This document shows, piece after piece, positions 1-64,000 of a stretch of DNA of 64,000 nucleotides. The stretch's first letter is position 1. Each line of letters opens with the position of its first letter. The notes under the pieces are model-generated. The model was not told where the DNA came from. It searched no databases and saw nothing but the letters and a program-made list of their open reading frames with translations. The translations under genes were made by a program, and so were the position numbers. Source of the DNA: Rhizophagus irregularis (Eukaryota; Glomeromycota; Glomeromycetes; Glomerales; Glomeraceae); NCBI RefSeq assembly GCF_026210795.1, contig NC_089442.1, positions 1 through 64,000 of the forward strand. Reading direction: 5' to 3'.

Positions 1-1604
1 ATACTCTAAATATTCAACTCAAAGATCGAATAAAAGAACTTGCTAATAGACAACGGAAAAACATGGCAGCAATTCCTCCCTGACCCTATTACAGAAATTT
101 TAAATAATCGGACAACTATAGCAAATAGTGTAGCTGGTATTCGTATTCACCCTTGATCGTACAACTATAGCAGCACACCCTCATATAAATCATTTATTTA
201 ACACTGCAAATGATAGTCTTGATGCCATTATCCGATATGCTAATGAGTTGCGAAATATTATAGAAGATCAAGATAATATGGAGGATAGACTTGAAGGTTT
301 GTTAGATGATGCACATAACCGCAAGTTAATATCTTGCATACGAACTTAATAATACACGTCGCTACTATACTGAGAACAAGACGTACCTTTATGAGGATGC
401 ATATGCAACGAAGTGCGTCATCGCCAACATTGGGAAGTCCTTGCACAAAATACTCAGATCCAATTGGCTAACATCCAGGCTCAATATGCTAACAGTCAAA
501 TCCAACTAGCTAACGTCCAGAGAGAACGTGATGAGAGTAGAAGAAATGCTCATAGATTATTACAGCGCTATAATACTGAAACAGAACAAAGTAGAAGGCG
601 GGCTAATGGTATCATTCAGCAAGCTCGAGATGGAGAGGGCAATTTTTAAACTGTCGCAATCATGGTCAAAATTTGCAAAATCAGGTCAATAATTTGAATC
701 AACAGATTCTAGCATTACAAAATAATCCCTCCGGTAATACAACAACCGATAACGGCAGGATATGCACCTAAAAAATTTAGAGGAGCATCTGGTGAAGATC
801 CAGAACTTTGGCTTCAATTCAGGCAAGGCGGTGCGACGCTGGACTTGATCCCGCTGCTAACGCAGAACTCGCGATTCAGTGTCTTTGAGACTTTACTTGA
901 ACATGACGCTAGAGATTGGTATGAAACACATATCAAAGGAAAAAATTGGGAATGTGTAAATCTTCTGGATAATACTGGTGTGGCCAATCTTGCTGCTTTT
1001 AATGCTTTGAATAATGGCGCTATACAGGCTGTAGCGGCGAATCAATTTCGTGGAGGGGCTGGTGTATTACATGGACAAGCAGCTGCAGTTAATACTATTA
1101 CTGGTGCTAATTTTATACCTGATCATACTGTATGGGATGAAGATTGGTCAATAGCCGAGGTCGTCCTACTGATATAGCTGTTAATAATCCTAATGCTAAT
1201 AATGGAGGTACAATTGCGTCCCTGGAATACGTATTGGACAATTAATATATCGTTTTAAGCATTACTTCCCTACTATAACATCTGAAAAGTCTAAGCTTGC
1301 ATTTAATGCTATTGTTCAGGGTAGTGATACTGTAAGCCGATTCTATTCTAAATTACGAAGAATGGTTAGACTTGCATATCCAACTCTTCCAGAGGTAAAT
1401 CAGAATGAATTAGTACGGCAACAGTTCTTAAATGGTCTTTCCAGTGAAAATAAGTTGGATGCGCGACGTATTGGTTTAGAAAATTCAGTTGCATCTATTC
1501 TGAATAAATTGGAAGAAGTTGAGAAATACAGGACAGATATGCCACCTACTCCTATAGTTACATACCAGGGTCCGGAACTTTTAGTTGATGACAGAATCTT
1601 ATAA
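1..1604 (+). pseudogene. Decayed Ty3-like retroelement Gag region
   Basis: No single open frame survives, but three open blocks line up in order. The block at 413-649 is Gln/Asn/Arg-rich and coiled-coil-like, with repeats of the type QLANVQ. The block at 845-1177 reads ARDWYETHIKGKNWE, as expected around the start of a retrotransposon Gag core. The block at 1362-1604 contains MVRLAYPTLPEV and QQFLNGLSSE, the hallmark end of a retrotransposon-gag (capsid-like) domain; RFYSKLRR lies just upstream at about 1330-1360. Frames change between blocks and several stops intervene, for example soon after the ATG at 73. Upstream sequence runs off the window. The Gag-type call rests on motif order and on the retropepsin that follows downstream in the same orientation. 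This is a non-functional copy. Confidence 0.7.
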
Positions 1605-2178
1605 ATTCTAAAATTCCTATGACTACGGCTAGATCATCTGCAGTACCAGTACCATCTTCTAGTCCATTTTCAAGTCCTCAAAATGATACATCATTTCAGA
1701 GATTACTTGCTTTAGCATATAAATTAGGTCTTCCAAGAGATATCGATATAAGTAAAGTATCCCCTTAGTGATCTTGAAATATTTATTGATACAGAACTTA
1801 ATAAAAATTTACCATCTGACCATATTTACCGCCTGGTAATCAGGTATTTGGTATAAGTTCAGGATACACGCAAACCAAAGAAATCGAAATCTTCAAGTTG
1901 TGGAAAATCTGGTGGCATCTCAAGAGTTCCTGTCAAAATCTAAGAAGGGAAAGAGGAAAACAAATTATGCACATGACTCCTCTGATTCCTCAACTCTTCT
2001 ACGCCTCGTCCTCTGACTCCTCTGATAGTGATTCAGACTCACGGGATCGTACCTCTATGGATTAAAAAAAAGCTACAGAAAGGAAACGTGTAGATAAAAA
2101 GCCTACTGATAAGAAAAAATCACGAACTTGAAAGGCAGCGTATTATCTTTGAGGTTTTTATACAACTCTTAAAAGCTT

Positions 2179-2881
2179 ATGGTTCAATCCTTCGTTAATG
2201 CTGTACCAAAAGAGACTGTTATATCTGCTTACAATGCTCTGAATGCTGAATTCATTAATTATAAAGAACCAGTACTCAGTCAGCTTAAAGGAGAACCTTC
2301 GATAAAAACACGTGAAAAAGTTTGGGATAATGTTAAGGACCTTTTTACATCTATCCTTCATCCTATGATTTCAGTTGTAACTAATAGTATGGCTGCAAAT
2401 TTAATCCGTAAAAATGATGATGTTATATGTAATAATGACTTATGGTCTTCTATAGCAGGTATTGGAATTGTTAACCGCAAGTCTGCTAGTGATTGTAGTA
2501 AGCATTAAGACCAAAGTAGTACATTGCCTGAGAGTGAAAAATCTTTAGTTATTCCTACGACAATTTTCGATACTGGTTCTGATAGTTCTCTGATATCTAA
2601 CAATATTGTAAAGCGCCTAAATCTTGACGTTGATAGAAGTAATGCTCCCTGATCTTAGTGGTGTTGCAACAAAATCGATACTATTGGGACAGTATATGGT
2701 CTTGGTATTCTTGTATATGATGGGGGGAGCTCTAAAAAAATTGAAGATGACTTCATGGTTGTTAAGAGTGATAAGGACTTTTTATTGCTAGGTGTACCTT
2801 GGATTGATCGTGCTAATGTCATTCTAGATTTCCAAAATCGGCAACTGACTATCCTCTATCATCACGTAAAAAAATTACCAT
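2179..2881 (+). pseudogene. Retropepsin (aspartic protease) part of the same retroelement
   Basis: A frame open from 2179 continues through an in-frame TAA at 2506-2508 into a retropepsin-like domain. The catalytic motif FDTGSDSSLIS lies at about 2566-2598, followed by VKRLNLDV. A frameshift near 2650 precedes GLGILVYDGGS and LLLGVPWIDRANV (about 2700-2820), which match the flap region and the C-terminal hydrophobic Gly motif of retroviral-like proteases. The region before the protease (2179-2505) is an unrecognised spacer. No reverse transcriptase or integrase is visible downstream, so the copy is Gag-protease only, either truncated or of the RT-less type seen in domesticated or defective elements. 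Confidence 0.65.
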
Positions 2882-2966
2882 TCAATTTTTCTACGTAAAC
2901 GGAAAACTAACGTGACTTCCTTGCAGATGGATACTATCGACTTAAAAAAAAATTCACACTCTCGAG

Positions 2967-3053
2967 GAAGATTAACCTGTCATCTATGTGGAGCAAGTTT
3001 TGACTTTCCCTCTGAAGTTAAAGCGTCATCTTGCTAGGAAAATCCATGTGTTT
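2967..3053 (+). pseudogene. C2H2 zinc-finger fragment at the retroelement 3' side
   Basis: The sequence reads LTCHLCGASFDFPSE, then after a one-base frame change near 3023 reads LKRHLARKIHV. Together these give C-x2-C and H-x(3-5)-H spacing of a classical C2H2 finger. It follows the retropepsin by about 90 bp in the same direction and may be the C-terminal nucleic-acid-binding part of that element. Too short and broken to be functional. Confidence 0.5.
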
Positions 3054-3094
3054 CCCAAACTTCTGCGGAACGATGCATGGGCGTGCGGGCGATG

Positions 3095-3205
3095 AGGGCG
3101 GAGTGCCCAAATTTTTTCAGCAGCTGACGGGCAGTAACGGGTAGTGCCCTAGAATTTTTTCAGCAGTGACGGGCAGTAATAGAGCAGCTGCCCAAATTTT
3201 TGGCG
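3095..3205. repeat. Short GC-richer tandem repeat with GGGCAG/CTGCCC arms
   Basis: Two and a half imperfect units of about 50 bp contain GCCCAAATTTTTTCAGCAG, GACGGGCAGTAA and TGCCC. The GGGCAG and CTGCCC elements are inverted, so each unit can fold. It is much more GC-rich than its surroundings and separates the retroelement remnant from the F-box gene. Function unknown. Confidence 0.5.
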
Positions 3206-3238
3206 TGATTAACCTTTACAAATATTACATTTGCCATA

Positions 3239-3740
3239 TTACTTTCTGATTTCTAGGTCTTTACGGGTTTCTATGAGTTTTTCAATGGCATTTCTATTTT
3301 TAAAATATCGACTACATCTGATATCTAGCTTTTGAAGGTTTGGTAATATATGCAGGATTTCACTTAGCAAATCTCTAACGTCACCTTTTCCACCATAGTA
3401 TTGATAATCTATTATGCTAAGTTCCTGGATATTGGGACGAAGCTTGTAGCATTTTTACAATACAAATGGGCCATAATTTTACCCCATCCATATTAAGCTT
3501 TCTGATATATTTTCCACATACTGTTCCTGGTTTTGTAAGATGTTTATACATTTGGAACTCCTTCACATTATAGCGGTTATAAAGGTCTACTTCACCCCAT
3601 AGGAGAGAGTTTGCTACTACAGCCCATTTTCGACACACTAATGCATAATTGCAAAGATAATGCCAACGGGAGTAAGTACCTTCATATGAAGTTTTGAATA
3701 TCTTTTCTAAAAGTTCAAAAGATAAGCTATTGTTTGTCAT
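3239..3740 (-). pseudogene. F-box protein fragment, frameshifted
   Basis: The N-terminus has the F-box pattern: LSFELLEKIF at residues 6-15, then YALVCRKWAVVANSLLWGEV at about 33-52, as in substrate adaptors of SCF ubiquitin ligases, where the F-box binds Skp1. The first frame ends at 3417. A second frame on the same strand continues directly (YKLRPNIQELSIIDYQYYGG, then ILHILPNLQKLDIRC) with leucine-repeat-like spacing and a TAA at 3239-3241. The junction is in an A-run near 3450, so a one- or two-base indel splits a protein of about 165 aa. F-box/LRR families are hugely expanded in these fungi. This copy is short and lacks most of the repeats. Confidence 0.7.
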
Positions 3741-3843
3741 GGTATCTCATATGAGATATTGATGGAGAAGTTTTATTTAATTAGATTTTTTCTTAGGATA
3801 AAATAATTTGAACATTTCTTTTCTATCAATAGAAAAAACCAAA

Positions 3844-4637
3844 CATGCTTACTTTTAGTGAACTTACTCCATCTCTTACTGTTACTGAATTTAAGATCAA
3901 TGTTGAAGGGCTTGATTACACCGTGCTTGGTCATAAGCTTGAACCTACTTAAGGATGTTATTGCCATTAATAGCAACTTTATTCATAAAGCTTTTGAGGG
4001 TTATGAACAGTACTTGTCATAAACCAAAAGGTGAGAGGCGATGCAGACGAAGTACACCTGACAATCCATTAAATAGACGGCGACGTACAGGGGATGGTAG
4101 CACTTTTAATGCATGCATTGAGTTTGTTATCATCTTAGCTGATACTGTACATACTATTCGTTATTTTCCTAAATCTGGTAGTATACAAGTTTTCGGTCTT
4201 TTGATCCTGTTGCTATCTTCTTACGTTACCTTTCTGAATGTTCCCTACCTGAATTTTCTTCTGTAGAACTTGTGGGTGGAAATAAGGCTCTCCTGCGCAA
4301 TTATAAATTTGTGATTAATATTGGGGGTGATAAGTTTATTAATCTTTCTACCTTAGCATATGCTTTAGAATCTATAGATGGTATTCGTGAGATTCTTCCC
4401 TTTCCGATAAAGTATATTAAGAATGATGCAGGTGATATTCATTCTAAAATTGCTATAATCTTTACTTCAAAGATTCGGGTACATATCTGGCCTAAATCTG
4501 GTAAGGTTAATATATTTGGCACTAAGACTGAATTGGATGCCGATATGGTTTATAAGTTCTTACAGAAGTTGTTTTCTAATCCGAATGATTTTGGGGATTT
4601 TATTTGTGATGCACCTATTCCAGATTGTGAGAGGTAA
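3844..4637 (+). pseudogene. Possible TBP-like-fold protein, frameshifted
   Basis: Translation in three shifted frames from the ATG at 3844 gives one coherent protein of about 260 aa. The N-terminus is MLTFSELTPSLTVTEFKINV; the central part has a basic stretch and then YFPKSGSIQVFG (about 4160-4195). The C-terminal frame (4202-4637) contains SKIRVHIWPKSGKVNIFGTK (about 4468-4526). The duplicated pattern hydrophobic-xx-FPKSG-x-IxxFG twice per protein resembles the saddle repeats of TATA-binding-protein-like domains. That fold call is inference from the pattern only. Frame changes lie near 3953, 4015 and 4198, so this copy is probably dead. It is convergent with the next gene, 21 bp away. Confidence 0.4.
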
Positions 4638-4658
4638 AAAAAATGGTTTCACTGAGAA

Positions 4659-5330
4659 CTAAAAACCCTCTATTTGTAAAATCCAGCAATCGCATTCCTG
4701 ACTTCTTGTTGGCATAAGACATTCGTCACATAGAGTTATAGCCAACTCATTTTTTAGTCTATCCAGCTGACTCTCGGTGGTCGGTGCAAGATTCTGATAG
4801 TATTCATTGAATTCATTCTGCTCTACTTCATCTATGTCTTCATCTGTGTCTTCGTCCATATCTTCATCTCCTTTAATATGGTAGATGCTGAATTCATTTC
4901 TATATTCATCATTAGGATTTGTGAATATTCTTTGTATATTGTAATCTATAATGTTGAATGTTGTAGGTTTCTTTTTTGATAATATTTCTACTAAGTCTAA
5001 TAATGCATATGCTAATTCTTTATCCTCTGAGAAGTTCTTAATGATATCTGAAAATCTTTCATATATTGCCATCTCATCTGGTAGAATAGAATATCTTATT
5101 CGTGATAAAAGTGATGGATGTATTCATATATCATCACCTTCTAACATCTCATCAAATATTTCTACTAGCTCTTCTAATCCAGATACTAACATACTTTCTT
5201 TGCTAAATTCGGAATCTAAAGCTTTTAAATATGCTATATCTAAATACCACATTATTTCCTTTACCCATTCTTCTATGTTGAGTTCAAACTGGCCTAGTAT
5301 ACGTCTTAGTAATGGTCTGTATTGTGACAT
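4659..5330 (-). pseudogene. Unknown acidic protein with C-terminal Cys cluster, one in-frame TGA
   Basis: One frame of 224 codons runs from the ATG at 5330 to TAG at 4659 with a single TGA at 5124-5126; the frame is otherwise unbroken. The N-terminal half is helical and acidic (for example LEELVEIFDEMLEGDD). The middle holds an Asp/Glu repeat (EDMDEDTDEDIDEVE), and the C-terminus has CDECLMPTRSQECDC, a C-x2-C...C-x-C arrangement suggestive of a metal site. I do not recognise the family. It is tail-to-tail with the TBP-like candidate and may travel with it. Confidence 0.55.
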
Positions 5331-5509
5331 CTTGTAAGTCTTTTATATGTGAATCTTTTATTCAATTACATTTTTTCTCGGTATAAGGGAAATTTCTTGC
5401 CTTGCTATTCCGCTCTATTGACTCTATGGCTGGTTTCCTGGATGGGTTAATATTCCTTACCTTTTTTGGGCTCCGTTGGCTTTGAAATCCTATTTCTTGT
5501 TCGGTTGGG

Positions 5510-5708
5510 GGTAAGTAGGTGAAAATATTAATAAATGATTTAGATTATGAAATAAGTAGGATATAAGTAGGTGAAAATATTAATAAACGGTTTAGATTAT
5601 GAGATAAATAGGTAAAAATATAAAAAAGGTGATTTAGGTTATAAAATATGTAGCATATAAGTAGGTGAAAATATTAATAAACGGTTTAGATTATGAGATA
5701 AGTAGGTG
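5510..5708. repeat. Minisatellite of about 46-52 bp
   Basis: Four imperfect copies of a unit containing AAGTAGGTGAAAATATTAAT and GGTTTAGATTATGAGATAA run from about 5510 to 5708. The array abuts the point where the transposase of element 1 stops resembling its relative, so it probably marks the deletion or rearrangement junction of that element. Confidence 0.7.
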
Positions 5709-5725
5709 AGCCAGAATTGGGGTTT

Positions 5726-6820
5726 TCATACTACTGCAAATCCCTTAACTATCAGGACCTTATTTGTTAATTTTGCTTCGCAAGCTTGTCTTTTGCTGTG
5801 CTTTGGATGATTCAGAAACTCCACATGGGTACATCTGAACTCTACATTTTGATTTTGTGTCAAAATTTCTGAAACTTTATACAAAGTATTACAATCTGGA
5901 CATACTGCGTATGTCTTTTCTTGCTTAATGATCTTTAAAAGTTTTTTCGCCAAATAAGATGATGTAGGGAATCTTTCAAATCGTCATTTATCAGCATCTG
6001 ATAAAACTATCTTAAAAAATTTAATAAGTTTATCGATGGCGACATCAGGAAGATGAAATCTCGCCTGATATTTGAATATCCACAAAAGTATCCACGAATC
6101 GTTAAAGTCAATGTTTATGTCAAGATTTCTAAGATCTGATTCATAATCATAGTCATCAAAATCGGGAGCTGTAAATTGTTCGATCAGAACTTCATCTTCA
6201 CTTAAACCACGGTCATCATCTCCAGATACCTCAGAAGCCTCATCATCATCTTCTGTCAAGGATTCGTTATTGTCACTTTCTGTTAAAGACCTGTCGGTCA
6301 AAGAACCATCACTATCGTCGTCATCAGGAATTATATCGTCAATCTTATTGGTACGCTTTCGTCTTCCTGGTCTCTCTAACATTGGTTCATTATCGCTTAG
6401 AGGTGATTCATCATCATCATCTGATGAATATTCTACCGCTCTAATTCTTCTTTTTCCTCTTTCATCGGGAGATTCATCACCATCATCACCATCATCATCA
6501 TCATCGCCAACATCATCATCTGATGTATTCTCTACCACTCTAATTCTTTTTTTTCCTTTTTCATCTGGAGATGATTCTACACTATACAGTTCGTTCCTGG
6601 TACCTTTTAGTTTTGAAGAACTCTGAGATCCAGAAGCAATTGTTTGAAGTCGGTTAACTTCTTCTTGATGTCTTCTGAATGTTCTGGGATCCACTAATTT
6701 ACCACCACCACAATACAACAAACAATTGCATTCGACAAATTTTCTAGTTTTAGGTGCACTATCAGTAACTTTTGTACGATCTTTATTAATGCGATTTTTC
6801 TTTGATTTTGTCATCTTCAA
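5726..6820 (-). pseudogene. N-terminal fragment of Plavaka/Tnp2-like transposase (element 1)
   Basis: The ATG at 6820 starts a basic segment followed by CNCLLYCGGGKLVDPRTFRR, a Cys-rich motif typical of the start of Plavaka/Tnp2-like transposases (compare CNCSECNGKIVDVRTKLNH in element 2). A long Asp/Glu/Ser-rich region follows, then DSWILLWIFKYQARFHLPD, homologous to RQFLWILLWIMSFRKRFNIP in element 2. The frame passes a TGA at 5984-5986 and continues into CPDCNTLYKVSEI and CTHVEFLNHPKHSKRQACEA, a C-x2-C...C-x-H zinc site also present in element 2. After that similarity is lost, so the DDE core and C-terminus (roughly 700 residues relative to element 2) are missing. Confidence 0.75.
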
Positions 6821-7009
6821 TCCGTCAATTTGTAATCAAAATTTTCTCAAAATACATCAATCAGTTAGTTCGCAAGAGAATTTGATCAATTGGCTTTGCG
6901 ATTAATTATTGTATACATCAGAATTGAATTGTGCGAATATTACCACAATTAGATAAATTAAACTATTTATTTTAATCGGTTAATAAAGAGATTGCGAAAA
7001 TTGATACAA

Positions 7010-7345
7010 TTTATTTCTAAATATATCAATTGATTTATTTTTTTATTTTTAAATATATCAATAGTATATAATTTATTAATCTTGCGAAAATTTGATACAA
7101 TTTATTTTTTAAATATATCAATAGTATATAATTTATCCTGAGAAAATTTGATACAATTTATTTTTTAAATATATCAATAGTATATAATTTATTAATCTTG
7201 CGAAAATTTGATACAATTTATTTTTTAAATATATCAATAGTATATAATTTATCCTGAGAAAATTTGATACAATTTATTTTTTAAATATATCAATAGTATA
7301 TAATTTATTAATCTTGCGAAAATTTGATACAATTTATTTTTGTAT
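7010..7345. promoter_or_regulatory. Tandem repeats in the divergent promoter region of element 1
   Basis: Five copies of a unit containing GAAAATTTGATACAATTTAT and AAATATATCAATAGTATATA occur at spacings of about 57-60 bp. Two versions alternate (TTAATCTTGCG and TATCCTGAG spacers), so the higher-order period is about 117 bp. The array lies between the divergent transposase and accessory genes. Candidate shared promoter or protein-binding array; function inferred only from position. Confidence 0.6.
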
Positions 7346-7576
7346 TATACTATTTATTAATTGGTGAAAATTGATGAAATTGATTTATTTAAGTTTAATC
7401 ATAAATATCAATGGTTCGTAAAAGTTTATTTTAAACTATTAAATAAATATATATATATAAGTCTAATTTTTAGACAGACTTTTTTTTTTCTCTCTCGCTC
7501 GTTACCGATTTTTGTAAAAAAAATCCTATATTATTCTATACATAAAAATTTACCGAAATTGTAAATACATTCAAAT

Positions 7577-9640
7577 ATGACTAATAAAAATAAAAAAGAC
7601 AAAAAGTCAAAAAAATCTAAAAAACGTCACCATTCGGATAGTGATTCGGATAGAAAATCTGATAAGCAGAGTAGTACCAAACAAGGGTAATTTAATTTGG
7701 TTGATTTTTATCAAATTCTTTAATTTCTCAATATATTACTTATTCTTCACAATCGATATCTAATGAAAGTGATCCTGAGTTAAGACGTACAAAAAGACGA
7801 CGATCAGAACCTACGAAAAAATAAAAGCCCGCTTTAATTAACATTGTTCAGGACAAGGGAAACAGTGGTATATTTTGAAAATTTACGTTAATCATGCGCG
7901 ATTGAATTCAATATATCACGAATCTAAAGGATGTGAAATAATGAAAGGCAAAAAGCCTATTTTTATTGATTTAGTTAACGAAGACGACGAAGGAAATGAT
8001 GATACGATTCAACAGAATGAGAGAAATAATGACCAATCGACTCAACAGAATGAGAGAAATAATGATTCCAATGAATCCGGTATGTAGTTATATGAAAAAC
8101 TATCACAAATCGATTTAGTTTTAACCCGATTTCCTTTTGTAGCTTTACAGATGCAGGTTGAGGAGTTGACTCGCCTGCTTAAGACTGTTACGAAAGGAAA
8201 GCAGAAGGTAACTGATCCAAAAGAAAATATTATTGACTGGTCCAACGTGGATCTGGAAACTCAAGGTCCAAAGAGCCGAAAGAACCAGTACGTGACCAGG
8301 TCATTGAATAAGCCTAAATATGTGCAAAAATATGGTATACCAGAATCGTCAAAAAGCGTGCGAAGTAGACCATCTCCATCCCCATCCCATCCTCTTCCTC
8401 TTCATCTTCATCAACTTCATCCTCACCATCCTCAAAATCGGCACCATCCTCAAATTCAGCGCTATCCTCAAATTCATCATCATTTCTTCATTACGAAGAA
8501 ATGAATAGAGATCAGAGAAATGCTTTAAGAGTACCGTATTTTATTTTAATTTGTTTTAATCATCCGAATTGCTGCTAATCAATTATGATAATCTCACGAT
8601 TAGGGCGAAATAGTCAGAATAATGGACTGACTTCCAGACGATAAAAGTCTAAATATAAAAAAAACCTTTGAAAGTCAACGAAAAAAAGTGAATAATATCA
8701 TCCCGGTTGTTCAAAAATCAATTAATAAGAAGTTCTTCCCAGTGACCGATGGCGTCATTAAACATGTCATTCATGAACGTCATCGGCACCAACGGGAGAA
8801 ACTTCTTAATGCAAGACGAGGTGCAAATTAGATAGAAAATGATAAAAGAAGGCAGCACGTAAATTCCTGACGAAGTGATGTAAATATTAAATTATTTTGT
8901 TTGATATTACTTTTTCTTATTAATAAATATTTCCTATTATTTATTTAGAAACGTGAAAGAAGATCAAAAATCATCGACAAACTAACCACGTTAAAGGACC
9001 GATTGGTAGATAAATTCTACGATGATGAGCTCTGACCTGTTCAGACCGAAAATCGATACCACAGTCCGGAGGAATCGGAGATCGATAAAGACAACCCAAA
9101 CAAACGTAAGATCATCATCCGGGATCTCAAATGGAGATCGTCTTCTGTAAGTATTCGAGTAATTTTTACCAATCGGTGTATCTTAATTTAATACTATTTT
9201 TATTTGTATAGCTATGTACATTTCTTCGAAATTATGTCGATAGTGCGGCTTCATCAAAGTCTCGACGTGTAAGAAATTGGGAGTATGGTAATTACGCAAC
9301 TAATGAAATCGATGCACCAATTAACGCCCCACGATGGACTAAAGATGGCTACAATGGATCTCTAAAACAGCTTATCGAGAAATATAGTGAAAATAAATGC
9401 TCTTCTCCGGAAGAAGCTGACGAAAACCAGGATCTACCGGAAGAAGATGATCAGGCCGGAGAAGATGAAAATCAAGAAGTTGTTGACGAAAATCAAGAAG
9501 AAGTTGACAAAAATCAAGAAGAAGTTAAAGAAAATCAAGAAGACGAAGAAAATCAGAAAGACGAAGAAGAGGATCAAAATAAAAATAAAAGAGGTGTTAG
9601 TGTTGTTTCTTCTGAATATGATAGTATCAGCAGCAAATAG
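7577..9640 (+). pseudogene. Accessory gene of element 1 (basic/coiled core, acidic tail)
   Basis: A multi-exon gene, reconstructed from open segments and splice-like junctions. It starts MTNKNKKDKKSKKSKKRHHS (7577), has Asn/Gln/Asp-rich repeats (QNERNND) up to about 8079, an intron at 8080-8142, then a helix around MQVEELTRLLKTVTKGKQKV. A Ser-rich segment is read in another frame at about 8360-8470. A basic segment GVIKHVIHERHRHQREKLL (about 8750-8830) follows, then IIIRDLKWRSSS, an intron, and LRNYVDSAASSK (about 9220-9260). The tail repeats ENQEE/D many times and ends at TAG 9638-9640. The RDLKWRS...LRN core matches the accessory gene of element 2 (YDLSWRSEE...LLLRNVLDKHV). Several frame breaks and an in-frame TGA near 9030 suggest decay. 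The acidic frame, not the overlapping Lys-rich one, is the coding frame. Confidence 0.6.
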
Positions 9641-10060
9641 TGGAGTAGTCAAATTATATAAATAACAATTTTAGCAATATCGGTATTTCAATAAAACCGA
9701 TTTTTTAGTATATTAAATATTTTAAATATTTTAAATAAAATCGTAAATTTTTAAATAAAATCGTAAATTTTCGTAAATTTTTAAATAAAAATGTATGGCA
9801 ATCGGAAGATTTCTTATTGTTATAAATTTATCAAAAAGCTATAAATCGGTATACTGATATGTCAAATAGTAAATATTCTATTGGTAACTATTAATACCCG
9901 ATTGTACTCTATTGAATATCCCGATTGGTACCCGAGTATCCTCCTTTTGCGCCATCTTTTGGCAGCAATCGGGTTTACCGATTGATGAAAATTTTTTAAA
10001 AAATAGGGACCAATTGGGTGGAATTCGGTCATCTGATTGGTCCCCAATTTGACATCGTTC
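9641..10060. other. Right subterminal region of element 1
   Basis: No gene seen. The region holds short direct repeats (AAATAAAATCGTAAATTTTT and variants, 9730-9790) followed by several ATCGG/CCGAT-type words (for example ACCGATTGATG, CCCGATTG) close to the right terminus. Such subterminal repeats are typical transposase-binding regions in CACTA-type elements; the role here is inferred. Confidence 0.4.
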
Positions 10061-10094
10061 GACTAGTGATACTATAGATTCGAACACTAACACA

Positions 10095-11290
10095 ATGAAT
10101 TCAAATACTAGTAAAGCACCTTTTGGCAATATTCAGATATCCAATTCTGTAGTAGACCAGCTAAAAATAAAGTAGGACGAGCAGTTACCTCTGATGACGC
10201 ACCTAGTAATAATTTCAACACCGAGTCATTAGAAGATAAGGAAACGGATGATTTCTTGAATAAGGTGCATAAGAAAAAAATTAATGATAAGATTAGAAAG
10301 AGAAAGCGGGAAGAGAAACTTCATCATGAATCAATTGCTCAGAACTCACTTATTTCTCACAATATAAAACCGTTCCCTCAGAGAATGATCAAAGTCATGT
10401 GACTTCGAAAACTGAAGTATCTGTGAACGAAGCAAGACAATGACATGATTCCAAAGGAATCGCTTGATGAAAATCAAATTGTATAACAAGACCTAATACA
10501 TGAATTATGTTTATCCTTATCACCTAAAGATAATGTCAGCTCTACCGAAATCATTAGCTCTTGCGTTAGTTTAGAGAATTTGATTTTGGATTCTACCCAG
10601 CACTTATCTTATTTATTTGAAACAGCAATAAAATCCAGTCAGCAGGAAATATTAAACTGGCACAATTATTTCTTTGAATTTGAGAGCAAGGTTGATGCTC
10701 TTATAGCTGATAGTAGAATTAAAGATAAAACGGCAAGATCAACGATTTATAAAGAAATGAAACCATTTCTTCCTACTAAAATCACACAAGCTAACTTGCG
10801 CAAGAAAACTCATAGGGCTAGAAAGCATCTTATGTTATTTGGGAAAAATGGGATTGGACTAGATAAAATTAAGCTAGTCTCATATAGTGCAACTAAGATT
10901 TTGAAACTAACTAATGCACAAATCCAAAATGTCATAGATCAAGTAAAAAAATATACTAGTGATCATCAGAGTCATATGACTTTAATAAAAACCATTCCCT
11001 CAGGGAATGATCAGATTAAGTACATCAGCAAATGTATTATCTATATTTTCCTCCAATCAATCTAAGCCAACTTATGACCGATCCTATTTTTGCAACAAGA
11101 CATTAAATCAATATCCAAATTTATATAGAGAATTTAGTAGCGAAAATTTTGATTATTATGGTATTACCGATAGACATCATGCCCATTATACAGGTTAAAG
11201 CATGATGATGAAGAAATTATAGAGGATACATATAAAACTGGATCTTATTTTATTAAATGTGAACAGCGTGAAATTGAAATAGTTGCATAG
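10095..11290 (+). pseudogene. Lineage-specific multi-copy gene, frameshifted
   Basis: Open segments on one strand form a protein of roughly 400 residues. It begins MNSNTSKAPFGNIQISNSVV (10095), then a basic/acidic helical segment (KKKINDKIRKRKREEKL). A long intact middle (10580-11065) contains SYLFETAIKSSQQEILNWHN, YFFEFESKVDALIAD, KDKTARSTIYKEMKPFLP and HRARKHLMLFGKNGIGLDKI. The C-terminus is in shifted frames: REFSSENFDYYGITD, then TYKTGSYFIKCEQREIEIVA ending at TAG 11288-11290. I recognise the style as a repetitive Rhizophagus gene family but know no function. At least three frame breaks make this copy a pseudogene. It begins 27 bp after the right terminus of element 1. Confidence 0.55.
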
Positions 11291-11388
11291 TCAGGTCACT
11301 TTGTGACTACATTTGCTTTATTATTATTTTTTTACACCTGTCAACTATTACCTAATTAGATTGATTTGCAATTATAGAAAAAGGCAAC

Positions 11389-11515
11389 ATGGCCAAGTCC
11401 GATAAAATATTAACTCCCAAATATCGCCAAATTAACTGGTTTGCCAAGTATTTTGACAGATAAGATTCGTTCCAATTTATACAAAAAATATAAAAAAGAA
11501 ATTGAATATGAACCA
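11389..11515 (+). pseudogene. 5' part of a multi-copy host gene split by elements 2 and 3
   Basis: The ATG at 11389 starts MAKSDKILTPKYRQIN; after a one-base frame change the sequence reads LPSILTDKIRSNLYKKYKK and EIEYEP up to the element 2 insertion at 11515/11516. Skipping element 2 and one copy of its CCA duplication gives EYEPWQLSENRL in one frame. The product ends (part 3) with a CPIC...H motif. I do not know its function. Confidence 0.55.
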
Positions 11516-11553
11516 CACTAGTCGAAATAAGGCAAATCGGACATATGATAAAT

Positions 11554-11698
11554 AAGGTTGCTTGCCGAAACCTAGAGGTTTAGGCAAGATGGCGTTTCGC
11601 CGAAAAGCGAAATTCTGCCGAAACTATAATAAATCTATAGTAAAATTTTGATGAAACTAATCGTAGGATTTTGAAGAGGTTTAAACAAGCAACCTTAG
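11554..11698. mobile_element. hAT-type MITE nested in element 2
   Basis: A 145-bp insertion begins AAGGTTGCTTGCCGAAAC and ends AAACAAGCAACCTTAG, an inverted-repeat pair shared with the 4.5-kb hAT element at 47243-51712. It is flanked by a perfect 8-bp direct repeat TGATAAAT (11546-11553 and 11699-11706), the length typical of hAT insertions. It is therefore a non-autonomous derivative of that hAT family that landed inside element 2. Confidence 0.85.
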
Positions 11699-11737
11699 TG
11701 ATAAATCAGCTGAAAATCAAACTAAATTCAGCTAAAA

Positions 11738-11860
11738 TTCAGAAAATTTACACAATTCGGCATTTCCGATTTATAACAATCAGAAAATTTACACAATTCG
11801 GCATTTCCGAATTTATAACAATCAGACAATTTACACAATTCGGCATTTCCGATTTATGGT
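11738..11860. repeat. Subterminal triplicate repeat of element 2
   Basis: Three copies of a unit of about 42 bp containing TTTACACAATTCGGCATTTC and CGATTTATAACAATCAG lie at 11738-11860. Further direct repeats follow: TTTGACATTTAATTTAAAAT at about 11870 and 12085, and TTAATTCTTATCCTCCCAAA at about 11998 and 12125. The cluster lies between the left terminus and the transposase 3' end. Probably transposase- or accessory-protein binding sites, by analogy with CACTA elements. Confidence 0.65.
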
Positions 11861-12224
11861 AATAAAAATTTGACATTTAATTTAAAATTAGCATATGATA
11901 AAATCATTAATTTCGGCCAAATTTTAATTTTGGCCAAAATTAAGACCGAGTTTCAGCCTAATTTCAGCATTTTTGGCATTTGAACTTTAATTAAAGTTAA
12001 TTCTTATCCTCCCAAATCCAATAAATCCGGATAAATCATAATAAATATAATAATTCATAATAAATATAATAAATCATAATAAATTTGACATTTAATTTAA
12101 AATTAGCATATGATAAAATTGTTAAAGTTAATTCTTATCCTCCCAAACTCGATCAAATACTAATAAATCTGGATAAATCATAATAAATCCAGTTTTAATC
12201 TATAAATTGACAAATAAGAATTTA

Positions 12225-15200
12225 TTAGCGAATATGGTATTTTCTATTTATTTGATTTACAGCTAAATACTCTCTTGCATTCCTTTGGTCTGAAATTCGG
12301 TAATTTATTGGAATAAATTGACTAAGAATATGATGAACCGGAATAATACAATCACGTGACTCTTGATAAAATTCGGCGCACCATAGCTCAACATTACAAG
12401 TATTAATGTTATTATCACTACTGAAATAATATCGAATATTTCTAGAGCCTGCATGTTTATACCATCGGACATAAGCCAAAAAATGCTCAGCAGGACCATT
12501 CGGAAGGTCAACTGTATGAGTAAAATAATATTGAACTTGACCAGGGTAAACGTCAACATCATCATCAATCGTTATAAATTTTGCTGTAACAAATGAACTT
12601 TTCACATGACGAGACGATATTTTTGAGCCGAATATTTCAGAACCAATTCTGCATCTTCCGAATTGATTCATTCTGACGCGAATAATAATTGAATCTTCGG
12701 GTCCTTCTCCAAATGGTTTTCGGAAGTTATTTGCTGGGTAGGTCACATTATAATAATCTACCATTATGTCAAGCATTTCACTTGACATTATAACTTTTTC
12801 CGAGGAAGGGCCTAGCATTTCTCCTGAAAATGCTTCGCATCCAGCAATCGGAGATTCTTTAATATTTTGCGAGTATAGCAAATATCGCTCCATTTCAACT
12901 GAAGTAAATTCGTCAGGTTCTGAAATTGAACCGACTGAAGGTCTGGTATCAAGTATATCGAGACTTTTTGTATCAACTATTCCAGAACTAACAATATTAT
13001 TAATTTGTTTATCGTTCATAATTCAGCGCATGAGCTCTGGTTCAATTTTCTGATGGCTATTAGGCAAAGAACCTAAAAAATAAATAAAGGAATGGAATTT
13101 AAAATTAATTTTAGAAGAAAAAGGATATTTTTAGAAGTCAGCATCTTACCTAGCACGCCATTCATGCGCTCGAACGAAAAACACCAAAAAGCGTAAAGAG
13201 GCCCAAAATCTTTTGCACATTCGTATAAATGGAACGAAAGGTGAAGGTTCGGAGTTATCATATCTTGACCGTAATTTTGCTCAATTATTTTTACGATTTC
13301 AACTAATTTTTGGTGAGCTTCATCCATTAAATTGGATTGAACAATTCGTTCTACCAAAATCGAGCAAATTCTTACAAAGCGTATAAGAATCTTCTTATCT
13401 ATGCCAGGAAGGTGTTTCCAAAGTGACACCGTGGCATAAATGTTAAAAAATATTCACCACTGATCAGCCGTAAAATTCGCAAAACCTTCGCCACATTCCA
13501 CCTTTCCCGGGATCCTACCTATGTCATCTGGTACTTGGAATTGATTCATTTTCTTTTGAATTTCTTTTAGAGTTTCCAGTTTTAATATATTTTCATCAAC
13601 CCAAATCTGCTTAACAATCCACTTTGCAATGCATAAGAATAGGCAGTGCATTGGATCAATTGATAAAAACCGAATTGGGTCGAAATATGGCAATCTCAGC
13701 AATTCAGACCACCTTACGCCAGTAGTTTTTACAAAGCGATTCCTTGCAGCATTTGAATTGCAGCGACACCATCCAAGGGCATTCTTGCGAAATTGTGCTG
13801 AATCTCGATTGATGAACTATTCGCTCATATTATCCATTCCAGCGAAATTATGTTTATGATTTTCGTAATTTGCTTTCTTCTCACATCTATAACACGATGA
13901 AAGGGCTGAAATATGCCCACATATTTTTCTTGCCGCGGGAATGTCGCACGAAATGAGTATCAGTGCTGCTCAAATTTTTCTTGGTTCTTGGTACTCAAAA
14001 GTGTTATCAAACGTCACTCCGTCCCAAAGTAACACTAATTTGTTGACAATTGGCGCCAAATAATGGTTAATTTGGTGGAGACTCACTTCGTTTGGGCCCG
14101 GCAACAAACCAAGAACCAACATATTTTCACGTTTAAACCGCATATCCTGTGGTAGATTACAAATTGCGGCATATATTACTCCGGTACTATGGATAACACC
14201 ATTATATGGTTGAAACCAGTCAAGATTCAACATTAAACCAAGATTAGAATCAGCCACTTCAGGTCGAAAAAATTTCGCCGAATTTTCATCGCTTGTTTCT
14301 TTAAAATTTTTCCAGACCTGACTGTCATAGATATCAGTTAAAATATTGTCAAATCGTTTGCGTTCAGACCAGTGACGTAAATTTCTTTCGAATCCCAGTC
14401 GGCAATACATTGATGCTAATTGATTTCTGATACTAGCAAATGGAAATATCTTCTCAGATCGAATTTTAATACGGCCATGTAATAACGTTGATCTTTCTGC
14501 TAAAGGCGTCTGGCATTGTTTTAATCTCCTGGATGTCGAATTAGGAAATTCGACATGACTACACTTCATAACTGTAAGATTTCCATTTTGCTGAAATTCT
14601 TCAACTTCCTTTTTATTATATAATTTGTGGCATTTCAGACATGCCGCAAAGTTATGATGTTGATCTTTTAGCCCAAGAACATTTCTTGCTAAGTATAAAG
14701 AACCAGGAAATTCTTCAAAATTAGAACCGCCGATTTCTATCAATAACAGCTTTATGAATTGAATAAGCACTTCTGTTGCTGTTTCTGGAATATTAAATCT
14801 TTTGCGAAAGCTCATTATCCACAGCAAAATCCACAAAAATTGTCTATTGGCATTTGTGTCTGGACTAATTCGATCTTGAAATTGCTCATAAACAGGTGGA
14901 GCATAATTCTCAAAAATTTCAGTATACTCATAATCATTATTATTGCCATTATTGATTTCACTTTCATTTGATTCTTCGTCAGTTTCGCTTGATTCTTCAT
15001 CAGTTATGAATAATTCTGGAGGAATTTCTTCTTCGGTAATTGTTGCTTGTTGATTTGCGTATCTTCTCGAATGTTGTCGATGAAGTAAATCAGTTGATAA
15101 GTCGTCTATTTCCTCTATTTCCATTCGTTGAATTACGTTCCGATTATTATCTGAATCTTCGTCAGACGATACTGGGTTATCTTCTGGTAAAGGATTACCA

Positions 15201-15538
15201 TAATCTTCAGATGATGATAGTAAAGGATTACTATAATCTTCAAATGATGATGGTAAAGAATTACTATAATCTTGAACGACTTCCGAATCTTGGTCATCAT
15301 CCGAATCTCGATCAGCCTTATGGTTCAATTTTGTACGAACATCTACTATTTTTCCGTTACATTCAGAACAATTGCAAGGAACCATTCTTCTGTCATGTAT
15401 ATGTATAATCGAAGTTGATTCTTCAGATTCTTCATCAATTGCTCTAGAGATCGCTCTACTTTTACGAGAAGAGCGAGCTGTAATTGATTCTTCATCATTG
15501 CTAAGTAAAGCAGAAACTGATCTCTTTCGTCTACTCAT
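12225..15538 (-). pseudogene. CACTA/Plavaka (Tnp2-type) transposase of element 2
   Basis: The gene reads from the ATG at 15538 to TAA at 12225 with one intron (13149 to 13073, 77 nt) and encodes about 1,079 codons. Domain order: basic Ser-rich start; CNCSECNGKIVDVRTKLNH (about residues 54-72); a long Asp/Ser/Glu linker; a zinc site CLKCHKLYNK...CSHVEFPN; the transposase core with LGLMLNLDWFQPY, ICNLPQDMRFKRENMLVLGL, LPGPNEVSLHQINHYLAPIV and DIPAARKICG...CYRCEKK; then SIDPMHCLFLCIAKW and LHLSFHLYECAKDFGPLYAF ending in CFSFERMNG. The DPMH and FExxNG motifs are typical of the family. The C-terminal exon contains HFLAYVRWYKHAG. Four in-frame stops (TGA at 13970, 13454 and 13023; TAG at 13817) but no frameshift interrupt it. 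Near-intact but dead unless the stops are suppressed or are assembly errors. Confidence 0.85.
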
Positions 15539-16029
15539 TTTATGAAATAAAAAATTTGCAGTATTTATCTCAATATATTTTTAAATAATGTCAATTTAAT
15601 TCTTTTTAAAAAGTAAATTCCTGCTGCGCTACAAATCGAACAAATTCAATTTCACATTATAAATTGCCATAATATGTTTTCAATTATTCAATTAAGATCA
15701 TTTTTTAAAGAACAATATAAAAAATTTGCCATATAATCAAAGTAATACATAGGAGTTAAATTAGATCCTTTTTTAAAGAATAATATAAGAAATTCGTCGT
15801 ATAATCAAAAGAATAAAAAAGATCATTTAATCATTTAAGGGATAAATTTAATTGTTAAAAATTTTTAAGGAATCGACGGTAAATACAATATCATGATAAT
15901 TTGATTGTGATTAAGCTTATAAGAAAAAAGCTTAATTCGACTGATTTTAAACTATAAAAGTTTAAATTTTGAATTTTTTCTCTCTCATCTCTCTTTTCTT
16001 TCTCTTTCTCTTAATTTTTTACTTTCACC
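15539..16029. promoter_or_regulatory. Divergent intergenic region of element 2
   Basis: The 491 bp between two divergent ATGs contain a duplicated block: ATTAAGATCATTTTTTAAAG (about 15690) and TTAGATCCTTTTTTAAAGAA (about 15760), each followed by AATATAA, a GCCATATAATCAAA/GTCGTATAATCAAA word, and AATA-rich DNA. A pyrimidine-rich stretch (TCTCTCATCTCTCTTTTCTT) lies directly upstream of the accessory ATG at 16030. Probably a shared bidirectional promoter; no defined TATA box can be singled out in this AT-rich DNA. Confidence 0.5.
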
Positions 16030-18204
16030 ATGTCCCAACAAGAAAAAAAAAAATTACCAAAGTTTATAAATATCCGTCTGAAATTACTCCTGCTGCCACC
16101 GCAGCCACCACTAGCAAAAGCGCTTCTGAAATTCCTCCTGATGCCACAACTAGCAACGAAACTACTCCTGCGCCTGCTACCACTAGCAAATCGACCGTTA
16201 CTTCAAAATCAAAAGTTCAGCATATGAAAGAACAATATAAAAATTTTAAGGTTCCAGATTCCTATTTAGAAAAGCAAAAGGAACTTCGCCATAATTTAGA
16301 CCTTGATGATGATAATCCATCTTTGGAAACTGGTATAATTGTAATAAAATTGCTAAAATTGGTTGCTGTTTTGGTTGCTTTACATTGAAAGTTTGTTTGT
16401 TTCCGAATTTGGTTAATAAATTTTAGAAAATCATAAATTACGTGCGACAATAGCCGATTTGCGTAATAAAAACACGAAGTTGGAGAAAACAAACGTAGAT
16501 ATTTTTAAGGAATTAAAAAGCTTAAAAGAGGATTTCAGTACGCTTATGGAAATTAACGATGCATTCGGTACAGAAAATAAAGAATTAAAAAGAAAAATCA
16601 GAACAAGTGAGATCGATGATATCGAATCCAAGCATCTTTCCAAAAAAGCCAAGGGCAAAAGAAGCGTAGTCCAAATAAGTGATGATGACGATAAAGACGA
16701 AGATGTTGATAACGACTTGATGGATTCCAAATCGAATGCAACTGAAGAATCACCCGAAGAGCCTAACGAAAGAGAAGCAAGGGTTTGTTGAGTTTTAACA
16801 ATCATATTCAATACTAATTTTTGCAACTGATTTCAATACTAATTTCATCTTTTACGACAATTTACAAATTTTTATTAATTTAACACAATTCATATACTAC
16901 TAACTTTTACGAATTACTAATTTTTTACAAATTTTTATTAATTTAACGCGATTCATATACTAACTTTTACGAATTACTAATTTTTTACAAATTTTTATTA
17001 ATTTAACGCGATTCATATACTAACTTTTACGAATTACTAATTTTTTACTAATTTAACGCAAATTCGTATACTAACTTTACAATTACTAATTTTTACTAAT
17101 TTCAACACAAATTCGTATACTAACTTTTACGAACTACCAATTTTTTATTAATTTCAATAACTAACGTTTTTGGCTCCACAAATTTATACTGAATTTTCTA
17201 CTAACATATCTGTTTGTTGCTAATTTTATTATTTTATAATACTTTCTTTAATTTTTCTTTTTCTAAATATCAATTAGATCGAAATGAAATCAATCTTAAA
17301 AACACTTAATGAGAAATATAACTTAAACTACAATGAAACGTTTAATAGTGCAAAAAACATTAAAATTCGACGTAAATTAATTCCCAAAATCTGAAAATCA
17401 CTTGCTCCGAATTATTGACCATCCTTTAACCAGGTAACAAGGTGGTTAAATAGCCTACATAAATCTCGACGATCTAAGTTGAGTTTGAGGATATCCGGCA
17501 AAGAAAGCATGGACAATCGACGAGTTCATGCCAATAATAGATTAAATGATGTATGTAATGTAATCTAGCGGCAAATTAATAATCCATATTAACTCATTTT
17601 AAATTTATCAATCAGAAAAAATTGCGAAGGATAAAGGCTGCGAAAGATCTCTTTAATAAAAAGGATAGCCGAATTATGAGTTATAGAAAACGGGATCTGT
17701 TAAAAATTCTGGCAAATCGTGCATATCATTCACCAGAAGTGAGTGAAACCGAAGATGAAGGTTCAAAATCAGTCATTAATGTTTATGATCTATCGTGGCG
17801 CTCAGAAGAGGTTACTTATTTTATCTTGATAATTTATTTTGCTATAAATTTTCACTAATTCCGATTTTACTTATTTTCACTAATTCTGATTTTACTTATT
17901 TTTACATTTTCCGATTTTATTTATTTTTACATTTTAGTTGAGACTTTTATTAAGAAATGTTCTCGATAAACATGTAAGAGTGGGACAAACGGCGCAGCAA
18001 TTGCGACCTCGGAACTATGATGACGAAATACAATGCTATGATAAAGTACCACCGGATGATGCTCCTGATTGGTCATATGTTGATCAACCGGATATGGTAT
18101 ATGACACAGAATATACAGACAATTTAAATATTGATGATGAAGATTTAGACGCAATTTTGGAAGATAAAGCGGATAAATCTGAAAGTTTTATACAACAAGA
18201 TTAA
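16030..18204 (+). pseudogene. Accessory gene of element 2 (coiled coil, basic core, acidic tail)
   Basis: Five exons can be read with GT...AG junctions: 16030-16332, 16427-16782, 17278-17550, 17616-17810 and 17938-18204. Exon 1 starts MSQQEKKK, crosses a frame change in a run of A residues (about 16042-16051), then is Thr/Ala/Ser-rich (TSKSASEIPPDATTSNETTP). Exon 2 is a coiled coil (LRNKNTKLEKTNVDIFKELK) followed by a nuclear-signal-like KKAKGKRS and an acidic stretch. Exon 3 holds the basic VTRWLNSLHKSRRSKLSLRI and contains in-frame TGAs at 17392 and 17416. Exon 4 has SYRKRDLLKILANRAYHSPE and YDLSWRSEE; exon 5 has LLLRNVLDKHVRVGQTAQQL, DDAPDWSYVDQPDMV and an acidic end. It is homologous to the accessory gene of element 1. 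No known family recognised; DNA-binding or transposase-partner role is inferred from position and charge. Confidence 0.65.
16860..17165. repeat. 60-bp tandem repeat inside an accessory-gene intron
   Basis: The intron 16783-17277 (495 nt) is 4-8 times longer than the others because it carries about five tandem copies of a unit containing ATTAATTTAACGCGATTCAT and ACTAACTTTTACGAATTACT. Two adjacent units (16921-16980 and 16981-17040) are identical over 60 bp; outer units are degenerate. The two perfect units imply recent unequal exchange or gene conversion. Confidence 0.85.
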
Positions 18205-18289
18205 TGGTTGGAATTTCAGAATTCTATTTTATTACTAATTTACTCTTTTTTTTTTATTTTTGCATATTATAGTATGTTTTATTACATAT

Positions 18290-18586
18290 AGGACCCCGGA
18301 TATCTCCAAAACAGGTCATAAGTCACACTTTCGGCAGATTGGCCCATTTTTCAGGAGCTCAAAAAATCGTTTTTTGTAAATATCTCGGCATCCAGTGGTC
18401 CAATTTTGATGAACTTTTTTTTAAATTGTAGAGCTAAATAAGGGCTACAAAATAAAAATAAGTTCATTAAAATTGAATTACTGGATGCTGAGATATTTAC
18501 AAAAAACGATTTTTTGAGTTTCAGCAAAAAGGGGTGTTTTTGGCCAAAAGTCCATTATGACCTTTATATTAGATATCCGGGGTACT
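18290..18586. mobile_element. Foldback MITE with 8-bp target duplication, nested in element 2
   Basis: Termini AGGACCCCGGATATCT and AGATATCCGGGGTACT form 16-bp inverted repeats with one mismatch. The interior is also inverted: GTAAATATCTCGGCATCCAG pairs with CTGGATGCTGAGATATTTAC, and AAAAAATCGTTTTTTGTAAA with TTTACAAAAAACGATTTTTT, so most of the 297 bp can form one hairpin. Flanks carry the 8-bp duplication TTACATAT (18282-18289 and 18587-18594). The length of the duplication suggests a hAT-like (or other 8-bp-duplicating) transposase in trans. Confidence 0.85.
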
Positions 18587-18998
18587 TTACATATCTGAAT
18601 TAATTTTACTTTTTTTTTAGTTTTGCGTATTATATATTATATTTTATAGCATATATAAATTTATTTTACTCTATTTTTTTAGTTTTGCGTATTATAATAT
18701 ATTTTATAGTATATCTGAATTTATAAATTGAATTGTAATTGAATTATATCTGATTTATATCCGATTTATATAATAAATTTAGTTGATTTATGTCTAATTA
18801 ATAGTGTCGAATTTAGTAGTATTTGTTGATTTATATCCGATTTATATCCGATTTCTTATTCTGAATTATATCTGAGTGGCAACCACTTGGAACCCAAACG
18901 GAATATTGCCTTTTTAAAAAATCGGTCAAAATTGAGTTATAAATCAGATTAAAATCAGATGATCAATTTCTATCTGATTTGGACAATTTTGACTAGTG
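18587..18998. other. Right subterminal region of element 2
   Basis: No gene. Contains repeated TTAGTTTTGCGTATTAT...ATATTTTATAG blocks (about 18617-18710) and repeated TTTATATCCGATTTATAT words (18756-18850), ending in the CACTA terminus. CCGATTTATA words also occur in the left subterminal repeats of this element. Confidence 0.45.
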
Positions 18999-19056
18999 CC
19001 ATGGCAATTATCAGAAAATCGCCTTCTCATAAATTTGAAGCCAGAATACAAAGTAT
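18999..19056 (+). pseudogene. Middle part of the split host gene
   Basis: Fifty-eight bases between element 2 and element 3 read PWQLSENRLLINLKPEYKV in the frame that continues from 11515 when one CCA copy is removed. The segment ends at the AT duplicated by element 3. Too short to call alone; the support is frame continuity with both flanking parts. Confidence 0.5.
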
Positions 19057-19069
19057 CATCAGCAAGTTT

Positions 19070-19290
19070 TAAACAGGCGTATAAAGTGTTGAAAAACGCC
19101 ATGTGTTGCTCAACGCTAAAAAACGTAGGGAAACGAACCCTTTGTCAATCAACGCCACCTAAAAACGTTGAAAAACGCGTAAAACAACACCAATTTAAAT
19201 GTAAAACAACATACAGTAAAACAACGATAGTTTAAAAACGTGTATACAATGTATAAAAACGCGTATATTGATATTAAAAATGCGTAAAGC
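19070..19290. repeat. Left subterminal AACGC-rich region of element 3
   Basis: About ten copies of the words AACGCG, AACGCC, AACGTT and AAACAAC are packed into 220 bp, alternating with GTTGAAA or GTAAAAC. The same vocabulary (TTGAACAAC, AACGCGT, GACGCGTATATT) fills the right end. Likely binding sites for the transposase or accessory protein, by analogy with CACTA subterminal repeats. Confidence 0.6.
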
Positions 19291-19692
19291 AATGATTTTA
19301 TTGTATATTATTAATATATATATTATATAAAATATGTAAATTTATTTATGATAAAATACGTATCAATTCAAATACATTATCTAATGTAAATTCCTCTTGT
19401 TATAATTGGATTGCCGCGGATTTTTAAGCGATCAACGTACTAAATTTCCGTTGACATAGCGCCCCTGGTGACACAACCATAACAAGGTGGGAATGTGATT
19501 TGTACAACTGAATCACTTGATTGATCTTTCTACAAACTGAAACGCGATAATTATATTAATATTATTAACTGAATGATATTGCTAAATTGCAATTGATACA
19601 TAATATAATGCATACTAGAATAATACATATAGATTAGAAGACAAAAAATGACAACAACGAATAATATCAAATTATAAAAGTCACGTGAACTT
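19291..19692. other. AT-rich spacer downstream of the element 3 accessory gene
   Basis: No gene or repeat of note is seen between the left subterminal repeats and the stop codon of the minus-strand accessory gene. It presumably includes that gene's 3' untranslated region and polyadenylation signals, none of which can be singled out. Confidence 0.4.
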
Positions 19693-21950
19693 TTATTGCT
19701 CTTCTTCTAAATCAGCAACTTCTAAATCAGCTGCTTGATTATCGTCCGTCGTATGCTCATCATAAACATCATCAACACGATTATCAACTCCAATGATTTC
19801 ATCATCATCGTCAATAGGTGTTATAGGTGTTTTGGGCGAAGACTCACATTCACATTCTTCAGAATCCTAAATAAAGAAATACAATATTACTAGTAATTTA
19901 ATTTAAAACATTACATACAATTCAGTTGAGTACTTACCACGTCTGTATCTGTTATATTTCCAGTCCATGAATCGACAATGTCTGCATCGATTTTTGACGA
20001 AAGGTGTTCCTCGTCAAATATAACTTCTAATACTGACTGAACCCAAATGGCGTTTTCATTTGTACGCTCTTTATCAGATGCAAAAACCGATTTAATTATT
20101 AACGAAATATAAGTATCAGACGACGGATCATCTGAGTCGCTCGGTTTGTATAAATCTTCATGGACCTGTTGAATGTTTTTACTTGCTTTCCATGTTCGCA
20201 TCTGTTGTTTGCTGAAATTATCTTTGAATGGCGTTATTCTATTAATACCGAAAGTACTCCACAAACTTTCTTTCAATTTTCTAATGTAGTAACCTTTTTT
20301 AACGCGATTTGCAGCAAGTAACTATATTTAATAAAATAAACAAGTTGTTATAAATTTGGCAATTAATGACTAATATATAATACAAATACTACTTACTTGT
20401 GAATGCATTCTATCATCCCACAAATAATCGAACGAAACTCCTTTTCTGGACAACTTCGCTGAGTATTTTGGCGGATGTTTCATCATTTTCTAATTTTTCT
20501 TTAAGGCGATTTTTCATTTGTCAGTCGGTTACTCGTCGATGCTCATGAAATAATTCATAAGAAAGATCTTTAATCGCATCCTTAATACATACAAATTGTT
20601 ATATTTAGTAAATAATATAAAGAAATACATAACTTTAAACCATATATTTACGTGATAAAATTCATCTGAGTTTTTGTCTTTCTTTTTCGTTTTACCCTTT
20701 TTTTTAACCTCGACTTCAGTTTCAACGTTGCGATGAGAATCTAATACCGACATTATATTTGAAATCTGGTCTTTTTGTTCGTTTAACATAGCTTCAAACC
20801 TTTCTTGATTATTAATAATCGTGTTGAGTTTTGATGCTGTTTTTTGATTAATTTGTATTAATTTGGCAAATTCACCAGAACTAACTGCGATAAATTATCG
20901 TTAATAAGAATAATAAAAACCAATTTGATAATTTATTAACAAAACAACAATGAACAAACAGTATATATCGTATCTAACCTTCGATCCGTTACTTTAGATG
21001 ATGATGTTGTCGCATTATTATTTGATGGCGATTCTTTACTAATCACTGCCTTAACGCTGGATGATGATGATTTACTAGAACCGGATGCTGCTTTACCACC
21101 AGATGCTGCTTTACCAGACGCTGCTTTACCACCAGATGCTGCTTTACCAGACGCTGCTTTACCACCAGATGCTGCTTTACCAGACGCTGCTTTACCAGAC
21201 GCTGCTTTACCACCAGATGCTGCTTTATCAGACGCTGCTTTACCACCAGATGCTGCTTTATCAGATGCTGCTTTACCACCAGATGCTGCTTTATCAGATA
21301 TCGTTGTTTTAATAGAGGAAGGAGGAGAGAAGGAAGGAGGAGAAATTACCACCGAAGGGATATAAGAGGATATTGTTGATGATTCATTTATTGCCTGATG
21401 AAAACAATAAAATGTATTTAATAAACTAATAATGAATAATATAAACAATAACAAAATTGATAACTGATATTACTTGAGAAGATCCTTTGGTAGTTTTATT
21501 GGTACCGATAATAATCTCATCAATATCTCTATCACGAAACAAATCTAACCTTACAATTTTCGTCTTTTTTGGAGTCTCTATTTGCGAAGCGTCTGAAATT
21601 GTTTGATGATTGGCTTCGGTATCTGTTAATTATAATGTATTTTTAGATATTCGTTCACACAAGTTCAAAAAAAAACTAAAATAAAACCTTTCAAATTATT
21701 TTGTTCGTTGATCTAAAAGATATTAATTATATAAGTATATTTATACAATCATAATAATTTACAACCAAATATATATAATAATTTAAAGTTAAAATAATTA
21801 CTTCTATATTCATACTCGTTGACGATCTAGTAGATCTAGTAGACCTAGTACTAGATCTAGTAGTAGGTTTTGGGCGTTTTAAATTATTAAAATCTAAAGA
21901 GCGTTTGCCGCTGGTTTTATTATTATTATTTTTGTTGTCGTCGTTATCCA
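19693..21950 (-). pseudogene. Accessory gene of element 3 (8 exons, Ala/Ser/Lys repeats, coiled coil)
   Basis: Eight exons fit GT...AG junctions on the minus strand: 21950-21802, 21712-21688 (a 25-nt microexon), 21622-21474, 21394-20979, 20880-20652, 20580-20397, 20321-19938 and 19866-19693. The protein starts MDNDDNKNNNNKTSGKRSLD with Thr/Arg/Ser repeats. It continues with KKTKIVRLDLFRDRDIDE, a KAASGG repeat tract, a coiled coil (FAKLIQINQKTASKLNTIIN), a basic patch, then RKGVSFDYLWDDRMHSQLLA, NRVKKGYYIRKLKESLWSTF and an acidic tail (DDDDEIIGVDNRVDD...LEEEQ). Defects: in-frame TGA at 20521-20523 and a one-base shift near 20480 in exon 6. I do not recognise the family. Sharing an element with the transposase and a charged, coiled-coil make-up suggest a DNA-binding or transposase-partner role (inference). 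Confidence 0.65.
21085..21300 (-). repeat. Coding minisatellite, KAASGG repeat
   Basis: Within exon 4 of the element 3 accessory gene, 18- and 33-bp units encode KAASGG and KAASGGKAASD/G about a dozen times. Units differ mainly by GAT/GGT (Asp/Gly). Codon use is nearly identical between units, which implies recent slippage or conversion. The peptide would be a flexible, positively charged linker. Confidence 0.85.
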
Positions 21951-23109
21951 TTGATAAAAAGATGACTGACAAGAGAGAATTAATTGATTATTAGAATGTG
22001 AGAATGAGAAAAAAAAATATTAGAATGTGAGAAAAAAAGCAATCATTTTTTAACTCTTATGTGTGATGATCTACTTGATTTACCTATACGTAAGTATACT
22101 CAAGTATACTAATGATTAGTATACTTACTTAGTGTCCAGTGTAACTTGTAACAAACATAATTAATGTAATTACTTAACTAGATGTTACTTTAAGACTAAA
22201 TTGCGGCGCAATGTCACGTGTTACAACGATTCATTCGAATTTCAACGCCCACATCGCAAAAAAGTATTAGTCATGTCACGTGTTGCAACGACAAATCTGA
22301 TTCATTTCTTCACTTCGAATTTCAACGCCCACATTGCAAAAAAGTATTAGTCGTTGTTCATCACATTGTTAATCGTTGTTCATCCTTACGAAATCATGTG
22401 ATGTTTCAAATTGAATTTCTGCTGATGAAGTAGACGTGATGAGTAACTATGGACAGCTAGAAATGAAAGCGTTTAACGATGAACAGAACAACTAGTAGTA
22501 GAGGTGAGCAATAAAGAGAAGGAAGAGATTAAATCTGAAGAAGAGAGAAAATTTTAACGGGAAATTGTAAATATCGAGGATGTAAATTAAAACAAGTGAA
22601 ATTTCCAACAAAATATAATTACCTTCATCCAACGCTCGGTTTTGCTTTTGGACGTTCCAGTTTACTGTATTAATTAATCCTTTATTTTATTCGTCGTAAA
22701 AGTACTAATAATAATAATTATGCGTTAATTTCTATGATGTTTGTTGTGTTTGTTGACACCTTAAATGTGAATATTTTCATCAGTATCATTACGCAGTTAA
22801 CTGATGGTATCATTTGATATCCTCACCTAAATATTTAAACGACACGATGATTGATTAATTTAATGTATGTATTTCTTGATTGATCGTAATCAGTAACACT
22901 AACTGTTAACATTGTGTAAACCGTGCAATACGTCAAGCAATACTGTATTGTTAAGTATTGTTAATATTATTGAAGCACATAGTCAAATTATTGTTAAACA
23001 AGTTAATATAATAAATCAACATGTAAAAAACCTTAATGTTTTTATATAAATTAACCTACTTTGCTAGCGTCAAATAAAAAACTTATTCACCATAAATCAA
23101 CTTCAAAAA
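21951..23109. promoter_or_regulatory. Divergent intergenic region of element 3 with CACGTG-bearing duplication
   Basis: The 1.16 kb between divergent ATGs contains an imperfect direct duplication. The word TGTCACGTGTTACAACGATTC at about 22210 and TGTCACGTGTTGCAACGACA at about 22275 are each followed by TTCGAATTTCAACGCCCACA and TTGCAAAAAAGTATTAGTC-like sequence. The palindrome CACGTG is an E-box-type site. A second symmetric cluster, AGTATACTcaAGTATACT...AGTATACTT, lies at about 22090-22130. These are candidate operators for both genes. No other gene is visible. Confidence 0.55.
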
Positions 23110-26100
23110 ATGGCTATATACTCGTGTCCACATTGTGAAAGAGTCTTCAGTCGTCGTGCTTCTCTACGAAATCATGTGAAAACTCACGATGATATAATTG
23201 ATAAAGTTCTTAGAAATTGCTGAAGAAGTAGAACATGAACAAGAGGAAGTGGGTGACGACGAACGACTTGAGGAGGCGAGCTACGAAGAGGGAGAGGAAG
23301 AGAGGGGGAGTACTAATAATGATGAAGTACAAGAGGAGGTGAGCTACGAAGAAGAAAGTGAAGATAATGATGAAGTACTAGAGGATGTGAACTACGAAGA
23401 AGAAAGGGAAGATAATGATGAAGTACTAGAGGATGTGAACTACGAAGGGGAAGGGGAAGACGAAGGGGAAGAAGAAGAGGAAGGGAGCGATAATAATGAA
23501 CAACTAGAAGAGGTGAGCTATGAAGAGGAAGAGGAAGAGGAAGAGGAGGTGAGAAATCAACGTTAAATAAAATTAAAATAATTTATACTTTTGTGTGCGT
23601 CTATATATGTCTATATATAGAAAGCGATCGACATATTTATCAAGTATTTATTGTCTATTAACATCCATATATAGGAAGTGATTGACGAATCAAGAGACAT
23701 TGAAATCGAATATTCGCTAATTGACGTTGAACCAATCCTAACCTTCGAATCTCTTGATATTAGAGTAACAAATATACCAGAATTTCCAAGCGAAGAGTTT
23801 GGAAATTTTATGGAGTTGCTTACTAAATGGAATTTGTCTGATGCATGTAGTAACGATATACTTAAATTTTCAAAAAAGATTTGCCGCGATAATGTAATTT
23901 TACCTACGTCGGTAAAAAAAGGTCGTCAATTGTTGGATCAAATTGTTGTACCACATATTTCTTTTAAAAAAGCGCCTATCATGACATATAAACAAGAAAC
24001 GTATTATCTTCATTATCGTCCGATTTTTGACGTTATAAAGGAATTGTTGAGCAATAAGGATATATTTGCCCATTGTACTTTTAAATTTACACTATTAAAT
24101 CATAACGGAGAAAGAATATATAACGAACAATATAATGGACAATGGTGGGAAAGAGTCCAAAAATCACTTCCTAATGGTGCAAATGTATTGTCAGTAATTT
24201 TATATTCGGATGCTACGACACGTGATCACTTAGGAAAGACCAGCGAACATCCCATTTATTTGACACTTGGTAATATAGTTAGTTGGCGCAGAAATAGGCC
24301 TGATGCCAAAATACTTTTGGGTTATCTGCCGATCCTAAAGGCAAAAGATATTTCACAAAAGAGGTCAAAGAGTTTTCGGTTAGCCAAGCGAGTCCTTTAT
24401 CAATATGCTTTAAATATATTGACACGATCGTTACTTGACTATAATGGTGGATTTGATCTTCAAACAGATAATGGTATAAAGTGGTGTTTTCCGTTTATTT
24501 CCGTAATGTTAGGAGATTTACCAGAAAATGCTGCGGTAACTTTAACATTTAACTCTGTTAATTGTCACCACCCTTGTCATAAATGTTTGGTGGAGCGTGA
24601 GAAGCTGAACAATGTGGAGTTAACAAACGATCAAATTATCTTAAGAACACCAGAAAATATGAGATGTCTTGTTGAACAAAATTCTGCATAACAATATTCT
24701 CTACACGATATGAAAAACATCTTTTGGAATTATCCGTACGTATCACGTGATTTTTAAAGAAAGTGTGTTTATTTTGCCAATTATTTTCTAATATATTTAC
24801 TCGAAAATAAACGATAGTCAGTTAAATATTTATTTGTCAACAATACCTGACCGAATGCATCATCTCGACTTGGGATTGTTTAATTATCAAGTGACCTACA
24901 CAAGGGTGTTGTTAAAAGAATTGTGTGGTCAAATAGCGGTTGACGAACTTGATAATCGTTTGGATAAAATCCCACGATTTCCTGGCCTTAAGATATTCAA
25001 GAATGGCCTGGAAAATATTAAGCGGTTTACTGCCAATGAATTTCGGAATATGATGAAGGTATTTGTTTTCGTCATAGAAGGAATAGTCATAAACCACCAC
25101 AAATCATCGATAAGTACATCCCGAGCCAAACGATCTGATGAAGCATTGGTTAACGTGTATTATTATTGGAATAAGATGTATTTATACAGCCGACGGGAGT
25201 ATTTTAAGGAATCAGAGCTGGTGATTTTTGATGTATGATAGCGAGATAATATGATGATTAGTTTTTTATGAATATTGCAATTAACATGATTATATTTTAT
25301 TTTGTTTAAAGAATCTAATCAAACAATGGGCAAAGAGCTTTATAAAACTATTTAAAGAATATTCTCTATCAGAACTTCGATTACCAAAGCTGCATAATTG
25401 GTGCTATCATATCATTAAGACAATTAGAGAATATGGAGCAATCAACGGGTTTACGACGGAAACGTATGAATTTTTACATAAAGAAGCCGTAAAAATACCC
25501 TATAGGTCTAGTAATAAGCGTGACCCAACAGATCAAATGATTAAATCGGTTGGTATTACAGCTAGTACGATATTCAATGCATTATCACAAATTAATATTG
25601 TTATATTATATATAGGTTTACCGAAAAAAAATAATTAAATACTTACTTCAGCGTACAAATGTTAATAGACGCAAACAAAAAACTCTAATGAATAGTTTGT
25701 TAGGCACATTTAATTTGCAAGATTTTGATGCGTTTTTCAATAATTACCGATCAAACAATAGCTTGGCCGGTGAAGCTCTAACGGCTCTAGAATATTTTCT
25801 GGAATCGTTAAACGAGTTTTTAGATTTATGTGAAGGGTTAACCGATAATGAAACTATTAATATTAGTTGGTATAGTTATGCTAATATTTCTTCAAGCGGG
25901 GATTACATTAGAGCAAAAAGCTTGTATTATAACGAACCATCATTTAGTGATGTGTCAATCAGCATGAGCGAGGAAGAGTCTGAAGATTATAATACAGCCG
26001 AAGGTGGTGCATGTTTTGGCAAGGTACAGAATTTTATTTAATATTGAACTACTAACGAATGATAATCCAAGCAATAACTTACTTATTTTATATTTAGGTT

Positions 26101-26331
26101 CTTATGTTGATTAACGTTAAAATTATCGAAAAAGATTTGTCGTTTGATCTTGCCCTTGTACAATGGTACGATTTTTGTAATTCAAGACAATTATACAAAT
26201 ATGATTGTCCTTGGTTGAAGATTATAAACACGTATAACTTTGTGCCTATTGAATCAATTATAGAATTGGTACAAGTAGTTCAACGTGCCGAACGACAAAA
26301 TGAATATTTTGTTAATACATTTATGTTTTAA
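23110..26331 (+). pseudogene. Plavaka-like transposase of element 3, two lesions
   Basis: Six exons fit: 23110-23548, 23675-24739, 24822-25232, 25312-25548, 25616-26023 and 26098-26331, giving about 930 residues. Exon 1 starts with a C2H2 finger (YSCPHCERVFSRRASLRNHV, then KTH) and a Glu-rich tract. The DDE core has LSVILYSDATTRDHLGKTSE, HPIYLTLGNI, DAKILLGYLPIL, FPFISVMLGDLPE, CHKCL, FWNYPY, then IPDRMHHLDLGLFNYQ after an intron. The C-terminal region has LRLPKLHNWCYHIIKTIREY, GAINGFTTETYEFLHKE, YKYDCPWLKII and ends NEYFVNTFMF. Two defects: a frame change near 23211 right after the finger, and TAA at 24689-24691 in place of a probable Gln codon. All splice sites look intact, so decay is recent. 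Compared with elements 1 and 2 it is a distinct Plavaka lineage. Confidence 0.85.
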
Positions 26332-26572
26332 TTTCGATAAATTGCGTAAAACAATAAATACAGTATATTATACTTGCAAGTATTTAGTTAGTAGAGATAA
26401 TTAATATGTTGTTTAGTAAAGTTAAAATGATATGATAATTATAGTATAATTATACTTCGCGTTCACTGGCAGTGAAAAACGCGTATTAAGCTTACATTAC
26501 ATAAAACACGTGATGCAATAAAATTTTTTTTTAAATATTAATTATAATATATGTATATATATACTTAAATTA

Positions 26573-26652
26573 AATGGTACAATGGTTAGGTCGTGAGATT
26601 TGACGTATTAATAGTGTAATTGAGGTAATCGGTTCAGTTCCTAAGGTGAGCA
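26573..26652 (+). repeat. Possible tRNA-derived (SINE-like) sequence
   Basis: TGGTACAATGGTTAGG resembles a pol III A box (T-R-G-Y-N-N-A-N-N-G-G), and GGTTCAGTTCC, about 50 bp downstream, resembles a B box (GGTTCRANTCC). The spacing fits a tRNA, but D- and T-stems pair poorly and no acceptor stem is evident. It is therefore at best a degenerate tRNA or SINE remnant, sitting inside element 3 downstream of the transposase gene. Confidence 0.3.
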
Positions 26653-26689
26653 AAATAAATATAATTTAATTAATATATTATATATATAG

Positions 26690-26880
26690 TTGTGTTAATA
26701 TACAGTGCGTTGAACAACAATGCATAATGTGTTGAACTACACATTAGAGTTGAATGACGCGTATATTAACATTAAGCGTTGATATACTCCAGTATACGGG
26801 TGTTGATTAATATTGTAAAACGCGTTGAACAACTAGCTGGTGTTGATCAACGCGTATACTGGTGTGAATCAACACTTTTC
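26690..26880. repeat. Right subterminal AACGCGT/GTTGA-rich region of element 3
   Basis: Contains AACGCGTTGAAC, CAACGCGTATACT, GACGCGTATATTAACATTAA and several GTGTTGATTAA words within 190 bp, mirroring the left end; an isolated AACGCGTATTAAG lies nearby at about 26478. It ends directly at the inverted terminal repeat. Confidence 0.6.
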
Positions 26881-26893
26881 AAACTTGCTGATG

Positions 26894-27200
26894 ATCCTAT
26901 TTATCTTCTTCTGAGCAATGTGAAGAAAAAGGGCCTATAACTTTTGAAATCAGACCCGATCCAGAATTAATTATCAAATCTGTCTTAGAGCACTTCCCAT
27001 ACTTGAAATTCAGAAATAGTTTCAGAGGGATTGATAATTATGATTTTACATCATTTCAGCTGTGGAGTTCACCATGCCCTATTTGCGATGAAAAGCATGG
27101 AAATTATGTATTACATGGCGAATGGCATAGAAATGGAACAGAATATTGTCTTACCTGCAACAATTCAAGCGATAAATTTAAGTTCACATTCGTAGCATAG
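26894..27200 (+). pseudogene. 3' part of the split host gene with CPIC...H domain
   Basis: The frame opens at the element 3 junction (YLSSSEQCEEKGPITFEIRP), continues DPELIIKSVLEHFPYLKFRN and SFRGIDNYDFTSFQ, then SSPCPICDEKHGNYVLHGEW and EYCLTCNNSSDKFKFTFVA, ending at TAG 27198-27200. The C-x2-C-x3-H...C-x2-C pattern suggests a small zinc-binding domain. The domain type resembles the C-terminus of the gene at 10095-11290 (SYFIKCEQREIEIVA). Function unknown. With parts 1 and 2 it forms one gene of about 160 codons disrupted by two transposons and one upstream frameshift. Confidence 0.6.
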
Positions 27201-27271
27201 GCCAATCATGTGAGACTGATCACCTGAAAAAATGGTATATTTTATTTTTTTTATAAATCAGTCCCAGTGTC

Positions 27272-27433
27272 GCAAATATATGAATTTTGACCTGTCACGT
27301 ATGTGAAACTTGACCCACCTGCATGCACGTTGTTGATCCTATTTATGGTGTATTGTAAAATATATGTAATCGATAACGTGCATGCAGTGAGTCAAGATTA
27401 ATCCATGTGACAGGTCAAGATTCATATTTTTAC
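27272..27433. mobile_element. Hairpin MITE with 9-bp target duplication (Mutator-like)
   Basis: A 162-bp near-palindrome. The left arm ATATGAATTTTGACCTGTCAC and the right arm GTGACAGGTCAAGATTCATAT are inverted, and inner segments CTGCATGCACGTT and AACGTGCATGCAG are also inverted. It is flanked by the direct repeat CCCAGTGTC (27263-27271 and 27434-27442). A 9-bp duplication is characteristic of Mutator-like elements, and a Mutator-like transposase fragment exists at 32413-33660. Confidence 0.85.
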
Positions 27434-27535
27434 CCCAGTGTCCACCACTAAATTAATCTGTGTGACAATAGATTTTATATAAATATGTAAAAAATTGGTG
27501 GTGTTACTATCGTCCGTAGTATGTACAAAAAAAAA

Positions 27536-27895
27536 TTATAAGATATATATCAAATTCGTCATGCCTATTCCTGTTGATCCTAAAAAAATTGCTTTCTTGT
27601 TTATTATATTACTTCCTCTCGTATTCTTTGTTTTCTTTTTGTAAATTGCACAATTATTGCACTTGTTCCAATTTGGCTTCTGTTTACAGTCTCGTTTGCT
27701 AAATATAAATCTTTTCCAAATAAATATATAATAAACACGTACTGTATTGTCAAAAGCATTCATACTAAGATCACTTAACGTCTGTTGGGTGTCGGCTATA
27801 TCTTGAGTAATCCTGTCAATTGATTTTAGAATAGCCAGCCTTTTTAAACTTTTTATTTTATCTCGAGTAATGGGATCTCTTAAGCCAGTTCAAAA
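27536..27895 (-). CDS. Hypothetical small protein, helical with Cys residues
   Basis: A minus-strand frame is open from about 27895 to the stop at 27536. It reads GLRDPITRDKIKSLKRLAIL, SIDRITQDIADTQQTLSDLS, then MNAFDNTVRVYYIFIWKRFI and CKQKPNWNKCNNC. No ATG is found near the 5' side except the internal one at about 27763. It overlaps the first exon of the plus-strand protease-like gene by 26 bp. No family recognised. It could be a fragment or a chance frame. Confidence 0.25.
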
Positions 27896-28972
27896 TCTAC
27901 CTGAAACGTCTCAAACTCTCTCAAAGTATGAGGATAGGCCTGGCCAAATGAAAACGTTTCTTGGTAATAAAACTTTTATTTCTTGAATAGCATAATGGCA
28001 ATATATATATATAGTAGTGTCTTGATATTTATTTTCTTGATCTATTTATAGCTTATACGAACAATAACTTTAGCTGGCCCCCCTCAATGCCAGAATATAT
28101 GAGAAGATATTGTTTCCATCAGATCACTGGTACCGGGTCTAATATTGATGTTCAAAGTGGGCGTGACATTATATTCTTTTACAATGCACTTGAAAGAGGA
28201 ATTCTTAGGTCACGAAAATGATTGGGTGACCGTATACAACCAGGAAATAAAGGCATATGGAAAAGAGTATAGCGACGATGAATTGAACCACATTTTCAAA
28301 GAGATGCCTGGTGCCATACAACTTCCAGTTAATCAGAAAAGTCTGCCACACAGTAAAAAAAGAAAGATGGTAACTACTAAGCATGTCATTGATAATGGGT
28401 GTGATTACAAGGTTTGAATTGTAAATTAAAATTAAAAAATTGGGGTTTAAAACTTTAATTATAAGTTTTAGTACATGTAGTCCTCAAAACAGTTTAATTT
28501 TTTTCAAATAAAGGCCAGAGTTGGCGTTAGAAGACCTGAAGAACCTGAACTAGTTGCTCTGATCAATTATAACTTATATGATGATCGTTATGATAATCAT
28601 AAAAAATATGAATGCATCATAGACACAGGTACACCTTCAACGATCTTTTCATTTTAAATTAAAAGAACACTTGGAGATGAGGGATGGAATTTGAGACCTA
28701 TAGCAGGCTCAGGTTATGGAGATGGCGTAGCTGAAATCCATGCAAATAAAATATTTGAAGTCCGTCTCAGCGATAGACGTAATTGGACAAAATGGGTCCC
28801 AGCAAAGATTACAGTCTGGGATTAAAAATCTGGTGATGAAGTAGAGCATGCATTCATCGATAATGATATTACCGACCAACTTGCATACGCACACGAACTG
28901 AACCGTCCAATAAAATTTTTAGATAGTACAGATGAAGAAAAGCTCACCCAGTTTTTGAGTACATGTAATTAA
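27870..28972 (+). pseudogene. Retropepsin-like aspartic protease gene A, decayed
   Basis: Exon 1 (ATG 27870) reads MGSLKPVQNLPETSQTLSKY and ends at a GTAATA donor near 27963. After an intron, the frame reads FSWPPSMPEYMRRYCFHQIT and, with a frame change near 28190, HENDWVTVYNQEIKAYGKEY, DDELNHIFKEMPGAIQLPVN and KHVIDNGCDYK. A second intron leads to GVRRPEEPELVALINYNLYD and CIIDTGTPSTI, a DTG catalytic triplet. TAA codons interrupt the frame after this motif and again near 28824; the final stop is TAA at 28970. The layout matches gene B at 45690-46796, so this is a dispersed fungal family rather than a retroelement. Confidence 0.6.
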
Positions 28973-29394
28973 TTCATTAATGAAGATTATTGTTATCTGT
29001 CCATCAATTTTTACCTTTCCAAATAATCCTCTATGTAAATCATAAAATATTTGAGTGATGTGTACTCTTAAATCACGCGATGATGGTGTAATCATCCAAT
29101 AAAATAGCTTTTTATAAATTATACTTTATACTTTATTCTTTTTTAAGCCTAAACGTTATGAAAAAATTCCAATATACCGCAAGTTTGATAGGAGTTACTA
29201 AAAGCTTCGGACAAAGATCTTATCACATAAGTTGTATGTTTAGATATACAAAAGATCTTGCATAGACCCAGTCATGTGAGATTGATCACCTGAAATGCGC
29301 AGTACGATACTGAGAAAATTCTTGCCAGAGCTGTGTGATGTGTAAATCGCATATATATCTCGCATTATTTTTTTTCGCTTGCATAAAAAGTGTT

Positions 29395-29580
29395 ATGGAA
29401 TCCGAGTTTGACTTACTTAGAGAAGAAAATGCCAGACTTATGGTCAAGATAACTGGGTGAGCCAGCTCGTTCGAGAAAGCTGAGCTTGAGGCAAGGAATG
29501 CTGAGCTTATAGAAAGACTTGCAAAACTGGAAGAGAAGCAGTTGGAGAACGTAGTAATAAAAAACTTATTACATGCATCA
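29395..29580 (+). pseudogene. Coiled-coil N-terminal fragment
   Basis: Reads MESEFDLLREENARLMVKIT, then TGA at 29458-29460, and continues in the same frame KAELEARNAELIERLAKLEE with heptad Leu/Ala spacing. Such coiled-coil starts are frequent in multi-copy genes of these fungi. It lies 250 bp upstream of the RING gene and could be its original N-terminus, but the region between is not open. Confidence 0.45.
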
Positions 29581-29827
29581 TGTGTAAGCGCCTCTGGCCA
29601 AGTATCGCGAAAAAATATATATAATCATATTAAAACAATATTCGGATATGGATATTTTTTCTGGCAATCATTATTTCGCATATGAGATTGGGGACATCTA
29701 TGCTAATCATGAAGTCATTTTTATCAATTTGCGGGGATTAACGGAATGACGAAATGCAGTGCGTAATTGCTGGTGAAAATCCGGTGAATGTTTTCTCCTG
29801 CGAAATTTACAAGTGATATAAAAGAGA

Positions 29828-30799
29828 ATGATCATTTTTTTTGCTCAAGACTCTTCACTCATACACAAAGACGGTATGGATAGAACACACATCGTAGTGC
29901 TCGCAAAAAATATCTTCCGTTTTACTAGCACCCTTACTACGCATATTGGTATCCCGGATGTGAATTCATGCTCATTATGTGGAAAAGAGATTTATTCACT
30001 CGCATCAAACCTGTCATACCAAGAATTCACCCTAGCTTCGTGTGGACACATCTTTCACCAGAAGTGTCTCAAAAAGTATCTGGTGAATAAAGAAGCGCGA
30101 TGCCCGAATAAGAATTGTAATAGAGATATTGAAACTTTTCTCTCTCCGGATCTTTTTAAGGAAACGGGCAAACCTACATCCTCAACTGCAGATGTCACTA
30201 AGCCAGTGGATTCGAGAAATCAAACTCCCGTGAATGATGATGTAACACTAATGGACGAACTAGGATTATTAGGCGAAGAGGAACAAAGTTCGTCCAAGAC
30301 TACCGACAAGACATCAAGCTCTATTCAGATCATTAAAGAAACTTCTGACCAGGCAACTAGCCCTATTGAGGTTGTTAGCACTACACCTGGTAATCCCGAA
30401 AATTTGGATGACTTGATTTCGAAGGAACTCTCTAGCGGACAAATCCAACGCCCTATATGTGAGAAATGCTCCGAAGAAATTTCCATAAAGTTTTTGAAAG
30501 ACACCATCTTTTTATCCTGCAATCATGCTGTGTATTTAGATTGCATTAACGATCTACGCAAAAGATACCCTATCTGTACTTCAGCCGATGATATGGAAAC
30601 TGATGATTTGAGAATCCCGGGTTCGAGTGATGTGCTAAAAAAATGACCTAATGATTCAGGCGAATCAACTGAAAAATCGTCTAGCAAGAAAGTGAAAAAG
30701 GCAGGTGAGAAGAAAGTATCGGGTACGCTAAAAAAACTTATCGAAGAATTATCCTCTGAAATATCTCAGGATTCCAAAGTTATAGAAGAGGGACCATAA
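29828..30799 (+). pseudogene. RING-finger protein with two zinc-like clusters, one in-frame TGA
   Basis: The frame has 272 codons to TGA at 30644-30646 and then continues in the same frame to TAA at 30797-30799. First cluster (about residues 40-105): CSLCGKEIYS, then CGHIFHQKCLKKYL and CPNKNC, a RING-like C3H2C arrangement expected of E3 ubiquitin ligases. A Ser/Thr/Asp-rich linker follows. Second cluster (about residues 215-255): CEKCSEEISI, CNHAVYLDCI, YPICTS, with the last pair degenerate. After the TGA comes EKKVSGTLKKLIEELSSEIS, a Lys-rich helix typical of the family. Probably a multi-copy gene; activity doubtful because the second cluster lacks residues. Confidence 0.65.
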
Positions 30800-30823
30800 C
30801 CATAACCATAACCATAACCATAA
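30794..30823. repeat. Hexamer microsatellite (CCATAA)x5
   Basis: Five perfect CCATAA units start at the stop codon of the RING gene (the first unit supplies TAA). It is not the usual fungal telomere hexamer (CCCTAA). Likely replication slippage. Confidence 0.9.
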
Positions 30824-31699
30824 CATTTCTCGATGAGATTCCCCAATTCCCTCTGTCATCAATTTACAGAGTTGCCACATCGAACGGGCATTCTCATGGT
30901 CGAATGAACGAATAATCGAATGAACGAACAAATAAACAAACAAACAAATAATCAACAACATAATTATCAAACAACATAATCAACAAGCAACATACAACAA
31001 CATTCTTGGTTCATCACATAAATAGCGTTAGTAATATAAAACATCAACCGATATAAAATAAAATTAACTTCTTTAAATTTTTCCCAAATTATATTCACTT
31101 TTACCTTTAATTTCAAACTTCGATAGCTCTCGCTACGAATTATTACTTTTCAAAAACGTATATTTAATTCATCTTGAAATTTCCATTTTATTCAATTAAA
31201 ATTAATTAAGCGAACATTAATTAAAGTTTAGGGCGAACCTATTACCTTTAATTAACATTAAACTTCACTAACAAATAATTAAATGAAACTTATATTTTTA
31301 TTGAGTTCTGTGAATGAGAACTATGGAATTACTTTGAATTCCGCTCTCTATTTATACAAATTTTATGCTACTTTCTATTCTACTTATATACTATCTTTTA
31401 TGTTCTTTTTACATATTATCTTTGAACTATCTTTCTAATATGCTATCTATATTTTAAATATGCTATCTTTTAATATGCTATCTTTTATATATGTTTTTTT
31501 TAATATGTTATCTTTTATATTCCATCTTTATACTATCTTTTTATATTATCTTTTATATTATTTTATGTTCTTTAATCTTTCTGACATTATTTTATATGTT
31601 CTTTTAATTCGCTTTATGTGTTTTGCTTATAATCTATCTTTTGTGGCTTATAATTATTCTTTCTAATTGTTCTTATTGTTAAAGATTGCTAAGCCACAA
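30824..31699. other. Intergenic AT-rich DNA with ATCTTTTATAT-type repeats
   Basis: No gene seen. A GAACGAACAAATAAACAAAC-type run lies at 30905-30950. The part 31350-31600 is a degenerate array of TATGCTATCTTTTA/ATCTTTTATAT words that yields only low-complexity frames. Confidence 0.5.
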
Positions 31700-32105
31700 T
31701 TGATCGACTCTAATTATCCTATTGGTTCTTTGTCAATTATTCGATAAATATTACATCATGTAGATCATTACTTTTCCTAAATGTTTATCCTTTTCAGCTA
31801 ATTATTTATCCATCTACGCCAATTCATAATTAATTTGTTCATTCTTAATATTTGGCAATTACATTTGGTGGTTGAATTTTATCATCTTTTCATGCTTGAT
31901 AATTGATTGACTCTAATTATCCTATTGGTTCTTTGTCAATTATTCGATAAATATTACATCATGTAGATCATTACTTTTCCTAAATGTTTATCCTTTTCGG
32001 CTAATTATTTATCCATCTACGCCAATTCATAATTAATTTGTTCGTTCTTAATATTTGGCAATTACATTTGGTGGTTGAATTTTATCATCTTTTCATGCTT
32101 GATAT
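31700..32105. repeat. Tandem duplication of about 203 bp, nearly identical
   Basis: The block starting GACTCTAATTATCCTATTGG occurs at 31706 and again at 31909, and the two copies stay almost identical through ATCATCTTTTCATGCTTGAT. The very low divergence in a decayed neighbourhood means a recent segmental duplication or an assembly duplication. Confidence 0.85.
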
Positions 32106-32412
32106 TCGACCGTTTACATCGATATAAAGCCTTATCCAGATGTTTTTATTCCAGCTTTTTAAATAAAAAGTTTAAATTATTTTGCTTCTTTATCTAATTT
32201 GATAAATTTACCATCAAATGATGATTCTAATATTTAAACATTATCAGACTTCGAACATAAAAATAATTATTATGATTTAAAGGCTCAACAAATTCCAATA
32301 AAAAATAAAGCCTTCCATAATTAAGTCTTCGAAGTTTATCAGATGATAATTTTTTAGAACAATTTTTTTTAATTATATTGTTTATTATTATAGTTAATTT
32401 ATAAATATAAAG

Positions 32413-33660
32413 CTATAAACAATTAAAAACAAAGACACCTGTAATACTTACTTCTTCAATTGACTTCATATCAAATAATATTGCTAACCCAGCTTCAAAT
32501 TGCAATTTTCCAGTATTTTCAGTTATATTTTCTCTTTTTAACTTCACTCCATATAAACATTCTACAAAATTTACAACAGTTTGAACTCCACTATAATTTA
32601 CTTCTATTGTTCTATTTAATTTTTCTGTAAAATTATTTGTAGTCATAATACATTCGAAGTTTGGTAATATGCGTCCAGCATCAATAAAGATAGTCACCAT
32701 TCATTGCATAACCAATTTTAATTTAAATCAGTTATTAACTTTTATTTAACGTTTTCTGATAATTTTAGTGAATTAACAAAATCTTAATAAAGTAAACCAA
32801 GTTCTTTAGCATCATATTCAGTTCTATTTCGTCCAATTATTTTAAATGCTAATGCTAAAGAATACCTGTAATTATAAATTTAAATTTAATTAATTAAATA
32901 ATTTTCTAATTGTATTATAAATTTATTATTTGAATTTTATAAAAAAAGGCAATACCAAATAAAAAAATTTATGTGAAAATAATATGTATACTTACCGCAA
33001 TAGCCATGAAATACTTCATTGATTATAATCTTCTCCAATCGTATGCATAATATGGAACCAACATAATATAGCTCCACGTAAATTATTGTCTATGGCAATT
33101 TTTGATGGTCTATGCTTATCGATCATAACTAAAGAATTCCAATTAGAAGAATTGCATTCTCTAATCCTTTTAAATCCTTTACCATTTGGTAAATCAATAT
33201 AACTCCATATATGTTCACAACCATTTTAATCACATGGAATATTTTTTTTTATCGCTTTTATAGATAATTTTATCATCCATTAGTTTTCTTTATTGCTTAT
33301 TCCTAAATAATAAATAAGTAAATACATTTATTGTTATTTATATTTTAATTCATTAAATTGCATAAAATAATTTTTTTACCAAAAGCAAGTGGTGTTCCAG
33401 AACCACTGTTATTTTCAGCAACAAATACTAATACTGGAGCCCTATCATTATTTAAATCATATTTTGAATCCATTCTGATATATTTTTGACCAAAATTTTT
33501 GCCATTTCGTAGCCAAAACTCATTAGATAAAGTAAGTTGATAAAATTGTTTTTCATCTTCAGATTGTGAAAAATCTGGTTGTTGATAATATAAACAAAAC
33601 CTTTTGGTTTTAAAACATATATAACCAAATAATGTAAAATAGTCTATGGGCCTGAATTTT
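32413..33660 (-). pseudogene. Mutator-like (MULE) transposase fragment
   Basis: Minus-strand segments in order: TLFGYICFKTKRFCLYYQQ, YQLTLSNEFWLRNGKNFGQ, YIRMDSKYDLNNDRAPVLVF (first catalytic Asp region), VAENNSGSGTPLAFG before a GT donor; then MIDKHRPSKIAIDN (second Asp), LRGAILCWFHIMHTIGED with the C-x2-H typical of MULE transposases; and finally TTNNFTEKLNRTIEV with the Glu, GVQTVVNFVECLYGVKL and FEAGLAILFD (32413-32700). The family moves DNA by cut-and-paste with 9-bp duplications. The 3' part from 32700 is open, the rest is in several frames with stops. Zinc-finger and C-terminal parts are missing. Confidence 0.65.
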
Positions 33661-33714
33661 CTTTTAATCTTCGATCATCACGTATTAAGTAGAATCTAAG
33701 TTTAACCAAGATGC

Positions 33715-34560
33715 AATTAAAAATAAAAAAAAACTATGGATTTTAGCTCTTGATATTGCAAAAGCGTATGATAGAGTCAACATTCATATGTTAAAAAAAG
33801 CAATAAAAAGATTAAAATTACCAGATAACTTTATTTCAATTATTTGTGATTTATTCTTAGACTGAAAAAATCAAGTTTTTACCGCAGTTGGTAAAACTAA
33901 TCCTTATAATATTTTAATAGGAATCGACCAGGGAGAAATTATTTCACTGCTTCTCTGGTGTATATATTATGATCCTTTACTCTGCTAATTACAACAAGAA
34001 AGTCATGGTTACAAAATTACAGCAAAATATAAAAAAGATATTTATTCCGATTATATTAAAGAATCAATTATATTTCCAGGAAAAGCATACATGGATAACA
34101 CCACATTATTGGCAAAAGATCAACTTCAATTGGAAACAATGTTGAATATTGCGAATGAATTTTATAATTTGAATGATATTAAAATTAATAAAGACAAGTC
34201 TGAATTATTATTGAAAAAAATAGATAAATCATTTAATTATTCAAATAGTTTAATGATTAGATTTGGATCGGAATACATTAATATTAAACCTAAAGATCCT
34301 AGTGAATTTATTAGAATATTAGGTGTTTAATTCAATGTCAACGATGATAAAAATTTCGTGCTTAGTCAAGCTAAATTAGAAGTTAAAAAGTTGATCAAAA
34401 ATATTTAACATAAGAGAATTACAAATAAGCAATTGCAATATATATTCAACGCTCTTATTATCCCTACAATTGAGTATCGTGCTCAAGTGACAATTCTTAA
34501 TGATTGAGAATATGAATGTATTATGTCATTATTTAGACGAGCTTTTAGAAAAAAATTAAT
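33715..34560 (+). pseudogene. LINE reverse-transcriptase fragment
   Basis: Reads WILALDIAKAYDRVN (RT motif A), AIKRLKLPDNFISIICDLFL, GIDQGEIISLLLWCIYYDPL (motif B), then AYMDNTTLLA at about 34086-34115, where the usual F/Y-x-D-D catalytic motif has become MDN, so the second Asp is lost. It continues NEFYNLNDIKINKDKSELLL and IRILGV. Several TGA/TAA stops interrupt it. The GIDQGEIIS signature is shared with the intact LINE at 36840-42224, so both belong to one clade, but at the DNA level this copy is far more AT-rich and old. Confidence 0.7.
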
Positions 34561-36293
34561 ATTCTCTTGGTGGATGCCAACAGCAACAATGTCGTCGGGC
34601 CGGTAGTATGTGTCGCACTTCACAAATAAAAAAATAGAAAATATGTGTTAGTTTTTTTGAAAAAGTAAGTTTCAGTTTTACAAACACTCACCATAGTCCT
34701 ATTATACTCTTTCTATATGTTTAGAATGGAGAGTTTAAGTCGTTTCTAAAAAAAATAGTTAGTTTTTTTTTTTGAAAAAAATAATTTCTGGCTTCAGATT
34801 TATAAATATCACCTATCATAGTGAACTTTCTCTAAAAAAAGAAAAAACCAAATAGTTGACTTTACTCAACTGAAATAATGAAAAATTTTCCACAAATAGT
34901 ACCCACTCATAATCCTACATATTTACTAAAAAAAGTATATTATTAGTAATAAAATAAAAACAATATAAACACACAAAAAAAAATAACTTACTCTAAAGAA
35001 AAAATGTAATTAATGAAATAAAGAATGCAATTTCATTAAATAAATAAGGTTTCATTAAATAGAGAGAAGTTTGTTAAATAAATTAAATAAATAGAGGTTT
35101 ATCAAATAAATTAAATAAATAAAATAAAATTAATGAAGTTCATTAAATAAATTAAAATAAATAGAGGTTTCGTTTAGTTAAAGAAATTAAATAAATAAAA
35201 GGTTCATTAAACAGAAAATTGTTAAATATAGTTTTATTAACATAATACAATTAACCAAAATAGTAGATTTTTCGATTAGATTTGTGATTCATTTTACTGT
35301 GCCCACATGCAAAAAACAATAAAAGCTTAATATCTTTTAAAAATTCTTTAAGGTTTTGTGTTTTAAGAATTTTTAAAGATCTATGATTTTGTAGATCCTT
35401 TAAAAATCTTTCAATAGTCTACAAGGATTTTTAAAGAATCCATAAAATCACAGATCTTTTGAGATTCTATAAAAATTTACAGAATCCATGTAGATCTTAA
35501 CTAAGGTTGCAGGCTAAACTGGTTTTTGAATTTGGCAAAATGTTTAAACCTCAGTTTCGTTAATTTTTTTATAAGAGTTTATTATAGTTTTGTCATTTCA
35601 TATGATTTTTATAGTCAAATTTCACCAAATTTTTATTAATATTTTAATATAGTTTTGTCAAGTTTCACGTTTACTATGTGGTTTCATTCGCAACCTCAAT
35701 TACGACCCTTAAAATATTACTGATGATAGTTTCGATAAGATTTTGGCAGTTTCAGCATTTATAATAAATTTCGTCAGATTTTGCTTTTCTCCAGAGTTTT
35801 GCCAACTTTTTAATAAGACTTTCATATAGTTTTGGCAAAGTTTCGCTATTTTGGCATTTCGCCAACTTGCCAAAACTCCTAGTTTCTCCAGCAACTTTAC
35901 TTATTCCATTTTTAAGTTCAGTTTTTCAGTCTTAAACTTAGTAATCTTAAACCAAAGATTGTCACGTTTAGACGCTTCACATTAAAAGTACATTTAAGTG
36001 CTTTTTTATTTCCAAATAATCTAAGTTCAAGAAGTTCATATATAGTTAAAAGGAGGGTTATTCAATCCATAGTATGTTACGTCAAATGAAAAAGAATATT
36101 TATTTTTATGATCCATATGATAACAAAATCAAATAAAAAATCATTTATGTGAAATCATTTTTTATCTGGTCGGTCATAGTATTTACTTTCTCGTATATTA
36201 TTATTTTCAATATATACATTTGAGAATTAATTGCATGACGATTAATTGATATTTTTCTGATACACGATTACACATGCATTACTGTTACAGCTA
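34561..36293. other. Intergenic region with AT-rich repeats and one old MITE
   Basis: No coding gene supported. 34990-35230 is an imperfect array of ATTAAATAAATAGAGGTTT-like units of about 45-60 bp. 35330-35490 contains mutually inverted AAAGATCTA/GGATTTTTAAAGAATCC words. 35511-35892 holds a hAT-type MITE, annotated separately. 35893-36293 is featureless until the pogo-like element begins. Confidence 0.5.
35511..35892. mobile_element. Old hAT-family MITE
   Basis: The left end CTAAGGTTGCAGGCTAAACT resembles the hAT termini at 47243 and 11554 (TAAGGTTGCTTGCCGAAAC). The right end AGTTTCTCCAGCAACTTTAC is its imperfect inverse (about 15 of 20 positions). The interior is rich in TTTTGGCA/TTTCGCC words like the subterminal motifs of that hAT family. 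No clean 8-bp duplication remains. Confidence 0.45.
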
Positions 36294-36573
36294 CAGTCAA
36301 CTCCCTCTATAGTCACTCCCGTTATAGTCACATTCTACTATATAGACACACCAGTTGAATGTTCAAAACACTTTATTATTAAAATCTATCCTATATAGTC
36401 ACAATCTATCTATAGTCACTATCACACCTATCCTCAAAAATCTTATATTAAAAAGAACCGTTTATAATCACAGTTATATAAAGAATATATTAAATAACTT
36501 GGCATCTAATAATCGTACAAAGACGTACCATAGCTTGTTAGAATCGTCTCACTGAGACGAATCGAATGGTGGT

Positions 36574-36589
36574 AGTTTTATCCTTTTAT
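36574..36589. repeat. LINE target duplication, copy 1
   Basis: The 16-bp word AGTTTTATCCTTTTAT occurs here, at 44422-44437 and at 44661-44676, that is, on both sides of the full-length LINE and again after the truncated copy. It is read as a target-site duplication used twice. Confidence 0.7.
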
Positions 36590-36839
36590 TGTGCAAACAG
36601 TCTTGTGACTTTATTTTTATTTATATTTAAACATTGAGAATTTAAACGAACAATATTACAAAATAAGAAAATAAACTAATAAAAATAAAAAGAGTAGCTT
36701 CACGACTCATACAAGTAAAGAAATCTAAACTAAAATAAAATTAAAGCAAAGAAAAACTAGACTATTACAGAATCGCATACCCCAACTTTACCCGAAGGCC
36801 AGTGTGAGTCAACTATCCAACATCCAAAAATCCAGTCCG

Positions 36840-39800
36840 TTACCAGAAAGAAATCCTAAGAGGTTGAACTGTTAAGCGGCGCAGAAAATCCAAGTGCGAG
36901 ATCCAAGATCCACCCCGAATTATAGAAGAGGATATCCAAGAAATCCAGGAATCCTGAGAGACTGACGCCAAAGAAGAGTTGTGTTGATGTGGAGAAGTAG
37001 TATTAGGAGAAGAATTTGTAGATGGGCCACGTAATTTAGAAGCAGCCGAGATACCCTGCGACTCTTCCCAAGCATGGAAAAGAACATTCCGACACAGCCA
37101 AATTTCACCATATAATTCGACTTGGAAGTCATTAAGAAGGGGAGAAATAATCTTGTATATAACAGAGAGAGGAAAGTGTCGATTCAAAAATGCCGTTAAA
37201 TGCGCAGACAACAATCCTCGAGTAAGCCAAAGACAGGATGAAGAAGGAACTTCGTAATTCCAGCAATCCAAAGCAGAAAATTCAGTTTGAAAAGAAATAT
37301 CCAAAGATTTCAAGGATAGAAAAGAAGATAAACAAGAATCTCTAAATTTAATGACTTCAGACCGGTGTGTTAAACAAGGATTTAATTCCGGTAAAATATA
37401 AGGACAAGTCCAAAGATGATTCAAATCTTCAGGAGCAGTATTACACTGCGGACAGAGCCAGTCAGGAGAATATAAGTAAGGTTTGCGTTGTTGAAGGGTA
37501 GTTAAGGTAGGCAACATATCCAAAAGAAGTTTAATGCGGAAGATCCAAAATTCAGGACGACCATTCCTATGTGAAGCAAAACCTTTAATTTGTGAAAGGC
37601 AAAAATATATACCAGCCCAATCAAAAAGTGAAGGAGAACCAAGAGCAGTAAAACGCGCTAGTGAACATAAAGATAAAAGAGCACGAGCATCTGCAATAGA
37701 GCGGAGAAAATGTCGGATATTCACGTCAATAGGCAAGGAGTTAAAAGTCAACAAGCATGGGGCATAACAAAATGCTGAAGGTATAGCAGTGGGTTGTAAA
37801 GACGAATGAGCATCTTTTGCCAAAGAATCTGCTTGTATATTGTAGATATCATCGCCATGAGCAGGAACTTTAATCAAATCGACATGAAGATTACGCTCCA
37901 TGATAAGTTGTCGAATAGAAAGCCAAAGAAGATGATTAGGTTCTCGGAGCAACTTCGGTGAAAAGGGAGCATCAACAAACCGTGTCCACAGTGAAATTAA
38001 CTGACTACAATCAGTATGAATAGAGATTGATGAATCACGGGAAAGGGCGTTCAATCCTAAAAGTACAGCAGAAATTTCGGAACGCAAAGCTGAAGGAAAG
38101 TAAGAAGGGAGATGCATGGAAGAAGATTCCAGAACAAGTCCAACATCATCAAAAGCAATCCAAGCAGAAGTCATGAAAGAGGGCGAAGAATCATTGGTAG
38201 GATGGAACGAACCATCTGTGTACAAAGATTGCACAGAAAGCGGCAGAATATTATCTTCAATTCTATCGATACTATCCTTAAAGAAAGGAGAAAAAGCGGG
38301 AAACGCGTTTGAAAAATGAACAAGAGCCAAGGAAGTCGCATAACTCCATGAAGTAGATAGAGTAATGGGAAGGTAAGCCGCGAAAACTTTGGCATTTCTG
38401 GTAGGATAGCCCACAGTATCCGATAAGGTGACGTTAAAAAAACATTTCTCGCTATTACAGCGTTGTCTGATGGCAGATTTCATGGATAAGGCGGGAATGT
38501 TAAAAGCACAACCGGGACAAGGGTCATAGGATCGTTCATCAGCCGAGGTAGAAACAGGAAGCCAATGAGACATAATAGCCGAGTTTTGTTTCTTATAAGT
38601 GATACACACACGACCAACAGATAAAGTTTGAGTAGCAGAGTCAAAATTAATAGCCCATTGAGGATAAAAGGAATAATCTTTAACAGTATGATCTAATAAA
38701 CAAGGAGAAGCTAAAGTAAAAGAAGAATTAATAAAATATGAAGGTAAAAGTAAAGTAGAAGAAGAAGAAGAGAGAAAATTATTATTGATAAAAGTAAACC
38801 AATTAGGGATCCGTCCTTTACGACTAACAATGCCAAGATAACGAAGGTCAGGCCAATTCATAAGATAACGTCCACAAGGAGAAACCAACTGAGCAAGCAC
38901 AAATATATTCAAGTTTTTCCAAAGTTTCCAACTCGATTGAAAAATGGAATGAGGTAGAATAGATCGGAGTGGCAGAGCAGGTTGTAGATCATGCCTCGGA
39001 GGCCGGAAGGAAAAAGACCACGTGATGTTCAAACGCGAAGAAAACAATAACGAATTAAACAAAGTGTGCGTTCGCAAAGAAACGATCTGTGACCATGGTT
39101 CTAAGTTAATAGTAGTCGGGCAACTTTCAGCACCCAAATATCCTTGAAGATAGGAGATAGCATAAAGGGCAAAATCTTTGAAATCAGGATGAGTGAAAAT
39201 TTTTTGCCAAGATGCGATATGGGAGGAAAGGAATCGATAAAAAGCATTCTGAATCGAAAAGGGAAGTTTAAGAAATAACAAAGCCAACGGAGTAGTCGTA
39301 GCAAGCCCAGCTTTTCTGCGAAGTACTGAAAACATAGGTTTAACAATTGATTGAATAGTACTTTCAGAGAAAAGGGTAGTTTGAAGACGAAATTCCAATC
39401 GCGGAAGAAGGACAGCATTATAGAGATAGGCCACATGTTGAGCTAATAATTTCTTAGGGCCCAGAAGAGCGGCCATATCTTTAACCATGGAGCGCGCTTG
39501 TTTCAAAACAAAGGCGGAAGAGGCGGACAAGGAAAACCAAACTCCTAAAAAGCGAAATGAAGTATTAAGAGATAAAGAGGAAAGGGAAAGAGAAGTATCG
39601 GAAACTAAAGAAGAAGGCAAAAATTCAAAAATAATCTTTGAAGAAGGCGAAGAGGATGAAAGAAGAACATATTTTGCTGAATTAGCTTGAACATTATTTA
39701 AAGTATAAAATTCAGCAGTAATTGAAAGACGGTCTTCTATTCCAGATTTGGAAGAGGCAATAAGTGTAGAATCATCCATAAACGTTAAATGTGAAACTGG

Positions 39801-42224
39801 TAAAGAATGTTGTTCAAATTCAAGTGGAGAATAATGTAAAAGAGCTGAAGATTTTAAAATAAAAGGATCTCGTGCTTCTTGATTCAAGACAGTAAGTAAG
39901 GGATCCAAATAAATAACCCAAAGAAGAGGGGAAATGATTTCTCCTTGATCGATACCAACACGTACTCTATAAGCAGCTGTATCGCCATGACAAGTGATTA
40001 TCTTATTATTTCGTCGTGTAAAAAGATTTAAAATAAATCGCACTAAAAGTGCAGGGATATGTAACCTATCTAAAGCTAATTTAAGCATATTTAAATCCAT
40101 AGAATCAAAAGCTTTAGAGATATCTTGAGAAACGATCCATAGTTCCTGATCATCAGTAGAGTCATGTTTATGTTGATGGATAATCGCATCAAGCATTTTG
40201 ATAGGGACATCAGTAGAACCACCAGGTAAGCCAGCAAAATTACCACCTTGGAGGATTTTATTATCAGCAAGAATGTTGGAGAGACGATTCGTGACGACCT
40301 TAACTACACATTTACGAACTGTTTCCAAAAGAGTAATAGGTCGAGTGTTCTTGAGTTGAGCATCAAATTCGTGAGGTTTAGGAATAGGATAAACCACAGC
40401 TTCACGCCAGTCAGCAGGAATATCATCGCGAGAAAGGCAGGTATTGGCCAGTAAAAGAGAGAAATCCAAGGCTTCACCGGACAGATGTTTAATCATTTCA
40501 TAAGAAATTTTTGAAGGACCGGGAGCTTTGTTATTTGGCATGGAGGAAATCACAGTAGACCATTCTTGTAGTGAAATAGGCGCCAAAACAGGATCATATA
40601 GTGAAGCAGACACATTAGCAAGAGGAGTGTAAGCTCGTTGCCATCGGGCGGGAAATGAAATGATGGAAGAGTAGCGGGTCAACGGAGGAGAAACAATAGA
40701 TCGAAAATGAGAGACAGCTGCATGTTTAATATCCGAAGGATCCGTTAGTAAAGTAGGAGTTGAGTCCAAAACGACCAGAACACGGTCAAGAACAATCGAG
40801 CGTTTTTCTACTGATAGGGCAGAATCTATAAAGGTGCCAAGCGAGTTCGAAAAGTGTTCGTCACGTAGTGCAGTATAATATTCCACGGAGTCCGTAAGGT
40901 GTTGGGCAAATTTAGTAGATAAAAAGGCAGAAACTAAATTCTTCTGTGATCGTAAGAACGATTTAAATACAGATGCAGGGGTAGTAGAATAGGTAGGAAC
41001 TGAATAGTCAGGGAGTAAGGATGCAAGATTATCAAGATGGGAGGGCAAAGCGGCAGTCATTTGCGCAATCTGAGTAGGCCGATTAGAACGACGAGTAGTA
41101 AGGCGATATAAAAATCGATCTAAAAACTTGTTAATAGCGATAAGTTTAGTTAATTCAGGAGAGTACGAATGTCAGTGTGTATTGGAGACTTTTTGAAAGG
41201 GTAAAGTTTCAATTGCAGCACTAATTACGGCGGCTTTCAATGCATGCCACATACGATCAAGAGAAAGAGAGGAGAAATCAAAATTAGGGTGATATTGTCT
41301 ATCTAAATAAACTCCAAGAGAATCATCTACTTCAGTAGTAAAATTATTCCATTGTTTAACTGAAGTGGAAGCGTAAGAGAAAATGGTACGCATTTCTTTT
41401 TTTTGTTTGAGACGAGATTTAGCCAAAACAGCCAGGCAAGAACTGAAGTCAAAGATAGTTGTAAGAACTTTGTGATCTGTAAAAGGACGATCAAGGAGAT
41501 TCGGGCAAGTAACCACTTGCGAAAAAAAACCAGGGGCAGGAAAACCAGGTGAAGACCAAATATAATCCAGTCTAGAAGACCCATTATCATGAAAGAAGGT
41601 GGGATCAGGACCATTTGTAGAAGAATGAGCTTGATGATCGGTAAAAAACCGAGAAGAAAGCAAGCGAAGAAGCTTAAAATGATTAGATGTGTAATGGGAA
41701 TGAGCGACTTCATCAATATTAAAGTCGCCAAGAATAATTACAAAATAATTATTATTTCTGGCATAATCAAGCCAGGAGAGGAGTTTAGTAATAAGATCAT
41801 TACAAATAGATTGATGAATAGAACCAGAAGGAGGGTAATATATAGAAATAATAGAGATTTTGGTTTGATGAAAGAACAAATCTAATTTAAGAAGTCGACC
41901 TTTCCAAGGATCAATTGTTTGGACATGCTTATGAAGAGGATTACGTAGCAAAATACCAACACCATCATGAGGGCGAGAAGAAGATGAACAAGCCCAATAA
42001 GACTTAAAATGATGTTGGGAGTGTTCATTTTTGAAAATAAATTTAGCATTTGAAGGGGAAAGACGCGTATCATTAACAGATAGAGCACCAAAGGAAGAGT
42101 GAAGAAAAAAATTAAGTAAATGTTGTTGTCGAACTGGAGAACATAAGCCATTAACATTCAATTGACCAAATTTAATAAGGGGAGAGGGGTGAGGGGAAAA
42201 ATTATGTTTATTGTTGTCCGTCAT
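36840..42224 (-). pseudogene. LINE ORF2: endonuclease, reverse transcriptase, RNase H; one TGA
   Basis: One frame of 1,794 codons from ATG 42224 to TAA 36840, broken only by TGA at 41172-41174 (codon 351). Residues about 15-250 form an exonuclease-endonuclease-phosphatase nuclease (FGQLNVNGLC, IILGDFNIDEV, SSRLDYIWSS, FTDHKVLTTI) that nicks target DNA. The reverse transcriptase spans about residues 560-880: NNKAPGPSKISYEMIK, SQDISKAFDSM (motif A), GIDQGEIISPLLW (motif B), FMDDSTLIAS (motif C, both Asp present). RNase H is at about 1328-1470: YTDGSFHP, RSEISAVLLG, IHTDCSQL, AHGDDIYNIQADSLAK, so D-E-D-D are all present. Near residue 1590, CPQCNTAPEDLNHLWTC is the C-terminal Cys/His motif common in LINEs. 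The stop splits endonuclease from RT in an otherwise perfect frame. Confidence 0.9.
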
Positions 42225-42273
42225 TATTACACACTGATAAATCGGTAATAAAGAAGGGGGAAAAAGAGAACAA

Positions 42274-44295
42274 TTATTGATTAGCTTGGCTTTGTTGCCG
42301 AGCTAAGATGAGGTTGTTTTGTTGGATTCCTTCTTTAATCGAGCCAGCCAAAGAGGCAACAGTATCGGAAAGAGAGGAGAGACGCTGTTCCATATCAATA
42401 GGGGAGGAAGGAGCGACGTTGGAAGGTGGAATGGGAGCAAAATGAGGAATCGGGGAAAAACCACTTGTTGATTGCAAAGGGGGAGAATTAACATCAACAA
42501 GGATATTATTATCAGTTCGATTCACTGTATCATCCCATCCTTGCATAGAGGAAGGGATGTAGGAAGCAGGTTTAGCGACAAAAGGTCCAGGAATAGGAGT
42601 ACGAGCAGCCATAGCGGATTCCAAATTAGTGATGCGGCTGTTCATAGAAGCAAATTGTGTGGTAAGAAGGGCTAATTCTTCAACTACTTTTTCAAGAGCA
42701 GCACCAATAGATTTCCAATCAGTAAGCACAGTAGGAGGAGCAGGGTATGTAACGTCCATGCCATCAATATAGTAATCAAGTTCATTTGCGTCAGGAATAC
42801 GATGACGTTGATTATTATTGTTGTTATTAACATTAGCGCGATTCCATGGTCGATGTTGAGAACGAGAACGAGATTGTTGTCGGTTATTAGGTCTGGATTT
42901 AGAACGATGGCGAGAAGCATTGGTACGGCTTTGTTCATCATTATTGTTATCAGGGCGGGCAAAACGGTTATGTCGTTTAGCAGGATGAGAAGGAGGTAGA
43001 TGCTTATTATATAAAGCACGTAGTTTATCGTTAGATTGCCAAGGGCGAGAAGAGCGATTAGGTCTAGATGAAGAACCACATTGATCAGGGTTACAATTAG
43101 GGCGACCACATCGATGACAAAGAGAAGTGACTTCATCCGGAGAATGCCAGGTAAGGCCAACTTTCTTAAGGGCACATGAGATAGATTTAGCATTTTCCAT
43201 AGCAGTTTCAGAGGCAAAATGGCAATAGGCGTAGGGTTTGGGATTGTATGAATTCATAGAGAAGGGAACATTGATAGATTTAGCGGAAACTTCATCGGCA
43301 ATTTCAGCAAGATCGACCGCTATAGTACCACGCGGGAGACCGGCAAGTAAAGCAACATAAGCGCGTCTTTCAGCGCGTTGTTCAGGAGAGAAAGAAGCGG
43401 GGCAAATTCGTAAACAATGTCCTCCACAAAGGACGCCCCAGGTAGAGTCGAGGTTCTGTAAAGCACCAGGAGATTCAAAGGTAATGTATGCAGTACGATA
43501 AAGTTTAGACAAACGGGTATGGCAACGAGTAATATTGCCGTAACGAGAAAAGGTACCACGCAAAAGAGCGTCAGTTAGAAAAAGGGGGATATCGGTAACC
43601 ACCAGGGTACGCGCGTGTTCATCAGCTTTAATAGCCTGGGGGTCATATGCATGAAAATGCAAGCCAAACAAAGAATCCATAGGGGAGGCTGTGGCTTTGA
43701 CAAGATCTTCCTTTTTTCGGAAGTGAACGATGATCCTCTTCAAATCGTTGGATCCACTACACGTGGCACGACTACCATAAGAGGAGAACAAGGAAAGTTG
43801 TCGATCAACCGCGTCGCACGCGTCGCGGTTCGAAGCGAAGTGAGTCCAAAAGCCATCGACATCATTAAGAGCGGCCGAGGCGTAGAAAAGAGTAGGTTGA
43901 GATTGTACTGCAGCTTGGGACGCGTCCGGAGAGGCAGCACGTTCAGGGAAAGAGACTGCGGGAGTAATTTCAGGGCTTTTGCCTTTATCGTTATTATTAG
44001 CAGGTGCGTGCTGAGAAGCGTCAAGAGAGGAGGTAGCAGGTTGAGAAGGTATCTCAGCGGAAGTTGTCTCAACAGGGCCAGAAGGCGTGAGAGGTTTATC
44101 AACATCCATGACAGAGTCATCAGCACTGACTCTGGTACGTTTATTAGTAGAGGTGGTCGAAGGTGGAGTGTTCGAAGGGCTAGACATAGAGGAACCTTGA
44201 CCAGAAACGTTGCCAGTTGGAGAGCTAGAGGCAGGACGTTTAGAAGTAGTATCGTTGTTAGACTTTTTATTTTTCTTCTTGTTGTCTGTAGTCAT
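42274..44295 (-). CDS. LINE ORF1: RNA-binding protein with RRM-like domains and zinc knuckle
   Basis: An open frame of 673 codons ending 49 bp before ORF2 starts. The N-terminus (about 1-150) is Ser/Thr/Pro-rich and disordered. About residues 228-300 look like an RRM fold: TLVVTDIPLFLTDALLRGTF, YGNITRCHTRL, YRTAYITFES. A second related domain (about 312-385) has LLAGLPRGTIAVDLAEI and YAYCHFASE. A Cys cluster CHRCGRPNCNPDQC sits at about 392-405, followed by an Arg/Asn/Ser-rich basic segment and a C-terminal coiled coil (ITNLESAM; LSDTVASLAGSI). Expected role: binding LINE RNA to form the retrotransposition particle. No lesion seen. Confidence 0.8.
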   Translation of the reverse strand: MTTDNKKKNKKSNNDTTSKRPASSSPTGNVSGQGSSMSSPSNTPPSTTSTNKRTRVSADDSVMDVDKPLTPSGPVETTSAEIPSQPATSSLDASQHAPANNNDKGKSPEITPAVSFPERAASPDASQAAVQSQPTLFYASAALNDVDGFWTHFASNRDACDAVDRQLSLFSSYGSRATCSGSNDLKRIIVHFRKKEDLVKATASPMDSLFGLHFHAYDPQAIKADEHARTLVVTDIPLFLTDALLRGTFSRYGNITRCHTRLSKLYRTAYITFESPGALQNLDSTWGVLCGGHCLRICPASFSPEQRAERRAYVALLAGLPRGTIAVDLAEIADEVSAKSINVPFSMNSYNPKPYAYCHFASETAMENAKSISCALKKVGLTWHSPDEVTSLCHRCGRPNCNPDQCGSSSRPNRSSRPWQSNDKLRALYNKHLPPSHPAKRHNRFARPDNNNDEQSRTNASRHRSKSRPNNRQQSRSRSQHRPWNRANVNNNNNNQRHRIPDANELDYYIDGMDVTYPAPPTVLTDWKSIGAALEKVVEELALLTTQFASMNSRITNLESAMAARTPIPGPFVAKPASYIPSSMQGWDDTVNRTDNNILVDVNSPPLQSTSGFSPIPHFAPIPPSNVAPSSPIDMEQRLSSLSDTVASLAGSIKEGIQQNNLILARQQSQANQ

Positions 44296-44421
44296 CTTAT
44301 AGAGTGTCGTAGTTATCTAAAATAAAGAAAATATAAAGAAAAAGTAATAAAAAACTCCGAAAAAATTTTTTATTTTTTCGTAAATATTGTCAAGTGAGCA
44401 GAACGGGAGAGAGTTAGTTTT

Positions 44422-44437
44422 AGTTTTATCCTTTTAT
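44422..44437. repeat. LINE target duplication, copy 2 (shared by two insertions)
   Basis: AGTTTTATCCTTTTAT between the 5' end of the full-length LINE and the 3' end of the truncated copy. Confidence 0.7.
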
Positions 44438-44660
44438 GCTGTGCAAACAGTCTTATGACTTTATCTTTTATTTATACTTTGAACTTCGAAAAATAATCGA
44501 ACAATATTACAAAAATAAGAAAATAAACTAATAAAAAATAAAAAAGAGTAGCTTCACGACTCATACAAGTAAAGAAATCTAAACTAAAATAAAATTAAAG
44601 CAAAGAAAAACTGAACTATTACAGAATCGCATACCCCAACTTTACCCGAAGGCCAGTGTG
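44438..44660 (-). mobile_element. 5'-truncated LINE copy (3' UTR only)
   Basis: About 220 bp matching 36590-36810 (for example AGTAGCTTCACGACTCATAC and CATACCCCAACTTTACCCGA), in the same orientation as the full-length LINE and immediately upstream of its 5' end. It differs by several small indels, so it is not a simple duplication of the neighbour's end. The 5' truncation point is at GGCCAGTGTG, followed by a third copy of the target word. Confidence 0.85.
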
Positions 44661-44676
44661 AGTTTTATCCTTTTAT
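44661..44676. repeat. LINE target duplication, copy 3
   Basis: AGTTTTATCCTTTTAT directly after the truncated LINE copy. Confidence 0.7.
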
Positions 44677-44833
44677 GATCACTGGCTGATGAGTTATTCA
44701 ACAAAATGTTAAGCATCGGCATTATTATATTCCTTGATTTACGTTTACTGCGCCATTTAACATTTTGCTAAATATCTCGGTACCTAGTGATTGTAAAACG
44801 ACGATTAATAGCTCGTTGGAATCGCCTCATCAA

Positions 44834-45195
44834 GACGAATCGAATGGTAGTAAGATCATCTCTCTATGATCAATATTGACGGAGTTACTACTTAAAAACT
44901 ATTTAATATTTTTTAATTTCGGAAATTGATCTAGTGATTGGATTTCGATGTATTTTATACCATTAGATTCGTCGCATCAAGGCGAATCGAATGGTAGTAA
45001 GATCGTCTCTCTAGGATCAATATTGGCAGAGTTATTACACAAAAACCATTAATATTTTTTTAATTTCGGAAATTAATCTAGTGATTGGATTTCGATTTAT
45101 TTTATACCATTAGAACCGTCTCATCAAGACGAATCGAATGGCGGTAAGATCATCTCTCTACGATTAATATTGGAGGAGTTACGATACAATAAAGT
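44834..45195. repeat. 147-bp tandem array inside the pogo-like element
   Basis: GACGAATCGAATGGTAGTAA-type starts occur at 44834, 44981 and 45128, exactly 147 bp apart; each is followed by GATCATCTCTCTATGATCAA and, in complete units, TTTAATTTCGGAAATTGATC. The third unit is partial. A related start (GACGAATCGAATGGTGGTA) lies at 36557, immediately left of the LINE, so the LINE landed in this repeat family. Confidence 0.85.
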
Positions 45196-45341
45196 TTTAA
45201 GTATAATTTTGGCCAAAATTATGTTAATTTTTGGCCGGAATTATGATATACTAATATAAGAAAGTTTTTATATAGTCACATCTCTTTATAATCACCAAAT
45301 ATGGACTGTCCCAAATGTGTGACTATAAAGAGAGTTGACTG

Positions 45342-45689
45342 TATTTGCAAAAGTCTGGTGTATGCAAACCATCAAATAATACTTTATTAACATATATATA
45401 TAGTACATCACTTTGCAGATGTTCTAATGTTGATATATATTACAAGTAATTTCCCATAATAGTATAAATAACAAACAAAAGAACTTTTTTTTATATAAAT
45501 CAGATATAAGGCTCTAAAAATCCAACTTAATCATTAGGATAAAGGTATTGAGAGCCTGATTTCTTAGTACAGAACTTAATCAGATATATTTAAAGAAAAA
45601 ATAGTTATTCAAACTCTTGTAATCAATTAAAAATACTGTTATCATTCAGAAAGATGTAGGGACTTCTAATAGGTTTATAATGTGGAATG
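45342..45689. other. Intergenic AT-rich DNA
   Basis: No gene, repeat or RNA feature that I can support between the pogo-like right end and the minus-strand protease-like gene. Confidence 0.5.
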
Positions 45690-46796
45690 TTATTGAAAAT
45701 TTCGTAATCCATCAAACCACAGTCTATATTGTTTAAGATATCTCTTTACCATGAAAAAATCTCCTGTATTCAAAATCAGTTTGACCAGTTATTTCTGTTG
45801 CCAATGCAGACTAACCATGGTCTTGAAGCTTGAAAAAGTCTTATACCTTTACTGTATCCAGTTGCTGTGATATGTTCTGTCTTCCAACCCTTATAGAAGC
45901 TTTGTAACATTTGTCTTAAAAAGAATGGTATGGTTGTCATTGATGCTCCCATATCAATAACCATACAAAACCCGTTATCGATACTTGCCATTCTTGCCTC
46001 ATTTAATACATTTACTGTACTCTGAAGACAGATGTTTACCTAATATATTTATTTTGGCAAAGTAATACCCATTTTTAGATCATTGGCAGACATTATTCAA
46101 TATAAAGCATATCCAAACAATATCTGTCAGTGACCTATTGTGTATAAGTTATAAACTCACCTGCCATTCTTTCCTAATTGTATCATCATTGGCAAAGAAT
46201 CTGCGCAATAAAACAGTCTTTTCAGTGATGGGTGCAAAATACTTTCCTGGATATTTCTTCTCAAGTTCTTCATATTCTTCCCATGATACATCTTTTTCAT
46301 AATAATTTAAAACTTTTCCATGAACAATTAATACATGCATTCCTTCTGGCTTATCTCTAAAAGCTTCAGATTCGATTAAACGATGATATGCGATAGTATT
46401 TGTCGCGACCTCTTCTCCAACTGGGTCCCATTCAGAATCAGTAATATAATAAAAAATATCATGGCAATCATATTCAGTCATTGTAGATGGCCAAATGAAG
46501 TCAGGGCCAGCAAAGTCTAAACAAAGATATGTCAGTAAAAATGTAATCAAGCTGAAATAAATTTGTTATATATTATATATACCATAAAATTTTTTCAAAT
46601 CATCTTTATTATTTGCAAAATTAAAGCCTAATTTTTTAGCGTAGCTTTCGAGATCTGGACTTTCAACAGTATTATTATTCATCATTTCAGGTTTTGAGGT
46701 GAAATTTGTATCAGACATTTGGGAATTAGATACACTATTTTCTTTCACAACAAGTTCTTCATGCCAATGACTTGTTTCAGATAAGTTTTCAGACAT
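45690..46796 (-). pseudogene. Retropepsin-like aspartic protease gene B
   Basis: Three exons on the minus strand. Exon 1 (ATG 46796) reads MSENLSETSHWHEELVVKEN and ends at a GTATAT donor near 46578. Exon 2 has DFAGPDFIWPSTMTEYDCHD, MHVLIVHGKVLNYYEKDVSW and YEELEKKYPGKYFAPITEKT, ending KEWQ before GTGAGT. Exon 3 has MASIDNGFCMVIDMGASMTT and IPFFLRQML. The catalytic DTG is DMG here, a single-base change (ACG to ATG) that would abolish protease activity. The frame ends at TGA 45776 after NRNNWSN; a shifted frame continues KLILNTGDFFMVKRYLKQYR to TAA 45690. Paralogue of gene A at 27870-28972, with the same exon plan. It may be a pseudoprotease or a dead copy. Confidence 0.65.
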
Positions 46797-47242
46797 TTTA
46801 ATACCTATGGATGGTTTGTATGTTAGTGTTACTATAATTTTTGCTTAAGATAGAATTAATTAAAGATTATTGTTAAGGTTATTCATAAAAATAATTGAAG
46901 ATACATGATGTAGTACACAGAAATTCTATGATTATGGCTGAATTAATTACAATATGAAACATTTCTTATAATATATTTTAGTTTTATTAGTTATTTATAT
47001 TAATTAACTACTTTTAGTATTATTAGTACTTTTGACTCATAAGTATTCAATTATAAGTATCAGTTTAATTATTATAACCTTAGAAAATTGCTTTATTAGT
47101 TTAGCTAGAGAAATTTCTTGAACTTTACATAGTTGATGAATCATATAGACATATGGAACTTATACAAATGGTAATGAAAAGGTTTTTGCAGATAATTGCA
47201 ATGGAAAAAGGACAATTGATTGATTAATCATATTAGTATAAT
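46797..47242. other. Intergenic AT-rich DNA
   Basis: Upstream region of gene B up to the hAT element. No gene or clear motif supported. Confidence 0.5.
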
Positions 47243-47543
47243 TAAGGTTGCTTGCCGAAACTAGAGGGTTTCGGCAGAATGGCGTATGTGAAACTGCCAA
47301 AACTAGTTTCGCGAAATCATCAAGAAATGCCGAAACTGTGAAACCTATCAAAATCGTGAAACTGCCGTAACTTGCCGAAACTGTTTCGGCATTTCGGCAA
47401 TACTTTCTATATGATTTAATTAGAGTTTCAGCATTTAAACAATTTATAAGAATAAAGACAATATGATTTTTTGTATGTAAATATTTATTTTATAATATTT
47501 AATATTAAACTAATAAAATACATGATTAAAAATATAATAAAAA

Positions 47544-48306
47544 TTAAAATTTAATAATATCTTTATCTTCTATGTGGGGACCTGCTTCTACCTCTTCTTC
47601 TATCTCTACTTCTGTCCCGTCTTCTATCTCTACTTCTATCTCGTCTTCTATCTCTACTTCTATCTCGTCTTCTATCTCTACTTCTTGATCTACTTCTTGA
47701 TCAAGACCTAGATCGTGACCTTCTTCTTTTCCTTCGCAATCTATATTCATATCGACGTTGATCATGCGCAGCATGCTGCCATCGATACTCTCGTCTAAAC
47801 AGATCTAAAATCCAATAAAAATATTAATGAATTGAATGAATTGCCTAAATAAAATTAATTTAAAATAATAATTAATAATAATTACCGGTTTGTAACCAGA
47901 ATTCATCGTTCATATCAGCAAAACACGCTCTATCGAAACTATTTGGGCTTATAATAGGAATGTCGTCATCATTATTATTTATTATCCTACTGAGGTTTTC
48001 ATAACCTCGTTTGAGGGCATTCCATTTTGTTTGGCATTGCCTGGGTGTCGCTGCAAATCCCATTGCAACGAACACCCTATTTGCTATTATTGTCCATGCA
48101 TTTACATGATGACGGTTTGCAATTCTTTCGAATTGCTGATGTAAGTTTCTCCGCTCCGCGATTAATTGCCTAGCTGCGTTAATCGTCCATTGGAATACTG
48201 GTGGTGGCGGTGGGACAAAGGTACTAATGCTGCCATTTTTTATTTTTATGATTTTTTCGTAACTTGAAATTTGAAAATTAAATACAATTTGAAAATTAAA
48301 ATACAA
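47544..48306 (-). pseudogene. Trihelix (Myb/SANT-like) protein with Arg/Ser tail, inside hAT
   Basis: Exon 1 (48306 to about 47884) encodes FQWTINAARQLIAERRNLHQ, NRHHVNAWTIIANRVFVAMG and RQCQTKWNALKRGYENLSRI, the three Trp-anchored helices of a trihelix/Myb-SANT-like DNA-binding domain (about residues 37-110). It ends DEFWLQTG before a GTAATT donor. After the intron (acceptor at about 47805), the phase gives LFRREYRWQHAAHDQRRYEY, then Arg/Ser repeats (SRSRSRDRRRDRSRDRRR) interrupted by a TGA near 47701 and ending at TAA near 47550. An alternative frame of the same exon gives an EIEDEIEV repeat; splice phase favours the Arg/Ser version. Expected role: binding DNA, perhaps the element's own subterminal repeats (inference). 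The first Met is uncertain. Confidence 0.6.
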
Positions 48307-48309
48307 TTT

Positions 48310-48905
48310 GGTTTTGAATTGCGAAAAAAAAATTCAAATTTCATAATATTTATAATAATTTTAAAATTCGTTATAATGTTTAAAACATGAACTGATGAAC
48401 ATAATAACATTCTATATAATTAAAGTATTTGTAACAAAATAAACACAGTTTTGATTCTAATGTAATAAATTTAATTAACGCAGTTCTAAATTTTTTTTTG
48501 TAACGCAGTTCTTAAAATTTATTGATCTAATGTAATAAATTTAATTAACGAAGTCCTTAAAACTTATTGATTCTAATATAATATGCTTATCCTTATTCCT
48601 TAATTAAATTGCACTATTTTTAAAATATAATATGCTTATCCTTATTCCTTAATTAAATTGCACTATTTTTAAAATATAATATGCTTATCCTTATTCCTTA
48701 ATTAAATTGCAATGTTTTAAAATATAATATAAAATTACAATTGCCTGCATTGCCTGCATAATTATATGTTAACTGGACTTTGATCGCGAATATTTTGCCC
48801 TGCATAATTACATCATTTATTTCCTAAATAGTATCATTATTTAAATCACATGATATTAGAATTAATTCTCATTGGATTAACTATTGTAATTATTTCTCAT
48901 TATTA
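48310..48905. repeat. Intergenic tandem repeats within the hAT element
   Basis: Between the two hAT genes. Units TAATGTAATAAATTTAATTA plus ACGCAGTTCTTAAAATTTATT (about 48455-48570, period near 60), then AATATAATATGCTTATCCTT plus ATTCCTTAATTAAATTGCACT (about 48575-48725, three copies, period about 49). No gene. Confidence 0.7.
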
Positions 48906-51204
48906 TTATTTCTCATTATCATCATAATTATCGTTATTATTATCACCGTCATCCATACCTAATACATCATCTATATCATAATCATAGTCACCTTCTCCGG
49001 GTCTCTTGTTATTACCACTATCATCAACTTCATCATCTTCCGCATTATTTTCATCTGAATCATCCAATATATCTCTTGGAATATCGCTGATTTCACTAGT
49101 AATTGAATCATGCGATAAATTAACAAATTGATCAATCCATAGACTTTCGATTACTACACGGCAATTGTCTTCGGGTATTGTTTCGCCGCTTGTAGTTAAT
49201 CTCTGAGTAGAAGCTTGCTCCTCATTATATTCCTCATCGTCATCTTCTGCAAAAGCTTCTGCAATACGTATATTGATCTCATCATCACTAAGACGAGTAT
49301 TCTTTTTTTGATCAATTCCATAAAATCCAAGTTCAGTTTTTGAATTGGATTTCTAATACAAAATTAATTTGCACATGGATTCTAGTTTATCCACATTAAG
49401 ATTTAAGCGACGTTTATGAAATAGCCATCCTAAAGTCGAAAATCCACGTTCGCAAGTTGCTGAGTTAGGACATATTGCAAATAGATAACTTGCAATTCTT
49501 GGCAGGACATCTGGTTCTGGTTCGGTATTAATATATTTCTACCAATTCACGGGATTATCTTTAGCAAAACCGATATCTAGGTCAAATGGCTCTTGCTCAT
49601 TAATATATTTCTGTATTTGATCACATAAAGTTTCAGCTTCATAACGGTCGAAACCTAAATTTTCCCGATTGAAGCTGCACATTTGATAATTCTCATAAGG
49701 ACGCATTTTTTAAGTGGCGCATTTCTAAATCTGGGATCCATAAAAAAACAAGTAATATACTTATCATCATCGAATTCATCAAATCTTTCATTTATTACTT
49801 TGATACAATGACTTCGGAATGCAGGATTTAATGATTTGGGTAACTTTTTTAATGTAGATGCAAGTCTTGCCAAGCTCGGGAAACAATCTGCAAGTGTAGC
49901 TCTTCTCGATTCTAATGAAAGTACCGCTTTTCTTAGAGGATCCAGAACAAATCCAAGAACTCGTAAATTTGAAAAAAAATTTCTCGATTGAATAATCGGT
50001 TTTATTTTATCATTTGTTAGCACTTTATCGTGATCGCTGGCCATTTCTTCTAGTGCTGATTCCAAATTTATTACTGAATTTACGGATTCACTAGCAGTAG
50101 TCCAGCGTGTCTTGCAATATAATTTTAATCCTCCTCCACTAATTCCTTTTTCTTTAATTATTTGAGCAAGTTTTGCATTAGCCTGATGAGAACTTCTAAA
50201 AAAGGTTGTCAAAATATTAACACGTTTTAATAAACGTTCCCCAAACTTCTCCTTGACGATGTCGCATGCAATTAAATTGATAGAATGTGCAACACATCGC
50301 ACATTCTCAATCTTTGGATGATTCTCATGTATAATTTTTCGTGTATTACGAACATTGGCCGCATTATTGGAAACTACAGCACATATTCGATCTTCTCCAA
50401 TACCTTCTATAACTTTTTCAATTACCGTAACTAGATATTCTGCAGTGTGCGAATTTTCAGACAAATCAGAAAGTTGATAAAGATATTCTTTACGCGACGG
50501 AGTCATTACAATGAAGTTCCAAATTGAATGATGTGTACCAGACGTCCAACCATCAAAGGCTAAATTATAAATTAATATTATATAGTAAGTAAGATTAAAT
50601 AAAAATGACGTATGATAGCCTATTTAATTTAACAAACCTAACGTTAAATTCGTTTCCTTTTCAAGCTCAGAATTAACTTTGAAGTTCACTTGAGCTAATT
50701 CACGTTCAAGTAGTTGATTTACTAATACTTCCCTTGTTGGTGTATTGTACCCGGCATTAAGCTCTTTTATAAAATTGATGAAAAAGGGATGTTCCACTAC
50801 TCTAAACGCAATTCCGCACACAATAAAAAATTTAACTAATGCACGATTAATTCGTGTACATCTTTGTTCGTTAAGCTCTGTTGAATCATGGTAATCATCC
50901 ATGTTACTTTGACCTTCAGAGTATTTTCTTTTTTGGATGACTTGGACTTATCTTGCCGTTCCATTACTTTAGTCATATACCTTCTAACAACTGCTGCTGG
51001 CGCATCTGGACAATGGTTTGAAAGATGCTCTTTGAGCTTTGAAACTTCACCGCGTGACCATGTATTCTTACAGTACTTGCAGGAGGCGGCAAATTTGCCA
51101 GAACCAACAGCTTCTCCTTTATTAATATCTTCCCAAATGCTATTAGGTGGCCGACCTCCTCTATTTTTCATTTTAATGGATGAATCTTCTATGTGATCAG
51201 TCAT
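48906..51204 (-). pseudogene. hAT transposase with BED-type zinc finger
   Basis: Starts at ATG 51204. A BED finger CKYCKNTWSRGEVSKLKEHL followed by SNHC lies at about residues 40-65. A frame change near 50905 leads to CTRINRALVKFFIVCGIAFR and VVEHPFFINFIKELNAGY. An intron (50637-50560) precedes FDGWTSGTHHSIWNFIV, the first catalytic region, then VSNNAANVRNTRKIIHENHP, RCVAHSINLIACDIV, YCKTRWTTASESV (insertion-domain Trp) and YITCFFMDPRF. A frame change in an A-run near 49715 and TAG at 49539-49541 precede the dimerisation domain: VLPRIASYLFAICPNSATCE, RGFSTLGWLFHKRRLNLNVD. An acidic tail (DDGDNNNDNYDDNEK) ends at TAA 48906. The C-terminal acidic tail beyond the dimerisation region is lineage style. 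Three lesions make it inactive. Confidence 0.85.
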
Positions 51205-51712
51205 TTGAAACAGTTTATTATTAATATTATTATTAAGAAAACGGAAGAAAGTAAAAGAAACTTTAGTTCAGTGTTAAAGGAGATGACGGTATTGGGTTTA
51301 TTAAATGCATGTTACGCATTTTCCTTTAATGAATATAAGCCCTTTAAAAAAAAACTGTAAAAACGTGTAATATCATAATATTAATATGGGAGTTAGAAAT
51401 GAAAATTCTAACACTAGATAAAGCTTAAAAGAACTAAGACGACGGTAAAATATTGAAGTTTAATCTTTTATCTGTAGATTATTTGATCATCTAAATTATA
51501 TTATTAATTGGTGTAACTTGGCGTAACTATATGCAAATCTTATGATCAACTATGCTGAAACTACAGAAAAACCTATTATAGAGGTTTCGGCATGTTTCGG
51601 CAGTTTCGCAATTTTGACAGATTTCGCAGTTTTGGCGTTTCGGCGTTTCGGCACTATATAAGAGGTTTCACCTTTCGGCATTAGGCCAAACAGGTTTCGG
51701 CAAGCAACCTTA

Positions 51713-52469
51713 GTAACAATAATATAAAAAAAATAACATACAATTACCAGAACAATAGGTAATAATGGCCTTTAGAAGGATTTATATAGCAGATAGGTTA
51801 TTTTAGGTTGAATTTTTCATTTTTAGATCTTTTCTATTTGTACGTTAGTTACGCTTATTTTTAGCCAAAAAACCATTCCTTTAACAATAATATTTGAGTA
51901 ATTTTCATGCATGAAGCAATTTTTACTGAATAATGAATATTTAAGACACGATAGGTGCCAGATTTTAGCATTTATTGCGAGTTTCTATTTGAAAATATTT
52001 TTCTCAATATTTTTTTTGGTATTTTTAAGTTTCATCACATGACTTGGTACTACAACATGATTTGTAATAATTTTGATTGGCAAAATTTTGCCTATTTAGT
52101 TTATTTTTTGCAATAAAATTTCCCCTGAATTTATATAGTAATTTTCTGTCAATCATACGCGGATTGAATCTTAAATAAATTTTTTAATATTAAAATTTTA
52201 TTATCTGTAGAATTTTAAATAAAATTTATTAATAAAATTACTAAAAGTATATTTAACTAAAAATTAGTATTCAAAAAATTTTACTATAATATATCATAAA
52301 TTGCAAAATATAAAAAATAAGAAAAAAAAATCTCAAATATTTAATGAAATTTTTAAATTTTCTTATAGTTTTAAAAAGTATTAATATAAAAGCATTAAAT
52401 TTACTTTATTAAAATTTAATTAATATAATAATTTATATAATAAAATAATGGTAATATAATTAAAAATAT
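51713..52469. other. Intergenic AT-rich DNA
   Basis: Nothing coding seen between the hAT right end and the satellite; long A/T runs only. Confidence 0.5.
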
Positions 52470-52765
52470 TTTTTATTTTTTTTTAAAAAAAAATTTATGG
52501 ATTTTTTGTATATACTAGACTTTAAAAATAAATTAGAACAAAGTAGGGTTTTTTTATTTATTTAACTTTAAAGAAACATTTTTAACATTTTATTTTTATT
52601 TTTTTTCTAAAAATACTGAATTTTTTGTATATATTAAACTTTAAAAATAAATAAAAAAAAAAGGCTTTTCTTATTTATTTAATTTTAAAAAAATGTTTCT
52701 AATATTTTATTTTTTATTTTTTTCTAAGTTTCCAAATTTTTTATATAGATTAGATTTTAAAAGTA

Positions 52766-53384
52766 CAGTCATACCTCCATAAGTGCATACACCTGAAGTT
52801 TAGCCATGAATATGCAGTTAAGAAGAATGTGTACTTAAAGAACAGACAATAGAAAAATTAATATTAGTAATTAGAAAGAATATTTGGGGTTTTTGCAATA
52901 GAAAGATACGAAACTCAAAAAATATCAAAAATTGAATTAATACTAAATTTGCATTTATTTCAGTAAAAAAAACATAATTAGTATATAAAGTAAAATTAAA
53001 ATTTTTTTTTTGAGTTTCATATCTTTCTATTGCAAAGACTCCATTTATTTGAATTTACTTTTATTTTATATTTTCATTTTAATGAAAGAATAAAAAATTG
53101 CATATACAAAAATAATCTGTGATGTAAAATAATATTCAAAAAAATGTAAATCATCAAATTTATCTATTTTAAAAAACTAAACAGCTATTGATAATTGGTC
53201 AATATTATATAATTATCACATGAATGCATTTTTCTAATATACCTAGAATTTAGAATTACATATATATGTAAAATATAGAGGATATGCATTTAGCTCTAAG
53301 TTTCTAACTTAGAACCAAGCTATGACATACATATAGGAAAGAAATGCACTTATAAAGAATAATGCATTTATAGAGGTGTGACTG
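52766..53384. mobile_element. Pogo/Tigger-like MITE inserted in the satellite
   Basis: Ends CAGTCATACCTCCATAAGTG and ATTTATAGAGGTGTGACTG are inverted, with TA on both sides (52764-52765, 53385-53386). Removing the element with one TA restores a satellite unit (TTTTAAAAGTAAATTAGAAA), which confirms the boundaries. 619 bp, no coding capacity. CAGTCA-type ends are close to those of the element at 36294-45341. Confidence 0.85.
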
Positions 53385-53520
53385 TAAATTAGAAAAAAAA
53401 AAGTTTTTTTTTTTATTTATTTAACTTTAAAAAAACATTTTTAATACTTTATTTTTTATTTTTTATTTTTTTTAGAAATACTAGTTTTTTGAAAACATTT
53501 TAATATTTTATATTTGGAGT

Positions 53521-53781
53521 TTGCTATTTATCGCTGGTGGTGATCATCGCTGGTATCACGTGATTTTATAAAATTTGGTCGGAATTAAGGAATTGACATA
53601 TAAATTTCCTTTTATGGAGTTTGAGTAACGTTACACAATCTAAAGGCAATTTTGTTTCTCATAAAAAATGAGAAATGCATTACACAAGATTCCAAAAAAG
53701 GAATTTTTTATGTAGATCACCTAATTCCGGCCAAAATTTTAAAAATCACGTAATACCGGTGATGCTGGTGATTCGTAGCAA
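53521..53781. mobile_element. Foldback MITE with about 100-bp inverted arms
   Basis: The left arm (TTGCTATTTATCGCTGG, GGTATCACGTGATTTTATAA, TTGGTCGGAATTA) and right arm (TAATTCCGGCCAAAATTTTA, AATCACGTAATACCGG, CCAGCATCACC in inverse, TAGCAA) pair over roughly 100 bp with small gaps. It sits inside the satellite array. No clear target duplication. A relic of similar sequence (GGTGATCTACATAAAAATTT) lies at about 60968. Confidence 0.75.
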
Positions 53782-54265
53782 TTTTATTTATATTTTATTT
53801 TTTTTTTTAGAAATGCTAGTTTTTTGTACATGCCAGACTTTAAAAGTAAATAAAAAAAAAGGCTTTTTTTATTTATTTAACTTTAAAGAAATATTTTTAA
53901 TATTTTACTTTTTTTTAAAAAAAAAGTTTCCAGATTTTTTGTATATACTAAACTTTAAAATTAAATTGAGAAAAAGTAGAGTTTTTTATTTATTTAACTT
54001 TAAAAAAACATTTCTAATATTTTTTTTTTTTTAAAGATACTGATTTTTTATATATACTAGATTTTAAAGATAAATAGAAAAGAAAGGTTTTTTTTTATTT
54101 GTTTAATTTTAAAGAAATATTTCTGATGTTTTATTTCTTATTTCTTTTCTAAGGTTTCTGGATTTTTTATATATATTAGGCTTTAAAGATAAATTAAAAA
54201 GAAAAGGAGTTTTTTTTATTTGTTTAATTTTATTTTATTTTTTTTTATATTTTTTTTTTTTTTAA

Positions 54266-55084
54266 AAAAAAACTTTATTATAGATGCGATTATGTCTTAT
54301 TATAATCACGCTTACTTACATATATAAACTTACAAATATAAGATAAACAAATACATATAAGAATTAAGCATTATGAAACAAGACTACTTTTCATAAAGAA
54401 CAAGTCGACCTGTCACCTAAACGATCACATCATTGTTAAAAACTATGATGCGACCTCAAATTCAAAGGTGACTGTCATGATCTACCTAAAAATTTGCCCA
54501 ATGACCATCACGAGGGAATGCCAAATCATTCCATTTATTCTAATTACTTTCTAACATATTACAGTCAACATCTTTGACACCCACTTCAATGCGTTTACTA
54601 TGTGACTTAGCTTTTTTATCTTTACCGCTAATACCGCACCGCTTTTCTTCCTTTACCACACATTATAAATAACATGCATGTATGATTCTTTCTTTATTAA
54701 AAAAGCTGTATGTACATACTATCGAATACAGAATGATGAAATAAACGAAAAAAAATTTTCTAAATAATTCGTTAAAACTACTGAAGAAGTCTATATATTT
54801 TTCTTTCAAATAAAATTTGCCATATGTAAATATAATCAAATATGGAATGGTGTGAAACAAAAAAATAAATTCAATAGACAATCTGACTATATATTTTTCT
54901 TTCTAACCAAATAGCCTTATGTAAATATTATCAGATAAGGAATGATCTAAAATCCTAAAATAATTATTCATTTTTTCCCTTTTGATAATTTGTTTCTTAA
55001 TAATTAGCCATCTCACAAAAGAAAATAGAAAAACAAAACAAGAATAACTAATTATATACTTATGTCCACTTAATATAACATACC
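54266..55084. other. Intergenic AT-rich DNA
   Basis: A duplicated motif occurs at about 54795-54850 and 54888-54945 (TATATATTTTTCTTTC, then GCCATATGTAAATATAATCA/GCCTTATGTAAATATTATCA). No gene supported. Confidence 0.45.
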
Positions 55085-56142
55085 TTACTCTAATTTACGA
55101 GCTTTAATTGCACACTGATTAACCACGTAGTCATAAGTAACACCACGTGCACACCTCTTTCTTTTAACCCCATTACAATATGTCGTTAAAAGACGTTTAT
55201 CTCTAATACTATTCAAACCCTGATGAAATTCTGCCCTTGTAATAGATTCTCGTCTTCTGAGTATTTCTTGCCAAGGAGCGACATTATCCTGTCTACTAAT
55301 TTCCATTTCCTGAAGGTCTGTAATAATATTGTCTATCATAGCACTTTGACCAGCACTACTCAACTGTTCTGAAGAAGCTTCTTTTTTCTTTCTTAATTCA
55401 AAAAAATGTTCTTCATTAAAAGAATGATTTATAAAAATATCATCTTTTAACATATTGTATCCTTTTTTACTTGTAACTTGATCTACCAGAAACTCCATTT
55501 CTTTTTCTGATATATAATGTTTCTTAAGAATATCAAATCTATGTTTTAACCTATGTTTAGAAATGAATACCTTTGATTCAAATCCATTATTTGTAAACTG
55601 CCATTTATTCTTATTACTTTTGAGACTGTTTTTAAACCTCTTTTTATACTTTTCTTGTTCTTTCAACGTTTTAAATTGCTTGTTTACACGTAAATTTGAA
55701 TACGTAACTGCATATTTACTTGCTTTACCATCCATCGAAACTTTTTTTGTATAAGACACGCCTACGCGTTTACTTATTTAACTTGACTAAAATTCTCAAA
55801 CACATTTTGTGGTGGAGGTATAAGAGTTGCTATCACCTTCGAACGACAATTTTGACAAACTTTTCTATTTCTTGACATAACATAAGCATAGACGTTACTA
55901 CAGAACGAGCATGGGATATAAAACCCCAAATACTATATTCATCTACCATGACCAAATTTAATATAAGTTGTAGTTTGTCTGTTCTTTTCTTGTTTCTTCA
56001 ATCTATTTTCAATAACAACAAGTTTATCCAATAATAATTGGCATATTCTTAAAAAATACTTGTTTCTAGTTTCTATGTCAATAGGTAATCCACAAAATAC
56101 ACTCATCAAGTATTTTGAAATCCTGTATTTAGTATTCATCAT
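55085..56142 (-). pseudogene. Unknown lysine-rich protein with CxxC zinc motif, frame-broken
   Basis: Three same-strand segments in order. The first, from ATG 56142, reads MMNTKYRISKYLMSVFCGLP and LLLDKLVVIENRLKKQEKNR to a TGA at 55939. The same frame, after a second stop, continues IPCSFCSNVYAYVMSRNRKV and CQNCRSKVIATLIPPPQ, a C-x2-C...C-x2-C zinc-ribbon-like site. A one-base shift near 55780 leads to the 224-codon block 55759-55085: KRVGVSYTKKVSMDGKASKY, FKTLKEQEKYKKRFKNSL, KWQFTNNGFESKVFISKHRL, KKEASSEQLSSAGQSAMI and a basic C-terminus (CNGVKRKRCARGVTYDY). I do not recognise the family. A zinc ribbon followed by a basic domain suggests nucleic-acid binding, but that is inference only. Confidence 0.5.
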
Positions 56143-57289
56143 AGGCTAATCTGAATTAATCAAAAAAGGCCTTTTATATTTCTTTATTATATGTCTATTA
56201 TTAGTAACAATCGTCAACATATCTTTCTCTTTCTATAATGAATCCACATGTAAAAGGATATAGGACTTTCCTTTTCTGGTGGAATATAGCGTATCAGCTC
56301 CTGTGTACCATTTCACTTTTTCTAGACGGAAAAAAGTATAGCTGATAAAAATTTCTTTATTTGACATCCTTTATCTAATTGGTGCACTGTATTTATGCCT
56401 TCTTTTGAAAAAATTTTGCAAGAAAACAAACTTTTATGTCTTTAAAGAACTATTAAGCTCTTGTGATCTTGTTCGAACTGAAAAGAGTGATAATAAAAAA
56501 TGTGTTGGTTAAACCAAGGAACACTTTTGTCTTAATACTAAAGAGCTATTTTTCTAGTAATTTAACGATAAAAAAGCATAATATTTCTTATGTAAAAAAT
56601 GGACGTAAACGGTACAGGAGTTTTTTTTTTTATATTTTTAATGTTTCATTTCTTATTTTTTAAAAAATGTTAGGATTTTATATACATTAATTTAAAGATA
56701 AATTGAAAAGAATGGATTTTTTTATTTATTTAACTTTAAAGAGATATTTTTAATATTTTTTCATAAGAATATAATTTAAACTTAATTATTTTTTTATTTT
56801 ATTTAGTTAATCTTAAAAGATACAAAAGATAATATTTAAAAAAAAAAATAATAATAAATTAATAGTTTCCATTTTCTAGTATTTAGTAAAATATCTAAAT
56901 CTTATAAAGTAAAATATGATAGAATTCTGTTTACTTATAATAAAAATTACTATAGAAAATTGACTTTTTACTATAATTTTTATTTTATTTTTATTTTAAA
57001 TTCTATTAGCTAATTAGCTAAAAAGAAAAAATTATAATAATATAACATAAAAAATTTTTTTATAGTAAAATCTGCCAAGAATTTTATATATAATTATAAG
57101 AATATAATTAATTTACACTCAAGGTGATTTTAATTATTTTCACTTAGAGTGATTTAACCTGATAATTTTATATAACAGATAATTTACCCGGTGATATCAC
57201 CTTATTATTAAATTTGTATACGTGCATTCTATTAAATTTTATTGGCTAATTAATGTGCTGATCATTTCTGACTTATGTTTGTTTATTTT
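56143..57289. other. Intergenic AT-rich DNA with a stray satellite unit
   Basis: No gene supported. 56620-56770 is a copy of the 52470-54265 satellite unit. Near 57115-57190 short inverted GGTGAT/ATCACC words occur (AAGGTGATTTTAATT, GGTGATATCACC). Confidence 0.5.
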
Positions 57290-58345
57290 TTTTTAAATGT
57301 ACTCAGATAATCTTTTTTTCTTTAGGTCCTTTCACTCCTTTGCATGGCACCCTTCTTTTTTTTCATTTTTGCTTCTTGCATTTTGTTTCCTACTAACTTT
57401 ATTTCATTTTTTTAGGTCCTTTGGCTTTTTCGGTTTTGCAATTAAGTATATCCAGCACTACATGGCCATTTCTTCTTATTTTTTATTTCATTCTTGTATT
57501 TCATTTCTTACATTTTATATTTCGTTCTTTTTAAGCCTTTCAGTTCTTCTCTGCAACTACTAGGTATGTTTTTATTTTTTTGTTTTCATTTATTTATTAC
57601 ATATAATCTCCGCTTCCTACTAACTTTATTTCTTCTTTTATTTTATGGGTTTGATTGTTACTTGGTCCCCTGTTTATCTCATTTTGTCCCTTCTCCATTT
57701 TTTGCTCTCTTTTCGTCTCTTCATTTCTTTTACTCTTTTTGTTCTTCTCTTCCTTCATTTTTTCTGTTATTTTTATTTCCTTTTCGGTCCTTTCATTTTT
57801 TTTTTGTTTCCACTTTTTTTTTTGTTTCCACTTTGTTTTTTTCATTCTTTTCTTTTTTTTTTGTTCCTATTTCTTCTTTTTCATTCATTTACACTACCTC
57901 TCATTTGTTTTTATTTCATTCCCACTTCATCTTTTTCGTTCCTTTATACTGCCCTTCATTATTTTCATTTTTTTTCATTCCTACTTAATCTTTTTTGTTC
58001 ATTTACACTATCCTTTATTATTTTCATTTTTTTTCCATTCCTATTTCATCCTTTCCATTTCTTCACACTACCCTTTATTCCTTTCATTTTTTTATTTCCC
58101 CTTTGCTCCATTTTGTCCCCCTTCATTCTTTTCATTTTTTTTCATTTCCACTTTATCTTTTTCGTTCCTTTCGTTCTTTCACTCTCCCTTTACTCCATTT
58201 CATTTCTCCTTCACTTTCCTTCATTTCTTTCATTCCCTTTTACTCTTCCTATTTTTTTCATTTACCCTCATTCTTTTTTCCCTTTTTCATTCATATATTC
58301 TCTTTTCTTTATCGTTGTAACTCATTTTTTTTTCATTCCTATCAA
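57290..58345. repeat. Kilobase pyrimidine-rich minisatellite (period about 59 bp)
   Basis: The plus strand is almost only T and C over 1 kb. A degenerate unit with CACTACCCTTTATTATTTTC, ATTTTTTTTCATTCCTA and CATCTTTTTCGTTC recurs at about 57-61-bp intervals between 57830 and 58200. All six-frame readings here are Phe/Ser/Leu or Lys/Glu low complexity and overlap one another, so no gene is called. Confidence 0.8.
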
Positions 58346-58392
58346 AAAATTTAGAATTTTGAATAGTATGAGTTTGTTTTTTCAATCAATAA

Positions 58393-58956
58393 GGGGCATG
58401 CCAGAAATCACGTGATTATGCTCAATTAGAGACCTGATTCCTCCTACCCACCATGTGATTGAATTCTGATTGGCTAAAAAAATACATACAATGTAATATA
58501 TAATATATTATATTAATATATATATTATAATACAATTAGTTTGCTATCTAATAATCCAATTTGCATAAACTTTTTTTTATTTTGTAGCTCCATTTATGCT
58601 TTATAAAATAAAAAAAATTCATTAAAATTGAACTGCTATATAGTAAGTTAATTGCAAAAAAGCTTTTTAATAAATAAATTACATACTATATATTACATAT
58701 ATATTATAATACAATTATTTTACTATCCAATAATTCAATTTGCATAAACTTTTTTTTATTTTGTAGCTCTCTTTATACTTTATAAAACAAAAAAAAATTC
58801 ATTAAAATTGGACTTTTAAATGGTGAGATAATTGCAAAAAAAGCTTCTTATTAAACAAATTATATATTATTTACTATAAAAGATATACTATTACCATAAA
58901 AGGTATATTGTGACACCTGATTGCAGGACTAAATCACATAATTTCTGGCACGCCCC
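58393..58956. mobile_element. Harbinger-type MITE (TAA duplication)
   Basis: Termini GGGGCATGCCAGAAATCACG and the inverse of ATAATTTCTGGCACGCCCC give about 25-bp inverted repeats with three or four mismatches, flanked by TAA on both sides (58390-58392, 58957-58959). A G-rich start with a TWA duplication is typical of PIF/Harbinger. The interior is a tandem duplication of about 180 bp (ATTTGCATAAACTTTTTTTT ... ATTCATTAAAATTG), each half itself a hairpin. Confidence 0.8.
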
Positions 58957-59764
58957 TAAATCATGTAATCTATTAAAAATTAATAAATTGTTATAAACTT
59001 TTAGTGCGAAAGTATTTTAAGCACGTTTATTATACCATATGTGCCAATTTTTGGAATTAGTCTAAATTAAGATTTTTATAAAAATTTAATATTTTAGTAA
59101 GATTAACATTACACAAATCTAAATTAAATTTGTGTTACATATTTACGTAACTCAGATTTAATAAAAAATAAGAAAAATTTTTTTAATCAATATTCAAAAA
59201 TAACGGTAATAACCACTTCTTTTTCTCCATCACTGCCCATCACTTTTCCATTATTTTTCTATTTACTTTTATTAAATATGACAAAAAAGTTTATAAGCAA
59301 ATATAGCAGTTATTTTTAAGTGGTACGTAAAAGAAAAAACTTAATATTTTATATACATAAATAAGACATATTTTTTCATAATTTTTAGCTTTAATTTATT
59401 GTTTTTTTTTTGTAAAAAATACATGCAAATAAAAAATAATTATGATGTAAAATAGTTGTAAAATGAATAATAAGATATTTTTTTTTTTTCAAAATAACTA
59501 ATTATATATTTGTTTTTTATCTTTTAAAATTATTTTATTAGATTTATTCTACTAAAATCCTTAAATAGCAAATAAAATCTTTTAAATAAAGTAAAAAAAT
59601 TTGGAATTCTCTTATGAAAGCATTTTTTGGTAAAAATAAAATTTTCAGATCGGACTTTATGCAGGTGACAAAATCGTGCATTATTATTCCTGGAGATATG
59701 CTAACGTCATCATTTTACATTCATTTGAAAGCTGAGAATTTGCTCTATCATAAGAATCAAAGAT

Positions 59765-60310
59765 CAGGAAAATTGAATCACTGGATGAGACGTAATTAAC
59801 GATCAAAGTCAAATCAAATTTAAAAATTAAAAATAAATATATTAGACGTAATTATTCACAATCCAGTGATTCAATTCATTCGATTTTAGGCTTATTAGAT
59901 AGACCTCAATTTTCTCTTTTAAATGAATATAATTTCATTCGTGTAGCTTGCATCTACAGGTATTTAATAATTTTTTTTATATCAGATTTTATCAAACTTA
60001 TAAAATTTTATATTAATAATATAATTGATGATTCCTAAACATTTACATATATTAAACGAATTATTTTAAATTTATTTTAAAGATAAAGGTTGGCATCACC
60101 ATAGGGAGCAAAGATCATTCAAATTGAATCACTACATGTAAAGTAATTAATGATCAAATTTAGATAAAATTCAATAAATATACTGAATGTGACTACTGAA
60201 CAACTAGTAATTCAATTCACTTGATTTTAGATTCATTGGATAGATCTCGATTTTCTCTTTCAAATGAATGTAAATTTATTTGTATAGCTTATTTCTACAA
60301 AGAATTATCA
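59765..60310. repeat. Imperfect direct repeat with internal inverted ends
   Basis: Blocks at 59770-59965 and 60125-60305 are similar in order: TTGAATCACTGGATGAGACG / TTGAATCACTACATGTAAAG, then AGTGATTCAATTCATTCGAT / AGTAATTCAATTCACTTGAT, then GATAGACCTCAATTTTCTCT / GATAGATCTCGATTTTCTCT. In each block TTGAATCACT and AGTGATTCAA are inverted, so each is a potential stem-loop of about 100 bp. Probably two relics of a small foldback element. Confidence 0.6.
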
Positions 60311-60652
60311 ATGATTTTGTCATGTGAGTTATATTTGATCCTTTAAATTTTAATGATATCTTATATTAAAAAAAAATTAAAAATTATATAATTAATTAGT
60401 TTTTTTTTGCATTATCTAGTATAAATTTATTATTCTTATATAAATAATAATTTATATTTGCTTTAATAAAATTATTTTTGTGTAAAAAAATTAGATTCCA
60501 AGAATCGGCCCATATGCAGTATATTTAAAAAAATTTAGCCAATCAAAAAATTTTAAAAAATTTATAGGGGATTTATATGCCAAATTATGAAGTGAGAAAT
60601 ATTAAATTTACACTAATCAAATTTAATAAATTTAATAAATTAATCGTGACCT

Positions 60653-60682
60653 GGGTGAAATCACCTTTAGGTGATTTCACCC
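60653..60682. repeat. Perfect palindrome GGGTGAAATCACCT / AGGTGATTTCACCC
   Basis: Fourteen-base arms separated by TT. It could be a small cruciform or hairpin, or the centre of a decayed MITE; GGTGAT/ATCACC words also occur near 57115-57190. Confidence 0.8.
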
Positions 60683-60934
60683 CGATGCAAATTAGCAACA
60701 TTCTAATTATAATTTTATAATTGAGATAGAACCTATCTTATAAGTAAGTAGGATTCTAATATAATATTTTAAAGAAAATATTATATGCAGTATTAGATAG
60801 TAAGTAAAATATAATAAAATTAATTTACTAAAGTAATTAAATACTAATTAAAATAAAAAATAATTTTTAGATAAATTTTAAATTAAAATTAATTTAAATT
60901 TTAATTTAGACTTTTTCTATTTGTACACTAGTAT

Positions 60935-61085
60935 GCGACGTGTTTATCATACTTTCTGGTGATCTACATAAAAATTTCCTTTTTGGGTCATGTAACGTTA
61001 CTCCAGTTTCCAAAAATGGAAATTCAGGTAAATTTTGGCTGGAATTATAAATTTAGCCAAAATTATAGTGAGCGACATATAATAT
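60935..61085. mobile_element. Relic of the 53521-type foldback MITE
   Basis: CTGGTGATCTACATAAAAAT followed by TTCCTTTTTGG resembles the right arm of the MITE at 53521-53781, and GGAAATTCAGGTAAATTTTGG with GGCTGGAATTATAAATT resembles the opposite arm. GCGAC flanks both ends at about 60935 and 61072. Degenerate. Confidence 0.4.
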
Positions 61086-62081
61086 GTAACAAATAAGGTT
61101 TTTTTTACTGAAAAAATTCTAAGTTCCTAGAATAAATAGTAAAAATGGAAAACTAGAAGGGTGTGACATGGGTGACAAATTAAAGTCATGTAACCCGTAT
61201 TTCACACACTAGTGTATTTTAAGAAATTTTCTTTAATTTATATAGTTTTTCAAAAGTTTTTTTTTAAAATTTACTAATTAAAAATAATATAAAATTAGCA
61301 TTATATATATGGTTTAAAATTTGAATCACCTGCATTTGAACACATTACCCTTTTTTGGAAATCATTAAATAGTAAATTTGCTGATTATAATGTAATCATA
61401 AATAATCGACAAATTTACTGCAACGCCTCCCTGCGTAAAATTATTATTTCCTGCAGGCGACATATATTACGTAATATCATTTTATTATAGACGCTTACCC
61501 CACCCTCAGGTAAGATATTGTGATCACGTGACTGTAGATCACTTTCCTTTTATAGAATCGTGCATCAATATTTCATCAGTATTTCATCAGTATTTCATCG
61601 GTTTTTTTTTAAAAAAAAAATAATCGGTTTAAAATTCAATTTCATTATTTTTAATACTATAAAACACGATAAATAAAAATGATATGAAACAATGTTTGAT
61701 ATAACCATTTTATTTATATTCACAAGTTTATATATATAAAATTCTCAATTCCCCACATTCTTAAATTCTAAAATAACAAGTCCAAAAATCTTAAACGTCC
61801 GTATAATCAAAATATGACATTAATCACAAATGAATCAATGATATTCCATGAAATATATAGTATAGCGATTGCGACACCTATTACTGTTTGTAGTTGCGAT
61901 TCGCATTTTCTCATTACAAAAGGAGAAATTGAATTTGCCGCAAAACTTCATCCAGTTATATTTAGGTTTTAAACTCTCAACACGTCAATAAATCTTTTCC
62001 CATTTTATATTCCCAAAACTTTGCAAGCTGTTTTCTTTATTAACATTAAAATACAAGAAACTTGAGTAGTTACAGCTTAAA

Positions 62082-64000
62082 ATGAACCGTCAAACCTTCT
62101 TTCTTAGCCCCAAGTTTAATAAGAAACCGATTTATAATTTACAAACAAATAAGTACCAGGAATTCACCAATGCTTACGTATATAGTATTATGGTTAAGAC
62201 TGGAAACGGTGACCCTAACCGCGCTGAACTTTGTGAATCAGCAACTAAAAAATGGAACTATATTAAAAGAAAGGATAAACTGGAAATTTATGACATTATT
62301 TGAGGTTACCTGGCCACGCCATATAATCTATGTGATATACAAACAGTAAGGTCAAAATCATCCAGGTCTAGAGAAGAATCCCTTCCAAATCTTCCCACGT
62401 TTCATACAGTGGATCCTGTTCAGGAAATCTCTATTAATGCATCAGCTCAAAAAAAGGCAGTAAACGATATACAAATAGCTGAAAAAAAGCTTACCGAGTT
62501 TGAGCAGATCTACAACATCACAACCGATTTTCAATTTCGGCTTGATACTTATAAAAAAATAGGAGATCTTTGAGATGAAATCAGATCTAATAAGGAAAGA
62601 ATCATTAAATTAAAGAGAAATGCTAGTTATTCTCAAAAGTGCAGAGAAAAAAAAAGAAAAATACTTAACGAAAATCAGGAAGTAATACAATATGACAAAC
62701 CTGGTCGTCCTTCACTTCTTTTTGAACATCCGAATTTACATGATCATATCCATGATTTGATCAAATTTGGAGCGGCTGACGAAAAATGACGAAGAGAAGT
62801 TGTCAAAGTCCGGATCATTGAAAATTTGCGCAAAACCCTTGAAGAAAATTATCACATTTATATGGCGAGAACCACATTGAATAATTACTTGTTGCCTCGG
62901 CAATCCAACTCCATCGCTGCAAGAGCGCATCATCATCCAGCATGGGTCACAGTAGCTGGTGTCTCACGTACCGAAATACGGGATCATCCTGATGGTCATT
63001 ATTGCCTTGCATCTGTTAAAAGCGCAAGACAATTTGCCACCGTTTTTGCTGACAAAGCCGTTATTATTTCGCAAGATGATAAGGCGAAGATAGGTCTTGG
63101 AGTACCCGCTGTAGGTCAGGACATTTCGCACAATCGTACGCATGGCCGGTTGGTGTGGCCGACTATGATTTTCCTCTAGGAAGTGGGCAGAAATTAGTTC
63201 CATCAGTTTACCTTATGATGAAACCAAATGAATCGAATGATGAGTTACGAACGGGACAACTTGCCATCTTTGTACGTCGTCAATGGTCCCTTGGTACATC
63301 CTCGCTTTCACATATGCAAGACCTCAAAAACCTTGCTTTGAATCCTAAATATAGTGATGTGTTGAAAACAAATGGGGAGGTTCGACCTATTTGGGTGTTA
63401 TTGGTGAATGGAGGTCCGGACGAAGATCCAAGACATCTAAAAAACATTAAAAACTACTGCCAACTTTTTCGAAAATTCGACTTAGATTACCTAACTGTGC
63501 GAACATATGCTCCAGGTCAGTCCAAGTATAATCCGGTTGAAAGAGGCATGGCAACACTATCCGGAAAGTTGGCTGGTATCACGCTACTGGTTGATCATTT
63601 TGAATCACACTTAAATACACAAGGCAAAGTAATCGATTCGGAGTTGGCTCTTCAAAACTTTCGATACGCTGGAGAATCACTTTGCGATATTTAGCGTAAA
63701 GATCTGATTTTTGGAAAAAGCGTTGATGCACAGTATGTTGAAGAGCTTACTAATCTATTTGAAAACCTAGAGTTTGAGGGAACAGTCAAAGAAAAAGAAG
63801 AAGAGCGAAAACAACAAAAAAAGAAACAAGAAAATGAAAATGACATACCGGAATGTTTTGTTCCATGGTCATGGATCGAAAACCATTGTAATTTATGTCA
63901 GTATTCTCTCGATATTAAACGTTGTACAAATGCAAGTTGTTGTGGGCCATCTCGTGCAAAAGAAGCTACAGAACTTCTTCTCTTGAATAATGGTTTTTTG
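62082..64000 (+). pseudogene. DDE-transposase-like gene, multiply interrupted, runs off the window
   Basis: Starts at ATG 62082 (MNRQTFFLSPKFNKKPIYNL). One frame persists through stops at 62301, 62571 and 62787 (all TGA): a helical region (NDIQIAEKKLTEFEQIYNIT), a basic segment (SYSQKCREKKRKILNENQEV), then KPGRPSLLFEHPNLHDHIHD. The candidate catalytic core has VIISQDDKAKIGLGVPAVG (first Asp). A frame change near 63120 leads to VADYDFPLGSGQKLVPSVYL, VLLVNGGPDEDPRHLKNIKN (second Asp) and SKYNPVERGMATLSGKLAGI (Glu), spaced as in a DDE nuclease. TAG at 63692 precedes a Lys/Glu coiled segment and a Cys-rich end (CNLCQYSLDIKRCTNASCC), truncated by the window edge. Superfamily not assigned. At least five lesions, so inactive. 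Confidence 0.6.

Follow-up and report, generated by a model that had tools for sequence, protein, structure and literature searches.

The window analysed here, a stretch of 64,000 nucleotides of Rhizophagus irregularis DNA (contig NC_089442.1, positions 1 to 64,000), contains three transposons, designated E1, E2, and E3, in each of which a transposase gene is accompanied by a divergent accessory gene of several exons, as an earlier note on this DNA had claimed; the pattern was found to extend well beyond the window. Judged from their sequences, E1 and E2 are CACTA/EnSpm elements. The left part of E1 (5736-10068) is absent: homology with four copies elsewhere (L011-L014), which keep more of the transposase, begins at 5736 and extends past that point in those copies, and the window copy is truncated at ~5736, with no left end and only the N-terminal part of the transposase (5736-6814, minus strand). 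This part was identified from the list of open reading frames and by tblastn homology to the E2 transposase, and a Pfam search with its 283-aa frame gave no match. A tandem array lies in the spacer (7042-7341), and the accessory gene follows on the plus strand (7577-9640), its exon pieces traced by tblastn across copies with approximate limits (7577-7687, 7944-8081, 8145-8366, 8658-8858, 8949-9146, and 9212-9640) and with exons 3 and 4 interrupted by stops in the window copy. The right subterminal region (9641-10068) contains AATCGG seven times versus 0.49 expected (0/2000 shuffles), and the right terminus, GACTAGTG, is the same sequence as the right end of E2.

E2 (11516-18998) is bounded by CACTAGTC and GACTAGTG and carries a CCA target duplication on either flank. 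Its transposase (PF02992 part at 12225-15538, minus strand) exceeds the cut-off for PF02992 Transposase_21 (E = 6.3e-8), and its accessory gene (16030-18204, plus strand) has exon pieces with approximate limits at 16030-16331, 16426-16782, 17278-17553, 17616-17810, and 17938-18204, with a tandem array inside an intron (16861-17154). The window copy is not intact: in-frame stops were found by reading in the transposase and also occur in exon 3 of the accessory gene, and two later insertions are present, one an inverted repeat near the left end that is missing in aligned copies (~11547-11700, limits approximate) and the other a palindromic insertion with inverted repeats near the right end (~18287-18589) that is skipped in the alignment to copies L001-L004. 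Termini of the form CAC..GTG are present at both ends of E2 and of its relatives L016 and L018, which likewise enclose transposase and accessory within common termini, and at the right end only in E1. A 3-bp target duplication was exact in three of the five EnSpm elements with both ends (CCA in E2, CTT in L016, and ACG in L018) and inexact in L001 and L020.

E3 (19057-26893) has the ends CATCAGCAAG and CTTGCTGATG, of the form CATCA..TGATG, and is flanked by an AT target duplication; a 2-bp duplication was seen in all six of its copies. The accessory gene (19699-21951, minus strand, predicted exon joins) comprises a basic first exon (21808-21951), a coiled-coil exon (~20656-20894), a core exon (19914-20321), and an acidic last exon (~19699-19870), all delimited by predicted splice sites. 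The transposase gene (23108-26332, plus strand, exon limits approximate) starts with a C2H2-like finger, as judged by eye, and includes a Plavaka domain at 23981-24730 (PF18759, E = 2.4e-32, 112.9 bits against a cut-off of 26.3). CGTTGA is crowded into both subterminal regions, with five occurrences versus 0.21 expected on the left (19057-19456) and four versus 0.17 expected on the right (26494-26893; 0/2000 shuffles for each). By its sequence, E3 is a Plavaka element, and its domain, termini, and target duplication are those of PlavakaB, with the terminus and the 2- or 3-bp duplication criteria taken from PMC12730594.

The description of all three transposases as 'Plavaka/Tnp2-type' thus merged two lineages, Transposase_21 (PF02992) in E2 and Plavaka (PF18759) in E3. 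The placement of both genes inside the termini and reading apart was borne out for E2 and E3. A repeat-rich intergenic region, also ascribed to each element, was found in E1 alone (7042-7341): the array of E2 lies in the accessory intron, and the spacer of E3 is without a long array.

E1 and E2 have homologous accessories, with 36% identity over exon 4 (E = 2.6e-7 and 6.5e-7), and profile comparison of the E3 accessory with this type gave no detectable similarity; on both points the initial assessment held. It also held for the common make-up of the proteins, with basic first exons (pI 10.3, 9.1, and 11.4 in E1, E2, and E3), acidic last exons (pI 4.2, 4.1, and 4.1), and a coiled coil that was assigned by eye. 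Pfam and PDB profile searches with the EnSpm and Plavaka accessory families returned no credible match, and no Myb-like or other known domain was found in the Pfam searches. The best PDB matches, TMH4C4 for the EnSpm profile (30 residues, E = 5e-4) and a transcriptional regulator for the Plavaka profile (E = 0.027), were judged to be due to chance, and Pfam matches such as those to PADR1_N (0.01), an LMP repeat (0.005), and, in the E3 coiled-coil exon, a Cpf1 domain (5e-4), each from a single member and under the curated cut-offs, were ascribed to composition. Searching this genome for the plant family PF03004 gave no match, which is uninformative because control genomes were equally silent. 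AlphaFold2 yielded no usable structure for the E3 accessory core alone (mean pLDDT 42.1), and when viral contigs were scanned once with the alignment of EnSpm accessories, 10 pattern matches and no relative were found. Mushroom proteins may have a similar 'SSDE..WRS' pattern. The view that the system has no known parallel is not supported as it stands, given precedents in plant TNPA/TNPD and in a Schistosoma element for which PMC1636069 proposes a TNPA-like partner.

Across the genome, 62 of the 123 Plavaka matches listed had an accessory of the E3 type on the opposite strand, 2.8-5.0 kb upstream (~1.6 expected by chance), and at least 27 of 125 EnSpm accessory loci were divergent from a listed PF02992 match within 8 kb (~2 expected by chance). 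Among the matches listed, 93/125 EnSpm accessory loci and 56/123 Plavaka matches had no partner within 8 kb; on reading, however, a transposase was present in 16 of the 19 EnSpm loci chosen by their accessory, including L020, L021, L022, and L025, for which no neighbour had been listed. Autonomous copies devoid of an accessory, which would have spoken against a two-gene system, were looked for in two ways. All nine near-full E3 transposase copies listed had an accessory, and when two families of EnSpm transposases and two Plavaka loci were picked for lack of a nearby accessory match, three of the four proved to have an accessory by sequence and the fourth had one recognised by eye only. One locus (L033) was exceptional in that its accessory lies tail to tail with the transposase. 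Some elements, such as those of EnSpm family F5, have two accessory paralogues, and some Plavaka loci apparently have three to five; the ends of one such multi-accessory Plavaka locus were searched for and not found. Many accessory copies are degraded.

Accessory and transposase distances were strongly correlated over ten EnSpm families (Mantel r 0.805, 1/9999 permutations). Between families, exons 3 and 4 of the EnSpm accessories had a pN/pS of ~0.2-0.4 and are under constraint. Most Plavaka accessory pairs showed a pN/pS of 0.6-0.9 at 20-30% identity, values at which constraint is unsupported.

Repeats on both sides were observed in L016, L018, E2, and E3 and were weak or not found in the other elements tested. 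In L016 and L018, AATCGG was crowded at either end (0/1000 shuffles), and the motif defined there was afterwards applied to E1. It was weak in L020 (76/1000 shuffles), not special at the ends of E2 when compared with interior pairs (64/885), and sparse beside the genes in the E2 copies L001 and L002. Families F5, F6, F7, F9, and F10, whose ends were not located, showed no clear excess of AATCGG, and no significant end motif was detected in the Plavaka element L028, for which both ends are known (808/1000). Several EnSpm gene blocks were richer in AATCGG (1.3-2.7 per kb) than the window at large (0.7). The end motifs were mostly absent from spacers, with the exception of the E1 spacer (2 versus 0.19 expected; 7/500). 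In view of the in-frame stops, CpG decay would have been expected as a methylation footprint, yet it was absent in five of the six elements measured: E1, E2, E3, L016, and L020 had CpG values of 1.24-1.45, and L028 (0.76) was the sole depleted case.

Genome-wide linkage, correlated divergence and exon constraint in EnSpm, and end repeats of the TNPA type together support the fungal two-component system proposed in the earlier note, albeit not as three elements of one kind, since EnSpm and Plavaka have to be kept apart. Probably these are two-component cut-and-paste transposons in which the accessories, encoded by divergent genes of their own, are end-binding partners similar to TNPA. One gene would supply the transposase, of EnSpm type in E1 and E2 and of Plavaka type in E3, and a second gene, on the opposite strand from a common spacer, would give the accessory protein, in which a basic N-terminus and an acidic C-terminus flank a coiled coil and a conserved core. 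This protein may bind short family-specific repeats that are crowded towards the two ends (CGTTGA for E3; AATCGG for E1, E2, and some of the related elements) and pair the ends through its coiled coil, which would aid the transposase in cutting there; the back-to-back layout would hold the two genes together and perhaps allow their co-expression. DNA binding by the accessory, pairing of the ends, a need for the accessory in transposition, and co-expression are what I infer from these data. A wider reading, to which I give slightly less than even credence, is that most EnSpm and Plavaka elements here are obligate multi-component machines that acquired two unrelated families of end-binding partners separately in the same back-to-back layout, and that some multiplied the partner (two in F5, apparently three to five at Plavaka loci), perhaps tracking changing end repeats or escaping control.

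Family-specific motifs would also suit an anti-silencing factor that binds element repeats and removes repressive marks outside the cutting complex. PMC10398659 describes VANC proteins whose binding sites are short repeated motifs in noncoding regions of the elements that encode them, and a correlation of activation by Spm TnpA with demethylation. Such a role appears rather unlikely for the accessories, as their motifs lie at the ends and mostly outside the promoter-bearing spacer, E1 excepted, and CpG is undepleted in 5/6 elements. The position of the repeats, at the ends and not in most spacers, also argues against an accessory that merely regulates or carries the transposase, be it as a repressor, an activator of a shared promoter, or a nuclear-import partner comparable to the Myb-like protein of Harbinger. 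A coiled coil and an acidic tail could serve in such a role, a Myb/SANT protein accompanies the transposase in related transposons (PMC12730594), and multiplied accessories could mean dosage control, but Pfam searches found no Myb-like or other known domain, and this explanation is less probable still. Chance capture of host genes or fragments as passengers without a role in transposition would account for the many degraded copies and for the 93/125 EnSpm accessory loci that lack a transposase within 8 kb among the matches listed. It is very improbable given that 62 Plavaka matches and at least 27 EnSpm loci share one layout, that divergence is correlated over ten families, that EnSpm exons are constrained, and that transposases were read at L020, L021, L022, and L025 in spite of there being no listed neighbour.

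If the accessories are indeed end-binding partners, the two-protein design of plant transposons seems to be present here in another form. As in maize Spm/En and other plant CACTA elements with TNPA and TNPD, there are CACTA ends, a 3-bp duplication (in E2, L016, and L018), a conserved transposase of the Transposase_21 type, a faster-evolving partner, and, in some of the elements, repeats near the ends. The plant partner is generated by splicing within the region that also encodes the transposase (PMC2613891 and PMC1636069), in contrast to the separate divergent gene on the opposite strand found here, a layout read from the DNA, with several such genes in some elements. At the thresholds used, the accessories also have no Pfam match to a plant family; TNPA-like proteins are dissimilar even among plants, according to PMC2613891. 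A likeness outside plants, by description, is SmTRC1 of Schistosoma mansoni, a CACTA-like element with a putative TNPA-like second protein, which arises by alternative splicing (PMC1636069). E3 shares its Plavaka transposase, CATCA..TGATG ends, and 2-bp duplication with fungal PlavakaB elements, some of which bear a TET/JBP dioxygenase gene (PMC12730594), but the coiled-coil protein encoded by its extra gene looks unrelated and has no Pfam match. Harbinger-type (PHIS) elements resemble those described here in uniting a transposase with a separate, here putative, DNA-binding protein (same source), and differ in their transposase family and in the Myb/SANT domain, to which the accessories have no match. 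VANDAL elements of Arabidopsis likewise combine an element-encoded second protein, VANC, with family-specific short repeats (PMC10398659), and the differences from this anti-silencing system are the location of the repeats at the ends and the undepleted CpG in 5/6 elements.

Fungal CACTA and Plavaka elements would thus gain a probable missing partner, and if transposition needs the accessory, assays with the transposase only would not succeed and any non-autonomous copy would rely on both proteins. With a partner encoded by its own gene, TNPA-type function could be tested in organisms other than plants, and a single genome with ten EnSpm families and the corresponding end regions offers a set in which co-change of a binding protein and its sites could be followed. 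Two large protein families without a Pfam model are thereby marked.

The genome searched comprised 146.7 Mb in 32 contigs, with the window at C14:1-64000. E3 spans 19057-26893 with the ends CATCAGCAAG..CTTGCTGATG, and all six E3 copies printed (the window and five elsewhere) were flanked by a 2-bp repeat (AT, TA, AA, TA, AT and AA). E2 spans 11516-18998 with the ends CACTAGTC..GACTAGTG and CCA on its flanks, and contains two later insertions. A ~300 bp palindromic, MITE-like insertion at 18287-18589 in its right end is absent from aligned copies. E1 has its right end, with GACTAGTG, at 10068 and is cut on its left side at ~5736. This is the point from which it aligns with four homologous copies (L011-L014), in which more of the transposase is present. 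E1 and E2 are separated by ~1.4 kb (10069-11515) with an open frame at 10487-11065. As described in Kojima 2025 (PMC12730594), EnSpm elements have CAC..GTG ends and 3-bp duplications, and PlavakaB elements CATCA..TGATG ends and a duplication of 2 or 3 bp. The EnSpm description applies to E1 and E2, the PlavakaB one to E3. The 3-bp duplication was exact in three of the five EnSpm elements with both ends (E2 and its relatives L016 and L018; inexact in L001 and L020). The earlier note had called all three transposases 'Plavaka/Tnp2-type', a label that has to be split between two families: E2 scored above the Transposase_21 (PF02992) cut-off and the E1 fragment is homologous to it, while E3 gave a strong Plavaka match.

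The proposed homology of the E1 and E2 accessories was borne out by a common core, with 36% identity in exon 4, and an alignment of eleven cores from ten EnSpm families showed invariant H-S-x-E-x-S and W-x-S motifs. The E3 accessory showed no detectable similarity to them, in line with what had been suspected (probability 0.2% in a profile-profile comparison of both families), and all three share basic first exons and acidic last exons, again as described. No credible Pfam or PDB match was found for either accessory family. Accessory splice sites are those predicted from the alignment of copies. Exon 4 of the E1 accessory (8949-9146) carries an identical in-frame TGA in the window, L013 and L014, and the copy at C1:3816256 is listed as stop-free.

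Searching with the E1-type core gave at least 157 matches (150 of 332 candidates scored) and with PF02992 at least 160 (150 of 393 scored), the 150 listed ones of the latter being used for pairing. The listed accessory rows, minus second-exon rows of loci already kept, amounted to 125 EnSpm accessory loci, a few unlisted matches being left out. Among the matches listed, 32 of the 125 lay within 8 kb of a PF02992 match, against ~2 expected (27 divergent, four same-strand behind the transposase and one otherwise); 93 had no transposase within 8 kb among the matches listed. Twenty-one accessory-bearing stretches were read (L001-L004, L011-L025, L032 and L033), the last two picked by transposase. 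A transposase was present in 16 of the 19 accessory-chosen stretches and absent in L004, L015 and L017; three of these 16 (L019, L023 and L024) were picked as already-known pairs, and L020, L021, L022 and L025 had no neighbour among the matches listed, yet were paired on reading. In L011 and L012 the accessory consists of first exons only. The transposases of L032 and L033, which had no accessory match, each turned out on reading to have a diverged accessory, tail to tail with the transposase in L033.

Some of these stretches held further features. L004 contains, at ~4465-4626, an exon 4 piece of another, different EnSpm-type accessory ~1.7 kb ahead of its E2-type one. By eye, L015 (C10:4805500-4814000) has a long hAT transposase-like frame within the accessory gene at 2399-4759, and a PF02992 match lies ~9 kb from this accessory, outside the fetched stretch. 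In L017 (C20:1750800-1759200), helicase-like and Maverick-kind protein-primed DNA polymerase-like frames, also judged by eye, adjoin EnSpm accessory exons at ~3800-8000.

For E3, DNA searches gave 11 accessory copies at ≥93% identity plus one short weak match, and nine transposase matches that were full-length and ≥95% identical, besides others that were partial or distant. Autonomous copies with identical termini but no accessory, which the earlier note had named as evidence against a two-gene plan, were sought, and all nine full-length matches were paired. The remaining two accessory copies (L009 and L010) had no transposase exon match within the stretches fetched; L010 kept both ends and the duplication and misses most of the transposase. 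At the protein level, the E3 core exon gave 120 matches (E up to 0.1), mostly weak outside the E3 family (19-33% identity), and Plavaka gave 123. An accessory match lay within 8 kb of 67 of the 123, against ~1.6 expected by chance, the nearest one being upstream on the opposite strand in 62, downstream on the same strand in four and downstream on the opposite strand in one. From the accessory side, 40 of 120 lacked a Plavaka match inside the 8-kb range, and some of these 40 were the outlying members of an array. Of the 56 unpaired Plavaka matches, two were read: L035 has an accessory that a stop divides in two (HMM E 1.7e-7 and 4.7e-6), and L034 a similar-looking frame in the equivalent place, seen by eye only, on which the HMM was silent at E up to 1.

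Several loci hold multiple accessories. Three genes are present in each of L021 and L022, namely a divergent accessory, the transposase, and a 44%-identical accessory paralogue behind it; eleven accessory-locus pairs 7.7-12.2 kb apart, these two included, share the outward layout. Five Plavaka places (C14:150118, C18:1205656, C1:3797996, C7:3699177 and C32:41655) combine a single divergent accessory match with two to four further ones downstream, at ~3 kb spacing. In C1:3793800-3809300, which was read, one divergent core is followed by three downstream cores that are 87-90% identical; the ends of this locus were sought and not found, so its four cores can only presumptively be assigned to one element.

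Repeats crowd some element ends. AATCGG/ATCGGA occurs 6-9 times per end in L016 and L018 (0/1000 shuffles; interior pairs 0/865 and 0/853), and 3 and 4 times at the ends of E2 (6/1000 shuffles, but 64/885 interior pairs); in L020 the signal was weak (76/1000 and 143/910). AATCGG was applied to E1 after its discovery in other elements, and was found 7 times at the right end in the window against 0.49 expected, 8 times (0.39 expected) in the copy L013 and 5 times (0.26 expected) in L014's left flank (0/2000 shuffles each). In 800-bp gene flanks, an excess on one side each was seen in L019 (2/500), L020 (0/500) and L025 (11 against 0.71, 0/500); the E2 copies L001 and L002 had only 0-2 AATCGG, and L021-L024, L032 and L033, whose ends were not located, showed no clear excess. 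Several EnSpm gene blocks are denser in AATCGG than the window (1.3-2.7 against 0.7 per kb). The spacers examined showed no AATCGG excess, E1 excepted (2 against 0.19, 7/500). E3 carries CGTTGA 5 and 4 times at its ends (0/2000 each; 1/1000 shuffles and 9/889 interior pairs in the other test) and twice in its spacer against 0.7 (76/500), while no end motif was significant in the Plavaka element L028 (808/1000).

That the accessories are passengers appears very improbable. Transposase and accessory distances among ten EnSpm families were correlated (Mantel r 0.805, 1/9999 permutations; r 0.788, 2/9999, with the alternative F5 paralogue). Between families, accessory identity (19-76%) was below that of the transposase (45-82%), and pN/pS, rough because synonymous sites are near-saturated, was ~0.2-0.4 for accessory exons 3 and 4, 0.3-0.5 for exon 5, 0.58 for the coiled-coil exon and 0.16-0.34 for transposase pieces. 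Constraint was not seen among the few changes within the E2 family. For the Plavaka accessory it is not established: pN/pS was 0.37-0.43 for L030 against the L026/L027 set and 0.6-0.9 for distant pairs, and dN/dS 0.5-1.2 among three tandem copies.

By analogy with plants, the accessory probably has a TNPA-like role. Maize Spm/En needs both TNPA, which binds subterminal repeats, and TNPD, and in plant CACTA elements transposases stay similar while TNPA-like proteins and repeats diverge (both from PMC2613891). The transposase is likewise the better-conserved partner here, with repeats at some ends; unlike TNPA and TNPD of maize Spm/En, the accessory is a separate divergent gene. I regard an anti-silencing factor as unlikely, and some other regulatory function as more doubtful still. 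A non-plant precedent for a TNPA-like partner exists in SmTRC1 (PMC1636069). The accessible text of the R. irregularis paper PMC11075540 mentions no accessory gene and lacks the word 'accessory', and literature listings on fungal CACTA/EnSpm/Plavaka elements, second proteins and subterminal repeats, drawn from a partial library, yielded no such fungal pair. Elsewhere in the window, an open frame at 29822-30646 shows, by eye, two RING-like cysteine/histidine patterns.
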